NCBI RefSeq assembly: GCF_025061645.1
Contig: NZ_JANYMP010000003.1
Span: 62,001 to 126,000 of the forward strand
Source of the DNA: Umezawaea endophytica
Lineage (GTDB): Bacteria > Actinomycetota > Actinomycetes > Mycobacteriales > Pseudonocardiaceae
DNA: 64,000 nucleotides
Direction of reading: 5' to 3'
Shown: positions 1 to 64,000 of the stretch, piece by piece
Layout of the letters: each line of letters opens with the position of its first letter
Numbering within the stretch: the first letter of the stretch is position 1
The notes under the pieces: generated by a model
The model's input: only the letters and a program-made list of their open reading frames with translations
Told to the model about the DNA's origin: nothing
Databases searched by the model: none
Position numbers and translations under genes: made by a program

Positions 1-614
1 GTCGTCTCCACGATGAACGTGCTCCACCCCGGCGCGTACGGGTACGAGTGCGCCTGCATGGTCCCGTGCGGCGTCTCGACCACGGTGAACGTGAGGGCGT
101 CGAAGACCCGGTCCGTCCCCATCCAGAGGTAGCGCGAGGCACTGGGCCGGAGGTCGGGGCCGAACGCGTCGGCCCGCGCGGCCCGTGTCGCCGAACCGAC
201 GCCGTCCGCGGCCACCACGACGTCGAAGTCCTCCGACAGCAGGGGGACCGGTGGCGCCTCCGTTCCGAAGTGGACGGTCACGCCGACCTCCGCGCAGCGC
301 TCGCGGAGCAGGTGGAGCAGCGCGCGCCGTTCGACGGCCGAGAAGCGGTACCCGCCGCGGGACAGCGTCTCACCCCGGTAGCGCACGTCGACCGCGTCCC
401 AGTGGACGAACCGGTCGCCGAGCACGTCGAACAGCCGGGGGTCCGCCGCTTGGACCCCGCCGAGCGCGCCGTCGGAGAACACCACGCCGAACCCGACCTC
501 GTCCTCGACCCCACCCTTCTCCCAGAGCACGACCTCGTGCCGGGGGGCGATCCGCTTGACCAGCGCCGCGAAGTAGAGCCCTCCGGGACCTCCACCGACC
601 ACCGCGATCCGCAT
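1..614 (-). CDS. FAD-dependent aromatic monooxygenase, partial (salicylyl-CoA 5-hydroxylase-like)
   Basis: The gene runs off the left edge, so only about the first 204 residues are visible. The N-terminus has the Rossmann FAD motif GGGPGGLYFA at residues 7-16, then GFGVVFSD and the second FAD motif around VVAADGVGSATR. This pattern matches class A flavoprotein hydroxylases of the salicylyl-CoA/anthraniloyl-CoA hydroxylase type. The ATG at 614 is preceded by a strong GAGGAGGT ribosome site. It is divergent from the anthranilate-synthase-like gene across about 195 bp. In PBD pathways an enzyme of this family (SibG in sibiromycin) hydroxylates the anthranilate ring, possibly while carrier-bound; I infer the same here. 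In tomaymycin it may correspond to TomO, but I am not certain of that letter. Confidence 0.8.
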   Translation of the reverse strand, partial: MRIAVVGGGPGGLYFAALVKRIAPRHEVVLWEKGGVEDEVGFGVVFSDGALGGVQAADPRLFDVLGDRFVHWDAVDVRYRGETLSRGGYRFSAVERRALLHLLRERCAEVGVTVHFGTEAPPVPLLSEDFDVVVAADGVGSATRAARADAFGPDLRPSASRYLWMGTDRVFDALTFTVVETPHGTMQAHSYPYAPGWSTFIVET

Positions 615-808
615 GCGACCTCCTCCTCGAAGCGAACGGGATGATCGATTGCCCAGCGGAAACCGCCCAGATCCACCACCCCGACGAACACTGGGGCTTC
701 CCCTTGCCGCGCGCGCTCAATCATCCGTCGAGCCCTGCGACCACCACACGAAGTCGATACCCTTGGTTTCCGAACGGCAATGACCGGGCGGAAGACGGGA
801 CCGGATCG

Positions 809-2674
809 ATGGCGACACCCCGAACCGATCACGAGGTGAGCGCGCTGCTCGCGAGGCTGACCACGGCGAACGGTCCCGCCTTCGCCCTGCTGGACCGGGG
901 CGGGGACGGGGTGGACGTGCTCGTCGGGTCGACGGTCACCGTGCGGTCGACCGCCGACATCCCGGTGGGGCCGGGCGGTTCGCTGGCGGTGCTGCCCTTC
1001 CGGCAACTCGCCGAACGCGGACTCCCCTGCCGCGACGACGGCACGCCGTTGCGGGTGCTCGTGGCCGAGGAGCGCCACTCCGTGCCGAAGGACGCGCTGG
1101 AACGGCTGCTGCCCGGCGAACCCGCGGTGGTCGACGCGGGTTTCGACGAGGACGACGCCGCGTACGCGGACCTGGTGGAGCGGGTGGCGGCCGAGGAACT
1201 CGGGCACGGCGGCGTGACGCACTGCCTGCTGCGCCGGGGTTTCACCGCACGACTCGTCATCCCCGGCCCGACCGCCGCCTTGGCGCTGCTGGGGAACCTG
1301 CTGCGCGGCGAACGCGGCGCGCACTGGACCTTCGCCGTGCACGAGGGCGGCCCGACCGGTCGCGCCCTGGTCGGCGCGCCACCGCAGGGCCAGGTCAGCC
1401 TGCGGAACGGCGCCGCGACGACGCACCCGACGTGCGGTACGTACCGCTACCCCACGACCGGCCCCACCGTGGCGGGCGTCGTCGACTTCCTCCGGGACGC
1501 CAAGGAGTCCGACGAGCTGGCGGCGACCGTCGACGCGGAACTGGCGGCGCTGTGCGCGCTGGACCCGGACGAGGTCCGGGTGGACGGCCCGCGCCTGCTC
1601 ACCATGAGCAGGCTGGCGCACACCGGCTGCACGCTGCACGCCTTCGGCACGTTCGACGCGAGGCAGGTCCTGGCGGGCACGATGTTCGCGCCGACCGCGA
1701 TCGGCACCCCCGTGGCAGGCGCGCTGCGCGTGATCACCGACCGCGAACCCGAGGGCCGCGGCTACTACGGCGGCGCGGCGGCCCTGTTCGAACCGGACGG
1801 CACCCTCGACGCCGCCACCCTGATCAGAACAGCGGACCTCGACAACACCGGCCTGCTCCGAATCTCCGTGGGCGCCACGGTGAGCACCGACTCCTCCCCC
1901 ACCGCCGAGTCAGCAGAAACCCGCGCCAAGCTAGAGGCCCTACTCACCGCACTCGGCCACAACCCCACGAAAACCCAGCCCACTACAGCGCCGAAAACCC
2001 CCGCCCTGGCCGATCCACCGCGCGACCGTGACGCCGCGACCACGTCACCCTTCACCACCGCCCCCGTCGTCGAGGAACTCGCGCTGCGTCGCAAGCGGTT
2101 CGGCGCGCACTGGACGTCCCCGCCCTCCCCTGCCGCGACGGATCGGGGCCCGCTGCTCGTGGTCGACCTCGGTGATCCCGCCGCAGCCACCCTGGCCCAC
2201 CTCGCCCGGCTGTGTGGCTGGCGGCCGGTGGTGCGGGAGATCGCGGACGTCGGCGATCTCACCGGGACCGTCCTCCTCGGGCCGGGGCCGGGGCGGGGCG
2301 ATGATGCGGGTTCGGTGGCGGCGCGGGCGGTGGTGCGGGCGGCGTTGGGGCGGGGGGTCGAGGTGTGCGGGGTGGGGTTGGGGTTTCAGGTGTTGGCGTG
2401 CGTGCTGGGGTTTCGGATCGGCGGGCCCCGGCGGGCTTCGGGGGTGGTTCGGGTGGTGGACGTCTTCGGGATCCCGAACACGGTGGTGCCGCGCAACGCC
2501 TTCGCGGTAGCCGGTCAGGTGGCCGGTGTGGACGTCTGCCGGGACGAACCCAGCGGTGAAGTGCTGGCGTTGCGGACCGCCGGAGCGCGTGGCGTCCAGT
2601 TCCGCCCGGAGTCCGTCCTCGCCGTCGACGGGCTCCGCGCGGTCGACGACCTGCTCCGTCCGACTGATCACTAA
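809..2674 (+). CDS. TrpE-TrpG fusion paralogue with inactivated glutaminase site
   Basis: This 621-residue protein has a chorismate-binding TrpE/PhzE-type half (about 1-405) and a class I glutamine amidotransferase half (about 440-621), aligning end to end with the protein at 10982. The glutaminase half lacks the catalytic residues: the usual VCLGHQ is VGLGFQ (Gly523 in place of Cys, Phe526 in place of His) and QFHAE is QFRPE (Arg599 in place of His). The synthase half is also altered: TPERH is PPQGQ and NPISGT is HPTCGT, while the later MSRLAHTG and TMFAPT blocks remain. The ATG at 809 follows a weak ribosome site; an upstream ATG at 641 would add 56 low-quality residues. Known PBD clusters with chorismate-derived anthranilate have more than one anthranilate-synthase gene. 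This copy may be regulatory, structural or changed in chemistry. Confidence 0.85.
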   Translation: MATPRTDHEVSALLARLTTANGPAFALLDRGGDGVDVLVGSTVTVRSTADIPVGPGGSLAVLPFRQLAERGLPCRDDGTPLRVLVAEERHSVPKDALERLLPGEPAVVDAGFDEDDAAYADLVERVAAEELGHGGVTHCLLRRGFTARLVIPGPTAALALLGNLLRGERGAHWTFAVHEGGPTGRALVGAPPQGQVSLRNGAATTHPTCGTYRYPTTGPTVAGVVDFLRDAKESDELAATVDAELAALCALDPDEVRVDGPRLLTMSRLAHTGCTLHAFGTFDARQVLAGTMFAPTAIGTPVAGALRVITDREPEGRGYYGGAAALFEPDGTLDAATLIRTADLDNTGLLRISVGATVSTDSSPTAESAETRAKLEALLTALGHNPTKTQPTTAPKTPALADPPRDRDAATTSPFTTAPVVEELALRRKRFGAHWTSPPSPAATDRGPLLVVDLGDPAAATLAHLARLCGWRPVVREIADVGDLTGTVLLGPGPGRGDDAGSVAARAVVRAALGRGVEVCGVGLGFQVLACVLGFRIGGPRRASGVVRVVDVFGIPNTVVPRNAFAVAGQVAGVDVCRDEPSGEVLALRTAGARGVQFRPESVLAVDGLRAVDDLLRPTDH

Positions 2675-3240
2675 ACCATCACGGCCGAAATTCACCGAAT
2701 TCGAGCAATGCGCTCGTACGACGAGACCGAAACCCGCCATATCCACGGGACCAAATGGTGGAAGCACGGTGTGCGCGGCGCGGCGTCAGAGCCAGATGGT
2801 TTCCATTTCGACAACACTTCCCCGCGAGAGCCGCATGATCGGCCGTCGCACGCCCCGTCGAAGAACCAGGGCAAAACGGACACTCAGCCGCATCCAAGCA
2901 ACCATCCCCGGCACCGGTGCTGAGCATCCAGAGTTACCCGCACACCGTCCTAACCATGCACGGAACAGCGATTCTGCAAGTTTTCAGTGCTCGCACCACC
3001 AGATGGACCAGGGCCGCACACCACCCGCCGCAGCACGCTCGACCCGCCGCGCGCCTCACCCGTTCGTGTTGACAACCTCAAGCTGAAAGCAGCACACTGA
3101 TTTCTGTACGACAACCAACTCGCAATCGTCGAGCGCCGGTCCGAATCGGATCACCTCAACGAAACCGGGCATCGCCCGATGGCTCCCCGATCGTTCGGGA
3201 AATCTCCACCGCACCTCGCCAGGAGAAGGGAAGCAGAGAC
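2675..3240. other. 566-bp non-coding region upstream of the NRPS genes
   Basis: No convincing gene is seen here on either strand; base composition is visibly lower in GC than the flanking genes, and the short open frames have no coding character. It lies between two rightward genes and probably carries the promoter for the NRPS-to-hydroxylase operon. A TTGACA occurs at 3069-3074, but the matching -10 (CACACT) is poor, so I do not call a promoter. The ribosome site AGGAGA lies about 3222-3227, upstream of the GTG at 3241. Confidence 0.5.
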
Positions 3241-5064
3241 GTGCCGGACCAAGCAGCGCACCCCCGGAAAGCCGAGAGCGCGACGAGACCACCGGGCTCG
3301 CGCACGCTCGTCTCCTCGTTCGCCGAGGCGGCTCGCGACTTCGCCGACCGGACGGCCCTGGTCGAGGGCGACCGCGTCACGACGTACGCGGAACTCGACC
3401 GGCGGTCCGCTCGGGTAGCCGCGCTGCTGCGCGAGCGGTGGGGGGTCGGGCGGGGTGACCCGGTCGGCGTGCACATGGCCAGGTCGACCGATCTCTACGT
3501 GCTGATGCTGGGGATACTCAGGGCGGGCGCCTGCGTCGTGCCGCTGAACCCCGAGCACCCGGCAAAGTTCGTCGACCGGGTCGTCGCGGAGTCCGGGACG
3601 CGGGTGGTGCTGCACGACGGCGACCGCGCGTTCGGCGACGCCGTTCGGGTCGCGCCGATCCGGGAGTTGACCGGGGGGAAGGACCTCCCGGACGTCGAAC
3701 CGTCCGAAGTGGACATCACCGGCGAGAGTACCGCGTTCCTGATGTTCACCTCCGGCTCGACCGGCCGCCCGAAGGGGGTGCGGATCGCCCACCGGGGCCT
3801 GGCCAGGCTCGGCCCCGACCAGGGTCGGCTCGCCGTGACCGAACGGGACGTCCTGGCGCAGTTCGCGGCCTACTCGTTCGCCGCCTCCACCATCGAGATC
3901 TGGCTCAGCCTGCTGCACGGGGCGACCCTGGTGGTCCTGCCGCCGGGTCTCCCGACGCTGCGGGTGCTGCGCGACGCCGTGCTGGACAACGGGGTGACGG
4001 TGCTCAGCCTGCCCGGCGGTCTGTTCAACCTGGTGGTGGACGAGGAGCCGGAGGTGCTGGCGGGTCTGCGCGCGGTCGTCCTCAGCGGCGACTTCCCGTC
4101 CCACGGACACCTGACCAGGGCGGCCGGGCTCACCTCGGGAACCGTCTACAACGGTTACGGCTGCACGGAGAACTCCTCCATCTCGCTGCTGTACCCGATC
4201 GACAGCGTCGACGACGTGAGCCGCCACGACCGGGTCCCGGTCGGCAAACCGATGCCGGGGGTCGTGGCGCGCGTGCTCGACGAGGACCTGCGGCCGTGCC
4301 CACCCGGCGAGGTCGGGCAGCTCTGCATCGGCGGCACGGGTGTGGCTCTGGGGTACCTGGACCAGCCGGAGCTGACCGCCGAGAAGTTCGTGCCGGGCCC
4401 GGACGGCGAGGTGCTCTACCGGACCGGTGACCTGGCGCGGCTGACCGACGACGGCGACGTCGTGCTGGTCGGCCGGGCCGACAGCATGGTGAAGGTCCGC
4501 GGCTACCGGGTGGAGACCAGCGAGGTGGAACTGGCGCTGCGCGACCACCCCTCGGTGCGGCAGGCCGTGGTGAAGTCGTTCGGCGACGAGAACAAGGAAC
4601 TGGTGGCCTTCTACTCCACTGTGGACGGATCGCCGCTGGACCCGGACCAGGTGGTCGGGCACCTGTCCGACCGGGTCCCGGCGTACGCGGTGCCGTCGCT
4701 GTTCGACCACCGGGACTCCTTGCCGCACAACGTGAACGGGAAGATCGACCGGAGTGCGCTGGCGGTCCCCGCCGCGCACGCCACGACGACGAAGGGCGAC
4801 GAGACCATGAACGACGCGAAAACCCTGCTCGAACCGGTGATCCTCCAGGCCTGGAAGGACATCTCCAGCCTCCAGGACTTCGAGGTCACCGACTCCTTCC
4901 TCGGCCACGGCGGCAACTCGCTGCACTTCGTGCAGCTCGCCAACCGGCTCCAGAAGATCTTCGCGGTCGAGGTCGAGACCGAGGACGTGTTCCGGCACGG
5001 CACCGTGGAGAAGCTGGCCGCCCACATCGACGGCATCCGCGACCCGCGGACCGCCTCCCACTAG
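3241..5064 (+). CDS. tomA: NRPS loading module A-T for a substituted anthranilate (TomA/SibE type)
   Basis: This 607-residue protein has an adenylation domain (about 1-510) with A3 FTSGSTGRPKG, A5 NGYGCTEN, A7 YRTGDLAR, A8 VKVRGYRVE and A10 NVNGKIDRS, then one carrier domain (about 525-600) with GGNSLHF. At A4 the usual FDAS is FAAS: the Asp that binds an alpha-amino group (position 235 of GrsA) is Ala214. That is expected for an aryl acid such as anthranilate. It starts with GTG and lies 37 bp before the second NRPS. It should load the decorated anthranilate for condensation with the pyrroline acid on the next protein. Size, order and partner match TomA of tomaymycin and SibE of sibiromycin. 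Confidence 0.9.
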   Translation: MPDQAAHPRKAESATRPPGSRTLVSSFAEAARDFADRTALVEGDRVTTYAELDRRSARVAALLRERWGVGRGDPVGVHMARSTDLYVLMLGILRAGACVVPLNPEHPAKFVDRVVAESGTRVVLHDGDRAFGDAVRVAPIRELTGGKDLPDVEPSEVDITGESTAFLMFTSGSTGRPKGVRIAHRGLARLGPDQGRLAVTERDVLAQFAAYSFAASTIEIWLSLLHGATLVVLPPGLPTLRVLRDAVLDNGVTVLSLPGGLFNLVVDEEPEVLAGLRAVVLSGDFPSHGHLTRAAGLTSGTVYNGYGCTENSSISLLYPIDSVDDVSRHDRVPVGKPMPGVVARVLDEDLRPCPPGEVGQLCIGGTGVALGYLDQPELTAEKFVPGPDGEVLYRTGDLARLTDDGDVVLVGRADSMVKVRGYRVETSEVELALRDHPSVRQAVVKSFGDENKELVAFYSTVDGSPLDPDQVVGHLSDRVPAYAVPSLFDHRDSLPHNVNGKIDRSALAVPAAHATTTKGDETMNDAKTLLEPVILQAWKDISSLQDFEVTDSFLGHGGNSLHFVQLANRLQKIFAVEVETEDVFRHGTVEKLAAHIDGIRDPRTASH

Positions 5065-5101
5065 ACCGGTCCCGCTCGACCGACACGGAGGCGACGAGAA
5101 C

Positions 5102-8100
5102 GTGAACTCCCCACTGGAATCCGCCGTGCTGCACCTGGCGCGGACCGTCACCGGCGTGGCCGACCTGTCGGCCGCCGACTCGGTGTCACGGCGCTGCGGC
5201 GGTCCCGAAGGACGCGACCGGGTCGGCGCGGCCGTGCGCGCGGTGTTCGCCGCCGAGCTGACCGACGAGCGGGTGCGGGGGACCGACACGGTGGCCGAGT
5301 TGGCGGAGGCCGTCGACCGGCTGCGGGAGGGCACCGAGCGCCCAGGCCTGCGAGCCGGGTCGGCCCCGCGCGAGGACGGCGGGCTCCCGGCGTCCTCGGG
5401 GCAGAGCGGCATCTGGTTGGCGGACCAGTACTTCCCCACCTCGACCGCCTACAACGGCCCGTTCTTCGTCCGGTTCCCCGAGGCGCTGGACCCCGAGGCG
5501 CTGCGCGAGGCCGTTCGTCGCGTGGTGGACCGGCACGAGGTGCTGCGCACGACGCTGGTCCTGGTCGACGGCGCGCTGACCCAGGTGGTCTCGCCGGAGG
5601 CGCGGTTCCGCTACGAGGTGCGGGACTACCGCGGCGCCGACGAGCCCGCCGCCATCGCGACCGAGGTCGCCAGGACCAGGCTCGACCTCGGCAAGGGCCC
5701 GGTCGTGTCGATCGTGTGCGCCACCCGCGTCGACGACGGCGCCGGGCCGGAGACCACCGTGGTGTGCAACATCCACCATGTCGCGTCGGACGCCGCGTCC
5801 GCCGGGCTGTTCCTGACCGAACTGGTGGCCCGCTACGACGAGGTCGTCGGCGGGATGCCCACCGACGACGGCCGCGACCGGCCGCAGTACGCGGACTTCG
5901 CGTGGTGGCAGGAGAACCGCTTGGACGACGTCGAGTCGGCCCGCCTGCTCGACCACTGGGAGGAACGGCTGGGCGGCGACCTGCCCGCGGTGGACCTGCC
6001 GCTGGACCGACCGCGGCCCACCACCCGGCGCTTCCGGGGCGACGTCCTCCCGTTCTCCGTGCCCGCGCCGGTGGTGCGCGGACTGCGCGAGCTGGGCGCG
6101 ACCGAGGACGTCACGCTCTTCATGGCCGCCCACGCGGCCTACGCGGTGCTGCTCGGCCGCTGCACCGGCCAGGACGAGGTGCTGGTCGGCACGCCGGTGT
6201 CGCTGCGCGACCCGGTCGAGGCGCACGACGTGATCGGCTACCTCGTCAACATGGTCGTGCTGCGGCACCGCGTCGACGACGGCACCACCGTGCGCGAACT
6301 GCTGCGCGCGGTGCGCGCCGAAGCCCTGGACGCGTTGCGGCACAAGTGGGCCCCGTTCGAGAAGGTCGTCGAACGGGTGCGCCCCAAGCGCGGCGGCGGG
6401 TACTCGCCGCTCATCCAGACCATGCTGGTGCTCACGCCACCGGGGTCGGCCCACGTCGAGCGCGGCGGGCGCGAGCTGCCGATCGAACGCGATCTCGGCC
6501 ACGGCGCGAAGTACGACCTGTCGCTGGTGCTGCACCCCGAGCGCGACGGCGGGATGCGGGCAGTGTTCGAGTACGACACAGACCTGTTCGACGCCGACAC
6601 CGTGCGGGGCATGGGCGTGCGGCTGGTGCGCGTGCTGGAGGAGTTCGCCGCGCGGCCCGACGCACCGCTCGGCGAACTGCGGCTGCTCACGCCGGACGAG
6701 GAGCGGGCCGTGCTCGACCAGGGCGACCGGGTCGCCGAGCGGTCGGCCCCGCGCCCGACGTCGGAGCTGTTCGAGGCGAAGGTCTCGGCGGCCCCCGACG
6801 CCGTCGCGGTGGAGGACGGCGACCGGGCGTGGACCTACGCCGAGCTGAACGCCCGCGCGAACCGGCTCGCGCACGCCCTGCGGGCGCGGGACGTCGGCGT
6901 GGGCACGCGGGTCGCGCTGTACCTGCCCCGGTCCGCGGACGCCGTGGTGGCGCTGCTGGGGGTGCTCAAGTCCGGCGCGGCCTACGTGCCGGTCGACCCG
7001 GCCTACCCCCGCGAGCGGATCGAGGCGATGCTCGCGGACGCGGACGTGCGCCTGGTCCTCACCACGTCCGACGTGGCCGCGGGCGTGCCCGGCGGGGTCG
7101 GGCTGCTGGAACTGGACCGGGTGGACCTCGACGGTCTGCCCACGAACGACCTCGGCCGGGTCAAGGACCCCGAGGACGAGGTCTACGTCGTCTACACGTC
7201 CGGCTCGACCGGGAAGCCGAAGGGCGTGGTGATCCGCGACCTGACCGTGGCCAACCTGGTCGAGGTGCAGGACCGCGTGTCCCCCGTCGGCGCGACCGGC
7301 AGGACGGCGCAGTACATGTCGCTGTCGTTCGACGTGTCGGTGATGGAGGTGCTCGGGACGCTGTGCGCGGGCGGCACTCTCGTGCTCGTCCCCGAGGACA
7401 CGCGCAAGGACCTGCACGCCCTCGCGGAGTTCCTGGAGGCGCGCCGGATCAGCCGGGTGTACCTGCCCTACGTGGCGCTGCGGGGCGTCGCCGCCATCGC
7501 GGTGGACGCGGGCCTGCGGCTGGAGCCGCTGCGCGAGGTGGCCTCGGTCGGCGAGCAGCTCGTGGTGTCGCCGCAGATCCGGCGGTTCTTCGCCGAACGC
7601 CCCCACGCGCGCCTGCTGAACATGTACGGCCCGTCGGAGACCCACCTCGCGACGTGGCACGAGGTGTCCGGCGACCCGGAGAGCTGGCCGGAGGCACCCG
7701 CCATCGGTGACGGCATCGCCGGGCTGCGGCTCGTCGTGCTGGACCGGCGCGGCGCGGTCGTCCCTCCCGGTGTGCCGGGGGAACTGCACATCGGCGGGCC
7801 GCTGCTGTCCCCCGGCTACCACGAGCGGCCGGAGGAGACCGCGCGCCGGTTCCTGCCGGACCCGTTCCACGCCGGTGAGGTCCTGTACCGCACGGGCGAC
7901 CTGGTGCGGCTCACCCCGCGCGACGGCCTGGCGTACCTGGGCCGGGTGGACGACCAGATCAAGATCCGCGGCTACCGGGTCGAGCCCGCCGAGGTGGAGG
8001 CGGCGATCGACGCGCTGGACCTGGTCGACGCCGTCGCGGTCGCGGCGGTGGAGACCTCACCCGGCGATCGGAGGCTGGTCGCGTTCGTCGTGGGCGGCCC

Positions 8101-9709
8101 GGAGGACCTCGACGCCGTCCGGCGCGGGCTCACCGGCGTGCTGCCCGACCACCTGGTGCCCGCCCACGTCGTCGGCGTGGAGCGCCTGCCGGTCGCGCCG
8201 AGCGGCAAGGCGGACCGCAAGGCCCTGCCGGGGCTGTTCCGCCTCGACGAGACCACGACCCCGGCGGAGCCGCCCGCCACCCCGCTGGAGGAGGCCGTCG
8301 CCCGGCAGTGGGGCGAGGTCCTCGGTCGCGGGGGCGTCAGCCGCCACGACGACTTCTTCGACCTCGGCGGCCACTCGCTCATGGCCACCGACCTGGTCTA
8401 CCGGATGCGCCGCGAGCACGGGGTGGACGTCCCGCTGCGGATGCTGCTCGACAACCCGACCGTGGCGGGCATGGCGGAACGGCTCCGCGAGGTGCTCGAC
8501 ACCGGTTCCAGCACAGCGCCGCGCGCGCTCGACCTCGCGGGCGAGGTCCGGCTGCCGGACGAGTTCGCGATCCGCGGCACCCCCGTGCCGGACGAGCAGG
8601 TCACCGACGTGCTGCTGACCGGCGCGACCGGCTTCCTCGGCTCGTTCCTGCTGCGCGACCTGCTCCGGACCACCTCGTGGCGGGTGCGCTGCCTGGTCCG
8701 CGCCGACGACGCCGACCACGCGTGGTCCAGGCTCGTCGAGACGGCCGAGACCTACGGGATCGCGGACGCGCTCGACCCGGCGCGCGTCGTCGCGGTGCCG
8801 GGCGACCTGGCGCGCGAACACCTGGGGCTGGCGGAGGACGACTACGCCGCGCTGTCCGCGGGGGTGGACGCGATCTACCACGCGGCGGCGCACATCAACT
8901 TCGTGCTGCCCTACTCCGCGGTGAAGGCGACCAACGTCGACGGCACCGCGCGCGTCGTCGAGTTCGCGGCCCACGGTCAGGTCAAGGCGCTGCACCACAT
9001 GTCCACCATCGCGGTGTTCTCCCCCGCCGAACCGGACGGCACGCTCACCGAGGACTCCGTGCCCAGCGCGCCCGAAGCGCTCGGCATCGGCTACACGCAG
9101 AGCAAGTGGGTGGCCGAGCGGATCGTGGCGGACGCGCGCGACCGGGGCTTGCCGGTCACGGTCTACCGCATCGGCCGCGTGTCCGGCGACAGCACCACCG
9201 GCGCCTGCCAGGCGGACGACTTCCTGTGGCGCCAGATCAAGAGCTTCATCCAGCTCGGCGCGGCGCCTCCCGGCGACACCACGTCGACCGACCTCCTGCC
9301 GGTCGACTTCGTCGCCCGCGCCGTCGTGGCGCTGTCCCGCGAACCGCGGGCCCACGACCGGGCGCTGCACCTGTTCCACCCGCGCGGCGCCGATTTCGAC
9401 GTGGTGCACCGCGGCATCCGCGACACCGGCCACCCGGTCGAGGTCGTGCCCGAGGACCGGTGGTGGGACCTGCTGGAGTCCGCCGCCTCGAACGGCGGCA
9501 ACGCGCTGGCCGCCGCCGTGCCCCTGTTCCGCGAAGGAGCGCTGGAACTGGGCGACAACACCTACCGCAACGACGCGACCGAGGCGCTGCTCGACGAACT
9601 TGGGCTGGCCTTCCCGGACATCGACCCGGAGTCGGTGTCCCGGCTGATCCGCTTCTTCGAGCGCGTCGGCGAACTGCGTGGAGCCGGTGTGCCCCAACCA
9701 GTGGGCTGA
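5102..9709 (+). CDS. tomB: NRPS module C-A-T-reductase with a degenerate N-terminal carrier domain (TomB/SibD type)
   Basis: This 1535-residue protein has a condensation domain (about 95-530; HHVASD at 225-230, with Ala where Gly is usual), an adenylation domain (about 550-1040; YTSGSTGKPKG at 698, SFDVS with Asp744 kept, NMYGPSE), a carrier domain (Ser1092 in LGGHSL) and a thioester reductase (from about 1170; TGATGFLG, Tyr1331 and Lys1335 as YxxxK). The intact Asp744 fits an amino acid, here the pyrroline-2-carboxylate. Reductive release gives an aldehyde that closes on the aniline nitrogen to form the PBD imine. Residues 5-78 look like a carrier domain without its Ser: GGNS is replaced by GGPE (33-36). 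GTG start with GGAGG at 5086-5090. Confidence 0.92.
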   Translation: MNSPLESAVLHLARTVTGVADLSAADSVSRRCGGPEGRDRVGAAVRAVFAAELTDERVRGTDTVAELAEAVDRLREGTERPGLRAGSAPREDGGLPASSGQSGIWLADQYFPTSTAYNGPFFVRFPEALDPEALREAVRRVVDRHEVLRTTLVLVDGALTQVVSPEARFRYEVRDYRGADEPAAIATEVARTRLDLGKGPVVSIVCATRVDDGAGPETTVVCNIHHVASDAASAGLFLTELVARYDEVVGGMPTDDGRDRPQYADFAWWQENRLDDVESARLLDHWEERLGGDLPAVDLPLDRPRPTTRRFRGDVLPFSVPAPVVRGLRELGATEDVTLFMAAHAAYAVLLGRCTGQDEVLVGTPVSLRDPVEAHDVIGYLVNMVVLRHRVDDGTTVRELLRAVRAEALDALRHKWAPFEKVVERVRPKRGGGYSPLIQTMLVLTPPGSAHVERGGRELPIERDLGHGAKYDLSLVLHPERDGGMRAVFEYDTDLFDADTVRGMGVRLVRVLEEFAARPDAPLGELRLLTPDEERAVLDQGDRVAERSAPRPTSELFEAKVSAAPDAVAVEDGDRAWTYAELNARANRLAHALRARDVGVGTRVALYLPRSADAVVALLGVLKSGAAYVPVDPAYPRERIEAMLADADVRLVLTTSDVAAGVPGGVGLLELDRVDLDGLPTNDLGRVKDPEDEVYVVYTSGSTGKPKGVVIRDLTVANLVEVQDRVSPVGATGRTAQYMSLSFDVSVMEVLGTLCAGGTLVLVPEDTRKDLHALAEFLEARRISRVYLPYVALRGVAAIAVDAGLRLEPLREVASVGEQLVVSPQIRRFFAERPHARLLNMYGPSETHLATWHEVSGDPESWPEAPAIGDGIAGLRLVVLDRRGAVVPPGVPGELHIGGPLLSPGYHERPEETARRFLPDPFHAGEVLYRTGDLVRLTPRDGLAYLGRVDDQIKIRGYRVEPAEVEAAIDALDLVDAVAVAAVETSPGDRRLVAFVVGGPEDLDAVRRGLTGVLPDHLVPAHVVGVERLPVAPSGKADRKALPGLFRLDETTTPAEPPATPLEEAVARQWGEVLGRGGVSRHDDFFDLGGHSLMATDLVYRMRREHGVDVPLRMLLDNPTVAGMAERLREVLDTGSSTAPRALDLAGEVRLPDEFAIRGTPVPDEQVTDVLLTGATGFLGSFLLRDLLRTTSWRVRCLVRADDADHAWSRLVETAETYGIADALDPARVVAVPGDLAREHLGLAEDDYAALSAGVDAIYHAAAHINFVLPYSAVKATNVDGTARVVEFAAHGQVKALHHMSTIAVFSPAEPDGTLTEDSVPSAPEALGIGYTQSKWVAERIVADARDRGLPVTVYRIGRVSGDSTTGACQADDFLWRQIKSFIQLGAAPPGDTTSTDLLPVDFVARAVVALSREPRAHDRALHLFHPRGADFDVVHRGIRDTGHPVEVVPEDRWWDLLESAASNGGNALAAAVPLFREGALELGDNTYRNDATEALLDELGLAFPDIDPESVSRLIRFFERVGELRGAGVPQPVG

Positions 9710-9770
9710 GTTCCGAGGCCCACCCGTCGACCCGATCCGTCCCGCCCCGGCGGGACTCGGAGGTACCGCG

Positions 9771-10985
9771 ATGACCGACACGACACCCGCCGACCAGTTG
9801 CTCGGCGACGCGATGACCGCGGCGGCGTTACCGGCGCTGCAACAACCGGAGTGGACCGACCAGGAGAGGCTGGCCGAGGTGCGCACCCGGCTCTCGGTGG
9901 CCGAACCCATCGTCGAGCTGGACGCCGTGCGCGAGCTGCGGGAGCTGCTGGCCCGCGCCGCCGAGGGCGAGTTCTGCGTGCTCCAGGCTGGCGACTGCGC
10001 CGAGGATCCCGCCGAGTGCGCGGTCGACGACATCCGACCGAAGGTCGACCTGCTCGACGTGCTCGGCGACGTGATGAGCGTCGGCGCGGGCGCGCCGGTC
10101 CTCAAGATCGGCCGGATCGCCGGGCAGTACGCCAAACCCAGGTCCTCCGACCACGAGGTGCGCGACGGCGTGCGGCTGCCGGTCTACCGCGGGTCCATCG
10201 TCAACGGCCCGGCCGCTTCGCCCGGCGCCCGCCGCCCCGACCCCGAGCGCATCCTGCTCGGCCACGTGGCGGCGCGCAGGACGGTGACCGCGATCGACAG
10301 CCTCGGGCACGGCGACGGCGCGTCCGGTGACGGCCGGGTGTGGACCAGCCACGAGGCGCTGCTGCTGGACTACGAGGTGCCGCAGATCCGCCCGACCCCG
10401 GAGGGCGGGCTGTACCTGGCGAGCACGCACTGGCCGTGGATAGGCGAGCGCACCCGGCAGCTCGACGGCGCGCACGTGCGGCTGCTGGCGCTGGTGGAGA
10501 ACCCGGTGGCCTGCAAGGTCGGCCCGACGATGACGGTCGACGACGTGCTGGCGCTGTGCGAGGTGCTCGACCCCGACCGCGTCCCCGGCCGGTTGACCCT
10601 GATCCCCCGCTTCGGCGCGGAGCACGTCGACGAGCTGGGACCGCTGGTGCGCGCCGTGAGCGGCGCGGGCCACCCCGTGCTGTGGATGTGCGATCCCATG
10701 CACGGCAACACCGTCGTCGGCGAGCACGGCCTGAAGACGCGGCGGCTGGAGCACGTGATGACGGAGATCAGCCGGTTCGTCGAGGTGGTGTGCGCCAACG
10801 GCGGCACGTCGGCGGGCCTGCACCTGGAGGCCTCCCCCGCAGACGTGTCGGAGTGCGAGGGCGCGGGCGCGGTCGTCGAACGCGGCGAGCACTACCGGAC
10901 GCTGTGCGACCCGAGGCTGAACACCACCCAGGCCGTCGCGGCGGTCGCGCACTGGCACCGCGACCCGGCCAAGGAGTCCGGGTGA
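9771..10985 (+). CDS. Class II (plant-type) DAHP synthase
   Basis: The 404-residue protein carries class II DAHP synthase blocks: LQAGDCAED, KIGRIAGQYAKPR, WIGERTRQLDGAHV and NPVACKVGP. It condenses phosphoenolpyruvate with erythrose 4-phosphate, the first step to chorismate. The ATG at 9771 follows CGGAGGTACCGCG, so the longer frame from 9678 is not used. It overlaps the next gene by GTGA. A pathway copy next to an anthranilate synthase should raise chorismate flux for anthranilate, separate from feedback control of primary metabolism. By position it corresponds to TomC. Confidence 0.93.
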   Translation: MTDTTPADQLLGDAMTAAALPALQQPEWTDQERLAEVRTRLSVAEPIVELDAVRELRELLARAAEGEFCVLQAGDCAEDPAECAVDDIRPKVDLLDVLGDVMSVGAGAPVLKIGRIAGQYAKPRSSDHEVRDGVRLPVYRGSIVNGPAASPGARRPDPERILLGHVAARRTVTAIDSLGHGDGASGDGRVWTSHEALLLDYEVPQIRPTPEGGLYLASTHWPWIGERTRQLDGAHVRLLALVENPVACKVGPTMTVDDVLALCEVLDPDRVPGRLTLIPRFGAEHVDELGPLVRAVSGAGHPVLWMCDPMHGNTVVGEHGLKTRRLEHVMTEISRFVEVVCANGGTSAGLHLEASPADVSECEGAGAVVERGEHYRTLCDPRLNTTQAVAAVAHWHRDPAKESG

Positions 10986-12973
10986 TCCCGGAGACCGGCC
11001 CGTTCGCGCTGCTGCACCGCCCCGGCAGCGGCCTCGACGGCGACGTCGAGGTGCTCGCCGGGCCGGTGCGCCGGGTCGACCTGCTCGACGGGCTGGGGCT
11101 CGACCAGGCCGTCGCGGCCGGCCCGGACGGGCACCGGAGCCTGGTGCTGATGCCCTACCGGCAGATCGTCGAGCGCGGCTTCGACTGCCCGGACGACGGC
11201 GAACCGCTGCTGGTGATGGACGTGCTGGCCCAGCACCGGACGCCGCTGGCCGACCTGGTCGCCGAGCTGCCGACGGACGTGCCCGAGGTGGAGGACCTGG
11301 CGTTCGACGTGGACGACGACGCCTATGGCGACGCCGTGGACCACGTCGTGCGCACGGAGATCGAGGCGGGCGAGGGCTCGAACTTCGTGCTGGCCCGCAG
11401 CCTGCGCGGCCGGTTCCGCGACTTCGACCGGTCGGCGGCGCTCGCGGTGTTCCGCGGCCTGCTGACCGGGGAGAGCGGCGCGTACTGGACGTTCCTCGTG
11501 CACACCGGCGACCGGTACCTGGTCGGCAGCACGCCCGAGCGGCACGTGCGGGTGCACGGCGACGAGCTGGGCATGAACCCCATCAGCGGCACCTACCGCT
11601 TCCCCGGCCACGGCTCGGCGACGCGCGGCCTGCTGCGGTTCCTGCACGACCCCAAGGAGGTCGACGAGCTGTACATGGTCGTCGACGAGGAGCTGAAGAT
11701 GATGGCGGCGCTGTGCGACCGGGACGTCCTGGTCTCCGGTCCGTCCCTGACGTGGATGTCGCACGTGGCGCACACCGGCTACCACCTGTCCGGCCGGTCG
11801 GACCACCCGCTCGCGGAGGTGTTGCGCCGCACCATGTTCGCGCCCACAGTCGTCGGCAGCCCGCTGGAGAACGCGTGCCGCGCCGTGGCGCTGCACGAGC
11901 CCGGCGGTCGCGGCTACTACAGCGGCGTGCTCGCGCTGGTCGGCCGGGAGCGGGGTCGCCGGTCGCTGGACTCGGCGATTCTGATCAGGATGGCCGACAT
12001 CGGCGCGGACGGCGCCGTGCGGGTCACGACCGGGTCGACGATCGTCCGCGACTCGGTGCCCGCCGCGGAGGCCGCGGAGACCTCCGCGAAGGCGGCCGGT
12101 CTGCTGACCGCGATGACCGGCGGGCGGACGTCCACTGTGGACGCTCCGCCGCAACGGGCGCACGAGGCGGTCGCCGAGGTGCTGGGAGCGCGCAACGACG
12201 GCGTGTCGGGCTTCTGGCGGTCCGTGGCCGAGCAGCGGGTCGAGGACCTCAGGCTGCGCGGTGTCCGGGTGGCCGTCGTGGACGCCGAGGACGACTTCGC
12301 GTCGATGCTGGCCTACCAGCTCCGGTCGCTGGGCTGCGCGGTGCGGATCGTGCCGTGGCACCGCGCCGCGACGGGGATCGGCGACCACGACGTGCTGCTG
12401 CTGGGCCCCGGCCCCGGCGCGCCAGACGAGCACGGGAACCCGAAGATCGCCGCGCTGCGCGGGATCGCCGAGGAGGCGCTGCGGAGCGGACGGCCGCTCA
12501 CCGCCGTCTGCCTCGGACACCAGGTCGTCTGCGACCTGCTGGGCATGCCGATCGTGCGGCTGCCCCGGCCGAACCAGGGCCGCCGGATCCGGGTGCGGCT
12601 GCACGACCGCGAGCGGTGGGCGGGTTTCTACAACAGCTTCACCGCCCTCGTCGGGCGCGGGACACCGGTCCTGCCGGGCAGCGGCCTGCCGGTGCGGGTG
12701 GACCGGGACCCGGACGGCGCGGTGCTCGCGCTGCGCGGACCGGGTCTGGCCACCGCCCAGTTCCACGCCGAGTCGTTCCTGACCGAGGACGGTCCCGCCG
12801 TCCTGCGCTCCGTGGTCCTCGACGCGCTCGCGCCCCACCCGTTCGACGTGAGAGGAGAGCACGTCCATGAGCACGCCCAGTCCCACCGCTCCCCAGGTGG
12901 ATCCCCTGGCCCTGCGCCGGTTCCTGGGGAACTTCCCCACCGGCGTCACCGTGATCACCTGCAGGCGAGGTGA
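10982..12973 (+). CDS. Fused anthranilate (PhzE-like) synthase, TrpE-TrpG
   Basis: The 663-residue protein has a chorismate-utilising half with STPERH, MNPISGTYR, DELYMVVDEEL and RGYYSGVLAL, and a glutaminase half with AVCLGHQ (Cys510) and QFHAE (His595, Glu597). All catalytic residues are present, unlike the paralogue at 809. It makes anthranilate (or 2-amino-2-deoxyisochorismate, as PhzE does) from chorismate and glutamine. The GTG start overlaps the DAHP synthase stop. Its frame stays open for 107 bp into the flavin reductase gene; the last 36 or so residues look unlike protein of this family and may be a late-stop tail. By position it corresponds to TomD. No PhzD-like isochorismatase is present, so anthranilate is the likelier product. 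Confidence 0.9.
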   Translation: MIPETGPFALLHRPGSGLDGDVEVLAGPVRRVDLLDGLGLDQAVAAGPDGHRSLVLMPYRQIVERGFDCPDDGEPLLVMDVLAQHRTPLADLVAELPTDVPEVEDLAFDVDDDAYGDAVDHVVRTEIEAGEGSNFVLARSLRGRFRDFDRSAALAVFRGLLTGESGAYWTFLVHTGDRYLVGSTPERHVRVHGDELGMNPISGTYRFPGHGSATRGLLRFLHDPKEVDELYMVVDEELKMMAALCDRDVLVSGPSLTWMSHVAHTGYHLSGRSDHPLAEVLRRTMFAPTVVGSPLENACRAVALHEPGGRGYYSGVLALVGRERGRRSLDSAILIRMADIGADGAVRVTTGSTIVRDSVPAAEAAETSAKAAGLLTAMTGGRTSTVDAPPQRAHEAVAEVLGARNDGVSGFWRSVAEQRVEDLRLRGVRVAVVDAEDDFASMLAYQLRSLGCAVRIVPWHRAATGIGDHDVLLLGPGPGAPDEHGNPKIAALRGIAEEALRSGRPLTAVCLGHQVVCDLLGMPIVRLPRPNQGRRIRVRLHDRERWAGFYNSFTALVGRGTPVLPGSGLPVRVDRDPDGAVLALRGPGLATAQFHAESFLTEDGPAVLRSVVLDALAPHPFDVRGEHVHEHAQSHRSPGGSPGPAPVPGELPHRRHRDHLQAR

Positions 12974-13409
12974 CGTGGTGCACGGCGCGACGGTCAACGC
13001 GTTCACGTCGGTGTCGCTGACGCCGCCGCTCGTGCTGAGCGCGCTGGACCGGCGCAGCCGCGCGTGCTCGCACCTGTCCGACGGCGTCTTCGTGGTGAAC
13101 GTGCTCCGCGAGTCCCAGCGGGACGTGGCCATGCACTTCGCGGGCAGGCCGATGGACGGCCCGGTGCCCTGGGTCGGCGAGGACGGCGACCACCCGCGCC
13201 TCGGCGGCGCGGTGGGGCACCTGTTCTGCCGGGTGTGGCGCAACTACGACGGCGGCGACCACGTGCTGCACGTCGCCGAGGTCGAGGACCTCGACCTGCG
13301 CGGCGGCCGACCGCTGCTCTTCCACCGGGGCGAGTTCCCGCGACTGGCCGAGAGCGACCCCGTGTGGGCGCTGACGCTGGACGGGCACGCCCCCTCGACC
13401 ATCCTCTGA
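12867..13409 (+). CDS. Flavin reductase, small component of the aromatic hydroxylase
   Basis: This 180-residue protein is of the HpaC/flavin reductase domain family: FLGNFPTGVTVIT near residue 19, NAFTSVSLTPP and FVVNVL. It reduces FAD or FMN with NAD(P)H and hands the reduced flavin to the hydroxylase encoded 16 bp downstream. The ATG has AGAGGAGA upstream. The start lies inside the 3' end of the anthranilate synthase frame. Together the two proteins should hydroxylate the anthranilate ring. Confidence 0.9.
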   Translation: MSTPSPTAPQVDPLALRRFLGNFPTGVTVITCRRGDVVHGATVNAFTSVSLTPPLVLSALDRRSRACSHLSDGVFVVNVLRESQRDVAMHFAGRPMDGPVPWVGEDGDHPRLGGAVGHLFCRVWRNYDGGDHVLHVAEVEDLDLRGGRPLLFHRGEFPRLAESDPVWALTLDGHAPSTIL

Positions 13410-13424
13410 CGAAGGGAACGCGAC

Positions 13425-14975
13425 ATGACCGCCGAGCACGACACCGCGGCCGCCGACACCGGCGCACGCGTGACCAGGCCCCTCACGGGCGACGAGTACC
13501 TGGAGAGCATCCGCGACGGCCGGGAGGTGTGGGCCTACGGCGAACGCGTCGACGACGTGACCAAGCACCCCGCGTTCCGCAACACCGCCCGGATGACCGC
13601 CCGCCTGTACGACGCGCTGCACGACCCCGAGCACCACGACGTGCTGACCGCGCCCACCGACACCGGGAGCAACGGCTTCACGCACAGCTTCTTCCGCGTG
13701 CCGCGCGGTGTCGACGACCTCGTCCACGACCGCGACGCCATCGCCCGGTGGGCCAGGCTGTCCTACGGCTGGCTGGGCCGCAGCCCGGACTACAAGGCGA
13801 GCTTCCTGACCACGCTCGGCGCGAACCCGGAGTACTACGGCGACTTCGCCGACAACGCCCGCCGGTGGTACGCCGAGGCGCAGGAGAAGGTCCTGTTCTG
13901 GAACCACGCGGTGATCAACCCGCCGGTGGACCGGAACAGGCCGCCGGACGAGGTGGACGACATCTTCGTGCACGTCGAGGAGGAGCGCGACGACGGGCTC
14001 GTCGTCAGCGGCGCGAAGGTCGTGGCGACCGGTTCGGCGTTGACCCACTTCAACTTCATCGCCCACTACGGGCTGCCGGTGAAGAAGAAGGAGTACGCGC
14101 TGGTGGCCACGTTCCCGATGGACTCGCCGGGGTTGAAGCTGATCTGCCGCCAGTCCTACGAGATGGCGTCGGCCAGGATGGGCAGCCCGTTCGACCAGCC
14201 GCTGTCGAGCAGGCTCGACGAGAACGACACGATCTTCATCCTGGACAAGGTGAAGATCCCGTGGGAGAACGTGTTCATCTACGGCGACACCGCGAAGGCG
14301 GGGACGTTCCTCACCCAGTCCGGGTTCACCCACCGGCTCACCTTCCACGGCGTGACACGGCTGGGCGTGAAGCTCGACTTCCTGGCCGGGTTGCTGATGA
14401 AGGGCCTGGAGGTGACCGGTACCAAGGACTTCCGCGGCGTGCAGACCCGCGTGGGCGAGGTGCTGGCGTGGCGCAACATGTTCTGGGGCCTGGGCGACGC
14501 GATGGCGCGCACGCCGAACCAGTGGCACGGGGACGCGGTGCTGCCGAACCTGGACTACGGCATGGCCTACCGGTGGTTCATGACGCTGGGCTACCCGCGC
14601 GTGCGGGAGATCATCATGCAGGACCTCAGCAGCGCGCTGATCTACCTCAACTCGCACGCGAAGGACTTCCGCGAGCCGGAGCTGCGCCCGTACCTCGACC
14701 GCTTCATGCGCGGGTCCGGCGGGTACGACGCGGTGGAGCGGGCGAAGCTGATGAAGCTCATCTGGGACTCGGTCGGCACGGAGTTCGCGGGCAGGCACGA
14801 GCTGTACGAGCGCAACTACTCGGGCAACCACGAGAACGTGCGCATCGAGATGCTGCTGGCGCAGACGGCCTCCGGCCAGGTGGACTCCTACAAGGGGTTC
14901 GCCGAGCAGTGCATGGCGGAGTACGACCTGGACGGCTGGACCGCGCCCGACCTGATCAACCCGAGCGAGGTGTGA
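13425..14975 (+). CDS. 4-hydroxyphenylacetate 3-monooxygenase (HpaB)-family FADH2-dependent hydroxylase
   Basis: The 516-residue protein aligns over its full length with HpaB-type hydroxylases: [21 protein letters not shown] at the N-terminus, HFNFIAHYG and WENVFIYGD in the middle, and the acyl-CoA-dehydrogenase-like helical end. It uses reduced flavin and O2 for ortho-hydroxylation of a phenol or aniline. With the reductase just upstream it forms a two-component monooxygenase, as proposed for TomE/TomF of tomaymycin. A catabolic role is unlikely because no homoprotocatechuate genes are near. A ribosome site (GAAGGGA) precedes the ATG. Confidence 0.92.
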
Positions 14976-14999
14976 GGCCGTGGCGCCCGGCTCGGGGGC

Positions 15000-15026
15000 G
15001 CGGGCGGCGGAGGTCCCGCCGCCCGC
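15000..15026. terminator. Bidirectional hairpin between convergent hydroxylase and methyltransferase genes
   Basis: An 11-bp perfect stem (GCGGGCGGCGG / CCGCCGCCCGC) with a 5-base loop sits between two gene ends that point at each other. There is no T-run, as is usual in high-GC actinomycetes. Confidence 0.65.
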
Positions 15027-15035
15027 GGGCCCCGG

Positions 15036-15704
15036 TCAGCCGGTGACCAGTGCGAGGGTGAACCCGTCGTGGCCCTTGGCGCCCACCGTCTGCAAGGTCG
15101 TGGCGTCTACCCGCGGCTCGTCGGCGAGCCCCTCCAGGAACCGCCGCACGCCCTGCACCCCGCGGTCCGGGTGGTCCGGGTCGGCGACCGCGCCGCCCTG
15201 CACCACGTTGTCGACCACGATCAGCGAGCCCGGTCGGGTGAGCTTGAGCGCCCACTCGAAGTACTCGGGGATGTCGGGCTTGTTGGCGTCGATGAACACC
15301 AGGTCGAACGGCGCGGCCGGGTCGCCGGTCAGCTCGGGCAGGATGTCCAGCGCCCGGCCGACCCGCTGGCGGACGCGGTCCGCGACGCCCGCGCTCTCGA
15401 TGTGCCCAGCCGCGACCCTGGCGAAGGACTCCTCGTACTCGATGGTCACCAGCGTGCCGTCCGCGGGCAGCGCCCTGGCCAGCCAGATGGTGCTGTACCC
15501 GCCGAAGGTGCCGATCTCCAGGATCCTCCGCGCCCCGCGGATCCGGGCGAGCAGGTTGAGGAACTTGCCCTGGCCGGGCGAGACGGCGAGGTCCGGCAGG
15601 TCGAAGTCGACGTTGGCGGCCGCGGCGGCCGTCAACGCCGGGTCGTCGGCGACCAGCAGGCCGTTGACGTAGTCGTCCACATCGTTCCAGCTCTGTTTGT
15701 CCAT
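15036..15704 (-). CDS. O-methyltransferase, caffeoyl-CoA/catechol type
   Basis: The 222-residue protein has the SAM motif ILEIGTFGGYST, TIEYEE after motif I and VFIDANKPDIPEYFEWAL for the metal/catechol side, typical of Mg-dependent catechol O-methyltransferases. It is the only methyltransferase inside the PBD block and should form the methoxy group on the hydroxylated anthranilate ring (TomG-like). The frame is open to 15830, but homologues begin near the Met at 15704; no good ribosome site is seen, so the start is uncertain. It is read opposite to its neighbours and shares an AT-rich promoter region with the downstream rightward operon. Confidence 0.87.
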   Translation of the reverse strand: MDKQSWNDVDDYVNGLLVADDPALTAAAAANVDFDLPDLAVSPGQGKFLNLLARIRGARRILEIGTFGGYSTIWLARALPADGTLVTIEYEESFARVAAGHIESAGVADRVRQRVGRALDILPELTGDPAAPFDLVFIDANKPDIPEYFEWALKLTRPGSLIVVDNVVQGGAVADPDHPDRGVQGVRRFLEGLADEPRVDATTLQTVGAKGHDGFTLALVTG

Positions 15705-15865
15705 AAGCCCATAGTACGAAGAAATCCACGCCGAAACCACTTCCGAAGACAATTCAGCGAACCTATTCACACCATTGTCCGAGTGAGCATCATCCCAGCT
15801 CACCGCTAGTTTGACCTGCCATTTTGACAAGAGAAAAACATATTCTCCAAAAAGCCCTCAACGGG

Positions 15866-15895
15866 TTGACCCATCTTCATATTCGTGCATACCAT
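15866..15895 (+). promoter_or_regulatory. Candidate promoter of the pyrroline-acid operon
   Basis: TTGACC at 15866-15871 and TACCAT at 15890-15895 are separated by 18 bases, inside an AT-rich divergent intergenic region. The expected start site lies about 40 bases before the GTG at 15941. This is pattern-matching only. Confidence 0.4.
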
Positions 15896-15940
15896 CGAAT
15901 GACAGAGACACATTCCCACCACGTCGAAGGAGGAATTGTC

Positions 15941-16441
15941 GTGACCGGATCCACATTATCGACGACACCGCCCGGTGTCGCGCCACCCGCGCCGAGAACG
16001 CACCACCTGGGCATCCAGACGCGGGACCTGGAGAACTGCGCGGCGTGGTACCGGGACTACTTCGGCTGCGAGGAGAAGTGGAGCCTCGACCGGTTCTCCG
16101 ACCTGACCACGAGCAGGCTGCCGGGGATCACCCGGCTGACCGAGGTCATGGTGGGAGACCTGCGGTTCCACCTGTTCGAGCGCGACGACGCCGACGACAC
16201 CGCGCCCGGCGGCAACAAGAGCCAGTTCCAGCACGTCTGCCTCGCCGTCGAGTCGCCGGAGGACCTCACGGCCTGGCGCGACCGCTGGCTGGAGCTGCAC
16301 GGGTCGGGCCGCTACCACTTCGCCACCGACGAGCTGCCCACCGACGTCGTCGAGGACTCCGACGGCGTGCTGAGCTGCTACGTGGTGGACGTCAACGGCC
16401 TGGAGTTCGAGCTGACCCACGTCCCCGGCGGCGACCGGTGA
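15941..16441 (+). CDS. L-DOPA 2,3-dioxygenase, VOC family (LmbB1/SibV type)
   Basis: This 166-residue protein has a glyoxalase/vicinal-oxygen-chelate fold with likely metal ligands His in HHLGIQT, His in QFQHVCLAVE and Glu in LEFELTHV. It should open the ring of L-DOPA by extradiol cleavage; the product cyclises to the dihydropyrrole precursor. The GTG at 15941 is fixed by a near-perfect GAAGGAGGA seven bases upstream; the longer frame from 15824 is not supported. It overlaps the next gene by GTGA, so the two enzymes acting on tyrosine and DOPA are translationally coupled. It corresponds to TomH by position and LmbB1 of lincomycin by function. Confidence 0.9.
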   Translation: MTGSTLSTTPPGVAPPAPRTHHLGIQTRDLENCAAWYRDYFGCEEKWSLDRFSDLTTSRLPGITRLTEVMVGDLRFHLFERDDADDTAPGGNKSQFQHVCLAVESPEDLTAWRDRWLELHGSGRYHFATDELPTDVVEDSDGVLSCYVVDVNGLEFELTHVPGGDR

Positions 16442-17394
16442 CCGGCGGACCGGCCGTCCTCGCCGACCTGCCCACGCGGGCGGGCTGGGACTTCGGCGAC
16501 TTCCCCTACGGCCTGGAGCCGCTGGTCCTGCCCGAACCGCTGGTCAAGGACGCGAGCGACGGGCCCCAGTGCACCACCGTCGACGAGGGCTCCGCCGAGC
16601 TGCGGTACGAACTCGGCGCCCTGCCGGACTGCCGTCGCACCGCGCCGGGGCTCGACAACTCCGAGCAGGCGCACCAGCTCTACTGGTTCCGCTGGATCAC
16701 CGGCCACCAGACGACGTTCGCCGTGTGGCAGTACCTGGCGCGCGCCCTGCACGAGGTGGAGGAGGGCCGGGACGAGGAGCGCAACCTGGAGGTGATGGGC
16801 AGGCTGACCGAGGCCTACAGCGCGATGCTGCTCTACACCAGCTCGTGCCCGAACGAGGTCTACCACGAGGTCATCCGCCCCAGCATGTTCCTCCAGCACC
16901 GCGGGTTCAGCGGCACCTGGGCCCCGGACTTCGTCCCGGTGCGGAAGCTGTTGCGCGGCAAGCGCTTCCCGTGGTCGGGCAGCGAGGCGGGCGAGGAGCT
17001 GAACCGCCAGGTGCGCCTGTACCACGACGTGCACGCGGGCATCGCAGCCAAGCTCGTGCCCGGCGGCCGGTCGCTGCTCCAGGAGACGGCCGTCGAGACC
17101 AAGCTGCTGCACCCCGAGATGCGCTCGGTGCTCTACGACAACTACTTCATGACCCTGCGCTCCCCCGTCGGCGAGGAGGAGATCGCCCGGCAGCTCGTGC
17201 GCAGGCTCAAGGCCATCGCGCTGGACGTGACGGACAAGGGCCTCTACCCCGGTCAGGACGCCGACTCGCCGGACCTGCCGAGGGAGTTCCACCAGGTCGA
17301 CGTCGCGGACTGCGAGCGGCGGTTCACCGACATCGTCACCGGGCTGGTCGCGCTGGTGGCGGGCCTGGAACCGCTGGCAGCGCCGGAGGGATGA
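16438..17394 (+). CDS. Heme-dependent L-tyrosine 3-hydroxylase (LmbB2/TomI type)
   Basis: The 318-residue protein resembles the histidine-ligated heme enzymes LmbB2, SibU and TomI, which are distant relatives of tryptophan 2,3-dioxygenase. Visible blocks are NSEQAHQLYWFRWITGHQT, SSCPNEVYHEVIRPSMFLQHRGFSG and LYDNYFMTLRSPVG. It should turn L-tyrosine to L-DOPA with H2O2 or O2, feeding the dioxygenase encoded just upstream. The GTG at 16438 overlaps the previous stop codon. The lack of kynurenine pathway genes nearby argues against a true tryptophan dioxygenase. Confidence 0.87.
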   Translation: MTGGPAVLADLPTRAGWDFGDFPYGLEPLVLPEPLVKDASDGPQCTTVDEGSAELRYELGALPDCRRTAPGLDNSEQAHQLYWFRWITGHQTTFAVWQYLARALHEVEEGRDEERNLEVMGRLTEAYSAMLLYTSSCPNEVYHEVIRPSMFLQHRGFSGTWAPDFVPVRKLLRGKRFPWSGSEAGEELNRQVRLYHDVHAGIAAKLVPGGRSLLQETAVETKLLHPEMRSVLYDNYFMTLRSPVGEEEIARQLVRRLKAIALDVTDKGLYPGQDADSPDLPREFHQVDVADCERRFTDIVTGLVALVAGLEPLAAPEG

Positions 17395-17403
17395 GGAGGA
17401 ACA

Positions 17404-18303
17404 GTGAGACACGGAGTGGTGATCCTGCCCGAACACCGCTGGCGGGACGCCCGGCGGCGGTGGACGCGCGCCGAGGAGATCGGGTTCGACCACGCCTGGA
17501 CCTACGACCAGCTCATGTGGCGCTGGCTGCGGGACGAGCCGTGGTTCGGCACCGTGCCGACGCTGACCGCCGCGGCCACGGCGACCTCGCGGATCGAGCT
17601 GGGCACGATGGTCGCGACCCCCACCTACCGCCACCCCGTCCCGTTCGCCAAGGAGGTGATGGCGCTCGACGACATCAGCGACGGCCGGTTCGTGTGCGGG
17701 CTGGGCGCGGGAGCGGGAGCGGTGGACGACCTGGTCGTCGACCCGGTCGAACGCACCCCCCGGCAGCGCGCCGACCGGTTCGCCGAGTTCGTCGAGGTGA
17801 CCGATCTGCTGCTGCGCCAGCGGAAGACGTCGTACTCGGGCGAGCACTACCGGCTCGACGAGGTGTCGATGAACCCCGGCTGCGTGCGGCGGCCCAGGAC
17901 GCCGTTCGCCATCGCGGCGACCGGGCCGCGCGGGATGCGCCTGGCCGCCCGGCACGCCGACACCTGGATCACCGCGGGCGCGCCCGGCACGTTCGACGCG
18001 CGCCCCTACGAGCAGGCGCTGCCCGACATCGCGCGCCAGGTGCGCGCCGTCGACGACGCGTGCGCCGCGGAGGGGCGCGACCCGGCGTCGCTGCGCAGGC
18101 TGCTGCTGGCGGGCGCGGCCGTCGGCGGTGTCCTCGACTCGGTCGAGTCGTGGCGCGACACCGCGGGGCGCTGCGCGGAGATCGGCGTCACCGACCTGGT
18201 CGTGCACTGGCCGAGGCCGGGTTTCCCCTACGCGGGGGACGAGCGCGTGCTCGACGACATCGCCGACGACCTGGCGCCGGTGGCGGCGGGAGGCAGGCGG
18301 TGA
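17404..18303 (+). CDS. LLM-class F420-dependent reductase (LmbY/TomJ type)
   Basis: The 299-residue TIM-barrel protein belongs to the luciferase-like/F420 family: VILPEHRWRDARRRW at the start, FDHAWTYDQL, ELGTMVATPTYRHPVP, and a RFVCGLGAGAG loop. In lincomycin and PBD pathways the homologue reduces one of the two double bonds of the pyrroline acid intermediate with F420H2. The GTG start follows GATGAGGAGGAACA. Its stop overlaps the next start by GTGA. Confidence 0.87.
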   Translation: MRHGVVILPEHRWRDARRRWTRAEEIGFDHAWTYDQLMWRWLRDEPWFGTVPTLTAAATATSRIELGTMVATPTYRHPVPFAKEVMALDDISDGRFVCGLGAGAGAVDDLVVDPVERTPRQRADRFAEFVEVTDLLLRQRKTSYSGEHYRLDEVSMNPGCVRRPRTPFAIAATGPRGMRLAARHADTWITAGAPGTFDARPYEQALPDIARQVRAVDDACAAEGRDPASLRRLLLAGAAVGGVLDSVESWRDTAGRCAEIGVTDLVVHWPRPGFPYAGDERVLDDIADDLAPVAAGGRR

Positions 18304-19172
18304 TCGACTACGAGGTCGTGGACATGTTCGCCGACCGCCCCCTCACCGGGTGCGCGCTCGGGGTCGTCGCCGACGCGGCCGGGCTGTCCGACCCGGCGAT
18401 GGCCGCCGTCGCCCGCGAGATCGGCACCTCCGAGACCGCGTTCGTGCTGCCGCCGACGGCACCGGCGGCCACCCACCGGGTCCGGGTCTTCACCCCGCAC
18501 GGGGAATCGCCGTTCGGCGGTCACTCCGCGGTCGGCACGGCCTGCGCGCTGGTGCGCGCCGGGACCCTGCCGGAGGGCAGGGTGGTGCAGCAGTGCGGCG
18601 ACCGGCTGCTGCCCGTGGACGCCACCGCGCGGACCGCGGAGCTGACGGCCACCGGACCGCTGGAGACCACTCCGTTCGACGCCGCCGACCTCGCCGCGGC
18701 GTGCGACCTGCCGACCGACGAGCTGACCGCGCTCGCGGCCGCCGCGGGCTTCGGGCCCGCCTTCCACTACCTGCCCGCGCACTCGTCGTCGCTCCAGCTC
18801 GCGGGCGCGCACCCGGAACGGGACGCCTGGAACGACCGGGCGGACCTGTTCGCGTTCACCTGGGACCAGGCCGCGCGGACCGCCCGCGCCCGGATGTTCG
18901 CGCCCGGCTACCGGATGCCGGAGGACCCGGCGTGCGCGTCGGCCGCGCTCGGGCTCGGCGTGTGGCTGGTGTCGGTCGGCTGGCTGCCCACGACCGACGG
19001 GCGCCACCGGTACCGCGTGCGCCAGGGCGTCGAGATGGGCCGACCGTCCACACTGGACTGCCGCGTGGACGTCGAGGACGGCCGCGTCGTCGAGGCGGCG
19101 GTCTCCGGTGTCGTCCTGCCCGCCGCCCACGGCCGCATGGTGTCGCCCGACCCGGCCGCCGTCCCCGCCTAG
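18300..19172 (+). CDS. PhzF-family isomerase (LmbX/TomK type)
   Basis: The 290-residue protein has the diaminopimelate-epimerase-like PhzF fold: IDYEVVDMFADRPLTGC, GTSETAFVLPP with the catalytic Glu, FGGHSAVGTA and DPACASAALG. In phenazine synthesis PhzF isomerises dihydrohydroxyanthranilate, but here it sits among tyrosine-to-pyrroline genes, so it should shift a double bond of the dihydropyrrole dicarboxylate, as LmbX does. The GTG start overlaps the upstream gene by four bases. Confidence 0.88.
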   Translation: MIDYEVVDMFADRPLTGCALGVVADAAGLSDPAMAAVAREIGTSETAFVLPPTAPAATHRVRVFTPHGESPFGGHSAVGTACALVRAGTLPEGRVVQQCGDRLLPVDATARTAELTATGPLETTPFDAADLAAACDLPTDELTALAAAAGFGPAFHYLPAHSSSLQLAGAHPERDAWNDRADLFAFTWDQAARTARARMFAPGYRMPEDPACASAALGLGVWLVSVGWLPTTDGRHRYRVRQGVEMGRPSTLDCRVDVEDGRVVEAAVSGVVLPAAHGRMVSPDPAAVPA

Positions 19173-19194
19173 CCCCACCCGAGAGGAACCCATC

Positions 19195-20988
19195 GTGCTC
19201 CTGCGTCCCGACCTGCGCGGCACCCAGTCCGCCGTGTCCTCCACCCACTGGCTCGCCTCGGCGGCGGGCATGTCGATGTTCGACCTCGGCGGCAACGCCT
19301 TCGACGCGGCGACCGCGACCGCGTTCGTCATCCAGGTGGTCGAACCCCACCTCAACGGCCCGGCGGGCGACGTGCCGATCATGGTGCACCGCGCCTGGTC
19401 CGGCCAGGTGGAGGTGGTGTGCGGCCAGGGCCCGATGCCCGCCCGCGCCACCATCCCCGAGTTCCAGGACCGCGGCCTCACCGCCGTGCCCGGCTCCGGT
19501 CTGCTCGCCGCGTGCGTGCCCGGCGCGTTCGGGGCGTGGCTGCGGCTGCTCCGCGACTACGGGCGGCTCCCGCTGGCGGACGTGCTGGCGCCCGCCGTGC
19601 ACTACGCCGAGCACGGCTACCCGATCCTGCCCAAGGCGGCGGAGATGATCGGGTCGCTGGCCGAGCTGTTCCGCGACGAGTGGGCCGAGTCCGGGCGGAC
19701 GTACCTGGTCGACGGCGTCGCGCCCAGACCGGGGCAGCGCGTGCGCAACCCCGACCTCGCGGGGACCTACCGCAGGCTGCTGGCCGAGGCCCAGGCCGCG
19801 GGCGGCACGCGGGAGCACCGCATCGACGCGGCGCACCGCGTGTTCTACGAGGGTTTCGTCGCCGAGGCCGTCGACCGGTTCGCCACCACGGCGGAACTCG
19901 CCGACGCCACCGGGCGGCGCAACGGCGGCCTGATCACCGGCGCCGACCTGGCCGCGTGGCAGCCCACCATCGAGGAGTCCGCGACGCTGGACTACCGGGG
20001 CCTGAGCGTCCACAAGCCGGGCCCGTGGTCGCAGGGGCCGGTGTTCCTCCAGCAACTGGCGCTGCTGGAGGGGTTCGACCTGGCGGGGATGGGCGCGGGC
20101 AGCGCGGAGCACCTGCACACCGTGGTCGAGTGCGCCAAGCTGGCCTTCGCCGACCGGGAGGCGTGGTACGGCGACCCGGAGCACGCCGACGTGCCGCTGA
20201 AGGCGCTGCTGGACCGCGCGTACGCCGACGAACGGCGGGCGCTGGTCGGCGAGGCCGCGTCGGGCGCGCTGCGCCCCGGCTCCCCCGACGGCCGCGACCC
20301 GTTCCTGCCGCCGCTGCCCGACCACGTCGCGCCCGCGGACGACCCGGCGTGGCTGGCGCAGCTCGACGACGGCATCCCCGCGGTCGTGCGGCGGACGGCG
20401 GCCCGCGGCGACACGTGCTGCGTCACCGCGACCGACGTCGAGGGCAACATGGTGTCGGCGACGCCGAGCGGCGGCTGGCTGAAGAGCTCCCCGGTGGTCC
20501 CCGGCCTGGGGTTCCCGCTGGGCACCCGCGGCCAGATGGCGTGGCTCGCGGAGGGTCACCCGAACGCGCTGGCGCCCGGCAAGCGCCCGCGGACCACGTT
20601 GAGCCCCACGATCGTGTTGCGCGACGGCAAGCCCTACCTGGCGTTCGGCACCCCCGGCGGCGACCAGCAGGACCAGTGGACGCTGAACTTCTTCGTCAAC
20701 CACGTGGACTTCGGGATGAGCCCGCAGGAGGCCGTGGAGGCGGTCGCCTTCCACACCGACCACGCCCCCTCGTCGTTCAGCCCGCGCTCCGCCCGGCCGT
20801 TGTCCCTGGTCACGGAGTCCGGCCGCGACGAGGCCGTGCTGGCCGAGCTGCGGCGCCGGGGTCACGAGGTCCAGGAGGCGGAGCCGTACACGCTGGGCAA
20901 GGTGTGCGTCACCGGGCGTACCGATGACGACCTGGTCCTGGCCGCGGCCAGTCCGAGGGGGAACCAGGCGTACGCGATCGTCAAGTGA
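19195..20988 (+). CDS. Gamma-glutamyltransferase homologue acting in C-C bond cleavage (LmbA/TomL type)
   Basis: The 597-residue protein spans both subunits of a gamma-glutamyltransferase. The processing nucleophile Thr is kept at residue 407 (GDTCCVT), followed by EGNMVSATPSGGW. The usual TTH has become TCC. In lincomycin LmbA, this fold does not move glutamyl groups; it removes a two-carbon oxalyl unit from the dihydropyrrole side chain. The same role is inferred here. The GTG at 19195 has GAGAGGAA upstream. It is the last gene of the pyrroline block before the resistance gene. Confidence 0.88.
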   Translation: MLLRPDLRGTQSAVSSTHWLASAAGMSMFDLGGNAFDAATATAFVIQVVEPHLNGPAGDVPIMVHRAWSGQVEVVCGQGPMPARATIPEFQDRGLTAVPGSGLLAACVPGAFGAWLRLLRDYGRLPLADVLAPAVHYAEHGYPILPKAAEMIGSLAELFRDEWAESGRTYLVDGVAPRPGQRVRNPDLAGTYRRLLAEAQAAGGTREHRIDAAHRVFYEGFVAEAVDRFATTAELADATGRRNGGLITGADLAAWQPTIEESATLDYRGLSVHKPGPWSQGPVFLQQLALLEGFDLAGMGAGSAEHLHTVVECAKLAFADREAWYGDPEHADVPLKALLDRAYADERRALVGEAASGALRPGSPDGRDPFLPPLPDHVAPADDPAWLAQLDDGIPAVVRRTAARGDTCCVTATDVEGNMVSATPSGGWLKSSPVVPGLGFPLGTRGQMAWLAEGHPNALAPGKRPRTTLSPTIVLRDGKPYLAFGTPGGDQQDQWTLNFFVNHVDFGMSPQEAVEAVAFHTDHAPSSFSPRSARPLSLVTESGRDEAVLAELRRRGHEVQEAEPYTLGKVCVTGRTDDDLVLAAASPRGNQAYAIVK

Positions 20989-21055
20989 ACCATTCGACCC
21001 CACCGGGATTCGTGGAGTGCCGCTCCGCCGGGTGGCGGGACCGGTCGAGCCGATT

Positions 21056-21061
21056 TATGAT
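21056..21061 (+). promoter_or_regulatory. Possible -10 element before the resistance gene
   Basis: TATGAT lies in a short lower-GC patch 42 bases before the ATG of the UvrA-like gene. No clear -35 is visible at 17 bases; a MerR-type long-spacer promoter is possible because a MerR gene lies downstream. Weak evidence. Confidence 0.25.
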
Positions 21062-21102
21062 TTCCACATGGCAACCATCTGGGAGTGCGGGAGGTGGACG
21101 GG

Positions 21103-23394
21103 ATGAGCGGCAGGCGCGACGCCCGCTCCGGCGGGCACATCGTGGTGGGCAACGCGAGGGAGAACAACCTCAAGAACGTCTCCCTGCGCATCCCCAAGGG
21201 CAAGCTGACCGTCTTCACCGGCGTGTCCGGCTCCGGCAAGTCGTCGGTGGTGTTCGGCACCATCGCGGTCGAGTCGCAGCGCCAGCTCAACGAGTCGTTC
21301 CCGACGTTCATCCGCAACCGGCTGCCCCGCTACGAGCGCCCGGACGCCGAGGTGGTGGAGAACCTGTCCACGGCGATCGTGGTGGACCAGAAGCCGGTCG
21401 GCGGCAACTCCCGGTCCACGGTCGGCACGATGACCGACATCAACCCCGTGCTGCGGGTGCTGTTCTCCCGCCACGGCAAGCCCACCGCGGGCCCGTCGAC
21501 GAAGTTCTCCTTCAACGACCCGCAGGGCATGTGCCCGGAGTGCGAGGGGCTGGGCCGCACCACCGCGCTGGACCTCGACGCGCTGATCGACGACGCGGCC
21601 AGCCTCAACGAGGGCGCGATCCGGTTCCCCACCTTCGCCAAGGGCACCTTCCAGTGGCAGCTCTACGCGGAGTCCGGCCTGTTCGACCCGGACAAGCCCG
21701 TGGGGAAGTTCAGCAAGGCCGACCGCGAGAAGCTCCTGCACGGCAGCGGGTTCAAGGTCGACCGGGCCGGGCGCAACGGCGTCTACAAGAACGAGTACGA
21801 GGGCGTCGTCACCCGCTTCACCCGCCGCTACCTCAAGAAGGGCCTCGACTCGCTCAACGAGCGCGAGCGCGAGGCCGTGGAACAGGTCGTCACCGCGGGC
21901 CCGTGCCCGGTGTGCCGCGGCGGCAGGCTGAACCGGGACGCGTTGAGGTCGAAGATCTCCGGGCACTCCATCGCCGACCTCGCCCGGCTGGAGGTCGACG
22001 AGCTGATCGGGGTGCTGGAGGGCCTGGACGTGCCCGCCGCCAAGCCGATCGTGCGCGCGGCGCTGGCCGCGTTGAAACGGGTCTCCGGCATCGGGCTGGG
22101 GTACCTCACGCTCGACCGCGAGACGCCGACGCTGTCCGGCGGCGAGGGCCAGCGCCTGAAGACGGTGCGCCACCTGGGCAGCAGCCTGACCGACCTCACG
22201 TTCATCTTCGACGAGCCGAGCGTCGGCCTGCACCCGCGTGACGTCCACCGCCTCAACGAGCTGCTGCTCGCGTTGCGGGACAAGGGGAACACGGTGCTGG
22301 TCGTCGAGCACGACCGGGACGTCGTGGAGATCGCCGACCACGTGGTCGACATGGGGCCCGGCGCGGGCACGGCGGGCGGCGAGGTCGTCTTCGAGGGCAC
22401 GGTGGCCGGGCTGAAGAGGGCGGCCACGGCCACCGGCAGGCGGATGCGCTCGGTGCCGGGCCTGAAACCGGGGTTCCGCGAGGCGACCGGCGCGCTGCCG
22501 GTGGCGAAGGCCGACCTGCACAACCTCAAGAACATCTCGGTCGACTTCCCCACCGGCGTCCTGACGACCGTCACCGGCGTGGCGGGCTCCGGCAAGAGCA
22601 CCCTGGTGTCCAAGGTGCTGCCGCGGCAGCACCCGGACGCGGTCGTCGTCGACCAGTCCGCACTCGGCCTCTCGCCGCGGTCGGCGCCCGCCACCTACCT
22701 GGAGGTCATGGACCCGATCCGGGCGCTGTTCGCCGCGGCGAGCGGCGAGGACGCCGGGCTGTTCAGCTTCAACTCCACCGGCGGGTGCCCGCAGTGCAAG
22801 GGGCGCGGTGTCATCCAGACCGACCTGGCCTACCTCGATCCGGTCACCACGACCTGCGAGACCTGCGAGGGCAGCAGGTACCGGCCGGAGGCGCTGGCGC
22901 ACGAGCTGCGCGGCAAGACCATCGCCGACGTGCTGGCGATGACCACCGACGACGCCGCGGAGTTCTTCGCCGACGAGGCCGCCGTCGCCGGGAAGCTGGC
23001 GCTGCTGTCGGAGGTCGGCCTCGGCTACCTGACGCTGGGGCAGCCGCTGTCCACCCTGTCCGGTGGTGAGCGCCAGCGGCTCAAGCTGGCCACCAGGCTG
23101 CGCGACACCGGCACCGTGTACGTGCTGGACGAGCCCACCACCGGGCTGCACATGGACGACGTCGACCGGCTGCTCGGCCTGCTGGACCGGATGGTGGACG
23201 CGGGCAACACGGTGATCGTCATCGAGCACGACATGGACGTGGTGCGCCACTCCGACTGGATCGTCGACCTCGGCCCCGAGGCTGGCAGGCACGGCGGCGA
23301 GGTCGTGTTCGAGGGCACGCCGGAGGACCTGCTGCGGGCCAAGGGCTCGCACACCGCGCGGTGCCTGGCAGAGGACCTGGACAAGTACTCCTGA
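21103..23394 (+). CDS. UvrA-like ABC ATPase, PBD self-resistance protein
   Basis: The 763-residue protein has two ABC cassettes with Walker A GVSGSGKSS (about 41) and GVAGSGKST (about 492), signatures LSGGEGQ (about 344) and LSGGERQ (about 652), and four CxxC zinc-finger halves (CPEC, CPVC, CPQC, CETC). It is about 190 residues shorter than housekeeping UvrA, as in the DrrC/UvrA2-type drug-resistance class. PBDs alkylate guanine N2 in the DNA minor groove, so this protein probably binds or clears the adducts. The ATG at 21103 has GGGAGGT upstream; the GTG at 21085 is less likely. It corresponds to TomM. Confidence 0.9.
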   Translation: MSGRRDARSGGHIVVGNARENNLKNVSLRIPKGKLTVFTGVSGSGKSSVVFGTIAVESQRQLNESFPTFIRNRLPRYERPDAEVVENLSTAIVVDQKPVGGNSRSTVGTMTDINPVLRVLFSRHGKPTAGPSTKFSFNDPQGMCPECEGLGRTTALDLDALIDDAASLNEGAIRFPTFAKGTFQWQLYAESGLFDPDKPVGKFSKADREKLLHGSGFKVDRAGRNGVYKNEYEGVVTRFTRRYLKKGLDSLNEREREAVEQVVTAGPCPVCRGGRLNRDALRSKISGHSIADLARLEVDELIGVLEGLDVPAAKPIVRAALAALKRVSGIGLGYLTLDRETPTLSGGEGQRLKTVRHLGSSLTDLTFIFDEPSVGLHPRDVHRLNELLLALRDKGNTVLVVEHDRDVVEIADHVVDMGPGAGTAGGEVVFEGTVAGLKRAATATGRRMRSVPGLKPGFREATGALPVAKADLHNLKNISVDFPTGVLTTVTGVAGSGKSTLVSKVLPRQHPDAVVVDQSALGLSPRSAPATYLEVMDPIRALFAAASGEDAGLFSFNSTGGCPQCKGRGVIQTDLAYLDPVTTTCETCEGSRYRPEALAHELRGKTIADVLAMTTDDAAEFFADEAAVAGKLALLSEVGLGYLTLGQPLSTLSGGERQRLKLATRLRDTGTVYVLDEPTTGLHMDDVDRLLGLLDRMVDAGNTVIVIEHDMDVVRHSDWIVDLGPEAGRHGGEVVFEGTPEDLLRAKGSHTARCLAEDLDKYS

Positions 23395-23404
23395 GGGAGG
23401 CGGC

Positions 23405-23845
23405 ATGGCTGAGGACGGGCTCGTTCCCATCGGCCGGGTGGCCGCGTGGTTCGGCATGCGCGTCTCGGCGCTGCGGTACTACGAGGACGAAGGCCTGCTG
23501 ACCACCCACCGGCTCAACGGTCGCAGGCACTTCGACCAGGACGACCTGCGCAGGCTGGCGCTGGTGCGGACCTACGTCGAGGGCGGTCTGCTCAGCCTCG
23601 ACGCCGTGCGCAGGCTGGTCGACCCGGCACCGCGCCCCGGCGCGCGGCTGCTGGCCGAGCAGACCGTTCCGGAGCTGGAGGCGCACGCGGACCGGTCGGC
23701 AGCGGCGCTGCGCCTGCTGCGCCACCACATCCACCACGAGCACGCCGACCAGTTGACCTGCCCCCGCTGCGCGCGGGAACTGCGCGAACGGGTGGAACGG
23801 CTGACCGGCGGGACAGGAGCACCACCGTGCCGCAGATCCACGTGA
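23405..23845 (+). CDS. MerR-family transcriptional regulator
   Basis: The 146-residue protein has an N-terminal MerR helix-turn-helix (PIGRVAAWFGMRVSALRYYEDEGLL, then RHFDQDDLRRL), a coiled-coil region and a C-terminal LTCPRCAREL with a CxxC pair. It starts 11 bp after the UvrA-like gene and overlaps the tautomerase gene by 19 bp, so it is in the resistance/biosynthesis operon. It may sense the PBD or a redox signal and control resistance. Its target site is not identified. Confidence 0.85.
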   Translation: MAEDGLVPIGRVAAWFGMRVSALRYYEDEGLLTTHRLNGRRHFDQDDLRRLALVRTYVEGGLLSLDAVRRLVDPAPRPGARLLAEQTVPELEAHADRSAAALRLLRHHIHHEHADQLTCPRCARELRERVERLTGGTGAPPCRRST

Positions 23846-24030
23846 CCGTCCTGAAAGGACGCAGCGAGCACGAGATCGCCGCGCTCGGCGCCGCGCTCAC
23901 CACCGCCGCCTCGGAGGCGCTCGGGGTGGCGCGGGACGTCATCCGGGTGACGGTCACCGAGTGCGAACCGGACCACTGGTTCGTCGGCGGCGAGTCGATG
24001 GCGCGGCTGCGGGCCGCGGGCGAGCGCTAG
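23827..24030 (+). CDS. tomN: 4-oxalocrotonate tautomerase homologue (TomN type)
   Basis: This 67-residue protein starts GTG-CCG, so Pro becomes residue 1 after Met removal, as needed for the catalytic base of 4-OT enzymes. QIHVTVLKGRS and an Arg-rich C-terminus fit the family. TomN of tomaymycin is a studied 4-OT homologue thought to tautomerise a pyrroline-pathway intermediate. The start overlaps the MerR gene by 19 bp. The small size is normal, because the enzyme works as a hexamer. Confidence 0.88.
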   Translation: MPQIHVTVLKGRSEHEIAALGAALTTAASEALGVARDVIRVTVTECEPDHWFVGGESMARLRAAGER

Positions 24031-24072
24031 ATCCCGGCGACCACCGCGGGGAGACGAAAGGGGTGAACGATC

Positions 24073-25512
24073 GTGCGAGAGCCGACACAGGCAGAGGTGC
24101 GCCGCGAACTGGAGGGCGGCCTTCCCGGTCTCCGACCGCCGCGGCGGGTCGTCGTCGTGGGAGCGGGGCTGGCGGGGCTGGCCACGGCCTACGAGCTGGC
24201 CGGGCGCGGGTGCGACGTGACCGTGTTGGAGGCCTCGGACCGGCCGGGTGGCCGGGCGTACACCCTGCGGCAGCCGTTCGCGGACGGGATGCACGTCGAG
24301 GCGGGCGCGATGACCGTGACGCCGCACTGCCACTACGTCATGCACTACACCCGTGAGCTGGGCGTCGAACTGGACACCGCCGACCTGCTGGACACGGAGT
24401 TCGCGTACTACCTGCGCGGACGGTTCCTGCGGCCGGACCGCGAGTCCATCGCGACGTCGGGACTGCCGCTGACCGAGGAGGAGTTGCACCTCGACGTGCC
24501 GGGCATGGTGAAGCGCTATGTCACCGGCCTGGCCGACGAACTCCAGCCCGACCTGGGCGCCGAGGAGTGGCGGTGCACGCCGAGGCTGGCGCCGTACGAC
24601 CAGCGGTCGGTGTACGAGGTGCTGCGCGAGCACGGCGCGTCCCCGATGGCGATCGACCTGATGGAGCCGATGTTCCTGGAGATGCGGGGCGGCGACCTGA
24701 AGTCCGCGTCCGCGCTGGCGTGGCTGCGGCACGAGGCGAGCCCGCACGCCCTCACGAACGCCGACCCGAGGTGGTCGAAGATCAAGGGCGGCACCGACCG
24801 GCTCCCGTACGCGTTCGCGGACCGGCTGCGCGACCGGATCCACTACCGCAAGCCGGTCGTCCGCGTCCGCCAGGACGCCGAGTCGGCCGAGGTGACGTTC
24901 CTGGAGCACGGCAGCCCGCGGACCATCACCGCCGACCGCGTCGTCGTCACGGTGCCGTTCAGCGCGATCCGGCACATCGACTTCGGCGAGGCCGCGCTGC
25001 CCGCCGACAAGATCGAGGTCATGCGCACGCTGAAGTACTCCTCGATCGTGCGCGTCTACCTCCAGGTGCGGAAGCGGTTCTGGCAGGGTGACGCGGTCAG
25101 CTTCTCCACCGACCTGCCGGTCCGCTGGCTGCGCGACGCCACCCCGCACAACGACGGCCCGCGCAAGATCCTCGAATGCCTGCTGACCGGCTGGCGCGCG
25201 CGGACCATCGCCGCGATGACCGACGAGGAGCGGGTCGCCTTCGCGCTCGACCAGGTCGAGCAGGTGCTGCCCGGCACCCGCGAGCACTTCGAACTCGGCA
25301 CCTCGGTGGCGTGGGACCGGCAGCCGCACGTCGAGGGCTCGTACATCCTCCCCGAGGTCGGCCACGAGAAGCTGATGCCGATCATCCGCCGCCCCGAGGG
25401 GCGCGTCCACTTCGCGGGTGAGCACACGGGCTTCGAGCCCAACGGCGGCTCGATGACGTTCGCGCTGGAATCAGCCGCGCGCACGGTCCTGGAGCTGGAC
25501 CGCGCGTCGTAG
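24073..25512 (+). CDS. FAD-dependent amine oxidase
   Basis: The 479-residue protein has the dinucleotide motif VVVVGAGLAGLATAYELA, then EASDRPGGRA and HVEAGAMTV, and ends with VHFAGEHTGFEPNGGSMTFALESA. This is the L-amino acid/monoamine oxidase family. It begins 42 bp after the tautomerase gene and a strong hairpin follows, so it is the last gene of the PBD block. A likely job is oxidation (desaturation) of the pyrrolidine ring or of a C-N bond in the finished scaffold, but the sequence does not settle the substrate. The GTG start has GAAAGGGG upstream. Confidence 0.85.
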   Translation: MREPTQAEVRRELEGGLPGLRPPRRVVVVGAGLAGLATAYELAGRGCDVTVLEASDRPGGRAYTLRQPFADGMHVEAGAMTVTPHCHYVMHYTRELGVELDTADLLDTEFAYYLRGRFLRPDRESIATSGLPLTEEELHLDVPGMVKRYVTGLADELQPDLGAEEWRCTPRLAPYDQRSVYEVLREHGASPMAIDLMEPMFLEMRGGDLKSASALAWLRHEASPHALTNADPRWSKIKGGTDRLPYAFADRLRDRIHYRKPVVRVRQDAESAEVTFLEHGSPRTITADRVVVTVPFSAIRHIDFGEAALPADKIEVMRTLKYSSIVRVYLQVRKRFWQGDAVSFSTDLPVRWLRDATPHNDGPRKILECLLTGWRARTIAAMTDEERVAFALDQVEQVLPGTREHFELGTSVAWDRQPHVEGSYILPEVGHEKLMPIIRRPEGRVHFAGEHTGFEPNGGSMTFALESAARTVLELDRAS

Positions 25513-25517
25513 GACGA

Positions 25518-25564
25518 GGCGGGCCCCCGCCGCGGTCCGAAGCGGAACGCGGCGAGGGCCCGCC
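25518..25564. terminator. Bidirectional hairpin between the PBD block and msrA
   Basis: A 17-bp inverted repeat with one mismatch (25518-25534 against 25548-25564) and a 13-base loop lies between convergent genes. It marks a probable right end of the PBD transcription unit. Confidence 0.7.
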
Positions 25565-25573
25565 CTCGACCGA

Positions 25574-26071
25574 TCAGCGCTCGCCGAGCTGCCACTCCGG
25601 CCGCACGTAGTGGCACGTGTAGCCGTTCGGGATGCGCTCCAGGTAGTCCTGGTGCTCCGGCTCGGCCTCCCAGAACGCGCTCGCCTGGGCCACCTCGGTC
25701 ACGACCTTGCCCGGCCACTTGCCGGAGGCGTCGACGTCGGCGATGGTCGCCTCGGCCACCTGCTTCTGCCCGTCGGTCTCGTAGAAGATCGCCGACCGGT
25801 ACCCGGCACCGATGTCGTTGCCCTGGCGGTTGCGGGTCGACGGGTCGTGGATCTGGAAGAAGTACTCCAGGATCTGCCGGTAGCTCAGCTCCTCGGGCTC
25901 GAACACGATCTCGATGGCCTCGGCGTGGTTGCCGTGGCGGCGGTACGTGGCGTTGGGCGTGCCAGGGTCGCCGGTGTAGCCGACGCGGGTCGACACGACG
26001 CCGGGGTGGCGGCGGAACAGGTCCTGCATGCCCCAGAAGCAGCCGCCCGCGAGAACAGCCTTCTCCGTCAC
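25574..26071 (-). CDS. msrA: Peptide methionine-S-sulfoxide reductase MsrA
   Basis: The 165-residue protein has the active-site GGCFWG near its N-terminus, then [22 protein letters not shown] and [22 protein letters not shown], all MsrA hallmarks. It reduces methionine S-sulfoxide in proteins. The GTG at 26071 has GAGGAG upstream, so the longer frame from 26131 is not used. It is a housekeeping gene convergent with the PBD block. Confidence 0.95.
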
Positions 26072-26320
26072 GGTGATAACTCCTCTGCTCGGTGTTTCAC
26101 CCAGGAGAACGTCCGGGAGGGGGCCGTTCATCCCCGCCGAGTTGTGACGTGTCCATTACGGGCTCGCCGTGCGCGGCGACGAGGGGGTGGCGCCTGGGTA
26201 GCGGAACGACGACGCACAGCACGCCACTGTGCCACAACCGCGGGGTGCGCCGGGTGAGGGGCGGCTCCGGGATGCCTGTTCGGGTGAAGGCCGAGGCCGC
26301 CTGCTCCGGTGCCGTCGTGC

Positions 26321-27778
26321 CTAGTCGTGGGAGCGCTTGCGCCACGACGCGAGTTCGGTGTCCCGAGGCGCGTCGACCACGGCGGACACCGGTTCGTCGA
26401 AGACGTTCACGGGGCGTTCGCGGCTCCACGCCGTCCATCCGGGGTCGCCGGTCGAGGCGAAGCGCACCCAGGCCGCGTGCACCTCGTCGGCCAGGCGCTG
26501 CGGTGCGTCGGGGCCGGTGAGCGCCGTCCAGTCGGGCGACCGCAACCGGTCGAAGACGAAGCCGATCTCCATCACGTGCGCGGCCCGCAGGTCCGCGACC
26601 GGGCTCTGCCACGCGAACTCGTAGACGTAGGTCGGCGCTGCCCGGCGTTCGAGGCGGGCGTCGGCGACGCGGTGGAACGGCAGCCGCAGGACGATGTCCG
26701 TGGCGAGGTGGCCGAACAGCTCGCCACGGCCCGCCTGCGGGTGGGCCGCGCGGTAGGCGCGCAGGACGCGGCGACCGACGCGGAACCGCAGGCGCACGGC
26801 GGCGAACAGGACGCGGCTGAACCGGTCGACGAGGCCGGAGGGCACCAGCCAGAGCCGGGCCTCGTCGGCGTTCCAGCCCAGCACGACCGGGATCGTGTCG
26901 CCCGCGCCCGCGAGGATCGCCTCCAGCGGCGCAGCGGGGACGACGTCGTCGCCGATCGCCGGGCCGAACCCGAGGCCGCCGGTAATCGGCGTGGTGCCCG
27001 CCGTGACCGCCGCCTCGGCCTCCAGCAGCCGCACCGGTTCGGTGCCGACGAACGCCGCTCGGGTCGCGGGGATGCCCAACGTGCGGGCGATCTTCCTGGT
27101 GACGCGCCCGGCGGTCTTCGGCTCGGTGGCGCCCGGCGCGCCGCTCTGGAGGATCACCCGGTCGAACAGCTCGGCCGCGCCGGGGCTCGCGAGCAGCGTG
27201 CCCAGCGCCCCGGCGCCCGCGGACTCGCCGAAGGCCGTCACGGTGCGGGGGTCGCCCCCGAAGGCGGCGATCTCGGCGCGGACCCAGCGCAGCGCGGCGG
27301 CGACGTCGCGGAGGCCGAGGTTGAGCGGCGCGCCGTCGAGCACGGAGAAGCCCTCGGAGGCGAGCCGGTAGTTCACGCTGACGAAGACGACGCCGTCGCG
27401 CGCGAAGGCGGTGCCGTCGTAGCCGTCGAGCGCGTTGGAGCCGTGGGCGAACGACCCGCCGTGCACCCACACCAGGACGGGCCGGTCGCGCGCGTCGGCG
27501 GGCGTCCACACGTTGACGTTCAGGTAGTCGTCGCCGGGGTCGATGACGTTGGCGACGAACTTCGCGGTGGCGGGGCCGTACGGGGTCTGCGGCGCCGTCG
27601 GCCCCATCGCGGTCGCGTCGCGCACGCCGTCCCAGGCGGGCGCGGGCGCCGGTTCCGCGAACCGCAGCTCACCGACGGGCGCGGCCGCGTACGGGACGCC
27701 GAGGTAGCGGTCGACACCGTCCTCACGGGTGCCGCGCAGCAGACCGCTGGACGTCCTGGCCGTGGTCGACGACGTCAT
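26321..27778 (-). CDS. Type B carboxylesterase
   Basis: The 485-residue alpha/beta hydrolase has RYLGVPYAAAPVGELRF, the nucleophile motif GESAGAGALG, WVHGGSF for the oxyanion hole and LGVRD-like LNLGLRDVAAALRWV. It lacks a clear signal peptide, so it is probably cytoplasmic. It begins 30 bp after the siderophore ABC ATPase gene on the same strand, so it is probably co-transcribed. A role in ester cleavage of an imported siderophore is possible, but the family is broad and known siderophore esterases belong to another branch. Confidence 0.85.
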   Translation of the reverse strand: MTSSTTARTSSGLLRGTREDGVDRYLGVPYAAAPVGELRFAEPAPAPAWDGVRDATAMGPTAPQTPYGPATAKFVANVIDPGDDYLNVNVWTPADARDRPVLVWVHGGSFAHGSNALDGYDGTAFARDGVVFVSVNYRLASEGFSVLDGAPLNLGLRDVAAALRWVRAEIAAFGGDPRTVTAFGESAGAGALGTLLASPGAAELFDRVILQSGAPGATEPKTAGRVTRKIARTLGIPATRAAFVGTEPVRLLEAEAAVTAGTTPITGGLGFGPAIGDDVVPAAPLEAILAGAGDTIPVVLGWNADEARLWLVPSGLVDRFSRVLFAAVRLRFRVGRRVLRAYRAAHPQAGRGELFGHLATDIVLRLPFHRVADARLERRAAPTYVYEFAWQSPVADLRAAHVMEIGFVFDRLRSPDWTALTGPDAPQRLADEVHAAWVRFASTGDPGWTAWSRERPVNVFDEPVSAVVDAPRDTELASWRKRSHD

Positions 27779-27808
27779 GCTGTTCGGGCCTTCCTGTTCC
27801 TGGAGCGC

Positions 27809-28627
27809 TCAGCCCGCCTTCCCGACCGCCGCGGTGTGGTGCTTGCCCACCGGCACCATGAGCGGCTTGCCGGACACGGGGTCCTCGATGATCCGGCACT
27901 CCAGGCCGAACGTCGCGCGCACGCCGTCCGCGGTCAGCACCTCCTCCGGCGTGCCCGCCGCGTACAGGCCGCCGTCGGCCAGCGCGACGAGGTGGTCGGC
28001 GTAGCGCGCGGCCAGGTTCAGGTCGTGCAGCACCATCACGATGGTCGTGCCGCGGGTCCGGTTGAGGTCGGTCAGCAGGTCCAGCACCTCGATCTGGTGG
28101 CTCACGTCCAGGAACGTGGTGGGCTCGTCCAGCAGCAGCAGGTCGGTCTGCTGGGCCAGCACCATGGCGATCCAGACCCGCTGGCGCTGGCCGCCGGACA
28201 GCTCGTCGACGGAGCGGTCGGCGAGGTCGGCGGTCGAGGTCGCGTCCAGCGCCGCCGCCACGGCCTCGTCGTCCTCCCTGCGCCACCGGGTCAGGATGCC
28301 CTGGTGCGGGTGGCGGCCCCGACCGACCAGCTCGGTGACCGTGATGCCCTCGGGCGCCAGCGGCGACTGCGGGAGCAGGCCCAGGACGCGGGCCAGTTCC
28401 TTGGCCGGGGTGCGGTGCACGAGCTTGCCGTCGAGCAGCACCCGGCCCGCCTTCGGCGCGAGCAGGCGGGACATGGAGCGCAGCAGCGTCGACTTGCCGC
28501 ACGCGTTGGCGCCGACGATCGCGGTGATCTCGCCGGGCGGGATCACCAGGTCGAGCGAGGTGATGACCGCGCGGTCGCCGTAGCCGATGGTCAGCTCCTC
28601 CACGGCGAGGGCGTGGGTGGTGGTCAC
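27809..28627 (-). CDS. Siderophore ABC transporter ATP-binding protein (FecE/FepC type)
   Basis: The 272-residue protein has Walker A GANACGKSTLLR, the signature LSGGQRQRVWIAMVLAQ, Walker B LLLLDEPTTFLD and switch His in MVLHDLNLA. It drives uptake by the two permeases encoded upstream. The start overlaps the previous stop by ATGA. Confidence 0.93.
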   Translation of the reverse strand: MTTTHALAVEELTIGYGDRAVITSLDLVIPPGEITAIVGANACGKSTLLRSMSRLLAPKAGRVLLDGKLVHRTPAKELARVLGLLPQSPLAPEGITVTELVGRGRHPHQGILTRWRREDDEAVAAALDATSTADLADRSVDELSGGQRQRVWIAMVLAQQTDLLLLDEPTTFLDVSHQIEVLDLLTDLNRTRGTTIVMVLHDLNLAARYADHLVALADGGLYAAGTPEEVLTADGVRATFGLECRIIEDPVSGKPLMVPVGKHHTAAVGKAG

Positions 28628-29655
28628 AGCGAGCCTCCGGCCCGGTTGGTGCGGACGATGAGGTAGATCAGGTAGGGCGCACCGAGCACCCCGGTGACGA
28701 CGCCGACCGGGTACCGCGCGCCGAGCAGGAACTGGCCGCTGAAGTCCGCCACGAGCACCAGCAGCGCGCCGACCAGTGCCGCCGGGACCATCAGCGACCC
28801 GCTCGGCCCGACCAGCCTGGCGGCGATCGGCCCGGACAGGAACGCCACGAACGCGATCGGCCCGGTCGCCGCCGTCGCGAACGAGATCAACCCGACCGCG
28901 GAGACGATCACGACGATCCTGGTGAGGTCGAGGCGCACGCCGAGCGCCGAGGCGGCGTCGTCACCGAGCTGCATGGTGGCGAGTCGGCGGGTCTGGGCCA
29001 GCAGCACCGGACCGAGGACGACCCCGGCGCACAGGACCGGGACCACGTCGGACCAGGCGACGCCGTTGAGGCTGCCGGTGAGCCACCGCAGCGCCTGCTG
29101 GAGGTCCCAGTTGCCCGCGCCGTCGAGGATCCAGTTGATCACGCTGGTGAGCATCGCGGCCATGCCGATGCCGATGAGGACGAGCCGGGTGCCCGCGACA
29201 CCGCCGCGATAGGACAGCAGGTAGATGAGCAGCGCGACGCCCAGCCCCGCGACGATGGCGAACACCTCGACGGCGGCGCCGGACAGCGAGAGCGAGACGA
29301 TCGCGAACGCGGCGGCGGCGCTCGCGCCGACGCTGATGCCGATGACGTCCGGGCTGGCCAACGGGTTGCGCAGCATCGTCTGGAAGGTCACGCCGCCGAC
29401 GCCGAAGCAGAGCCCGACCAGCATCGCCAGCACCGCGCGCGGCAGCCGCAGCCTCCCCACGGTGAACGACGCGCCCGGCACCTGCTCGCCGAGGACCACG
29501 GCGAGCACGTCGGCGGGCGGGTAGAACCGCTGGCCGACCATGAGCGACGTCGCCACGGCCGCGAGGACCAGCGCGCCCAGCACCGCGATCACGGTGCGAC
29601 GCCGTCGGGACTGGTGGACCCTCGTGCGCACGACGAGGTCGACGGTGGCGCTCAC
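28624..29655 (-). CDS. Siderophore ABC transporter permease (FecD/FepG type)
   Basis: The 343-residue integral membrane protein has the FecCD-family pattern: GQRFYPPADVLAVVLG, RLPRAVLAMLVG, GVTFQTMLRNPLASPDVIGI and GPIAFVAFLSGPIAARLVG. The GTG at 29655 overlaps the stop of the other permease by GTGA; the longer open frame upstream is not coding. It pairs with the permease at 29652-30695. Confidence 0.92.
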   Translation of the reverse strand: MSATVDLVVRTRVHQSRRRRTVIAVLGALVLAAVATSLMVGQRFYPPADVLAVVLGEQVPGASFTVGRLRLPRAVLAMLVGLCFGVGGVTFQTMLRNPLASPDVIGISVGASAAAAFAIVSLSLSGAAVEVFAIVAGLGVALLIYLLSYRGGVAGTRLVLIGIGMAAMLTSVINWILDGAGNWDLQQALRWLTGSLNGVAWSDVVPVLCAGVVLGPVLLAQTRRLATMQLGDDAASALGVRLDLTRIVVIVSAVGLISFATAATGPIAFVAFLSGPIAARLVGPSGSLMVPAALVGALLVLVADFSGQFLLGARYPVGVVTGVLGAPYLIYLIVRTNRAGGSL

Positions 29656-30695
29656 AGGGCACGGACCTTCTGCCGTCGGACGATCCAGATGAAGAACGGC
29701 GCCCCGACGAGCGCGGTGATGATGCCGACGTCGATCTCCTCCGGTCGGGTCACCAGCCTGCCGACGACGTCGGCGGAGGTGAGCAGCACCGCGCCGCCCA
29801 GCGCGGAGAACGGCAGCAGCCAGCGGTGGTCGACCCCGATCAGCAGCCTGCACAGGTGCGGGACGACCAGGCCGACGAACCCGATGGGGCCCGCCACCGC
29901 GGTGGCCGCGCCGCACAGCACCACGGCCCCGACCGAGGCGCCGAGCCGGATGAGCGCGACCCGTTCGCCGAGACCGGCGGCCAGGTCGTCGCCCAGCGCC
30001 AACGAGTTCAGCCCGCGCGCGGTGGCCAGGCACAGGACCGTGCCGACCACGAGGAACGGCAGCACCAGCGAGATCCGGTCGAACGAAGCGCCGCCGACCC
30101 CGCCGACGTACCAGGAGCGGAACGTCTCCGAGATGTCGTTGCGCGCGAGCACCACCGCGCTGATCAGCGACCCGAGCGCGGCCGACGTCACCGAGCCCGC
30201 GAGGGCGAGCTTGAGCGGGGTGGGACCGCCGCGGCCGAGTGAGCCGATGGCGTAGACGAACACCGCGGCCGTCGCCGCGCCGAGGATGGCGACCCAGATG
30301 TGGGAGGTCGCACCGACCAGTCCGAACGAGACCATGCCGGTCACGACGGCGAGTGAGGCGCCCGTGTTCACCCCGAGGATGCCGGGGTCCGCCAGCGGGT
30401 TGCGGGTCACGCCCTGCATGACGACCCCGGCCACCCCCAGCGACGCGCCGACCAGCACGGCCAGCACCGTGCGCGGGACCCGTTGCGAGACAGCGGCTTG
30501 CGCCAGCGTGTCGCGGGTGCCGCTCACCCCGGCGAGGACGTCGGCCACGCCGACGTCGCGCGCGCCGGCCACCACGGACGCGACGACGGACGCGAGCAGG
30601 ACGCCGAACACGATGAGCAGCCAGGAGGTCCGAACGCGACCAGGGTGCCGCGCGGTGGCGGCACCCGTGGTCGCGCGGTCGGTCGACGTGCTCAC
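29652..30695 (-). CDS. Siderophore ABC transporter permease (FecC/FepD type)
   Basis: The 347-residue membrane protein has RVPRTVLAVLVGASLGVAGVVMQGVTRNPLADPGILGVNTGA and GPIGFVGLVVPHLCRLLIG, the diagnostic FecCD blocks. The GTG at 30695 overlaps the binding-protein stop codon. It forms the channel with its neighbour. Confidence 0.92.
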   Translation of the reverse strand: MSTSTDRATTGAATARHPGRVRTSWLLIVFGVLLASVVASVVAGARDVGVADVLAGVSGTRDTLAQAAVSQRVPRTVLAVLVGASLGVAGVVMQGVTRNPLADPGILGVNTGASLAVVTGMVSFGLVGATSHIWVAILGAATAAVFVYAIGSLGRGGPTPLKLALAGSVTSAALGSLISAVVLARNDISETFRSWYVGGVGGASFDRISLVLPFLVVGTVLCLATARGLNSLALGDDLAAGLGERVALIRLGASVGAVVLCGAATAVAGPIGFVGLVVPHLCRLLIGVDHRWLLPFSALGGAVLLTSADVVGRLVTRPEEIDVGIITALVGAPFFIWIVRRQKVRAL

Positions 30696-31750
30696 TTGAC
30701 CTTGTCGGCCGCGGCGGCGAGCTGGCTCGCGTACTCGTCCAGCACCCACGACACCGACATCGGCGTCGGGTTGGCCGCGGTGCCCGCGGGCGAGGTGCCG
30801 GGCAGCATGACGACCGAACCGTTGGACACCGCGCGCAGCTTGGACAGCAGCGGGTCGGCGGCCAGGACGCGGCCCACCTCGGCGTCGCCGTAGCCGACGA
30901 CGATGTCCACGTCGTCGAAGGCGTCGATCTGCTCCGCGCTCTGCTCGAGGGCGAACTTGTCGGTGCCCTCCGAGGCCTTGGCGATGCTGCCCGGCGTGGT
31001 CATGCCGAGGTCCAGGAAGAACTCCGTGCGGGTGTCGTGCGTGGTGTAGAAGCCGACCTGGCTCAGGTCCGTGGTGTCGAAGTGGGTCATGAACATCGTC
31101 GACTTGCCCTGGATCTGCGGGTACTTCGCCTTGACGTCGGAGATCTGCTTCTCGATGTCGGCGATCACCTTCTGCCCGTCGGCGGAGCGGCCGATCGCCT
31201 TGCTGCTCAAAGTGATGCTCTCGCGCCACGGCGTCGCCCAGGCCGCCTTGGGGTAGGCCACCACGGGGGCGATCTCGCTCAGGGTCTTGTAGTCCTCCGG
31301 CGTGAGCCCGGAGTACGGGGCCAGGATGACGTCGGGCCGGGTGTCGGACACGGCTTCGAAGTCGATGCCGTCGGTCTCGTCGAACAGCACCGGCGTGGGG
31401 GCGTTGAGCTCCTTGAGCTTCGCCGCGACCCACGGCAGCAGGCCGTCGGTGTCGTCGTCGCCGAAGTTGGCCTTGGCCATGCCCACGGGCACGATGCCCA
31501 GCGCGAGCGGCACCTCGTGGTTGGCCCACGCGACGGTGGCGATCCGCTCGGGCTTCTTGGGGATCGTGGTCTTCCCGAGCGCGTGCTCGACGGTGACGGG
31601 GAACGAGTCACCGGTGGAGGACTGGCCGGCACCGGCGTCACCACCGCCGGTCCCGCTCGTGGACGAACAGGCGCTGAGGGCCAGCACGGCGACAGCGACG
31701 ACGGCCCCGACTCGTAGGCGGCGTGTACGCACGGGACGAACCTCTTTCAT
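30692..31750 (-). CDS. Iron-siderophore-binding lipoprotein
   Basis: The 352-residue protein starts with a basic stretch and a hydrophobic segment ending in the lipobox LSAC (lipidated Cys about residue 28). The rest follows the FecB/FepB-type periplasmic-binding fold: ERIATVAWANHEVPLALG, DVILAPYSGLTPEDY and a C-terminal WVLDEYASQL. It captures ferric siderophore outside the membrane. It is the first gene of the import operon and lies directly behind an iron box. The ligand is not predictable. Confidence 0.92.
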   Translation of the reverse strand: MKEVRPVRTRRLRVGAVVAVAVLALSACSSTSGTGGGDAGAGQSSTGDSFPVTVEHALGKTTIPKKPERIATVAWANHEVPLALGIVPVGMAKANFGDDDTDGLLPWVAAKLKELNAPTPVLFDETDGIDFEAVSDTRPDVILAPYSGLTPEDYKTLSEIAPVVAYPKAAWATPWRESITLSSKAIGRSADGQKVIADIEKQISDVKAKYPQIQGKSTMFMTHFDTTDLSQVGFYTTHDTRTEFFLDLGMTTPGSIAKASEGTDKFALEQSAEQIDAFDDVDIVVGYGDAEVGRVLAADPLLSKLRAVSNGSVVMLPGTSPAGTAANPTPMSVSWVLDEYASQLAAAADKVK

Positions 31751-31763
31751 CAGAGCACGGGAG

Positions 31764-31782
31764 CATGCTTAGCCTAACCTAA
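31764..31782. promoter_or_regulatory. IdeR/DmdR-type iron box
   Basis: TTAGCCTAACCTAA at 31769-31782 matches 13 of the last 14 bases of the consensus TTAGGTTAGGCTAACCTAA. It lies 14-32 bases upstream of the binding-lipoprotein start, where bound repressor would block transcription when iron is plentiful. Confidence 0.75.
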
Positions 31783-31831
31783 GTTACGGGTAGGCAAGCG
31801 GGGAAGATCCGTCCTCTGTGATCTGAAACCC

Positions 31832-31888
31832 GCTCCCGCGGATCTCCACCGGCCGCGTCGCCACGCGACGGCGGGAGCCCGCGGGAGC
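31832..31888. terminator. Nested inverted repeat at the end of the NRPS-PKS operon
   Basis: Outer arms GCTCCCGCGG (31832-31841) and CCGCGGGAGC (31879-31888) enclose a short CGTCGC-CAC-GCGACG hairpin. It is just past the stop of the last operon gene at 31894. Confidence 0.45.
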
Positions 31889-31893
31889 GGTCG

Positions 31894-33561
31894 TCAGAGC
31901 GCCGCCAGCCGCACCCCCAGCGTGTCCAGCCCCATGGACCCCATTTCCAGGGCCCGCATGTGGAACCGCTTGAGGTCGAACGCCGAACCGTGCCGCGCGC
32001 GGGCGTCACCGATGGCCTCGAGCCACAGGCGCTCACCGAGCTTGTACGACGTCGCCTGCGCGGGCCAGCCCAGGTAGCGGTCCACCTGACCCCGAGACTC
32101 CTCCTCGCGCACCGTGGTGCGGCTGAGGAAGAACTCCACCGCCAGCGCGGGCGTCCACCTCTCGCCCTCGTGGAACCCCGTGCCCTTGGGGATCGCGAGC
32201 CCCAGGTGCAGGCCGATGTCGAGGATCACCCGCGCGGAGCGGTACAGCTCCTCGCTGAGCGTGCCGAGGACGTCACCGTCGGAGCTGATGTAGCCGAGGT
32301 CGCGCATCAACCGTTCCGCGTACAGGGCCCAGCCCTCGCCGTGGCCGTAGGCGAACGCGAGCAGCCGCTGGTACTTGTTGAGCCGCTTCGCCTGGTACAC
32401 GGCGGTTCCGAGCTGGAGGTGGTGGCCCGGCACGCCCTCGTGGTACAGCCGCGAGACGTGCCGCCAGGTCGGGAACACGGTCCGGTCGGCGGGCGCGATC
32501 CACCAGGTGCTGCCCGGCCGGGAGAAGTCGTCGGTCGGCGCCGCGTAGTACTGGCCGATCGTCCCGCCGGGCGGGGCCTCCCGCACCTCGAAGCGCATCA
32601 GCTCGTCCGGGATGTCGAAGTGGACACCGCGCAGGTCCTGGAGCGCCTCGTCGCTGAGCTTCTGCATCCACGCGCCGTACTGCGCGCGGCCTTCCACGTG
32701 GTGGCGGGGATCGGCGTCCAGCAGGGCCGCGACCTCGGCGACCGACGCGCCCGGCTTGATCCGGCCCGCCACCTCGCGCATCTCCCGTTCGACGCGGGCG
32801 AAGTCGTCCCACGCCCACTCGTAGGCCGCGATCAGGTCGATCCGCGCGCCGAGGAACTGCCGCGACCACAGCGCGTAGATGTCCGGGCCGACGCCGTCGC
32901 GTTCGGGCGCTCGGGGGGCGATCCCGTGCAGGTGGTCCGCGAACTCGGCGAACGCCGCGGTCGCCGCCTTCGCGTTGACCTCCAACTCGGCGAGCAGGGC
33001 CGGGCCCACGACGCCTGCCGCGCCGCCGACGAACGTGGTGAAGAACGACTCGGTGCCCGACCGGCCCGACCACGTCTCGCACTGCGCGGCGACCGCGACC
33101 AACTGCCGAGCGGAGGTGGAGGTCCCGCGCCCGAGCGCCCGCGTCAGCGACGCGCCGAGACCCGTCAGCGCGTCCGGCACCTTCGCCATCCGCTTGGCGA
33201 TCTTCTCCCAGTCCTCCGCGGTCTCGGACGACATCAGGTCGAAGGTCAGCCGGATCTCCTGGATCGGGCTGTTGATCGTGTTGACGCACGCCTCGTCGAG
33301 CCCGGCCTCGTGCAGGGCGAGTTCGGTGCCCACCCGTTCGGTGAACACCTCCCTGGCGAGTTCCTCCGCCGCGTCGGCGGCCGGGGCGGTCGCGATCTCG
33401 CGCAGCGTGCGGGCCCGCAGCTCGCCGCGCGCCGCGTAGCCCTCCGGCGAGAAGTCGGTCATGTGCTCGTCGTGGCCGGGGACGCCGAGGTAGCTGCCGG
33501 TCAACGGGTCGAGCGCGGCGAACTCGGCGACATACCGGTCGGACAGCGCGTTGACGTTCAT
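31894..33561 (-). CDS. DUF885-family putative hydrolase
   Basis: The 555-residue protein belongs to the DUF885 family, with the zinc-peptidase-like block YHEGVPGHHLQLG and the following FAYGHGEGWALYAERLM. The family is thought to include metal-dependent carboxypeptidases or amidases; the substrate here is unknown. It is the last gene of the thirteen-gene operon and overlaps the luciferase-like gene by ATGA. It could trim a precursor peptide, remove a protecting residue, or hydrolyse the product for resistance. No signal peptide is seen. The ATG at 33561 has GAGGAAT upstream. Confidence 0.85.
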   Translation of the reverse strand: MNVNALSDRYVAEFAALDPLTGSYLGVPGHDEHMTDFSPEGYAARGELRARTLREIATAPAADAAEELAREVFTERVGTELALHEAGLDEACVNTINSPIQEIRLTFDLMSSETAEDWEKIAKRMAKVPDALTGLGASLTRALGRGTSTSARQLVAVAAQCETWSGRSGTESFFTTFVGGAAGVVGPALLAELEVNAKAATAAFAEFADHLHGIAPRAPERDGVGPDIYALWSRQFLGARIDLIAAYEWAWDDFARVEREMREVAGRIKPGASVAEVAALLDADPRHHVEGRAQYGAWMQKLSDEALQDLRGVHFDIPDELMRFEVREAPPGGTIGQYYAAPTDDFSRPGSTWWIAPADRTVFPTWRHVSRLYHEGVPGHHLQLGTAVYQAKRLNKYQRLLAFAYGHGEGWALYAERLMRDLGYISSDGDVLGTLSEELYRSARVILDIGLHLGLAIPKGTGFHEGERWTPALAVEFFLSRTTVREEESRGQVDRYLGWPAQATSYKLGERLWLEAIGDARARHGSAFDLKRFHMRALEMGSMGLDTLGVRLAAL

Positions 33562-34601
33562 GCGGTATTCCTCACCAGGAGTCGGAGTTCGTTCAGGCGG
33601 GCGAGACCGGCCAGCACGCGCTTGGTGTCCACCCCGAAGTCGATCAGGCAGGCGATCTCGTCGACGCCGATGTCCCGCGCCCTCTCCACGGCCCGCACCG
33701 CCTTGGGCACGGTGCCGAGCAGGCCGCCGTCGTCGTAGTACCGGTCGAAGGACCGCCGGACGAGGAAGTCCACTTCGGACTCCCGGAGCTTCGCCGGGTC
33801 GATCTTCCTCGCTCCGGCCAGCCGCGAGCCCAGCAGCAGGTTGATCGAGCTGCGCAGGTAGTTCGACATCGGCTCGCGCACCACCTCGCGCACCTCGTCC
33901 TCGTCGTCGCCGAGGAACGTGTGCACCATCAGCACGACGTGACCGGGGAAACCCTGCTCGGCCGAGGCCTTGCGGTACTCGGCGATCTTCTCCGCCAGGT
34001 CGTCCACGTCCTGGCCGAGCAGGTGGGTGAGCAGCCCGGCACCGATCCGGCCCGCGTTGCGGAACGTGTCGACGCCGCCCGCGCTGGTCACCCAGATCGG
34101 CAGCTCGCGCTGGACCGGCGGCGGGAAGATCCGCACCTCGCTGGTGCCGCCCGCGCCGTCGAGCGCGGACATGCTGTCCCCGCGCCACAACCGCCGGATC
34201 TGGTCGACGTGGTCGAGGACGACCTGCCGCCGGTCGTCGTAGTTCTCCGGGCGCAGCACGAAGTCCGACGCGTGCCAGCCGGAGGCCAGCGAGATGCCGA
34301 CCCGGCCGCCGGACAGGTTGTCGACCACCGACCACTCCTCGGCGATCCGCAGCGGGTGGTGCAGCGGCGAGACCACGCTGCCCGCGCGGATCCCGACCCG
34401 ACTGGTCACGGCCGCGATGGCCGCGCCGGTCACGGCCGGGTTCGGGTAGATGCCGCCGAAGGCGTGGAAGTGGCGCTCCGGCGTCCACACGGCGGTGAAG
34501 TCGTTGGCGTCGGCGAACCTCGCCCCGGAGAGCAGGAGTTCGTAGCGGTCGGTGTCCAGCGAGCAGTTGTCGTTGGCGAAGTAGAAGAGGCTGAGGTCCA
34601 C
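33558..34601 (-). CDS. Luciferase-like FMN monooxygenase of natural-product clusters
   Basis: The 347-residue protein has the LLM fold of the NRPS/PKS-associated subfamily: SLFYFANDNCSLDTDRYELLLSGARFADANDFTAVWTPERHFHAFGGIYPNP, PLRIAEEWSVVDNLSGGRVGISLASGW. Members occur as free enzymes or as domains inside assembly lines and oxidise carrier-bound or released intermediates. It lies between the exporter and DUF885 genes, overlapping the latter. A Baeyer-Villiger-like or hydroxylation step is possible; the exact reaction cannot be read from sequence. Confidence 0.87.
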   Translation of the reverse strand: MDLSLFYFANDNCSLDTDRYELLLSGARFADANDFTAVWTPERHFHAFGGIYPNPAVTGAAIAAVTSRVGIRAGSVVSPLHHPLRIAEEWSVVDNLSGGRVGISLASGWHASDFVLRPENYDDRRQVVLDHVDQIRRLWRGDSMSALDGAGGTSEVRIFPPPVQRELPIWVTSAGGVDTFRNAGRIGAGLLTHLLGQDVDDLAEKIAEYRKASAEQGFPGHVVLMVHTFLGDDEDEVREVVREPMSNYLRSSINLLLGSRLAGARKIDPAKLRESEVDFLVRRSFDRYYDDGGLLGTVPKAVRAVERARDIGVDEIACLIDFGVDTKRVLAGLARLNELRLLVRNTA

Positions 34602-34605
34602 GGCG

Positions 34606-35841
34606 TCACGCCGCCCTTTCCGCGGCCCTGGTGGTCGCCGCCCAACGTGCGATGGAGGGGGCCAGCAGGCCTGCCACCAGCAGGACCACCCCGAGCGCGA
34701 GCCAACCCGGCCACCCGGGACCGATGATCAGCGTCGTGACGACGATGGGGGTCACCATCGTGCCGAAGTTGGACGTCATGCCGAAGAAGCCCTGGTACTG
34801 CCCGTGGGCGTGCTCCGGCGCGAGTTCGTAGGCCAGCGCCCAGGAACCGGCGCTGTAGAGCAGTTCGCTGATCGCGTGCACGGCCGCGCCCGCGAACAGG
34901 AACGTGACCGCCAGCCACACCGGGCGATCGGCGGCGAGCGCGAAGAGGGCGCAGCACAGGGCGAGCAGCACCCCGCACCGCCGCAGCGCCCGCCCGCCGC
35001 CCTCGACGGTCTCCGCGCCCTTGCTGGCCCGCACCTGGAGCAGCACGACCATCACGGTGTTGAGCAGCAGGATGCCGGAGTACACCACCGGCGGCGCGTT
35101 CGTCTTCTGCGAGATCCAGATCGGCAGCGCCACGAGCAGGATGCCGACGTTCATCACGAGCACGACGTTGAGCAGTCCGAAGACCGCGAACGGCTTGTCC
35201 CGCAGCACTTCCCAGCGCGAGGCGGTCGCGGGTCGCTCGACCCGCCGCACGGCGGGCAGCTTGACGTACACCAGCCCGCTGGCCGCGTACATCACCGCGC
35301 ACACCAGCAGCAGCGAGACGTACACCCGCGGCGAGTTCGCGGTCAGCGCGAGGCCACCGATGAGCGCGCCGACCGAGAAGCCGATGTTGTTCGCGGCCCG
35401 CGTGTACGCCCGCGCCTTGATCCGCTCCTCCGAAGGCATGGCGGCGGCCACGAGCGCGGCCTGACCGCTGTACGCGCCGGACTCCGCCATGTAGACGAGG
35501 CTCGCGACGACCGCGAACGCCACCGGCCCGTCGACGAACACGTAGCCGGTGATCAGGGTCCCCTGCACGAGGTGGAAGGCGATCGTCCCGGTGCGGACGC
35601 CGATCACGTCGAGCAGGTGCCCGGCGGGGACGCCCACGAACATCCTGAGCCCGGCCGCGATGGTCAGCCCGATGCCGACCTGCGCCGCCGGGATGCCCAC
35701 GGAGGTGGTGAAGTACAGGATCAGGACGGTCAGCAGCATCCCGTTCGCCAGGCCGTGCGCCATGTTGGCCGAGAACAGCACCCTGATCGGACCCGGCGGT
35801 GGGTACACCTGGCGGATCACGTTCTCCCGCACCGAGGTCAT
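34606..35841 (-). CDS. MFS transporter
   Basis: The 411-residue protein has about a dozen hydrophobic segments and a major-facilitator pattern (VGVPAGHLLDVIGVRTGTI near the loop 2-3 motif). It probably exports the product of the surrounding cluster. The ATG at 35841 overlaps the adenylation-domain stop, and four bases separate its stop from the next gene. Confidence 0.85.
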   Translation of the reverse strand: MTSVRENVIRQVYPPPGPIRVLFSANMAHGLANGMLLTVLILYFTTSVGIPAAQVGIGLTIAAGLRMFVGVPAGHLLDVIGVRTGTIAFHLVQGTLITGYVFVDGPVAFAVVASLVYMAESGAYSGQAALVAAAMPSEERIKARAYTRAANNIGFSVGALIGGLALTANSPRVYVSLLLVCAVMYAASGLVYVKLPAVRRVERPATASRWEVLRDKPFAVFGLLNVVLVMNVGILLVALPIWISQKTNAPPVVYSGILLLNTVMVVLLQVRASKGAETVEGGGRALRRCGVLLALCCALFALAADRPVWLAVTFLFAGAAVHAISELLYSAGSWALAYELAPEHAHGQYQGFFGMTSNFGTMVTPIVVTTLIIGPGWPGWLALGVVLLVAGLLAPSIARWAATTRAAERAA

Positions 35842-37241
35842 GAGCCGACCGCCTCTCGGAGTCGTGCGCGGTCGGCCTTGCCGTTGACGTTGAGCGGGAT
35901 CTCGTCCAGGTGGTGGAAGCGCCTCGGGACCATGTGGATGGGCAGCCGCCGACGCAGCCACCGCACGAGCTGCGCGGTGGGGAGCGGCTCGCCGGTGAAG
36001 TACCCGACGAGTTCGGTCTCGGCACCGGTGTCCGCGGCGACCACGACCACGTCGCGAACGCCGTCGTGCTCCCGCACGCAGGCCTCCACCTCGCCGAGTT
36101 CGATGCGGTAGCCGCGGACCTTCACCTGGTTGTCCAGGCGGCCGAGGTGCACCCAGTGCCCGTCCTCCAGCCGAACCCGGTCACCGGTGCGGTAGTAGTG
36201 GTCCTCGGTCACGGGCAGGACGTTCGGCAGGAACCGCCCGGCGTCGTCGCTCGGATCGAGGTAACCGCCGAACCGCTGCGCACCGCGCACGCACAGCTCG
36301 CCGTCGTCTAGCACGACGGAGTCGAGGAAGTCGTACACCGGACCGATCGGCACGGTGCCGTTCGACGTCGACGGCCAGTCGCCGGGGTCCGCGGGCAGCG
36401 TGTACTCGGTGCAGGCCACGGTGAGTTCGGTCGGCCCGTAGACGTTCGTGATCGCCGCCGCCGGAGCGACGCCGTGCCACGCCGCGGCCTGCGCGTAGGT
36501 GAACTGCTCGCCGATGAACACGCTGTGCCGCAACGAGTTCGGCACACCGCTCGGCAGGTTCCCCAGCCCGGCGCTGACCGACACGACGGACGGCACCGAG
36601 AACCAGTGCGTGATCCCGCGCTCGGAGAGGTACTTCACCGGCTCCATCAGCTCGGTGCGGTCGGGCACGACGAGGGTCGCTCCCCCGCCCCACGTGACGA
36701 ACAGGTCGAAGACCGACGGGTCGAAGGTCAGGTCGAAGGTCTGCGACATCCGGCAGCCGGGCCCCACGTCGAACTTCGCGATGTTGTGCGCGATGTACGG
36801 AGCGAGGTTGGCGTGCGTGATCGGCACGCCCTTGGGCCTGCCGGTCGACCCGGACGTGAACAGCACGTACGCCACGTCCTGCGGCACGCACTCGGCCAAC
36901 GGCCCGTCGCTGCCCTCGATCCGCCCGTCGAGCACCAGGTCCGGTCGGGCGAGCGCCAGGATCACGTCGTTGCGGGCCCGCGGGTGGGCAGGGTTGATCG
37001 GGGTCACGACCGCGCCGAGCCGCAGCGCGGCCAAGTACCCCAGGTAGGTGGCCGGTTCACGGGTGGCGGGCAGCACGATCCTGCGCGGGGCGCTCCCGTG
37101 CGCCGCCAGGATCCCCGCGGCCAGCGCGTCGGACCTCTCCTGGAGCTCCCGGTAGGTCAGGGTCAGGCCGTCGACCTCGATGGCGGGGTGGTCCGGGTAG
37201 CGGCGCACGGAGTCCTCGAACCACTGGTACAGCGCGGTCAT
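35838..37241 (-). CDS. Free-standing amino-acid adenylation domain
   Basis: The 467-residue protein is a complete A domain with no carrier: FTSGSTGRPKG, TFDPSVFDLF at A4 (Asp235 equivalent kept), NVYGPTELT, YYRTGDRVRL, VKVRGYRIELGEVE and NVNGKADRARL. It must charge a carrier elsewhere: candidates are the carrier of the C-T-C protein, the free PCP at 44699, or the ACP at 40328, none of which has its own A domain. I could not assign a substrate from the pocket residues. It overlaps FkbH and MFS genes by four bases each. Confidence 0.88.
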   Translation of the reverse strand: MTALYQWFEDSVRRYPDHPAIEVDGLTLTYRELQERSDALAAGILAAHGSAPRRIVLPATREPATYLGYLAALRLGAVVTPINPAHPRARNDVILALARPDLVLDGRIEGSDGPLAECVPQDVAYVLFTSGSTGRPKGVPITHANLAPYIAHNIAKFDVGPGCRMSQTFDLTFDPSVFDLFVTWGGGATLVVPDRTELMEPVKYLSERGITHWFSVPSVVSVSAGLGNLPSGVPNSLRHSVFIGEQFTYAQAAAWHGVAPAAAITNVYGPTELTVACTEYTLPADPGDWPSTSNGTVPIGPVYDFLDSVVLDDGELCVRGAQRFGGYLDPSDDAGRFLPNVLPVTEDHYYRTGDRVRLEDGHWVHLGRLDNQVKVRGYRIELGEVEACVREHDGVRDVVVVAADTGAETELVGYFTGEPLPTAQLVRWLRRRLPIHMVPRRFHHLDEIPLNVNGKADRARLREAVGS

Positions 37242-38281
37242 GAGAGCCTCACCGCGTCCAGGCGCATCGTCGTCGGCGCGTCGTGGCGCCCCGGTACCAG
37301 GTGCAGGTGCTCGACGGCCTCGGTGGTGCGCACCGCCTCGACACAGGCGCACGGGTCCGTGCGGAACCCCGCGAAGCGGTAGGCGATCTCCATCATCCGG
37401 TTGCGCTCGGTCTTGCGGAAGTCCGCGACGAGGTGCACGCCCGCCGCCGCGGCCTGGTCGCAGAGCCAGCGCAGCAGCACCGCGCCCGCGCCGAACGCGA
37501 CCACCCGGCACGAGGTCGCGAGCAGCTTGAGGTGCCACACCCGCTCGTGCCGCTCGACCAGCAGCAGGCCGACCGCGCCGTGCGGGCCGAACCGGTCCGA
37601 CATGGTCACGACCAGCACCTCGTGCCGTGGATCCGCCAGCAGCCCGCGCAGCGCGGCGTTCGAGTAGTGCACGCCGGTGGCGTTCATCTGACTGGTCCGC
37701 AGGGTCAGCTCCTCGACCCGCGCCAGCTCGTGCTCGGTGGCGCGACCGATCGTCATCACCAGGTCCAGCGACTTCAGGAACTCCTCGTCCGCGCCGGAGT
37801 AGGACGCACGCGCCTCGTCGCGGCGGAACCCGGCCTGGTACATCTCCCGGCGCCGCGCGGAGTCGGTGGTGGTCGTGTCCGGGGTGAACTCCGGCAGGCC
37901 CGGCAGCGACGTCGCCTGGGTCGCGTCGTAGCACCGCACCGCGGGCAGGTGGAAGGCGACCTCCGCGCGCTCGGTCGGCTGGTCGTCGATGAACGCGATC
38001 GTGTCGTGGGCGAAGTTCAGCCGCTCGGCGATGGCGCGCACCGAGTCGGACTTCGGCCCCCACCCGATGCTCGGAAGCACGAAGAACTCCGCGACGCCGA
38101 GCTTCTCCAACCACTCCCAGGCGTGGTCGTGGTCGTTGCGGCTGGCGACGGACTGGAGGATCCCGCGCTCGTCGAGCGCGGTGATCACGTCCCGGATCCC
38201 GTCGGACAGCTCGGGTACCCCGCCCTCGGCGATGGTGCACGGCCACAGCGTCCGGTCGAGGTCCCACACGAGGCACTTCAC
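37238..38281 (-). CDS. FkbH-like glyceryl-ACP synthase
   Basis: The 347-residue protein has an N-terminal HAD domain (VWDLDRTLW, with the two catalytic Asp) and a C-terminal GNAT-like domain (FGAGAVLLRWLCDQAAAAGV). FkbH proteins dephosphorylate 1,3-bisphosphoglycerate and load the glyceryl group on an ACP. With the ACP, acyl-CoA dehydrogenase and hydroxyacyl dehydrogenase genes next door, this builds a hydroxymalonyl- or alkoxymalonyl-ACP extender. The GTG start overlaps the KAS III stop. Confidence 0.9.
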   Translation of the reverse strand: MKCLVWDLDRTLWPCTIAEGGVPELSDGIRDVITALDERGILQSVASRNDHDHAWEWLEKLGVAEFFVLPSIGWGPKSDSVRAIAERLNFAHDTIAFIDDQPTERAEVAFHLPAVRCYDATQATSLPGLPEFTPDTTTTDSARRREMYQAGFRRDEARASYSGADEEFLKSLDLVMTIGRATEHELARVEELTLRTSQMNATGVHYSNAALRGLLADPRHEVLVVTMSDRFGPHGAVGLLLVERHERVWHLKLLATSCRVVAFGAGAVLLRWLCDQAAAAGVHLVADFRKTERNRMMEIAYRFAGFRTDPCACVEAVRTTEAVEHLHLVPGRHDAPTTMRLDAVRLS

Positions 38282-39240
38282 AGTTCCCACAGGGTCACCG
38301 CCCAGGCCGCCACCGGACTGTTGTTGAGCACCAGCACGAAATCCCCCTCCGCGAGCTCGCCGCTCGCCAGCAGGCAGTCGAGGTTGAGCACCACGTCCAT
38401 GGCTCCGAGGTGCCCGTACCTGGTCAGGTTCTCCTTGCACAGCGGGTGGATCGACAGGTCCAGGAGGGACTCGTAGAAGTCGTACGCGCTCGCCGTGACG
38501 TTCTGCATCAGCGTCGTCGCGACCCGGTCCGGCGCCACACCCGCGTCGGCGAGCACGGCCGCGACCAGCTTGCGCAGCCGGACCTTGCTGTGCATGGCCA
38601 GCTCGAACCGGTAGCGGTCCGGCGACTGGCACCGCTCGCTCCACTCGTACCAAGGCGTCTGCTTGTAGTCGACCTCGAACAGGTCGTGGAACGCGCCGTC
38701 GGTGGCCATCCGGTGGGCGCGCAGCACCGGCCTCCCGCCGCGCACCAACGTCATCGCGAACGCGCCGTCGCCGATCACCGTGACCGGGTACCGCACCCGG
38801 TCCGCCCCGGTCGGCCTGCTGGCGTGCGTGATCAGCACCGACTCCCGGCCGGGGTCGGCGAGCAGCAGGTCGCGCCCGATCGCCCACGCCGCGCTGGACC
38901 CCGCGCACCCCAGCCCGTCGACGGTGAACGCGAACGCCCCGGTCAGCTTGGCCTCGGACTGGACCCGGCACACGTCCGAGCCGAGCAGCACGTCGGGCGC
39001 GCGCGGCCCCACCATCATCAGCAGGTCCGGCTCGACGGGGTCGCGTTCCAGCAGTTCCCGGCACGCCCTGGCGGCCAGCGCCCCGGACTGGGCGTCGGCG
39101 AACTCGGCGATCGTCCCGATCCCGCACGCGCGGGCGAACGCCGCCTCGTCGTGACCGAGCGCCTCGAACTCCGGCAACCGCTCCACCGGGACCAGCACGT
39201 CCGGCAGCACGCAGTGGATCGTCCCCACACCGATGCTCAT
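38278..39240 (-). CDS. KAS III-like protein with a non-standard active site
   Basis: The 320-residue protein has the thiolase fold of FabH-type enzymes. The nucleophile Cys is in DGLGCAGSS. The usual HQAN histidine region reads TLMQNV, and the usual GNTS asparagine region reads YGHLGAMD, so the standard Cys-His-Asn triad is not present. A His and an Asp in the last block could form a different set, as in acyl- or ester-forming KAS III relatives such as CerJ. The protein may move an acyl group to an O or N nucleophile rather than make a C-C bond. It overlaps its neighbours by four bases. Confidence 0.82.
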   Translation of the reverse strand: MSIGVGTIHCVLPDVLVPVERLPEFEALGHDEAAFARACGIGTIAEFADAQSGALAARACRELLERDPVEPDLLMMVGPRAPDVLLGSDVCRVQSEAKLTGAFAFTVDGLGCAGSSAAWAIGRDLLLADPGRESVLITHASRPTGADRVRYPVTVIGDGAFAMTLVRGGRPVLRAHRMATDGAFHDLFEVDYKQTPWYEWSERCQSPDRYRFELAMHSKVRLRKLVAAVLADAGVAPDRVATTLMQNVTASAYDFYESLLDLSIHPLCKENLTRYGHLGAMDVVLNLDCLLASGELAEGDFVLVLNNSPVAAWAVTLWEL

Positions 39241-40331
39241 GCCGCACCCGCCAGCAGCAACCGGCAGATCTCGTTGCTGCCCTCGATGATCTCCATCAGC
39301 TTGGCGTCCCGGTACGCCCTGGCCACCGGGTGGCCGTCACGGGCGCCCGCCGACCCCAGCACCTGGACCGCGGAGGCCGCGCCGCGCGCCGCGTTGGTGG
39401 CCGCGACGTGCTTGGCGAGCACGGACGCGATCACCAGGTCCGGCGACCCGTCGTCCCAGCACGTGCTCGCGTGCTCGCACATCCTCGTCGCGACCTGCTC
39501 GGCCACGAGGAGTTCGGCGAGGTGCTCGGCGACCAACTGGTGTTCCGCCAACGGTTTGCCGGACTGCGTCCGCGACCGCGCGTGGCTCGCCGCCGCTTCG
39601 CGGCAGGAGCGGAGGATGCCGACGCACCCCCAGGCGATCGACACCCTGCCGTAGGTCAACGCGGACGTCACCAGCAGGCTCAGCGACTGCCCAGCGGCAC
39701 CGAGCAGGTGATCGGCGGGGACCCGGACCGAGTCGAGCCGCACGGTCGCGTGCCCGGCCGCGCGGCAGCCCAGCGGGTCCTCGACCCGTTCGACGACCAC
39801 CCCGGCCGCGGCGGTCGGGACGACCACGGCGGCGGCGCCGTCGCCGAACCGGCCGAAGACCACGACCAGGTCGGCGTAGGCGCCGACGGTGATCCAGACC
39901 TTCTCCCCCGACACCACGACGTCGTCGCCGTCGCGCCGGATCTCCGTCGCCATCGCGGCGAGGTCGCTGCCCGCCTCGGGTTCGCTGAACGCGACCGCGG
40001 CCAGCTCACCGCCGGTCAGCCTGGGCAGGAACGCGGTGCGCTGCCGCCGCGAGCCCAACCGGGTGATGACCCACGCGGCCATGCCCTGCGACGTCGCCAC
40101 GCTCCTCGTGGACCCGCAGAGCGCGCCGAGGTGCGCGGTGAGTTCCCCGTTCTCCTTGCTGGACAGGCCGAGCCCGCCGTCCTTCACCGGGACCTGGGCG
40201 CAGAGGACACCCGCGGACCCGAGGTCGCGCAGCAGGTCGAGCGGCAACCGACCGGCGCGGTCCCACTCGCCCGCCCGGTCGCCGACGCGGTCGCTGACGA
40301 GTTCTCGGGCCGAGCCGAGCGCGTCGCTCAC
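39237..40331 (-). CDS. Acyl-CoA dehydrogenase-family protein (FkbI type)
   Basis: The 364-residue protein has AFSEPEAGSDLAAMATEIRRDGDD and the C-terminal YRDAKLMEIIEGSNEICRLLLA of flavin acyl-CoA dehydrogenases. In methoxymalonyl-ACP cassettes this enzyme oxidises the glyceryl-ACP-derived aldehyde stage to the malonyl form. The GTG at 40331 overlaps the ACP stop. Confidence 0.9.
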   Translation of the reverse strand: MSDALGSARELVSDRVGDRAGEWDRAGRLPLDLLRDLGSAGVLCAQVPVKDGGLGLSSKENGELTAHLGALCGSTRSVATSQGMAAWVITRLGSRRQRTAFLPRLTGGELAAVAFSEPEAGSDLAAMATEIRRDGDDVVVSGEKVWITVGAYADLVVVFGRFGDGAAAVVVPTAAAGVVVERVEDPLGCRAAGHATVRLDSVRVPADHLLGAAGQSLSLLVTSALTYGRVSIAWGCVGILRSCREAAASHARSRTQSGKPLAEHQLVAEHLAELLVAEQVATRMCEHASTCWDDGSPDLVIASVLAKHVAATNAARGAASAVQVLGSAGARDGHPVARAYRDAKLMEIIEGSNEICRLLLAGAA

Positions 40332-40567
40332 GAAGCGGCCGCCTGGAGTTCGCGCACCAGCTCCTCGATGCGGCGGATGGTGCGGAAGTTGTCGATGCTG
40401 AGGTTCTCGCCCTCGACCTCGACGCCGTAGGCCTTCTCCAGGTACACCACCAGTTCCAGCGCGAACAGCGACGAGACGACGCCGGAGGCGAACAGGTCCT
40501 CCTCCGGCTCCCACGACCTCTTGGTGCGGGTGACGAGGAAGTCCTGCAAACCGAGTGCGATGTTCAC
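40328..40567 (-). CDS. Acyl carrier protein for the malonyl-type extender (FkbJ type)
   Basis: This 79-residue carrier has FASGVVSSLFALELVVYLE, where the phosphopantetheine Ser lies in the VSS motif typical of ACPs in FkbH cassettes. The GTG at 40567 overlaps the dehydrogenase stop; the longer frame upstream is a shadow. It should carry the glyceryl, then hydroxymalonyl unit. Confidence 0.88.
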   Translation of the reverse strand: MNIALGLQDFLVTRTKRSWEPEEDLFASGVVSSLFALELVVYLEKAYGVEVEGENLSIDNFRTIRRIEELVRELQAAAS

Positions 40568-41406
40568 GACTGCGCCCCTCCGTGGTCGTAGAAGCCCTGG
40601 CCCGTCTTGCGGCCGAACCGTCCTTCGTGGACCTTCGCCAGCAGCAGGTCGCACGGGGCGTAACCGGCGTCGCCGGTCCGCTCGTGAAGCACCCGCAGGC
40701 TGTCCACGACGTTGTCCAGCCCGATGAGGTCGGCGGTCGCCAGCGGGCCGGTCCGGTGCCCGAGGCACCCCTGGAACAGCGCGTCGACGTCCTCCGGCGT
40801 GGCGATGCCCTCGCCGACGATGCGGGCCGCCTCGTTGATGGTCCGCTGGAGGACGCGGTTGATGACGAAACCGGGCCCGTCGCCCACGGTCACGTGGTCG
40901 CGGTCCAGCGCGCCGAGCAGGTCCCGCACCGCGGCCATCGCGGCCTCGCTGGTGCGCGGTCCGCGGATCACCTCGACCATCCGGATCAGGTAGGGCGGGT
41001 TCATGAAGTGGGCGCCCGCGACGTCCTCCGGCCGGTCGACGGCCGACGCCAGCTCGTCGACCGGGATCGCCGAGGTGTTGGTCAGCAGCAACGTCCCCGG
41101 CGCGACGATCGACGACACGGCGGCCAGCACCTTCGCCTTCAGGTCCGGCAGTTCCGTCACCGCCTCGATCACCGCGCTGGCACCCGCGACGTCGTCGAGG
41201 TCACCGGTGCGCGTCAGCTCGCCGACCGGCCCGGACCTGGGCATCGCGCCCACCAGGCGGGCCCCGCGGAGCTGGCGGCGAACCGACTGCTCGGCGGCGG
41301 CCAGCTTGTCCGCGTCCGTGTCGACCAGCGTCACCGGCACGCCGTGCCCGATGGCGAGGGTGGCGATGGCGGTCCCCATCACGCCCGCGCCCAGTACCGC
41401 GATCAC
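40564..41406 (-). CDS. 3-hydroxyacyl-CoA dehydrogenase-like protein (FkbK type)
   Basis: The 280-residue protein has the Rossmann motif VIAVLGAGVMGTAIATLA, TNTSAIPVDELA, GAHFMNPPYLIRMVEVI and GFVINRVLQRTINEAARIV. In extender cassettes it oxidises the primary alcohol of glyceryl-ACP. The GTG at 41406 has GGGGAGGAA upstream and overlaps the PKS stop. Confidence 0.9.
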   Translation of the reverse strand: MIAVLGAGVMGTAIATLAIGHGVPVTLVDTDADKLAAAEQSVRRQLRGARLVGAMPRSGPVGELTRTGDLDDVAGASAVIEAVTELPDLKAKVLAAVSSIVAPGTLLLTNTSAIPVDELASAVDRPEDVAGAHFMNPPYLIRMVEVIRGPRTSEAAMAAVRDLLGALDRDHVTVGDGPGFVINRVLQRTINEAARIVGEGIATPEDVDALFQGCLGHRTGPLATADLIGLDNVVDSLRVLHERTGDAGYAPCDLLLAKVHEGRFGRKTGQGFYDHGGAQS

Positions 41407-44400
41407 GAGTTCCTCCCCAGGTCCGGCAGCACGCCCCGCATGTCCGCGTTCCGCTCCGCCAGGAACGCCAGCCCCGCCCGCAGCGCAGGCCCGGTCGGCG
41501 CCGACCCGAGGCCCGCCTCCCGCAGCCAGGAGCGCCACGCGGTGGCCTCCAGACCGTCCTCGCCCAACTGGTGGCCCTCGATCTCGTAGAGCGCCATCGT
41601 GGACAGCACGGCGTTGCCCGTCGCCAGCGCCTCCTTGCCGACCCGGTCCTGCCAGTCGTCGGCGGACATCGGTTTCGTCGACAGGTCCAGCAGTTCGAAC
41701 ACCTCCCGCAGGCTGTGGCACCGCTCGTCGATCAGGTGGTAGGCGCGGCCGATCGCACGGGGGTCCCTGGACAGCTCGGCTATCGCCCTGGACACGACGT
41801 CGACCGGTGCCATCGGCATCGCCCGGTCGTCCAGCGGGTGCGCGCCGACCGCGAGACCGCTCGCGAGGATGTGCCAGATCAGGTCCCGGTCGTTGCACGC
41901 GCCGGTGCCGCTGTCGGCCAGGACGAAACCGGGCCGGAACACCCGCACCCGCATCCCGTCCGCCTCGGCTCGTTCAAGCAGGCGTTCACCGACCCACTTG
42001 CTCGCGCCGTACCCGCCCTGCTGCGGGTCGAGCGACTGGGAGCGCTGTTCCAGGATCCGGTCGTCCACGCCCAGTGCGGGCGCGGTCGCGGCCACGGTCG
42101 AGACGAACGAGAACTCGCCGACGCCGTTCTCGCGCATCCACCGCAGCAGCTCGACCATCGGCAGCACGTTGTCCTCGCGCAGCACCCGGTACGGCTCGGT
42201 GAACACGACCTTCGCGGCGCAGTGCAGCACCTGCCCGACGTGGGTGGACAGCTCGTCGTCCTCGCGGCAGATCCGCCCGATGTCCCGCAGGTCGCCGAGG
42301 ACCGGCCGGACCCGCGTCGGATCCGGTTCCGGGAGCGCGAACTTCGCGGCGGCGGCCCGCAACCGCGCCCAGGCGGCCTCCTCGTCGGCGGCCCGGACGA
42401 CGCAGTGCACCCGGCCCTCCCCCGCCTTCAGCAGCTCGTGCAGCACGAACGCGCCCAGGAAGCCGGTGGCGCCGGTGAGCAGGACGTCCGAGCCGGTCCC
42501 GCTCGGCGCGACCTCACCGAGCGGGAGCCGCATGTCGGCGTCCATGAGTTCGCCGTCGCCGTCCGCGATCGGGTCGATGTCGGCCGATCCCCGCAACGCT
42601 CCCGCCTGTTTGGCCCGCACGATCTCGGCGATCCGGCGCACGGTCGCCCGGCTGCCGCCCGCGCGGTGCACGTTGACCAGCACGCCTTGGCGCTGCTGCA
42701 ACTCCAGGGCCATCCGCACGGACAGCAGCGACGTGCCGCCGAGCGAGCCGAACTCGTCGTCGAGCCCGACGTGGTCCACCCCGAACAGCTCGGTCCACAC
42801 CGCCGCGACGTCGCTCTCGACGTCGTCGCCGACCGATTTCTCCACGACGGCTTCCAGCGCCCCGACGACCTCGGGCACGGCGGCGATCGGTGGCAGCCGG
42901 TCGAGGGCCCAGTAGCGCTTGCGCTGGAACGGGTACGTGGGCAGGCCGACCCGCCGACCGGTCGACACGGCGGCCCAGTCGACCTCGACACCGTGCAGCC
43001 AGGCCTCGTGGAGCACGTCATCGCCTGGCGTGAGCACGACGGTGCCCTCGGGCGTGGACAGCGGCGCTTCGGCGACGACCTGGGTGTCCGCGGGCAGACC
43101 CAGCGGGACCTCGCCGTCGGAGACCACCACCGCACGCCGGGCGGTCGCGCGCATCGTGCGTGCCGCAGGAGGTCTCGGCAGCCTGAGCACGGCGGCCAGC
43201 CTGTCGGGCGGCGCGGTGACCACCCGCCGCTCCACAAAGGACTTCCGGCCCACCTTCAGGGTGTGCGCCACGTCCTCGACGTCGTGCACACCGCGGTCGA
43301 GCTCGTCGGCCAGCCGCTTGGCCATGGCGTCCAGCTCGGCACGGGTGCGCGCGGACAGGACCAGCCGCACGACCTCACCCGACGGCGCGGAACCCCGCGC
43401 CTGCGGCGGTGGCGCGGCGAGCACGGCGGCGACGTTCGTCCCCCCGACACCCATCGAGTTGACCAGGACGTGGCGGCCGGGCTCGGTGGCGGACCCCGCC
43501 GTCCCCGACAGGAAGAACGGGCTGCCCGCCAGCTCGCCCTCGTCACGGGCCCGCTCGAAGAACGGGTGGGGCGGCAGGATCCCGGTGTGCGCGATGTGCA
43601 CGGCCTTGATGAAGCCCGCGATCCCGGCGGCGGGCCCGCAGTGCCCCAGGTTGGTCTTCACCGAGCCGAGCCCGCAGAACCCGGTCCTGGTCGTGCCGCT
43701 CCGCAGGCCCTTGCTCAGGCCCACCAGCTCCACGTGGTCGCCCAGCGGCGTGCCGGACCCGTGCGCCTCCACGTACCGCAGGTCGTCGGCGGACACCCCC
43801 GCGACCCGGAGCGCCGTCGCCACGACGTCGGCGACCCCGGCGGGGCTCGGCGCGGTGTAGCCGGGGCGGTCCGCGCCGTCGTTGCCGACCGCGCTGCCCT
43901 TGACCACCGCCAGCACCGGATCGCCGTCGGCGAGCGCGTCCGACAGGCGCCGCAGCGCGACCACGCCGACGCCGGAGCTGAACGAGGTGCCGCTGGAGCG
44001 GGCGTCGAAGGACCGGCAGAACCCGTCGTCCGACATGAGCCCGCCGGGCTGGTAGTGGTAGCCCGCCAGCGGTTCCAGCACGGTCGCGCCGCCCGCGAGG
44101 GCGATGTCGCACTCCCCGGACAGCAGGCTCAGCACCGCGTAGTGCACGGCGTAGAGCGACGACGAGCACGCCGTCTGCACGCTCACCGCGGGGCCGCGCA
44201 GCCCCAGTTTGTGGGCCACCCGCGAGGTCAGGAAGTCGGCCTGGCCGCCGAGGGTGAGGTCGAGGTCGTCGATGGCGGCGGCGAGGCCTTCGCGCTGCGC
44301 CTTCGCCGCGAACACCGCCGCCGAGTAGGTGCCCGCCGCGCTGCCCGCGAACACCCCGGTCACCGGGCCGTCCTTGCGGGGCGTGTGCCCGGCGGCCTCC

Positions 44401-44702
44401 AGCGCCTCCCAGCAGACCTCCAGGAAGATGCGCTGCTGCGGGTCGATCGTGTCCACCTCGGCGGGCGGGTAGCCGAAGAACTCGGCCGCGAAGTCGGTCG
44501 CGCCCGGCAGGGACGTGCCCTTCGCGACGAAACCCGGTCGGGCCGCCACGTCGTCGGAGATCCCGCCCGCGCGGCGCTGCTCCTCGGTCAGGTCCTGGAT
44601 GGACACCCGGCCCGCGTCGATGTTGCGCCAGAAGTCCTGCGGGGTCCAGGCGTCCGGGAACCGGCAGCCCACCCCGACGACGGCGATGTCGGTCGCGCTC
44701 AC
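41403..44702 (-). CDS. AT-less type I PKS: KS-linker-ACP-thioester reductase
   Basis: The 1099-residue protein has a ketosynthase (1-about 430) with Cys179 in TACSSSL and both His (EAHGSGTPLGD, NLGHCGPAAG). It continues with the KS-AT linker (LSARTRAELDAMAKRLADEL) and then reaches the post-AT motif TYPFQRKRYW with no acyltransferase GHSxGE-type motif between. A carrier (Ser658 in LGGTSLLSV) and a reductase domain from about 735 (TGATGFLG, YGASK) complete it. The extender must come from elsewhere, most simply the FkbH-loaded ACP. The reductase would release an aldehyde or alcohol. The GTG at 44702 overlaps the free PCP stop. Confidence 0.9.
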   Translation of the reverse strand: MSATDIAVVGVGCRFPDAWTPQDFWRNIDAGRVSIQDLTEEQRRAGGISDDVAARPGFVAKGTSLPGATDFAAEFFGYPPAEVDTIDPQQRIFLEVCWEALEAAGHTPRKDGPVTGVFAGSAAGTYSAAVFAAKAQREGLAAAIDDLDLTLGGQADFLTSRVAHKLGLRGPAVSVQTACSSSLYAVHYAVLSLLSGECDIALAGGATVLEPLAGYHYQPGGLMSDDGFCRSFDARSSGTSFSSGVGVVALRRLSDALADGDPVLAVVKGSAVGNDGADRPGYTAPSPAGVADVVATALRVAGVSADDLRYVEAHGSGTPLGDHVELVGLSKGLRSGTTRTGFCGLGSVKTNLGHCGPAAGIAGFIKAVHIAHTGILPPHPFFERARDEGELAGSPFFLSGTAGSATEPGRHVLVNSMGVGGTNVAAVLAAPPPQARGSAPSGEVVRLVLSARTRAELDAMAKRLADELDRGVHDVEDVAHTLKVGRKSFVERRVVTAPPDRLAAVLRLPRPPAARTMRATARRAVVVSDGEVPLGLPADTQVVAEAPLSTPEGTVVLTPGDDVLHEAWLHGVEVDWAAVSTGRRVGLPTYPFQRKRYWALDRLPPIAAVPEVVGALEAVVEKSVGDDVESDVAAVWTELFGVDHVGLDDEFGSLGGTSLLSVRMALELQQRQGVLVNVHRAGGSRATVRRIAEIVRAKQAGALRGSADIDPIADGDGELMDADMRLPLGEVAPSGTGSDVLLTGATGFLGAFVLHELLKAGEGRVHCVVRAADEEAAWARLRAAAAKFALPEPDPTRVRPVLGDLRDIGRICREDDELSTHVGQVLHCAAKVVFTEPYRVLREDNVLPMVELLRWMRENGVGEFSFVSTVAATAPALGVDDRILEQRSQSLDPQQGGYGASKWVGERLLERAEADGMRVRVFRPGFVLADSGTGACNDRDLIWHILASGLAVGAHPLDDRAMPMAPVDVVSRAIAELSRDPRAIGRAYHLIDERCHSLREVFELLDLSTKPMSADDWQDRVGKEALATGNAVLSTMALYEIEGHQLGEDGLEATAWRSWLREAGLGSAPTGPALRAGLAFLAERNADMRGVLPDLGRNS

Positions 44703-44992
44703 CTGACCTCCCGCCGAGCCCGGCCGAGCAGCGCCGAACGGGACGCCGCGGCGACGACGGGACGCTCGTCGGTGCCGTCGAGGAACTCGCTCTGCGCCAC
44801 CACGGTGCTGTGCTCGAACAGGTCCGCCGCCTTGAGGTCGCGGGCGGTCAGCTCGGTCAGCCGCTCCCAGAGCAGCAGCAACAGCAACGAGTTGCCGCCT
44901 GCCTCGAAGAAGCTGACGTCGAGCGGCACGGCGTCGGTCTCGACGTCCAGCGCGTCGGCCCACGCCTCGCGTACTTGCTCCAGTGTGGACAC
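44699..44992 (-). CDS. Free-standing peptidyl carrier protein
   Basis: This 97-residue protein is one carrier domain with FFEAGGNSLLLLLL (phosphopantetheine Ser in GGNS) and an unusual run of Leu after it. The GTG start directly follows the stop of the C-T-C gene. It has no A domain and may be loaded by the free adenylation protein at 35838. The last 25 residues are a basic tail, possibly a docking element for the PKS encoded next. Confidence 0.85.
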   Translation of the reverse strand: MSTLEQVREAWADALDVETDAVPLDVSFFEAGGNSLLLLLLWERLTELTARDLKAADLFEHSTVVAQSEFLDGTDERPVVAAASRSALLGRARREVR

Positions 44993-47815
44993 TCAGTTCT
45001 CCCCCAGGGTAGGCGAATCGAGGTCGGCCACCAGGTCGGTGGCCGCGGCCGTGATCCCGGCCAGCAAGCGCGTGATCGTGGTCTCGTCGAACAGGTCGAC
45101 CTGGTAGGCGGCGGCGAGCCGCAGACCTCCGTCCAGGTCCGTCGCGGTCAGCTCCAGTTCGTACTTCACCGCGACGGGGTCCAGCGGGAGCTGCTCGCCT
45201 CCCATGGGCGGTCGCCACCCGTCGACGTCGGCGGCGACGTACACCGGCGTGATCGGCGGGCGGCTCAGGTCGCGGTCCGGGTGCAGGGCGCCGACCACGG
45301 CGTCGAACGGCACGTCCGCCGCCCGGTACGCGGCCGAACCGGCCCGGCGCACGCGGTCCAGCAGCTCCCGCCACGTCGGGTCGCCGCGCAGGTCGACCCG
45401 CAGCGCCAGGGTGTTCACGAACATCCCGACCGCGTGCGGGTCCGTTCGCCCCGACCACGGGAACGCGAAAAGGAAGTCCCGCTGGTCGCCCCGCCGCGCC
45501 AGGGTGACCGCCAGCAGCGCCGCCGTCACCAGGAACGTGCCGCACCCCGACCCGGCCGCGGTCGCGCGCACCGACTCCGCGGTCCCGGCGTCGAGCGTGG
45601 TGGTGCGGGTGGCGCCGAGGATCGACTGCGTGGTGCCGCGTGGCCGGTCGTGCGGGAGGGCGACGTCCGTCGGGGCGCCTGCGAGCACGGCGATCAGGTC
45701 ACCGGGGTCCGCGGGAGCCTCGACCGCCGCCGGGCGCACGGGCGGCGGCAGTTCCCGCCCCGACACGACGGCGTCGACCTCGTCGAGCAGCACCCGCACC
45801 GACGCGCCGTCCACGACCATGTGGTGCGCGCACAGCACCAGCAGGACGCGGTCGCGCGTCCGCGCCAGCGCCGCCCGGACCGGTGCCTCGTCGGCGAGGT
45901 CGAACGGCGTCCAGCACAGGTCGGCGACGTGGTCCTCCAGCTTGACCGGGTCCCAGCCGCGCGCGTCCGTGACGGTCGCCGAAGCCGGTGCCCCGGAGGT
46001 CGTGCGGACGACCTGCTTCCGCCTGCGGTCCAGGGTGAACCGCGACCGGAGCGCGGGGTGCCGCGCGAGCACCACGTCGAGCGCCGCCCGCAGGGCCTCG
46101 ACGTCGACGTCGTCGGGGAACTCGACGACCGTCGGCACGAGGTAGGCGGCACGCAGTTCGGGCATCCGGTCCAGGAACCAGAACCGCTGCTGCGTCGAGG
46201 TCGCCGGGAACGGGCCGTCGTCGGCCTCCACCACCGGTCCGGTGGTCCGCGCGCCCGCGTCGAGCAGCGCGGCGAGCCGGGCGACGGTCGGCTCGGCGAG
46301 GAACTCACCCGGCCGCACGGCCACGCCGCACCGCGCCTGGGCACGCGCCACCATGCTCACCGCCAGCAGCGAATGACCGCCCAGCACGAAGAAGTTCGAG
46401 TCCCTGCCCAGGTCGACCTCGTCGACGCCCGCCTCGGCCAGCACGTCGCGGAACAACGCGGCGGCCAGGCGCTCCCGACCGGTCAGGTCACCGGCGTCGG
46501 TCGTCACGACCGGCGTCTCCCACGGTGGGGCGGGTTCCGGGACCGCCAGTGGGCCGTGGGGCAGCCGGAACTCGCGCAGCGGGGCGTCGGGGGCGCTCAC
46601 GCCGTGGCGCAGCACCGCCACGAAGTCCTCGGCCAGCCGAGGACCCAGCTCGACCGGGTAGCGCTCGACGTCGAAGTCCAGCGTGCCGACCAGTCCGTCC
46701 GGCGTCTCGTCGATGATGAGCAGGACGTCGAATTTGGCCACGCCGGTCGGCAGCACCCGCGGGGCCGTGCACCTGGTCGACCGAGGCGCGGGCATGTTCT
46801 GCACCACGAACCCGACGTCGACCACTCCCCGTCCGGGCAGTGCGGCGACCAGGTCGCGGTACGGGACGCGCTGGTTGGTCATGGTGGCGAACGCCTCGCG
46901 GCGCAACCCGGCGCAGCGCTCGGCGAACGTGGCCCCGCACGTGGTGCAGCGCAGCGGCACCGTGTTGACGAAGAAGCCGACCAGGTCCTCCACCGCCGGG
47001 TGGGTCCGGTTGGCGGTGACCGCGCCCACCAGGAACTCCTCGCGCGCGGACCACCGGCTCAGCGCCTCGGCGTAGGCCGCGAGCAGCACGACGAACGGCG
47101 TGACCCGCAGCCCCTTCGCCAGCGCGGTCAGCGCCGAGCACGTGTCGTCGGGGAGGTCGAACCGGTGCTGGGCGCCCGCGTGGATCCCGTCCGGGACCTC
47201 CCTGGCGCCGCCGAGCCGCAGCTCGGCCGGTGTCGTCGCCAGTTCGTCGGCGCGGCGGGCGAGCAGCCCCTCGTCGGCAACAGCCCGGTCCCACACCGCG
47301 AAGTCGGCGTACTGCACCGGCAGTTCCGGCAGCCGCGGCGGCTCGCCCGCGACGGCGGCGGCGTACGCGGCGTCGAGGTCCTCGAAGAGCGGGGCGAGCG
47401 ACCACCCGTCCACCGCGATGTGGTGGATCGTCAGCAGCACCGCGTCACCACCCGTTCGTCCTCGCCGGACGGCGCAGCGCACCAGCGGTCCGGCGGCGAG
47501 GTCGAACCCGCGCCGGGCCTCCGCTTCGAGGTCGTGGTCGACGACCTCGACAGTGACCCGCGGTTCGCCGATGACCTGCACCAGTCCCCCGTCGTCCTCC
47601 CGGTAGGTCGTGCGCAGCACCTCGTGCCTCTCGACGACCGCGAGCAGCGCCACGCGCAGCGCCTCGACGTCGACCGCTCCCCGCCACTCGACCAGCAGCG
47701 GGACGGTGTAGACCGGCGACCCTGGCGCGGCGGCGTCGATGAACCACAGGCGTTCCTGGGCGGAGGACAGCGGTGCGGTCCGAGCCCCGAGCCTGTGCAA
47801 CCGGGGCTCGCTCAT
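44993..47815 (-). CDS. NRPS C-T-C protein without an adenylation domain
   Basis: The 940-residue protein has a condensation domain (about 10-430) with HHIAVDG, a carrier (about 485-555; FVLGGHSLLAV) and a second condensation domain (about 565-930) with HHMVVDG. Both condensation active sites look intact. The carrier must be charged in trans. C1 should join the residue from the A-T protein to this carrier's residue; C2 passes the chain to the free PCP. The ATG at 47815 shares one base with the A-T stop codon (TGATG). Confidence 0.9.
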   Translation of the reverse strand: MSEPRLHRLGARTAPLSSAQERLWFIDAAAPGSPVYTVPLLVEWRGAVDVEALRVALLAVVERHEVLRTTYREDDGGLVQVIGEPRVTVEVVDHDLEAEARRGFDLAAGPLVRCAVRRGRTGGDAVLLTIHHIAVDGWSLAPLFEDLDAAYAAAVAGEPPRLPELPVQYADFAVWDRAVADEGLLARRADELATTPAELRLGGAREVPDGIHAGAQHRFDLPDDTCSALTALAKGLRVTPFVVLLAAYAEALSRWSAREEFLVGAVTANRTHPAVEDLVGFFVNTVPLRCTTCGATFAERCAGLRREAFATMTNQRVPYRDLVAALPGRGVVDVGFVVQNMPAPRSTRCTAPRVLPTGVAKFDVLLIIDETPDGLVGTLDFDVERYPVELGPRLAEDFVAVLRHGVSAPDAPLREFRLPHGPLAVPEPAPPWETPVVTTDAGDLTGRERLAAALFRDVLAEAGVDEVDLGRDSNFFVLGGHSLLAVSMVARAQARCGVAVRPGEFLAEPTVARLAALLDAGARTTGPVVEADDGPFPATSTQQRFWFLDRMPELRAAYLVPTVVEFPDDVDVEALRAALDVVLARHPALRSRFTLDRRRKQVVRTTSGAPASATVTDARGWDPVKLEDHVADLCWTPFDLADEAPVRAALARTRDRVLLVLCAHHMVVDGASVRVLLDEVDAVVSGRELPPPVRPAAVEAPADPGDLIAVLAGAPTDVALPHDRPRGTTQSILGATRTTTLDAGTAESVRATAAGSGCGTFLVTAALLAVTLARRGDQRDFLFAFPWSGRTDPHAVGMFVNTLALRVDLRGDPTWRELLDRVRRAGSAAYRAADVPFDAVVGALHPDRDLSRPPITPVYVAADVDGWRPPMGGEQLPLDPVAVKYELELTATDLDGGLRLAAAYQVDLFDETTITRLLAGITAAATDLVADLDSPTLGEN

Positions 47816-49569
47816 CAGGCGGCCCCGGAGTAGCGCAAACGGGCGTTCAGCTCCGCCGCGGACTCGGCCAGAAGGATGTCCGACGGCTCTATCCGGCCTA
47901 TCAGCCCCGGATTGAGGCGGGACGCGACCTGGACCGCCAACAGCGAGTTCCCACCCAAATCCAAGAAGTTGTCGGAGGGATCGACGTGAGGCACTTGAAG
48001 GACTTCTTTCCAGATCCGACAAAGATCATCGGCGGTGCCGGCACCCGTTTCCCCGACAATTGGGCGGGACGCTTCCCAGAGCGCCAAGAGCTGGTCCCGA
48101 TCAGCTTTTCCGGTCGCACCCAGAGGCACCTCCGAGAGCACGATCCAGCGAGCCGGAACCATGTAGTCCGGTAATCGCGCGGCCAAGCCCAGGTGCAGTG
48201 CGGCGGGCAGCTCGACCGCGCCCGCGGCGTTCGGCAGCACGAATCCGACGAGGATCGCGGCGGGTCCTTCGCCGATCTTCTCGACGAACGCGGCGGCCAC
48301 CAGACCCGTCGCCGAAAGGGCCTGCTCGACCTCCTCCAGCTCGATGCGGAAGCCCCGCAGCTTCACCTGCCGGTCCTTGCGCCCGACCACCTCCAGCGCG
48401 CCGTCCGGCCGCTGTCTGACCAGGTCACCCGTGCGGTAGACCCGCTCCGCGGAGCCGGGCGCGAGGACGAACCGCTCCGCCGTGAGGTCGGGGCGACCGA
48501 GGTACCGCAGCGCGACGCCGGGGCCGCCCACGCACAGCTCCCCCGTCTCGCCCGGCGTCACCGCGCCGAGGTGGTCGTCGAGCACGTGCAGCGTCGTGTT
48601 CTGGAGCGGGAAGCCGATCGGCGTCCGGACCACGTCGCGCATCGACTCCCCGGTGCACTCGAACGCAGCCGCGAACGTCGTGGTCTCGGTCGGGCCGTAG
48701 CCGTTGACGACGTGCCGGGGCGGGCCAGCGTCCAGCACCGCCCGCACCACGTCGGCGTCGAGCTGCTCGCCGCCGACGACCAGGCGCACGAGGTCCCGGA
48801 ACGCCGACGGGCGCTCACGCGCGATGGAGTGGAACAGCGAGGTCGTGAGGAACATCGTGCTGATCGAGAGGGCGCGCAGCTCCGCCACCCACTCGTCGAG
48901 GGTGAGGTCCACCGGTGACGAGACGGCGACGACCGTGCCGCCGACCGCGAGCGGCGCCCACACCTCGAACGTCGTCGCGTCGAACGCCGGGTTCGAGAGG
49001 CTGGCGACCCGGTCCTCGGGACCGAGCGGGCAGTAGGCGGCCTCGGTGACGAGGCGGACGACCGCGCGGTGCGGCACCACGACGCCCTTCGGCCGCCCGG
49101 TCGAGCCGGAGGTGTACGCGACGTACGCGGGATCCTCCCGACCGACCGGCACCGCTCCGACCTGCGTCGACGCGTGTCTCGGCACGGTGAGCGCCAGCAT
49201 GCCGCCGGGCAGCCGCCCGGTCCAGCGGGAGCCCGCGGCGGAGCGCACGACGACGCGCGGCGCGGCCTCGTCGAGGATGGTGGCCAGCCGCTCGGCCGGT
49301 GCTCGGTTGTCCAGCGGGAGGTAGGCGGCGCCCGCGCGCAGGACGCCGAGGAAGGCCACCACCAGGTCGACCGACGGGTCCACCGCGACCGCGACCAGGT
49401 CACCCGGCCGGACACCGAGGTCGACGAGGTCGTGCGCGAGGGAGCCCGAGAGGTCCCACAGCCCGCGGTAGTCGACCTCCCGCTCCGCGTCGACCACGGC
49501 GGCGGAGCCGGGCCGTCGTTCCACCTGGTCGCGAACCAACGTCAACACCGTGCGCTCGTCGGCGTACAA
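47815..49569 (-). CDS. NRPS initiation module A-T
   Basis: The 584-residue protein has an A domain (YTSGSTGRPKG, FDATTFEVW, NGYGPTETT, VYRTGDLV, VKLRGFRIE, ATGKADRDQ) and a carrier (LDLGGNSLLAV). Reading pocket positions by eye gives D-A-F-F-V-G-G-T-F, closest to codes for Val or Ile, so a branched aliphatic residue is the best guess. The start is TTG at 49569: AGGAGGT lies eight bases upstream, and an in-frame TGA lies just before it. It is the first gene of the operon. Confidence 0.88.
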   Translation of the reverse strand: MYADERTVLTLVRDQVERRPGSAAVVDAEREVDYRGLWDLSGSLAHDLVDLGVRPGDLVAVAVDPSVDLVVAFLGVLRAGAAYLPLDNRAPAERLATILDEAAPRVVVRSAAGSRWTGRLPGGMLALTVPRHASTQVGAVPVGREDPAYVAYTSGSTGRPKGVVVPHRAVVRLVTEAAYCPLGPEDRVASLSNPAFDATTFEVWAPLAVGGTVVAVSSPVDLTLDEWVAELRALSISTMFLTTSLFHSIARERPSAFRDLVRLVVGGEQLDADVVRAVLDAGPPRHVVNGYGPTETTTFAAAFECTGESMRDVVRTPIGFPLQNTTLHVLDDHLGAVTPGETGELCVGGPGVALRYLGRPDLTAERFVLAPGSAERVYRTGDLVRQRPDGALEVVGRKDRQVKLRGFRIELEEVEQALSATGLVAAAFVEKIGEGPAAILVGFVLPNAAGAVELPAALHLGLAARLPDYMVPARWIVLSEVPLGATGKADRDQLLALWEASRPIVGETGAGTADDLCRIWKEVLQVPHVDPSDNFLDLGGNSLLAVQVASRLNPGLIGRIEPSDILLAESAAELNARLRYSGAA

Positions 49570-49981
49570 AGATCATTACCTCCTGCGCCCCATCGAAGAA
49601 TTGATCGGAATGAGAGAGTGCGGAATACCGAAGAAGGCCGATCGGAAAAATCACAGAGAGCCATCGCGAGTGGCGACAAGCCGACTCGACCGCCAGAACG
49701 AGCATCTCCCCAGTCCCATTGACGCACATCCTCCGGCCGTCGGCGAGTGTAGGCACGGGCGACGAATCCGAGCAAGGCCCCGATCGACCGCCATCGCGAA
49801 AACGCGGCCCGGCCTATTATGAAGCGCTATATTCGGTGGTCAAACTTTCAACTGCACTAGGACTGAACGCGGCATGCGGTGCACTCTTGACCCCACGCAT
49901 TGTTGATCAAATTCCGACGACGGGTGCGGCGCGCGGTCCCGCGGCACGTCCGCGACGCCCGACCACCCACGAGGGGGGACG
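49570..49981. other. Divergent promoter region of the NRPS-PKS cluster
   Basis: These 412 bp separate the leftward assembly-line operon from the rightward methyltransferase gene. They are clearly lower in GC than the genes and should hold both promoters. I see no coding frame of good quality and no clear repeated operator. Confidence 0.5.
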
Positions 49982-50803
49982 ATGTTCGATTCCGGGTTCC
50001 ACGCCGCGGTGGCGGGGTTGCGGGTACCGGCCGCGGGCACGGACGTGGTCGCACCGCTGCTCTCGTCGCTGGTGCACCTGGCGAGACCTCGGCGGGTGCT
50101 GGAGGTGGGCATGGGCTACACCACCCCGTTCCTCGCCGCGGCTCTGGTCCAGGTCGCGGAGCAGGCTCGGGCGGAGGCGTCCGCGCTCGCGGCCAAGACT
50201 GCGAGGCACCTGGACTCGGTCGGCGAACTCGACTCCGACTGGCTCCACGCCGACCCCGCGCTGCGCGCGCCGGGGTTCTACCTCGACCCCTACCAGCCTC
50301 GGTTCATCGCGGTCGACGACCTGTCGATCCCCGACTCGTCGGCGGGCCGGGTCATGGACGTGCTGGCCTCGCTCGGTCTCGCCGAGCACGTGCAGGTCGT
50401 CAACGCGAACATCCGGGAGTGCCGGGCCCTGCTGCCCGACGACTTCACGCCCATCGACCTGGCCTGGGTCGACGCGTGGGAGTGCCTGTACTTCTTCGAC
50501 CACTTCTGGGACATGATCAACCCGGACGGCGGTTTGCTGGTCATGCACTACCTGATGACGTACCCCGAGGGTGAGGCCATCCTCGACTACATCGCCAAGG
50601 TCCAGCGCCGCAAGCCCGGCGAACTGGAGGTGCTGAACCTGCTCGAACCGCACAAGATGCTCCAGAACAGCCTCACCGTCATCCGCCGCACGAGCGCGGG
50701 CCGGGCCCGCTCGTTCGCCCACGCCGGTGGGCACCTGGACTTCGACGGCCGACTGCGGCACGAGGCCGAGACACAAGCAGGGAGAGGGACAGCGAGTGCC
50801 TGA
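49982..50803 (+). CDS. Class I SAM-dependent methyltransferase
   Basis: The 273-residue protein has SAM motif I in RRVLEVGMGYTTPFLAAAL and later IDLAWVDAWECLYFFDHFWDMINPDGGLLVMHYL, which resembles O-methyltransferases of the caffeoyl-CoA class but with divergent details. Divergent placement next to an FkbH cassette makes O-methylation of a hydroxymalonyl unit possible, as FkbG does, but this is inference. The ATG follows GAGGGGGGA. The last 40 residues are not part of the fold. Confidence 0.75.
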   Translation: MFDSGFHAAVAGLRVPAAGTDVVAPLLSSLVHLARPRRVLEVGMGYTTPFLAAALVQVAEQARAEASALAAKTARHLDSVGELDSDWLHADPALRAPGFYLDPYQPRFIAVDDLSIPDSSAGRVMDVLASLGLAEHVQVVNANIRECRALLPDDFTPIDLAWVDAWECLYFFDHFWDMINPDGGLLVMHYLMTYPEGEAILDYIAKVQRRKPGELEVLNLLEPHKMLQNSLTVIRRTSAGRARSFAHAGGHLDFDGRLRHEAETQAGRGTASA

Positions 50804-51329
50804 CTTCATGGACCAGGAGACCGCCTGCCGGGCCCTGGTGGCCGACCGCGACCACCTGGTGGCCGCGCTGGCGGCGGACACCCCGCCGACGATCCACCAC
50901 AACCCGCTCGGCGACGACCCGATGAGCCTCACCGACCTGGTCGTCCACGTGTCGATGTGGGACGAGATCGTGCTGGGCGTGCTCACCGAGGCCCAGGCCG
51001 GTCGCGCGCACTGGTACGTCGACCCCCGGTGGGAGACCAGGGACTGCGGTCGCGCGCTGAACGTCGGCGGGGTCGACGCCGGACGCCGCCTGCCCGCGCC
51101 GCTGGTGCACGACAGGTTCCGCGTCGTGCGCGACGCCCTGATCGCCGCCACCGCCGCGGTCGACCCCGGCCTGTGGCACAAGGCCCTGCCGTTCCGGCAC
51201 TCGGGCCCGGAACCGCAGACGCTGGCGGGGCTGTGCTTCAAGGTCAACATGCCGGAGGCCGACCCCACCAGGTCCAAGGTGTACCAGCACGCGACCGTGC
51301 ACCTGGGACTGACCGAGATCCAGCGGTGA
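50796..51329 (+). CDS. DinB/mycothiol-dependent-enzyme-like protein
   Basis: The 177-residue protein looks like a DinB-superfamily four-helix bundle: first His in LVVHVSMWDE and a final HATVHLG pair, matching the three-His metal site. Actinobacterial members use mycothiol in isomerisation or detoxification; some relatives (ClbS/DfsB type) protect producers from their own metabolite. It overlaps the methyltransferase gene by eight bases. The GTG at 50796 has GGGAGAGG upstream; an ATG at 50808 is an alternative start. Confidence 0.65.
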   Translation: MPDFMDQETACRALVADRDHLVAALAADTPPTIHHNPLGDDPMSLTDLVVHVSMWDEIVLGVLTEAQAGRAHWYVDPRWETRDCGRALNVGGVDAGRRLPAPLVHDRFRVVRDALIAATAAVDPGLWHKALPFRHSGPEPQTLAGLCFKVNMPEADPTRSKVYQHATVHLGLTEIQR

Positions 51330-51333
51330 CCCC

Positions 51334-51370
51334 GCGCCGTGGGTGACCACCGCGGTCACCCACGGCGCGA
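51334..51370. terminator. Strong bidirectional hairpin
   Basis: A perfect 16-bp stem (51334-51349 with 51355-51370) and a 5-base loop lie between convergent genes, five bases past the DinB-like stop. Confidence 0.75.
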
Positions 51371-51377
51371 TACCGGG

Positions 51378-52568
51378 TCAGGAGCCGTAGCTCGCCTGCT
51401 CCACGGCGAACACGTTGCGGTGGCCCACGGTTTCCTGGAGGGACCAGAGCAGGTCCGGCTCGGTGTCGTGCTCCCAGTAGCTGATGCTCTCCGCGCCACC
51501 CACCCAGTTGTGCGTCGCCGAACCGGTGGCGGGCGCCCAGTAGTACAGCTTCTTGGCGCCCGACGAGGCGAACCACCAGCGCGAGTTGTGCGAGGCGACG
51601 CCGTTCAGGTTGTACCAGGGCAACCGAAGCGCCTCGGAAGCCGTGGTCGTGGCGGCGAAGGTGGTGGCACCCGAGGCGAACGGGAAACGGACCGCGCGCG
51701 GCGGCCGGTTCGGGTACTTGTCGCAGTCGGCCTGGCAGGTGTACTCGGTCATGACGATCGACGCGGTGGGGCGGTCGAGGGAGATCGTCGACCACTTGAG
51801 CGCGGCGTCGGACGTGGTGGCCGCGGTGACCGTGCCGACCTGCGGGAGGACGTAGGCGTAGTTGTGGGCGTAGTAGGTGGTGTCGGACTGCCTGCCGATC
51901 TGGCTCGCGCTGCCGCCCGTGTCGGTCTTGAGGATCTTCTTCATGTCGAACACGCGCATGCCGCGGTTCGTGTCGGCGACGTAGAGGTGGTCGCCGTACC
52001 AGGACACGCCGCCCGCGTGCATGGGGATGTCCCTGAAGTCCGGCACCGCCGCGGTGCCGGTGGGCTCCACGAGCAGGATCTTGCGGTACTTGTTGGGGTA
52101 CGTGGCGTCCCAGTCGACGAGCGTGATCCGGCTGCGGGCCTGGTCCCCTCCGCACCCGTCCTTGGTGTACCAGCTCACCAGCACGAGCTGGTGCCCGTCG
52201 TAGTTGCCGCTGTTCGCGGTGCCCACGGCGTCCCGGCTCGTGGTGATGCCCTGCGGGTAGTTCGCGCAGTCGCCGTTGTCGCCGGAGTCGAACTTGAACC
52301 CGCCCGTGTAGCCCGCGACCCCCAACGAGTCCGTGATGGCCGTCCGGTCGTGGTTGGCGTTCGCCATGACCGCGTGGACCGACGCGACACCGAGCTTCGA
52401 CCCGAGCGCGCTGTTCAGTGCGTCGAACTGGTGGTAGTCGGACCGCAGGGTGAACTGGCCCGCGGGCAGCACCGTCGGCGCGGCCGCGGCCTGCGCGCCC
52501 GCGACCGTGGTGGTCGTCGACATCAGGACGCAGGCCAGGAGCAGCAGGGCCTTCTTGGACAAGGGCAT
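51378..52568 (-). CDS. Secreted protein of unknown function
   Basis: The 396-residue protein starts with a signal peptide (MPLSKKALLLLACVLM, cleavage near AQAAAA). The mature part has repeated short hydrophobic strands and phrases such as GGVSWYGDHLYVADTNRGMRVFDM, suggesting a beta-propeller. Four Cys (CANY, CGGD, CQADC) may form disulfides outside the cell. I do not recognise a family function. The ATG at 52568 is chosen because it begins the signal peptide. It is separated by 142 bp from the immunity gene and probably transcribed alone. Confidence 0.75.
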   Translation of the reverse strand: MPLSKKALLLLACVLMSTTTTVAGAQAAAAPTVLPAGQFTLRSDYHQFDALNSALGSKLGVASVHAVMANANHDRTAITDSLGVAGYTGGFKFDSGDNGDCANYPQGITTSRDAVGTANSGNYDGHQLVLVSWYTKDGCGGDQARSRITLVDWDATYPNKYRKILLVEPTGTAAVPDFRDIPMHAGGVSWYGDHLYVADTNRGMRVFDMKKILKTDTGGSASQIGRQSDTTYYAHNYAYVLPQVGTVTAATTSDAALKWSTISLDRPTASIVMTEYTCQADCDKYPNRPPRAVRFPFASGATTFAATTTASEALRLPWYNLNGVASHNSRWWFASSGAKKLYYWAPATGSATHNWVGGAESISYWEHDTEPDLLWSLQETVGHRNVFAVEQASYGS

Positions 52569-52710
52569 GGCAGGATCCCCTTTCACCGGTGATCGGGATC
52601 TCCACGACCTTGCTCGGCCTGCCCGCCGTCCGGAAGCAGTTTCGACCACGGGTGAAACCGCGAGCGGGACGACGACCGTCCGGGTAAGGCGGACCGCCTG
52701 GCCCGCCCGG

Positions 52711-52941
52711 TCAGAGTTCGATCGGGCGGTGGCCCAGCGCCCGGTCCACGACCTCCTCGGCCGACAGCTCCTGCCCGCCGGGCGGGTAGAAGATCAGGCC
52801 GTCGACCTCGGGGTGGCCGCTCGACCGCCGCAACGCCTCCAGCGCCTCGGCGGTCTCCTCCTCGCCGACCTCGCCGCGCTGGAACCTGCCCACCAGCTCG
52901 ATCATCTGGTCCCGGTCCAACTTCTCCACGACAGGGGTCAC
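52711..52941 (-). CDS. Im9-like immunity protein
   Basis: The 76-residue acidic protein aligns with colicin DNase immunity proteins (Im2/Im7/Im9): MIELVGRFQRGE, then HPEVDGLIFYPP, which matches the HPSGSDLIYYP hotspot that contacts the toxin; the first hotspot Tyr is Phe here. It should bind and block the HNH domain of the RHS protein encoded just upstream. The GTG start overlaps the toxin stop codon by four bases, ensuring co-production. Confidence 0.85.
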   Translation of the reverse strand: MTPVVEKLDRDQMIELVGRFQRGEVGEEETAEALEALRRSSGHPEVDGLIFYPPGGQELSAEEVVDRALGHRPIEL

Positions 52942-55900
52942 CCGTTTCCGTAGTGGTAGCTGCCCGCCAGGACGTCGGCGTGGTAGCGGGGCGTGACGAT
53001 GACCAGGTTGCGCATGTCGTACACGCCGCCACCGTGCTGGATCGGCGTCACGTGGTGGATCTCGTAGCGCGCGTGCCCCGGCGTCTGCTGGGTCGGGTGC
53101 ACGAACGGGGCGTGGCCGTTCTGCATGTTGGCGATGTTACTGGCGCTGAACTGCGAACGCAGGTTCGGATCGTCCGCGACAGCTCTCCAGAAGGACTCCC
53201 TGAAGTCGCGCCAGTTGCCGAAGTTCTGGCCTTCCAACTGACGTGCGACCTGGCCGGGGAACGGGCCCGCGTTGCCGTGCGACCCGCGCAGCCACTGGCC
53301 GTTGACGTCGCGCATGCCGGCCGACCCGCCTGCTGTGCCCGGCAGGTTCCGCGGGTCGTCGCAGCGCATCAGGCCGAGCGGGTCGATCTCCTGTGCCGGG
53401 TTCGGCACGTACGCGCGCGGGTTGGGGCCCGCCGCGAGACCCAGCGGGTCACCGGACTCGTAGCGCCCCGTCTCCGGGCTGTAGTAGCGGAAGTAGTTGT
53501 AGTCGAGGCCGCTCTCCCGGTCGTGGTACTGGCCGGGGAACCGCAACGGCGTGTCCACGGCGGCCGTCGCCCGGCAGCCCCACACGGTGCTGTGCGCGTG
53601 GTGCGCCAGGTTCCCCGCGGGGTCGACGAGTTCGGCGGGGGCACCGACGAGGTCGGTGACGATGGCGTAGAACCGCTCGTCGAACCACTCCTGGTTCCTG
53701 GCGACGCGCTCGGTCTGGCTCACCGGGCGGAACTGGCCCGGTTCCCACTCCCACACCGTGGCGCGGCCCGAGCTGTGCGCCTGCTCGGCCAGCACCGCTC
53801 CGTCCCAGGCGAAGTCGACCTGCTCGACCACCGCCGCGCCGTCGAGCCGCTGCTTCGCGACGCGCCTGCCCAGCGGGTCGTACAGGTACCTCCACCGCAC
53901 TCCGTCCGGCGTGACGACACCGGTGAGCCTGCTGTCGTCGTCCCACTCGTACTGCCAGGTCAACGGTTTCGCGGACAGCCGCTTGTGCTGCCTGCGCACG
54001 ACGCGGCCCTGCGCGTCGTAGGTGTAGCGGACGTTCCCGGCCCTCCGCAGCAGCGTGCCGGTGTACTCGCGGGGTCCCTGGGTGTCCGGCCGCGGTGACG
54101 GCCAGGTGCCGCTGGTGGTGTTGCCCGCGGCGTCGTAGGCGTAGCGCTCGTGCCAGCCGTCGCCGTGCACCGACGTGACGCGGCCAGCGGCGTCGTGGTG
54201 GTACCGGCGCGACCCGGACAGCGCGTCCTCGACGGTCGTCAGCAGACCACCCGGCCCGTAGCCGAACGAGCGGCGCTGCAAGACCCGGCCCGCGCCGACC
54301 AGGATCTGGGAACGCAGCCGGTGCGCGTCGTCCCACGTCTGCGCGAGCAGAACACCGGTGCCCACCCGGCGTTCGAACTCCCGGCCCGCCGTGTCATAGC
54401 TGAAGCGCACCGAGTGGCCCGCCGTGTGCAGCGCCAGCGGGCGCGCGTCCGCGTCGTACTCCCACGTGCTGACGGCCCCCGACGGCGTGCGGCGGGCGAC
54501 GCGCCTGCCGAGCGCGTCGAGCGTCCAGGTGACCGTGCGGCCGTTGCAGGTCTCGGCGACGACGCGGCCCAGCCCGTCGTGCGACACGACCAGCTCGGAG
54601 TTCCCGTTGACCGCGCGCACGATCCGGCAGGCGGGGTCGTGCTCGAACGTCGTGGTGGTGTCACCGGTGCGCCGGGCGACCACGCTGCCGAGCACGTCCC
54701 GTTCGTAGCGGGTGGTCCGACCGGCGACCCGGCGTTCGACGAGCTGGCCCGTCGCGTCGTACGCGTACTCGACGACCCGGCCGTCGAAGTCGGTCTCGCG
54801 CACCAGCCTGCCCGCCGCGTCGTGGTCGTACGCCCACACCTGGCCCTGCGCGTCGGTGACCCGGACGAGCCGCAACGTCCTGTCGTAGGTGAACTCGTGC
54901 CGCGCCCCGTCCGGTCCTGTTTGGACCGACGGCAGGTCGAAGTGGGTGAACTCGGTGCGGCTGGACCGGCCCGCGGCGTCGGTGTGGGAGGTCACGTTGC
55001 CCTCGCCGTCGTACGTCCAGTGCTCGGTCTCACCGTCCGCCGCCGATCGGGAGAGCAGCCCACCCTCGACCGTCCACCGGAAGGAGGTGGCGTTGCCCGC
55101 AGCGTCCACAATGGACCTCACCCGGCCGAACGCGTCGCGGACGTACCGCGTAGTGCCTCCGCCAGGAGCGGTGACGGACGTGGTCAGCCCCGCGGCGTCC
55201 GTCCCGATGAGTCGCACCTGCCCCAGCGCGTCCGTCACCGACGTGGGGTTGCCGTGGTCGTCGTGGCCGATCCGGGTCACCGCGCCCACCGGGTCGGTGA
55301 TCGTGACGAGGTTGCCGCGCTCGTCGTACTCCCGCCGCCACAGGGCGCCGTCGGGCTCGACGACCGTCAGCGGCTGCCGGAACTCGTTGCGCGCCACGGT
55401 GGTCTCGTGCCCGTCCGGCCTCCGCACCGACGTGAGCGCGCCCGAGTCGTCGTAGGTGTAGCGGGTGGTGTGCCCGAGCGCGTCGGTGCGGGACAGCAGG
55501 TTGTCGAAGCGGTCCCACTCGCTGACCGCGGCGTTGCCCAGCGGGTCGACCTCGCGCACGATCTGCCGGAGTTCGTTGAGGTGGAACGTCGTGCGCGCGC
55601 CGAGCGCGTCGGTGAACACCGTGACGCCGTCGCCGTACTCGAAGGCGCCGTCCATGAACCCGTCGGAGCCGACGTTGCGCACGCAGCGGCCCGCCTCGTC
55701 GTAGACGTAGCGGTACCGGGTGCCGTTGCGGTCCTGCCAGTCGGTGACGCGGCCCTCGGCGTCGTAGCCGAAGCGCAGCGGAGCACCGGACGAGTTCACC
55801 ACCTCGGTCAGCCTGCCGTCGACGTAGCCGAACCGGACCAGCGGGACCTCCGGCTCGATGCTGGTGAGGAACAGCGCGGTGATCAGGCCCTCGGAGGTGT

Positions 55901-57539
55901 GGACGCCGATCCGGTACCCGCCGGAGTGGCGGATGCCGGTGAGCACGCCGTCGACGTCCCGGTCGAGGTCGATCCGGTGGCCGTTGCGGTCGGTGATGGC
56001 GGTCAGCGGCAGGGCCGCGGTGGTGCCTGCGGTGAAGTGCCTGGTGTGCCCGGATTCCGGGTCCGTGACGGCGTAGCCGTCCACCGTGCCGTGCAACGGC
56101 CAGCGCGGGCCGACCTCGGGCAGCACCGGTCCCGTCGACGGTCGCTGGTAGACCAGGCGCATGCCGTCGTCCGCGACGAACACGACGCCGAACGCGTCCA
56201 CCTCCAGCCTCTGGTCCACAGTGGACGCCCAGGACGCGCCGAAGTGGCGGCCGTGCCGGTAGGACGAGAGGTGCGTCCTGGACAGCACGAGCGGGAGCAC
56301 GCCCGCGAGTTCGACGTCGGTCTGCGGCAGCACCATCTCGCCGCTCGCGACGTCGACCGGGTCGTTGCAGGTGTTGCGCCGGCTCTCCGGTGTGCGGGTG
56401 TCGTTGGGGTTGTCGGGGCGGCTCGGCGAGGTGTCCGTGCGGGCGGGGACCGAGGACGGGGACGTGGTGCTCGACGGCGACGTCGTGGCACTGCTGGGAG
56501 AGGTCGTGCCTGGGCTGCTCGACGGGGACGTGCTCGGGCTCGACGGGGACGTCGTGGTGCTGCTGGGAGAGGTCGTGCCCGACGTGCTGGAGGGGCTCGT
56601 CGTGTCGGGCGAGCTCGAGGTGCTGGAGGGACTCGTGGTCCCCGATGAACCCGTGGTGCTGGAAGGACTTGTCGTGCCGGACGGGCTCGTGGCCCCGGAC
56701 GGGCTGGTCACGTCGGCGCTCGACGGGCGGACCCCGTCCGGCGCGTGCGGAGCGCCTCCCGCGCCGCGGGCGCTCCTGCGCAGCGAGCCGAGCCCCTTCT
56801 GGATGGCGGCCCAGATCTCGTCCAGCCTCTTCAGCAGCGGCATGAGCTTGTTCAGCGACCGCACCAGCTTCTGGATGAAGTCGCTGATCCGGCGCACCCA
56901 CGTGGCGATCAGCGCGACGGCCTCGGGGACCACGGCCGCGGTGCCGATGCCGAGCGTGCCCGCGATCTGCGCGATCCAGCGCGGGATGCGCGCGAGCAGC
57001 GAGGCGACGCAGTCCGCGATCAGGTCGCGCACGGTCTCCCGGACCACGCCGACCAGCACGCCCGCGACCTGGACGACCGTGCCGATGGTGTCGGCGGCCT
57101 TCGCCGCGCTCGACAGGTGTTCGGACTGCGCCTTGGCGTTGGCGCGGTAGGCGTCCGCGCTCGCGCCGGTCCACCCGGCCGTGCCAGCGTTGACCTCGGT
57201 CACGAAGTCCTGCTGCGCGGTGCCGATCGCGGCGGACACGTTCTTCCACGTCGCGGAGTACGACGCGATCGTGTCCGGGTCCCCCGCCAGCCAGTCCAGC
57301 GCGTCCGACAGCGGTTTGACGTGTTCCATCAACCAGGAGACGGCGTAGGACAGCAGGGTGCCGACCGGGTCGGCGATCAAGCCGAGCGCTTCGAGGCCAC
57401 CACCGGCGAGACCGAGACCGGACTCCAGCCACGAACCCGACGTGATGCCGGACGACAGGTCGTTGACGGACTCCAGGATGCCGATGCCGCTGACCGCGGT
57501 CGTGGAGTCCTGGCGTTGCGCGACCAGGGGGTTGCTCAT
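52938..57539 (-). CDS. RHS polymorphic toxin with a colicin-type HNH DNase tip
   Basis: The 1533-residue protein has an N-terminal ESX-type helical region (about 1-260, GWTGASADAY resembling WXG proteins), a Ser/Thr/Pro repeat linker (about 275-365), a DUF6531 start (NDPVDVASGEMVLPQTDVEL), many YD repeats and the RHS core end (RYYSPETGRYESGDPLGL). The tip ends YEIHHVTPIQHGGGVYDM, matching colicin E9 DNases: His1495, His1496, Asn1511 and His1520. The third metal His of colicin E9 (His131) is Leu1524 here. It is probably exported by a type VII system to kill competitors. It overlaps genes on both sides by four bases. Confidence 0.9.
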   Translation of the reverse strand: MSNPLVAQRQDSTTAVSGIGILESVNDLSSGITSGSWLESGLGLAGGGLEALGLIADPVGTLLSYAVSWLMEHVKPLSDALDWLAGDPDTIASYSATWKNVSAAIGTAQQDFVTEVNAGTAGWTGASADAYRANAKAQSEHLSSAAKAADTIGTVVQVAGVLVGVVRETVRDLIADCVASLLARIPRWIAQIAGTLGIGTAAVVPEAVALIATWVRRISDFIQKLVRSLNKLMPLLKRLDEIWAAIQKGLGSLRRSARGAGGAPHAPDGVRPSSADVTSPSGATSPSGTTSPSSTTGSSGTTSPSSTSSSPDTTSPSSTSGTTSPSSTTTSPSSPSTSPSSSPGTTSPSSATTSPSSTTSPSSVPARTDTSPSRPDNPNDTRTPESRRNTCNDPVDVASGEMVLPQTDVELAGVLPLVLSRTHLSSYRHGRHFGASWASTVDQRLEVDAFGVVFVADDGMRLVYQRPSTGPVLPEVGPRWPLHGTVDGYAVTDPESGHTRHFTAGTTAALPLTAITDRNGHRIDLDRDVDGVLTGIRHSGGYRIGVHTSEGLITALFLTSIEPEVPLVRFGYVDGRLTEVVNSSGAPLRFGYDAEGRVTDWQDRNGTRYRYVYDEAGRCVRNVGSDGFMDGAFEYGDGVTVFTDALGARTTFHLNELRQIVREVDPLGNAAVSEWDRFDNLLSRTDALGHTTRYTYDDSGALTSVRRPDGHETTVARNEFRQPLTVVEPDGALWRREYDERGNLVTITDPVGAVTRIGHDDHGNPTSVTDALGQVRLIGTDAAGLTTSVTAPGGGTTRYVRDAFGRVRSIVDAAGNATSFRWTVEGGLLSRSAADGETEHWTYDGEGNVTSHTDAAGRSSRTEFTHFDLPSVQTGPDGARHEFTYDRTLRLVRVTDAQGQVWAYDHDAAGRLVRETDFDGRVVEYAYDATGQLVERRVAGRTTRYERDVLGSVVARRTGDTTTTFEHDPACRIVRAVNGNSELVVSHDGLGRVVAETCNGRTVTWTLDALGRRVARRTPSGAVSTWEYDADARPLALHTAGHSVRFSYDTAGREFERRVGTGVLLAQTWDDAHRLRSQILVGAGRVLQRRSFGYGPGGLLTTVEDALSGSRRYHHDAAGRVTSVHGDGWHERYAYDAAGNTTSGTWPSPRPDTQGPREYTGTLLRRAGNVRYTYDAQGRVVRRQHKRLSAKPLTWQYEWDDDSRLTGVVTPDGVRWRYLYDPLGRRVAKQRLDGAAVVEQVDFAWDGAVLAEQAHSSGRATVWEWEPGQFRPVSQTERVARNQEWFDERFYAIVTDLVGAPAELVDPAGNLAHHAHSTVWGCRATAAVDTPLRFPGQYHDRESGLDYNYFRYYSPETGRYESGDPLGLAAGPNPRAYVPNPAQEIDPLGLMRCDDPRNLPGTAGGSAGMRDVNGQWLRGSHGNAGPFPGQVARQLEGQNFGNWRDFRESFWRAVADDPNLRSQFSASNIANMQNGHAPFVHPTQQTPGHARYEIHHVTPIQHGGGVYDMRNLVIVTPRYHADVLAGSYHYGNG
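56445..56715. repeat. Ser/Thr/Pro codon repeat inside the RHS gene
   Basis: The DNA repeats units encoding TSPSS/TSPSG with small changes, about 90 residues in all. It encodes a flexible low-complexity linker between the ESX-like head and the RHS shell. Repeat length is likely to vary between strains by slippage. Confidence 0.8.
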
Positions 57540-57835
57540 GGCCCGAACGCCTGCCGGTTGGCGTCGTCGACGGCCTGGTACTGCTCGGCCGTCTGCCGCA
57601 TCTCGGTGGCGGTGAACTCCATCGAGGTGATGGCCTCCGCGATGGCGTCCATGCCGCTCTGCTCGACGGGGTCGACCACCGGCGGGAAGAACTGGCAGAT
57701 CTGTCCGTACGCCTCCGTGGGGAGGCTCACCGTGCGCGCGGCGTCGAGCGCGGCGGTCAACTGGTCGCGGATGCCGTTGAGCCGGGAGGCGTGCGCCCGC
57801 AGCTCACCGGTGACCAACCCAAAGCCGTCGGACAT
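57536..57835 (-). CDS. Small ESX/type VII secretion-associated helical protein
   Basis: The 99-residue protein is predicted to be mostly helical: LVTGELRAHASRLNGIRDQLTAALDAA, then MEFTATEMRQTAEQYQAVDDANRQAF. This looks like WXG100-superfamily or ESX-1 target proteins (DUF2580-like), although no WXG is seen. It overlaps the RHS start by four bases, so it may be the export partner of the toxin. The Met at 57835 begins the conserved part. Confidence 0.75.
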   Translation of the reverse strand: MSDGFGLVTGELRAHASRLNGIRDQLTAALDAARTVSLPTEAYGQICQFFPPVVDPVEQSGMDAIAEAITSMEFTATEMRQTAEQYQAVDDANRQAFGP

Positions 57836-57854
57836 CAGACCCCCTGATTCGCCA

Positions 57855-58319
57855 CTAGTGCAGGATCGAGCCGCCGTCCCAGTCGTCGTCCTCGGCCAGC
57901 CCACCGATGGGGCGGTACCCGGCGTCCGGGTCGGGCTGCTGCTCCACCGGTTCCGGGAAGCGCTGCCGGTACCCCTCCACGACGGTGTCGATGGTGGGCT
58001 GGTCGTCCCCGATGGTCGCCTGCATGGCTTCCGACACCTGGGCGGCGAGCTTGCCCTGCGCCCGTTGGACGCAGGCCATGACCTGCGCGGCGACCTCGGC
58101 GCCCCGGTGTTCGGAGATCCGGTCGGTCAGCTCCAGGTTCGACAGCGCGCCCGAGCTGTTCACGGTCACCCTGACCATTCCGTCCGGCGTCGACTCGGTG
58201 GCGCTGACCGCGGACACCGCGGACCCCATCTGCTGGTAGCGCACGGCTTTCTGCTCGGCCTGCCGCGCCCATTCCTCCAGTTGGCGCTCGACCTGCTCCG
58301 GGCTCCCGCCACCGATCAC
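57855..58319 (-). CDS. YbaB/EbfC-family protein of the ESX toxin operon
   Basis: The 154-residue protein has VRVTVNSSGALSNLELTDRISEHRGAEVAAQVMACVQRAQGKLAAQVSEAM, the YbaB/EbfC DNA-binding family core, with an acidic C-terminal tail (EDDDWDGG). Such proteins are common first genes of actinobacterial WXG-RHS toxin loci, possibly as chaperones. The GTG at 58319 has GGGGAGG upstream; another GTG at 58325 is possible. The next gene starts 19 bp later. Confidence 0.8.
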   Translation of the reverse strand: MIGGGSPEQVERQLEEWARQAEQKAVRYQQMGSAVSAVSATESTPDGMVRVTVNSSGALSNLELTDRISEHRGAEVAAQVMACVQRAQGKLAAQVSEAMQATIGDDQPTIDTVVEGYRQRFPEPVEQQPDPDAGYRPIGGLAEDDDWDGGSILH

Positions 58320-58399
58320 GTGCACCTCCCCGCGCCCGTCCCATGGTCGTACGGACCACTTCGCCCCGGCATTTTTCGAGCCAGGATCACACGAACGGA

Positions 58400-58450
58400 C
58401 CAAGGGAGGGATCTCCTCGACCGGTGGCGTCGAGGAGATCCCTCCCTTGG
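58400..58450. terminator. Perfect 22-bp hairpin
   Basis: Arms at 58400-58421 and 58429-58450 are perfectly complementary with a 7-base loop. It lies just past the reductase stop at 58460 and upstream of the toxin operon, insulating the two units. Confidence 0.8.
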
Positions 58451-58459
58451 TCGGAGGAG

Positions 58460-59899
58460 TCAGCGGCCGTAGGCCTCCAGCAGGCGCAGCCACACCTCGC
58501 TGACGGTGGGGAACGCCGGGACCGGGTGCCACAACCGGTCCAGCGGCACCTCGGCGACGATCGCGATCGTGGCGGCGTGCAGCAGTTCCGCGACGTCCGG
58601 GCCCGCGAGCGTGAAGCCGACGACCACCTGCCGGTCCTCGTCGACGACCATTCGAGCGTGGCCCCGGTAGCCCTCGGCGTGCAGGGAGGACGCGGCGACC
58701 GCGGCCAGGTCGTGGTCCACCACGCGAATCCGCAGCCCGGCGGCCTCGGCGGCGGCAGCGGTCAGGCCCACCGACGCGATCTCCGGTTCGGTGAACACCA
58801 CCTGCGGCACCGCGCGCTCGTCGGCCGTCGCCACGTGACGACCCCACCGGCCGTCCTCGACCGCTGTGCCCTTCGCGCGGGCCACGATCACGTCACCCAC
58901 CGCGCGAGCCTGGTACTTGCCCTGGTGGGTAAGGAGAACACGGCGGTTCACGTCACCGGCGGCGTACAGCCAGCCCCCGTCGAGCGGTTCACCACCACCG
59001 TCGACGACCCGCAGCGTGTCGTCGACCTCGAGCCAGGCGCCCGGCTTCAGGCCGATGCCGTCCAGGCCGATGTCCGCGGTGTTCGGCGTGCGGCCGATCG
59101 CCACCAGGAGTTCGTCGGCGTCCACCTGCTCACCGGTGGTGAGCGTGATGGACACCGTTCCGTCGTCGTTGCGCTTCACGGACCCGGCCTCGGCGCCGAC
59201 GCGCACCGAGACACCCTTGTCCCGCAACGACTCCACGACCAGCTCGCCGGCGAACGGTTCCGCGAGGTGCAGCACGCCGTCGCGGGCCAGCACCGTCACC
59301 GACGATCCGAGGCCTGCGAACGCGGTCGCCATCTCCGACGCCACGACACCGCCGCCGATGACCGCGAGCCTGCCGGGGACGCTGCTCGCGGCGGCCGTTT
59401 CCCTGCTGGTCCACGGTTTCGCGTCGCGCAGGCCGGGGATGTCCGGGACCAGCGCACCGCTCCCGGTCGCCACGACCACGGCGTGCCGCGCGGTCAGCGA
59501 GGTCGTGGAGCCGTCCGCGCCGGTCACCTCCACCACGCGGGCGGACCTGATCCGGCCGTGACCGCGGTGCAGCGGAACGCCGATCTGCTCCAGCCAGGAC
59601 GCCTGGCCGTCGTCCTGCCAGTTCGAGGCGAACGCGTCGCGGCGGCGGAGCACGGCCGCCACGTCCAGTTCACCCGTCACGGCCTCCCGCGCGCCGGGCA
59701 CCTGCCGGGCGGCCCGCAGCGCGGCGCCGCTGCGCAGCAGCGCCTTCGTCGGCATGCACGCCCAGTAGGAGCACTCGCCGCCGACCAGTTCCCGCTCGAC
59801 GACGGCAGCGGTCAAACCGCCCCGCACCACCCGGTCCGCGACGTTCTCGCCGACCGGGCCCGCGCCGATGATCACGACGTCGTACGTGGTCGTGCCCAC
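58460..59899 (-). CDS. Flavin-dependent disulfide oxidoreductase (class I pyridine nucleotide type)
   Basis: The 479-residue protein has VVIIGAGPVGENVAD, the redox pair in GGECSYWACMPTKA (Cys-four-residues-Cys), a second Rossmann motif (LAVIGGGVVASEMA) and GWLYAAGDVN. The pattern is that of dihydrolipoamide dehydrogenase/mercuric reductase relatives, but the CSYWAC active site marks an actinobacterial subclass with unknown substrate. The gene follows the membrane-protein gene by one base gap, so they are co-transcribed from the TetR-type promoter near 60.6 kb. The GTG start has GGAGAGCTGAC upstream. Confidence 0.88.
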   Translation of the reverse strand: MGTTTYDVVIIGAGPVGENVADRVVRGGLTAAVVERELVGGECSYWACMPTKALLRSGAALRAARQVPGAREAVTGELDVAAVLRRRDAFASNWQDDGQASWLEQIGVPLHRGHGRIRSARVVEVTGADGSTTSLTARHAVVVATGSGALVPDIPGLRDAKPWTSRETAAASSVPGRLAVIGGGVVASEMATAFAGLGSSVTVLARDGVLHLAEPFAGELVVESLRDKGVSVRVGAEAGSVKRNDDGTVSITLTTGEQVDADELLVAIGRTPNTADIGLDGIGLKPGAWLEVDDTLRVVDGGGEPLDGGWLYAAGDVNRRVLLTHQGKYQARAVGDVIVARAKGTAVEDGRWGRHVATADERAVPQVVFTEPEIASVGLTAAAAEAAGLRIRVVDHDLAAVAASSLHAEGYRGHARMVVDEDRQVVVGFTLAGPDVAELLHAATIAIVAEVPLDRLWHPVPAFPTVSEVWLRLLEAYGR

Positions 59900-59900
59900 G

Positions 59901-60458
59901 TCAGCTCTCCTTGGCGGAGCGGCCGAGGCGCAGCGCCGAGACGAGGAAGAAGACGCCGCCGAGCACCGCGTAGCCCGCCACGTTGGTCAGCACCGCGTTC
60001 GGCGCGGACGCCCCCGCGATGAACGACCCGCCCGCCAGCACGGAGATGCCCCCGCTGAGGATCATCGGCCACTGGCCGCCCATCTTGCGGCGGCCGAGCG
60101 CCACGGCCAACTGCACGAGCCCGGAGACGATCGCCCAGGCACCCCACACGCGCAGCACCGCCGGGACACCGGACGCACCGGCGACGGCCAGGCCGATGGC
60201 GGCGAGCGAGCTGATCGCGATGTTCACGTACAGGCCGACCGGCGATCCGGTGACGCGGGACGACCGGGCGTCCACGACCGCCGCGCCGACGTCGAACAGC
60301 GGGTAGATGACGACCAGGGCGATGCCGAGCGCTCCGACCTCCGCCTTGGTGGCGAACAGCAGGCCCGCCCAGACGATGGCGAACGCGAACCGGACGAAGT
60401 ACAGCCGACGCAGTGCCGGGGCGAACCCGCTGGTGGCGGGCGAGTCAAGGGTGGTCAC
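59901..60458 (-). CDS. Small membrane protein (DUF308-like)
   Basis: The 185-residue protein has about six hydrophobic segments (LYFVRFAFAIVWAGLLFA, IALVVIYPLFDVGAAVV, VNIAISSLAAIGLAVAGA, WGAWAIVSGLVQLAVAL and two more). It resembles DUF308-type acid-resistance membrane proteins. Function is unknown; it is co-expressed with the disulfide reductase. The GTG at 60458 has GGAAAGGA upstream. Confidence 0.75.
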   Translation of the reverse strand: MTTLDSPATSGFAPALRRLYFVRFAFAIVWAGLLFATKAEVGALGIALVVIYPLFDVGAAVVDARSSRVTGSPVGLYVNIAISSLAAIGLAVAGASGVPAVLRVWGAWAIVSGLVQLAVALGRRKMGGQWPMILSGGISVLAGGSFIAGASAPNAVLTNVAGYAVLGGVFFLVSALRLGRSAKES

Positions 60459-60544
60459 GATGATCCTTTCCAGGGTGTGCACCGGTGGGCGGCGGTGCCG
60501 TCCGACGTCGGGAGCGACGATCCGCTGAAGACTTCCGCTGCGAT

Positions 60545-60609
60545 ACCGAACGTTCTTTCTTGGACCAGTATTGCCACGACGGCTCAGCCTTGTCAAGACA
60601 GAACGTTCT
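60545..60609 (-). promoter_or_regulatory. Leftward promoter flanked by two AACGTT operators
   Basis: On the minus strand TTGACA (60596-60591) and AATACT (60572-60567) are 18 bases apart. A palindrome AGAACGTTCT (60600-60609) lies just upstream of the -35, and ACCGAACGTTCTTTC (60545-60559) lies just downstream of the -10. The latter is the exact reverse complement of the site at 62148-62162. A TetR-type repressor bound to both would cover the promoter of the membrane-protein/reductase operon. The rest of the gap (to 60849) shows nothing else. Confidence 0.65.
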
Positions 60610-60849
60610 ATCCCCCTCGGCGGGACTGCGACGCCGTGGACCCACACGACAGCAGTCACCCGACGCGCGGCATCAAGACCCCGCGAAAGCGCTTTCCACA
60701 CACAGAACCGTTGCGGCACAGGCGATCACGCGGACACGGGAACGCTCCCGAAACCACGCCGCCAGCACGGTTTTCCAGAGTTGTATGTAGCGATCACTCT
60801 ACAACGTTCGCGACACGTCGGCCACCGGCGGCCCGGATCGAAGCCGCGG

Positions 60850-61488
60850 TTACCGCTTCCGCTTCCCGCCGCGCTGCTCCGCCAGACCGCGGACCAGGGC
60901 GACGAACGGGGCGACCTGCGAGGTGTAGGAGATGCCGTCGAAGCTGTTGGTCACCGAGAGGCCGTCCGTCAGCGCTCGCCCGAGAACGGCCAGTTGCTTG
61001 ACGACGGCCTCGCCCTCCTCGCCGCCGTTCGGCGCGAAGACGGGGGTGAGGGCGTCCACCCAGGACGCGTGGGCGTAGTCCCGGATGCGGCGCACGGTCG
61101 CGTGGACCGCCTCGGACTCCATCTGGAGGCCGACGCTCATGGCGACCAGGAGGCGCAGGTAGTCCGGTCGCTCGTCGAGGGACCGGCACGCCGCCGTGAA
61201 CCACGCCTCGAGGCGCTCGACCGGTGCCAGGCCGTCGAACGAGGACGGGCTGGGGAACAGGGAGTGCAGCTCGCCGAAGGTGCGGTCGAGGAGCGCCGCC
61301 AGCACACCGAGCTTGTTCCCGAAGTGGTAATAGATCGAGCTGGCCGGGAGCCCGGACCCCGCGCACAGGTCCGAGATGGCCATGCCGTCGTAGCCCTTCT
61401 CGTCGATGAGGGCACGGGCCGCGTTCAAGATGACCTCACGGCTGTTCAGGCCGGCAGCGGACGGCGCGGAGCCGGGATCCCTCACCAT
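60850..61488 (-). CDS. TetR-family regulator
   Basis: The 212-residue protein has a TetR N-terminal helix-turn-helix (LNAARALIDEKGYDGMAISDLCAGSGLPASSIYYHFGNKLGVLAALL) and a long helical ligand domain. It lies 48 bp downstream of another TetR gene on the same strand. Start at the ATG 61488 or GTG 61512 is uncertain, with no strong ribosome site. The ligand is unknown. Confidence 0.85.
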   Translation of the reverse strand: MVRDPGSAPSAAGLNSREVILNAARALIDEKGYDGMAISDLCAGSGLPASSIYYHFGNKLGVLAALLDRTFGELHSLFPSPSSFDGLAPVERLEAWFTAACRSLDERPDYLRLLVAMSVGLQMESEAVHATVRRIRDYAHASWVDALTPVFAPNGGEEGEAVVKQLAVLGRALTDGLSVTNSFDGISYTSQVAPFVALVRGLAEQRGGKRKR

Positions 61489-61536
61489 GCGGCCATGATA
61501 GGTCCGCCCCACCGGGCGCCCATGATCAGGTCGACG

Positions 61537-62133
61537 TCAGGCGGGGTCGGACTGGGCGTGGGTCTTCACGAGTCCCTCGACTCCCCGCAGGAAGGTTTCG
61601 CAGACCAGGTCCGGGTCGAACAGGCAACCAGAGGCCATGGCGCCGTCGCGCAGCATAACGAAGTGCCGGGCGGCGGGCTCGGCCGACTCCTCCCGGACGC
61701 GCGCCAGCAGTTCCGCGACCGTGTCCAGGAACCACTGCCGGTGGGCGAGGACGGCCTGGTGCACCGGGTGGCCGGGATCGGAGTACTCCGCCACGGCGTT
61801 CAGGAAGGCGCACCCGCGAAAGCCCTGCGACCGGATGCCCGCCGCGATCGACTCGGCGACGGCGCGCAGGACGTCGGCGGGCGGCAGCCCGCCTGCGACG
61901 GCCGCGACCACCTGACCGCGGATGGCCTGGTCGGCGGCGCTCAGGTAAGCGAGGACGAGGTCCTCCTTGCCGGGGAAGTGCCGGTAGAAGGTGGCTCGCG
62001 TGACCTGCGCCTCGGCCAGGATCCGGTCGACCCCGACGGAGTGGATGCCCTCCGCGTAGAAGATCCCGCTCGCCGTGGTGAGCAGCCGGGTTCGCGCCTC
62101 GGACGGCCTGCTCTCAAGTTCACCGCGCACCAT
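61537..62133 (-). CDS. TetR-family regulator, probable binder of the AACGTT operators
   Basis: The 198-residue protein has the TetR HTH (ASGIFYAEGIHSVGVDRILAEAQVTRATFYRHFPGKEDLV) and the C-terminal block GFRGCAFLNAVAEYSDPGHPVH. A 15-base operator lies 15-29 bases upstream of the ATG, next to TATTAT, so it probably represses itself and, through the matching site, the membrane-protein/reductase operon. The -10-like TATTAT is only about seven bases from the ATG, suggesting a leaderless mRNA. It is a paralogue of the divergent regulator at 62208. Confidence 0.87.
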   Translation of the reverse strand: MVRGELESRPSEARTRLLTTASGIFYAEGIHSVGVDRILAEAQVTRATFYRHFPGKEDLVLAYLSAADQAIRGQVVAAVAGGLPPADVLRAVAESIAAGIRSQGFRGCAFLNAVAEYSDPGHPVHQAVLAHRQWFLDTVAELLARVREESAEPAARHFVMLRDGAMASGCLFDPDLVCETFLRGVEGLVKTHAQSDPA

Positions 62134-62147
62134 CGGACCATAATAGC

Positions 62148-62162
62148 GAAAGAACGTTCGGT
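62148..62162. promoter_or_regulatory. AACGTT operator between divergent tetR genes
   Basis: GAAAGAACGTTCGGT is the exact reverse complement of the site at 60545-60559. It overlaps the promoter region of the leftward regulator and is about 45 bases from the divergent one. Confidence 0.65.
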
Positions 62163-62207
62163 CTTCCATTCGGCCGACTCGGCGCGGGAGTGCGCGAGGT
62201 CCGTATC

Positions 62208-62780
62208 GTGGTCGCGGTGAACCCGTCGATGCGAGAGCGGCTGCTAGAGGCCGCGACCGAACTCTTCTACGCGCAGGGCCTTCGAGCGGTCAGCGCCGAC
62301 AAGGTCATCGATCGGGTGGGCACCACGAAGGTGACGTTCTACCGGCACTTCAGGACCAAGGACGACCTGATCGTGGCGTACCTGGAGCAGACGGCCGCCC
62401 TGGAGCGCCAGAGCGTCGGAGGGGCCATCGCCAAGGCCGACGGCGACGTCGACGAGGCGCTCCGGTTCATCGGCGAGGAGATCGGGAAAGCGGCCTGCGC
62501 TCCGGGATTCCGCGGGTGCGCCTTCATCAACGCCGCCGCCGAGTACCCCGACCCCGAGAGCCCCGTGCGCCGGGTCGTGGACGCTCACCGGTCCTGGTAC
62601 CAGAGGACGCTCGACCAGCTCATCTCCCCGCTCGACCTGCCGGACCGGGCCACCGCCGCCGAAACGCTCCTCCTGCTGCGCGACGGCGCCATGATCGCCG
62701 GCTACCTCGGCGAACCGAGCCGCACGGCCGACGCGTTCCTGCGGGGCTGCGACGCCGTGATCCACGGCGGCAGGCGCTGA
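62208..62780 (+). CDS. TetR-family regulator, paralogue of its divergent neighbour
   Basis: The 190-residue protein has a TetR HTH (AATELFYAQGLRAVSADKVIDRVGTTKVTFYRHFRTKDDLIVAYL) and GFRGCAFINAAAEYPDPESPVRRVV, closely similar to the neighbour's ligand domain. The GTG at 62208 is favoured by GAGGT seven bases upstream; 62190 and 62217 are alternatives. The two may be a duplicated regulator pair. Confidence 0.85.
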   Translation: MVAVNPSMRERLLEAATELFYAQGLRAVSADKVIDRVGTTKVTFYRHFRTKDDLIVAYLEQTAALERQSVGGAIAKADGDVDEALRFIGEEIGKAACAPGFRGCAFINAAAEYPDPESPVRRVVDAHRSWYQRTLDQLISPLDLPDRATAAETLLLLRDGAMIAGYLGEPSRTADAFLRGCDAVIHGGRR

Positions 62781-62802
62781 CCGCCCCTCCACAGTGGAGC
62801 GA

Positions 62803-62836
62803 CGGTGGCCGTGACCGGACGGGGTCACGGCCACCG
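62803..62836. terminator. Bidirectional hairpin
   Basis: A perfect 14-bp stem (62803-62816 with 62823-62836) and a 6-base loop separate two convergent genes. Confidence 0.75.
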
Positions 62837-62844
62837 AACCGTGA

Positions 62845-63273
62845 TCAGGCGACGGAGGCTTCGAGCGTCACCGGGACGTTGCCGCGGGTGGCGTTGGAGT
62901 AGGGGCAGCCCACGTGCGCGGCCTCGACGAGTTCGTCAGCGGTGCCCTGGTCCAGTCCGGGGAGCTGGACGTGGAGCGCGGCGCTGAGGCTGAAGCCGCC
63001 TTCCGGGGTGGGGTGCACGCTCACCCGCGCCACCACCGAGGAGTCGTCGATCCGCACCTTCCGCTGCCCCGCGACGAGCTTGAGCACCGAGTGGAAGCAC
63101 GAGGACCACCCCACCGCGAACAACTGCTCGGGGTTGGTCGCGCCGCCGGGACCACCCAGCTCCTTCGGAAGCGCCAGCGAGACGTCGAGCAGCCCGTCGT
63201 CGGTGCGCCCGCGACCTCCCGCCCGGCCGTTGCCGGTCGAGGTCGCGGTCGCCGTGTACAGGGATTCGGCCAT
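62845..63273 (-). CDS. ohr: Organic hydroperoxide resistance protein, Ohr/OsmC family
   Basis: The 142-residue protein has the two peroxidatic/resolving Cys: GWSSCFHSVLKLVAG and VGCPYSNATRGN, the Ohr signature. It reduces organic peroxides in the cytoplasm with a thiol. The ATG at 63273 follows CTGAGGAG. No ohrR gene is adjacent in the window, but a palindrome sits before the start. Confidence 0.92.
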   Translation of the reverse strand: MAESLYTATATSTGNGRAGGRGRTDDGLLDVSLALPKELGGPGGATNPEQLFAVGWSSCFHSVLKLVAGQRKVRIDDSSVVARVSVHPTPEGGFSLSAALHVQLPGLDQGTADELVEAAHVGCPYSNATRGNVPVTLEASVA

Positions 63274-63287
63274 GAGTGGCTCCTCAG

Positions 63288-63309
63288 GTAGACGAACTAG
63301 TAACTCTAC
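63288..63309. promoter_or_regulatory. Imperfect palindrome upstream of ohr
   Basis: Arms GTAGA and TCTAC surround a central ACTAGT in a 22-base dyad that starts just upstream of the ribosome site. It is a candidate site for a MarR/OhrR-type sensor; no direct match to a known box is claimed. Confidence 0.4.
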
Positions 63310-63514
63310 CAACTGAACGTAGCAGTGCCTGACGCCGAACACCACGCCCGCCCCCGCACGGGAAACCCCAAGCCTGACTGGAAGACGGCGCGATCACCTC
63401 CCGTTGGCGATGACCTATGGTGGACGTACCAGTTCGTCTACCCCGACGATCCGCATCGCCATCGGCAACCCGCCCCAGCCCCGCTAGTGACAACGGACAT
63501 CTCAGGCGTTACGT

Positions 63515-63530
63515 TGTAGCGTACGTTACA
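63515..63530. promoter_or_regulatory. Palindromic operator before the alpha/beta hydrolase gene
   Basis: TGTAGCGTACGTTACA is a 16-base dyad with one mismatched pair, ending a few bases before the AGGAGGT ribosome site. Its position fits a repressor site, for example of TetR type. Confidence 0.45.
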
Positions 63531-63543
63531 TACAGGAGGTCGA

Positions 63544-64000
63544 ATGCCAGGTCAGACGGTCGCCGGAGAGCAACGGAAAGCCCCCAAACCCGTGCTCGTG
63601 CTGCTGCACGGCGGAGGCCCCGGCGTCGACGCGAGGAGCAACTGGCGCACGGTGCGGCCCCGCCTCTCCGAGCGCTTCGACTGCGTCGCGCCCGACCTGC
63701 TCGGCTTCGGCAGCCAGGTCGTGCTGGCGGCGGCGGAACAGGACCTGCCGCGAGGTCCGACGGCCTGGGCGCGGGCCCGCGCCCGCCAGGTCCTGCAACT
63801 CCTGGACCGGATGGGCTTGGCGCGCGTCCACGTCCTGGGCAACTCGGCCGCGGGCGGAGCCGCCGCGCTGGCGCTGCTGGCGACGGCACCCGACCGGGTC
63901 GAGAAGACGATCGTCATGGGCGGCGCGGGCACGGGTCCACTTCCACCGCGCGTCCCCTTCTACGACGACCCGACGCGGGACTCGATGAGGGCGGCGCTGG
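63544..64000 (+). CDS. Alpha/beta hydrolase, partial (meta-cleavage-hydrolase-like)
   Basis: The gene runs off the right edge; about 152 residues are visible. LLHGGGPGVDARSNW is the oxyanion-hole region and GNSAAGGAAALAL holds the nucleophile Ser. The HGGGPG block resembles BphD/HsaD-type C-C bond hydrolases, but the family is broad. The ATG at 63544 has AGGAGGT three bases upstream, and a palindrome lies before it. Confidence 0.8.
   Translation, partial: MPGQTVAGEQRKAPKPVLVLLHGGGPGVDARSNWRTVRPRLSERFDCVAPDLLGFGSQVVLAAAEQDLPRGPTAWARARARQVLQLLDRMGLARVHVLGNSAAGGAAALALLATAPDRVEKTIVMGGAGTGPLPPRVPFYDDPTRDSMRAAL

What the first reader, a model, noticed from the sequence alone, without database searches (positions are those of the whole stretch)
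31894..49569. Orphan NRPS-PKS cluster written as thirteen tightly coupled genes
Eleven of the twelve junctions overlap by 1-4 bases or abut, and one has a gap of four. It combines A-T (Val/Ile-like), C-T-C, a free PCP, an AT-less KS-ACP-reductase, a free A domain, an FkbH extender cassette, an odd KAS III, a luciferase-like oxygenase, a DUF885 hydrolase and an exporter. I do not recognise a known product; a short peptide-polyketide aldehyde or alcohol with an oxygenated C2 extender is the best reading.
Basis: partly seen in the sequence, partly recalled or inferred. Interest (0 to 1): 0.75.

Follow-up and report, generated by a model that had tools for sequence, protein, structure and literature searches.

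The report
Peptide-polyketide cluster with unusual extender loader
Thirteen tightly packed bacterial genes look like an assembly line for a short peptide capped by an oxygenated two-carbon unit, and an enzyme of the KAS III fold appears to do the loading job normally done by a different enzyme family.

Summary
In detail: thirteen minus-strand genes fill 31894-49569, and 11 of 12 junctions overlap or abut. They encode A-T, C-T-C, PCP, AT-less KS-ACP-R, a hydroxymalonyl-ACP cassette (HADH, ACP, ACAD, FkbH), KAS III, free A, MFS, MupA/PuwE-type LLM and DUF885. One relative (L036) keeps all 13 in order; a core (PCP, KS-ACP-R, KAS III, free A) recurs in 12 of 15 loci, window included. Ten literature searches showed no characterised relative; some lists were capped and MIBiG was not available.

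Its FabH His is Gln, its FabH Asn is His277, and Asp282 lies five residues on: the Cys-His-Asp triad of the acyltransferases CerJ and ChlB3. In 21 of 21 KAS III loci with a KS in the fetched DNA around the gene, the partner KS lacks an AT; 4 of 4 KAS III-free FkbH loci with a KS have ATs. My best reading: KAS III loads the extender in place of an AT. This is inferred. Four loci carry KAS III and FkbH with no KS nearby, one of them 8-10 kb from an ordinary KS-AT PKS. Product: probably a tripeptide-hydroxymalonate aldehyde or alcohol, untested.

The parts
47815..49569 (-). NRPS A-T; pocket residues DAFFVGGTF (Val/Ile-like; positions and meaning recalled)
   Evidence: Pfam AMP-binding, PP-binding; pocket by motif alignment
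44993..47815 (-). NRPS C-T-C, both C domains with HHxxxDG
44699..44992 (-). free PCP
   Evidence: PF00550 1.8e-12
41403..44702 (-). AT-less KS-ACP-R (thioester reductase)
   Evidence: TIGR01746 235.5 bits, cut-off 213.35; no AT listed by Pfam or found by own AT HMM at 1e-8
40564..41406 (-). 3-hydroxyacyl-CoA dehydrogenase-like (FkbK-type)
   Evidence: PF02737/PF00725
40328..40567 (-). discrete acyl carrier protein (FkbJ-type extender ACP)
   Evidence: PF00550 24.9 bits, cut-off 20.8; found in 13 of 14 related loci
39237..40331 (-). acyl-CoA dehydrogenase-like (FkbI-type)
   Evidence: PF00441/PF02770/PF02771
38278..39240 (-). KAS III-fold protein with Cys112-His277-Asp282; proposed extender-unit acyltransferase
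   Evidence: triad reference PMC9573744 (passages)
37238..38281 (-). FkbH (glyceryl transferase/phosphatase)
   Evidence: TIGR01686 368.1 bits, cut-off 146.65
35838..37241 (-). free adenylation domain, pocket DPFFVIVVA
   Evidence: Pfam; pocket pattern in 10 of 12 loci, window included
34606..35841 (-). MFS exporter
   Evidence: PF07690
33558..34601 (-). MupA/Atu3671-family FMN luciferase-like monooxygenase
   Evidence: TIGR04020 483.8 bits, cut-off 244.45; PDB PuwE 6ket E 7.2e-105
31894..33561 (-). DUF885 putative metallohydrolase (HEGVPGHH)
   Evidence: PF05960 2.7e-134; PDB 3iuk 1e-131; sequence
49982..50803 (+). divergent gene, possible SAM methyltransferase (VLEVGMGYTT), likely cluster neighbour
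   Evidence: homologues near the cluster in L036, L037, L040, L043, 62-79% identical; weak PDB O-methyltransferase matches, best E 0.0012; no significant Pfam or NCBIfam hit

Best explanation
A discrete NRPS-PKS assembly line. A-T charges a Val/Ile-like residue; the free A charges the free PCP and, as there are three T domains and only two A domains, perhaps also the T of C-T-C; C1 and C2 build a di- or tripeptide on the PCP (inferred). FkbH, HADH and ACAD make hydroxymalonyl on the discrete ACP (by homology). The KS module has no AT; the KAS III protein, with the Cys-His-Asp triad of KAS III-fold acyltransferases, moves hydroxymalonyl from the discrete ACP to the ACP of KS-ACP-R (inferred). 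It works like CerJ/ChlB3; I do not file it as a member of that clade. KS adds the two-carbon unit and R releases an aldehyde or alcohol (by homology). The LLM oxygenates an alpha-carbon on a carrier, more likely on the residue set by the free A than on the extender carbon (weak). MFS exports. DUF885 is accessory.
For: Family hits. Triad: in the 2ebd alignment FabH His meets Gln246 and FabH Asn meets His277 (FabH roles recalled); C112, H277 and D282 are identical in 19 of 19 aligned sequences down to 38% identity. ChlB3 and CerJ use Cys-His-Asp with Asp five residues after His; CerJ moves malonyl, ChlB3 moves acyl groups ACP to ACP (PMC9573744 passages). Distribution: partner KS without AT in 21 of 21 KAS III loci that show a KS; AT present in 4 of 4 KAS III-free FkbH loci that show a KS (Fisher 8e-5; 3e-4 if L049 is counted against; neither corrected for shared ancestry). 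KAS III stays beside KS-ACP-R where FkbH is missing: L046 and L047 with an ACP, L037 without one found; G250 (draft genome, L046) has no FkbH match at 0.001. MupA hydroxylates alpha to the thioester on an ACP (PMC10952193 passages).
Against: KAS III plus FkbH occurs with no KS in the DNA around it in L038, L039, L049 and L101. In L049 a KS-AT PKS on the other strand begins 8.4 kb away (AT) and 9.7 kb (KS). L048 has an additional KS-AT module 6-8 kb from its KAS III. FabH-type structures outscore ChlB3 and CerJ in the profile search. The ChlB3 paper itself calls the KSIII homologues other than CerJ Claisen-condensing. KAS III-linked KS form two clades and the unrooted tree cannot count AT losses. 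The genome has 66 AT matches at 1e-10, any of which might act in trans. Gln246 with His277 might still support condensation. That the FkbH cassette makes hydroxymalonyl rests on homology. No chemistry was observed.
Confidence: 0.52

Rival explanations
1. The KAS III is itself a condensing or starter-type (DpsC/AlpE-like) enzyme: it takes an aminoacyl or acyl group and condenses it with hydroxymalonyl-ACP, and KS-ACP-R is fed in trans by a FabD-type malonyl transferase.
For: L038, L039, L049 and L101 have KAS III, ACP, ACAD and FkbH with no KS in the DNA around them. DpsC is among its PDB matches and has the same GHLG..D stretch. A DpsC-like KSIII (AlpE) is essential in the AT-less alpiniamide line and is read as a starter enzyme (PMC6113372 passages). 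FabH-type enzymes outscore CerJ in the profile search.
Against: The position of the FabH His is Gln in 18 of 19 and Pro in one. A line begun by A-T needs no acyl starter. KAS III is kept with KS-ACP-R where no FkbH is seen (L037, L046, L047).
Confidence: 0.24
2. The KAS III is an acyltransferase that puts hydroxymalonyl (or another acyl) on an amine or hydroxyl of the peptide as a cap, as CerJ does on a sugar, and KS-ACP-R uses ordinary malonyl from FabD with LLM adding the alpha-hydroxyl.
For: CerJ precedent; A-T plus cassette without KS in L038 and L039; MupA-type LLM can supply an alpha-hydroxyl.
Against: The pairing with AT-less KS modules would be unexplained, and KAS III persists without FkbH.
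Confidence: 0.15
3. The product is an alpha-hydroxy-beta-amino acid or alpha-keto peptide (bestatin/amastatin- or poststatin-like protease inhibitor) made through the LLM and reductive release.
For: Nearest solved LLM relative is PuwE, predicted to help form a 3-amino-2-hydroxy acyl (PMC4219810 passages). A recurring C-terminal core with more variable N-terminal NRPS genes would fit a warhead plus variable recognition peptide.
Against: No cluster for these compounds was seen in the listings (20 of 108 papers shown; 9 of 10; 7 of 7), so there was nothing to compare with. The carbon count does not give a one-carbon extension without an unproven carbon loss (own reasoning). The one named genome hit, S. 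olivoreticuli L035, is only a 32% KS match.
Confidence: 0.09

Closest known systems
Zwittermicin A hydroxymalonyl-ACP pathway (PMC4207774, passages)
   Same: ACP-borne hydroxymalonyl extender in an NRPS-PKS line
   Different: Zwittermicin uses an AT domain (ZmaA-AT) to load it; here no AT is seen and a KAS III-fold protein is the candidate loader
CerJ / ChlB3 KAS III-fold acyltransferases (PMC9573744, passages)
   Same: Cys-His-Asp triad with Asp five after His; CerJ moves malonyl, ChlB3 moves acyl ACP to ACP
   Different: Neither is described there as loading a polyketide extender; sequence similarity is low (ChlB3 E 1.3e-15, CerJ 3e-7 with profile)
MupA and PuwE monooxygenases (PMC10952193 and PMC4219810, passages)
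   Same: MupA names the TIGR04020 family; PuwE 6ket is the nearest solved relative
   Different: Substrate here unknown; co-occurs with a cassette whose extender would already bear an alpha-hydroxyl. PuwE's domain is part of a large hybrid enzyme, here the gene is free-standing like MupA
Pepstatin cluster (PMC12081711, search listing and passages)
   Same: Short peptide-polyketide from discrete, trans-acting NRPS and PKS genes
   Different: F420-dependent ketone reduction after assembly; FkbH and KAS III were not among the terms I looked up in that paper
Alpiniamide trans-AT line (PMC6113372, passages)
   Same: AT-less PKS with NRPS and a DpsC-like KSIII (AlpE) essential for production
   Different: A trans-acting acyltransferase is described; AlpE is interpreted as a starter enzyme

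Membership tests
FkbH-type hydroxymalonyl-ACP cassette | FkbH HAD-family glyceryl transferase | tested here: met
   TIGR01686 368.1 bits against 146.65
FkbH-type hydroxymalonyl-ACP cassette | 3-hydroxyacyl and acyl-CoA dehydrogenases plus discrete ACP | tested here: met
   contiguous 41406-39237
FkbH-type hydroxymalonyl-ACP cassette | O-methyltransferase (would make methoxymalonyl) | tested here: inconclusive
   none among the 13 genes; 49982-50803 has only a weak O-MT signal
FkbH-type hydroxymalonyl-ACP cassette | hydroxymalonyl-ACP actually formed | not testable with these tools
   needs enzyme assay
KAS III-fold acyltransferase (CerJ/ChlB3 type) | Cys-His-Asp triad, Asp five after His | tested here: met
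   C112/H277/D282 in 19 of 19; reference triad
KAS III-fold acyltransferase (CerJ/ChlB3 type) | closest solved sequence relatives are acyltransferases rather than FabH | tested here: not met
   best profile matches are FabH-type 2ebd and 4ryb; ChlB3 ninth and CerJ 37th of 38; hence not filed as a member
KAS III-fold acyltransferase (CerJ/ChlB3 type) | acyl transfer without condensation | not testable with these tools
   needs enzyme assay
trans-AT (AT-less) PKS | KS module without AT | tested here: met
trans-AT (AT-less) PKS | discrete AT encoded in the cluster | tested here: not met
   no AT in the 64 kb window by own AT HMM at 1e-8
Condensing KAS III (FabH) | Cys-His-Asn (recalled) | tested here: not met
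   His to Gln246, Asn to His277
MupA/Atu3671 LLM family | TIGR04020 above cut-off | tested here: met
   483.8 bits against 244.45

The most novel reading that the evidence does not exclude
A clade of KAS III-fold proteins with a Cys-His-Asp triad has taken over the role of the AT in loading ACP-borne (hydroxy)malonyl extenders onto AT-less KS modules in one large bacterial family, in at least two architectures (KS-ACP-R and KS-ACP-C): a third way, beside in-line AT and discrete trans-AT, to feed a modular PKS. It serves a recurrent family of peptides that end in an oxygenated, reductively released C2 head group.
Probability: 0.47. Interest if true: 0.75.

Novelty: new variant of a known kind. 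Interest (0 to 1): 0.55.

Why it matters
If the KAS III loads the extender, AT-less PKS modules have a loading route that annotation would file as a fatty-acid KAS III, and FkbH clusters could be sorted by whether they use an AT or a KAS III. It would give a new handle for placing hydroxymalonyl units in engineered lines. The recurring core with more variable N-terminal NRPS genes points to an unexplored compound family that may carry an aldehyde or alcohol head group.

Tried and rejected
Known products considered: bestatin, amastatin, poststatin, eurystatin (no cluster seen in the listings; one search showed 20 of 108 papers, and PMC12472026, a bestatin-mentioning S. olivoreticuli genome paper, was not opened); pepstatin (passages), foxicin (passages) and solanimycin (abstract and section 12 part 1) differ. 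L035 (S. olivoreticuli), the only named genome hit, is a 32% KS match and was dropped.

The siderophore-type importer at 27.8-31.75 kb (same strand, 143 bases from DUF885) was tested as part of the cluster: its binding-protein and ATPase queries gave no match above 100 bits in L036-L068, so it is left out; the two permease queries of that call were mis-framed and prove nothing. DUF885 as a core gene: found in 1 of 14 related loci. Two independent AT losses: not shown. In the KS tree the two KAS III-linked groups are each one clade, but an unrooted tree cannot count losses, and one AT-linked row (L075, long branch 1.58) groups with the KS-ACP-R clade at 97/94. Rows left out of that tree: L044 (KS split; so 11 of 12 loci of that group), the L048 edge KS, and fragments under 350 aa. 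A single-sequence fold of KAS III was poor (mean pLDDT 43.1) and was not used. A fold of 49982-50803 was never accepted.

Limits. The AT test covered 9 of the 22 low-identity (35-41%) KAS III hits and all 15 high-identity ones (own included), 3 of which show no KS. The AT list was cut off, so my own AT HMM was used. Paper lists were capped (20 of 108; 9 of 10; 20 of 53; 15 of 16).

Mended on re-check: the KS-AT PKS near L049 lies 8.4-9.7 kb from its KAS III, not the 13 kb that I had noted; the main odds went from 0.55 to 0.52, the novel case from 0.50 to 0.47, and the first rival from 0.22 to 0.24 for that reason; the product rival went from 0.10 to 0.09.
Full report
Observation. The thirteen genes are real and in one run on the minus strand. 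With the starts I chose, junctions are -1, 0, eight of -4, +4, and -4. Family scans give A-T, C-T-C, PCP, KS-ACP-R, HADH, ACP, ACAD, KAS III, FkbH, A, MFS, LLM, DUF885. I took ATG 47815 as the start of C-T-C; a longer TTG frame to 48022 exists. I ran no control on how unusual the coupling is; such operons are common in high-GC bacteria (recalled), and conserved order is the stronger evidence.

Relatives. Of 297 genomes of its family, 31 (own included) have a KAS III match at 1e-20; 14 places in other genomes are 61-80% identical to the window protein, and 22 further places, some in the same genomes, are 35-41% identical. The 15 genomes with the window gene or a high-identity match bear 8 genus codes. 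Of 396 genomes drawn from the phylum, 2 match at 1e-40, the own genome and one other. In the 20 kb fetched around the 14 high-identity genes: KS-ACP-R in 11 of 14, PCP in 11, free A in 11, LLM in 9, MFS in 7, discrete ACP in 13, HADH in 11, ACAD in 11 (a 29% match in L037 not counted), FkbH in 10 (split in L039, partial in L044), A-T at 55-69% in 9 (cut or partial in L044, L045, L048), DUF885 in 1. L036 has all 13 in the same order. The recurring core is PCP, KS-ACP-R, KAS III and free A, mostly with LLM.

KAS III. Pfam barely sees it (24.7 bits, cut-off 26.6). In the alignment to 2ebd, Cys112 meets the FabH Cys, Gln246 the FabH His and His277 the FabH Asn (FabH roles recalled); DpsC has the same GHLG..D stretch. 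Cys112, His277 and Asp282 are identical in 19 of 19 aligned proteins; position 246 is Gln in 18 and Pro in L049. In ChlB3 the triad is Cys113/His296/Asp301; mutating the CerJ or ChlB3 residues abolished or nearly abolished transfer (PMC9573744, passages). Against this, that paper describes the KSIII homologues other than CerJ as Claisen-condensing, and FabH-type structures score best in the profile search, so kinship alone does not file it with CerJ.

AT test. I built an AT HMM from 14 fetched AT domains and scanned L036-L086 and the window at 1e-8. KAS III loci that show a KS: window, L036, L037, L040-L048, L050-L053, L078-L081, L086, that is 21; the partner KS module has no AT in 21. Nearby ATs that are not in the partner module: L053, an AT 12.8 kb from its KS on the other strand; L048, an extra KS-AT module 6-8 kb from KAS III, running into L061. 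KAS III loci without KS in the same stretch: L038, L039, L049; L049 has a KS-AT PKS on the other strand 8.4-9.7 kb off (L059). L101, from another family, has ACP, ACAD, KAS III, FkbH and C-A-T on a 12.6 kb contig without KS by tblastn or AT by HMM. The FkbH genes over the cut-off in the 15 genomes all lie in loci that I scanned. Of 13 fetched FkbH loci without KAS III (L069-L077, L082-L085), 4 show a KS (L070, L071, L074, L075) and all 4 have ATs; in L082, L084 and L085 my single-sequence FkbH HMM saw nothing although TIGR01686 had. Pfam finds KS-ACP-C without AT in L050 and L052 and KS-ACP-R without AT in L037. Fisher by locus is 8e-5, or 3e-4 with L049 counted against, but the loci are related and the KS tree cannot count AT losses.

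Extender and LLM. FkbH, HADH, ACAD and ACP are the hydroxymalonyl-ACP set (pathway recalled; zwittermicin passages). L037, L046 and L047 lack FkbH, HADH and a close ACAD, and draft genome G250 (L046) has no FkbH match, so the extender there may be malonyl. The LLM is MupA-type; MupA hydroxylates a beta-ketoacyl-ACP at the alpha-carbon (PMC10952193, passages). FMO enzymes also hydroxylate glycyl residues in NRPS lines, as told in the solanimycin paper (PMC10204066, section 12 part 1). LLM follows the free-A pocket and not FkbH: of 12 loci with a free A, the 10 with DPFF[VIL]IV[VI]A have LLM; the 2 with other pockets (L041, L048) have none in the DNA fetched (Fisher 0.015), and their genomes G208 and G141 are not among the 24 of 297 with an LLM match at 1e-120. 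That favours action on the residue chosen by the free A; it is a small sample. Pocket positions were assigned by motif from recall. The best solved match of the free A is the second A domain of LgrA; that this domain takes glycine is recalled.

Release and product. The R domain keeps TGATGFLG and YGASK and passes TIGR01746. With a Val/Ile-like first residue and two further carrier sites, a tripeptide ending in CO-CH(OH)-CHO or CO-CH(OH)-CH2OH, possibly with one more oxygen, is my best guess. Whether it is reduced further, cyclises or is methylated by 49982-50803 is unknown.

Literature. Ten searches of the held open library showed no description of this cluster or of a KAS III protein loading an extender unit; four lists were capped, most listed papers were not opened, and the library lacks most subscription papers.

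Noticed in passing
560-25509: A second secondary-metabolite cluster, mostly on the plus strand: chorismate enzymes with GATase, A-T, C-A-T-R, DAHP synthase, flavin reductase, HpaB, O-methyltransferase (minus strand), luciferase-like/F420-type protein, gamma-glutamyltranspeptidase and a UvrA-like protein; looks like a pyrrolobenzodiazepine cluster with a UvrA-like resistance gene (product class recalled).
   Followed up: partly
27809-31750: Iron-siderophore type ABC importer (ATPase, FecCD permease, binding protein) directly downstream of DUF885; binding protein and ATPase gave no match above 100 bits in the fetched relatives.
   Followed up: partly
52938-57539: RHS-repeat protein with a C-terminal Col-Pyo DNase domain and weak, below-cut-off WXG100-like N-terminal matches: probable interbacterial polymorphic toxin.
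   Followed up: no
49982-50803: Conserved gene with a VLEVGMGYTT motif near the cluster in L036, L037, L040, L043; maybe a methyltransferase family not covered by Pfam or NCBIfam.
   Followed up: partly
50742-51329: Small protein with a weak, below-cut-off mycothiol maleylpyruvate isomerase/DinB-type match; a 76% homologue lies next to the L036 cluster (L067).
   Followed up: no
L050 (G000:C24:112000-131900): The same genome holds a second KAS III, FkbH, HADH, ACAD, ACP cassette with an AT-less KS-ACP-C NRPS-PKS; KAS III 39% identical.
   Followed up: partly
L038:5129-14459 and L039: Mini-cluster A-T, HADH, ACP, ACAD, KAS III, FkbH with no KS. In both genomes (G146, G092) it lies next to a second, lower-scoring NAD-dependent DNA ligase besides a high-scoring one elsewhere; the own genome also has a lower-scoring second ligase, so a resistance role is only a guess.
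   Followed up: partly
L047:8878-10104: Glyoxalase/HPPD-like dioxygenase gene next to KS-ACP-R in a variant cluster lacking the FkbH cassette.
   Followed up: no
L046 and L047 A-T genes: Variant clusters have A domains with pocket DFW(S/N)VGMVH, a threonine-type code (recalled), placed after the LLM.
   Followed up: no
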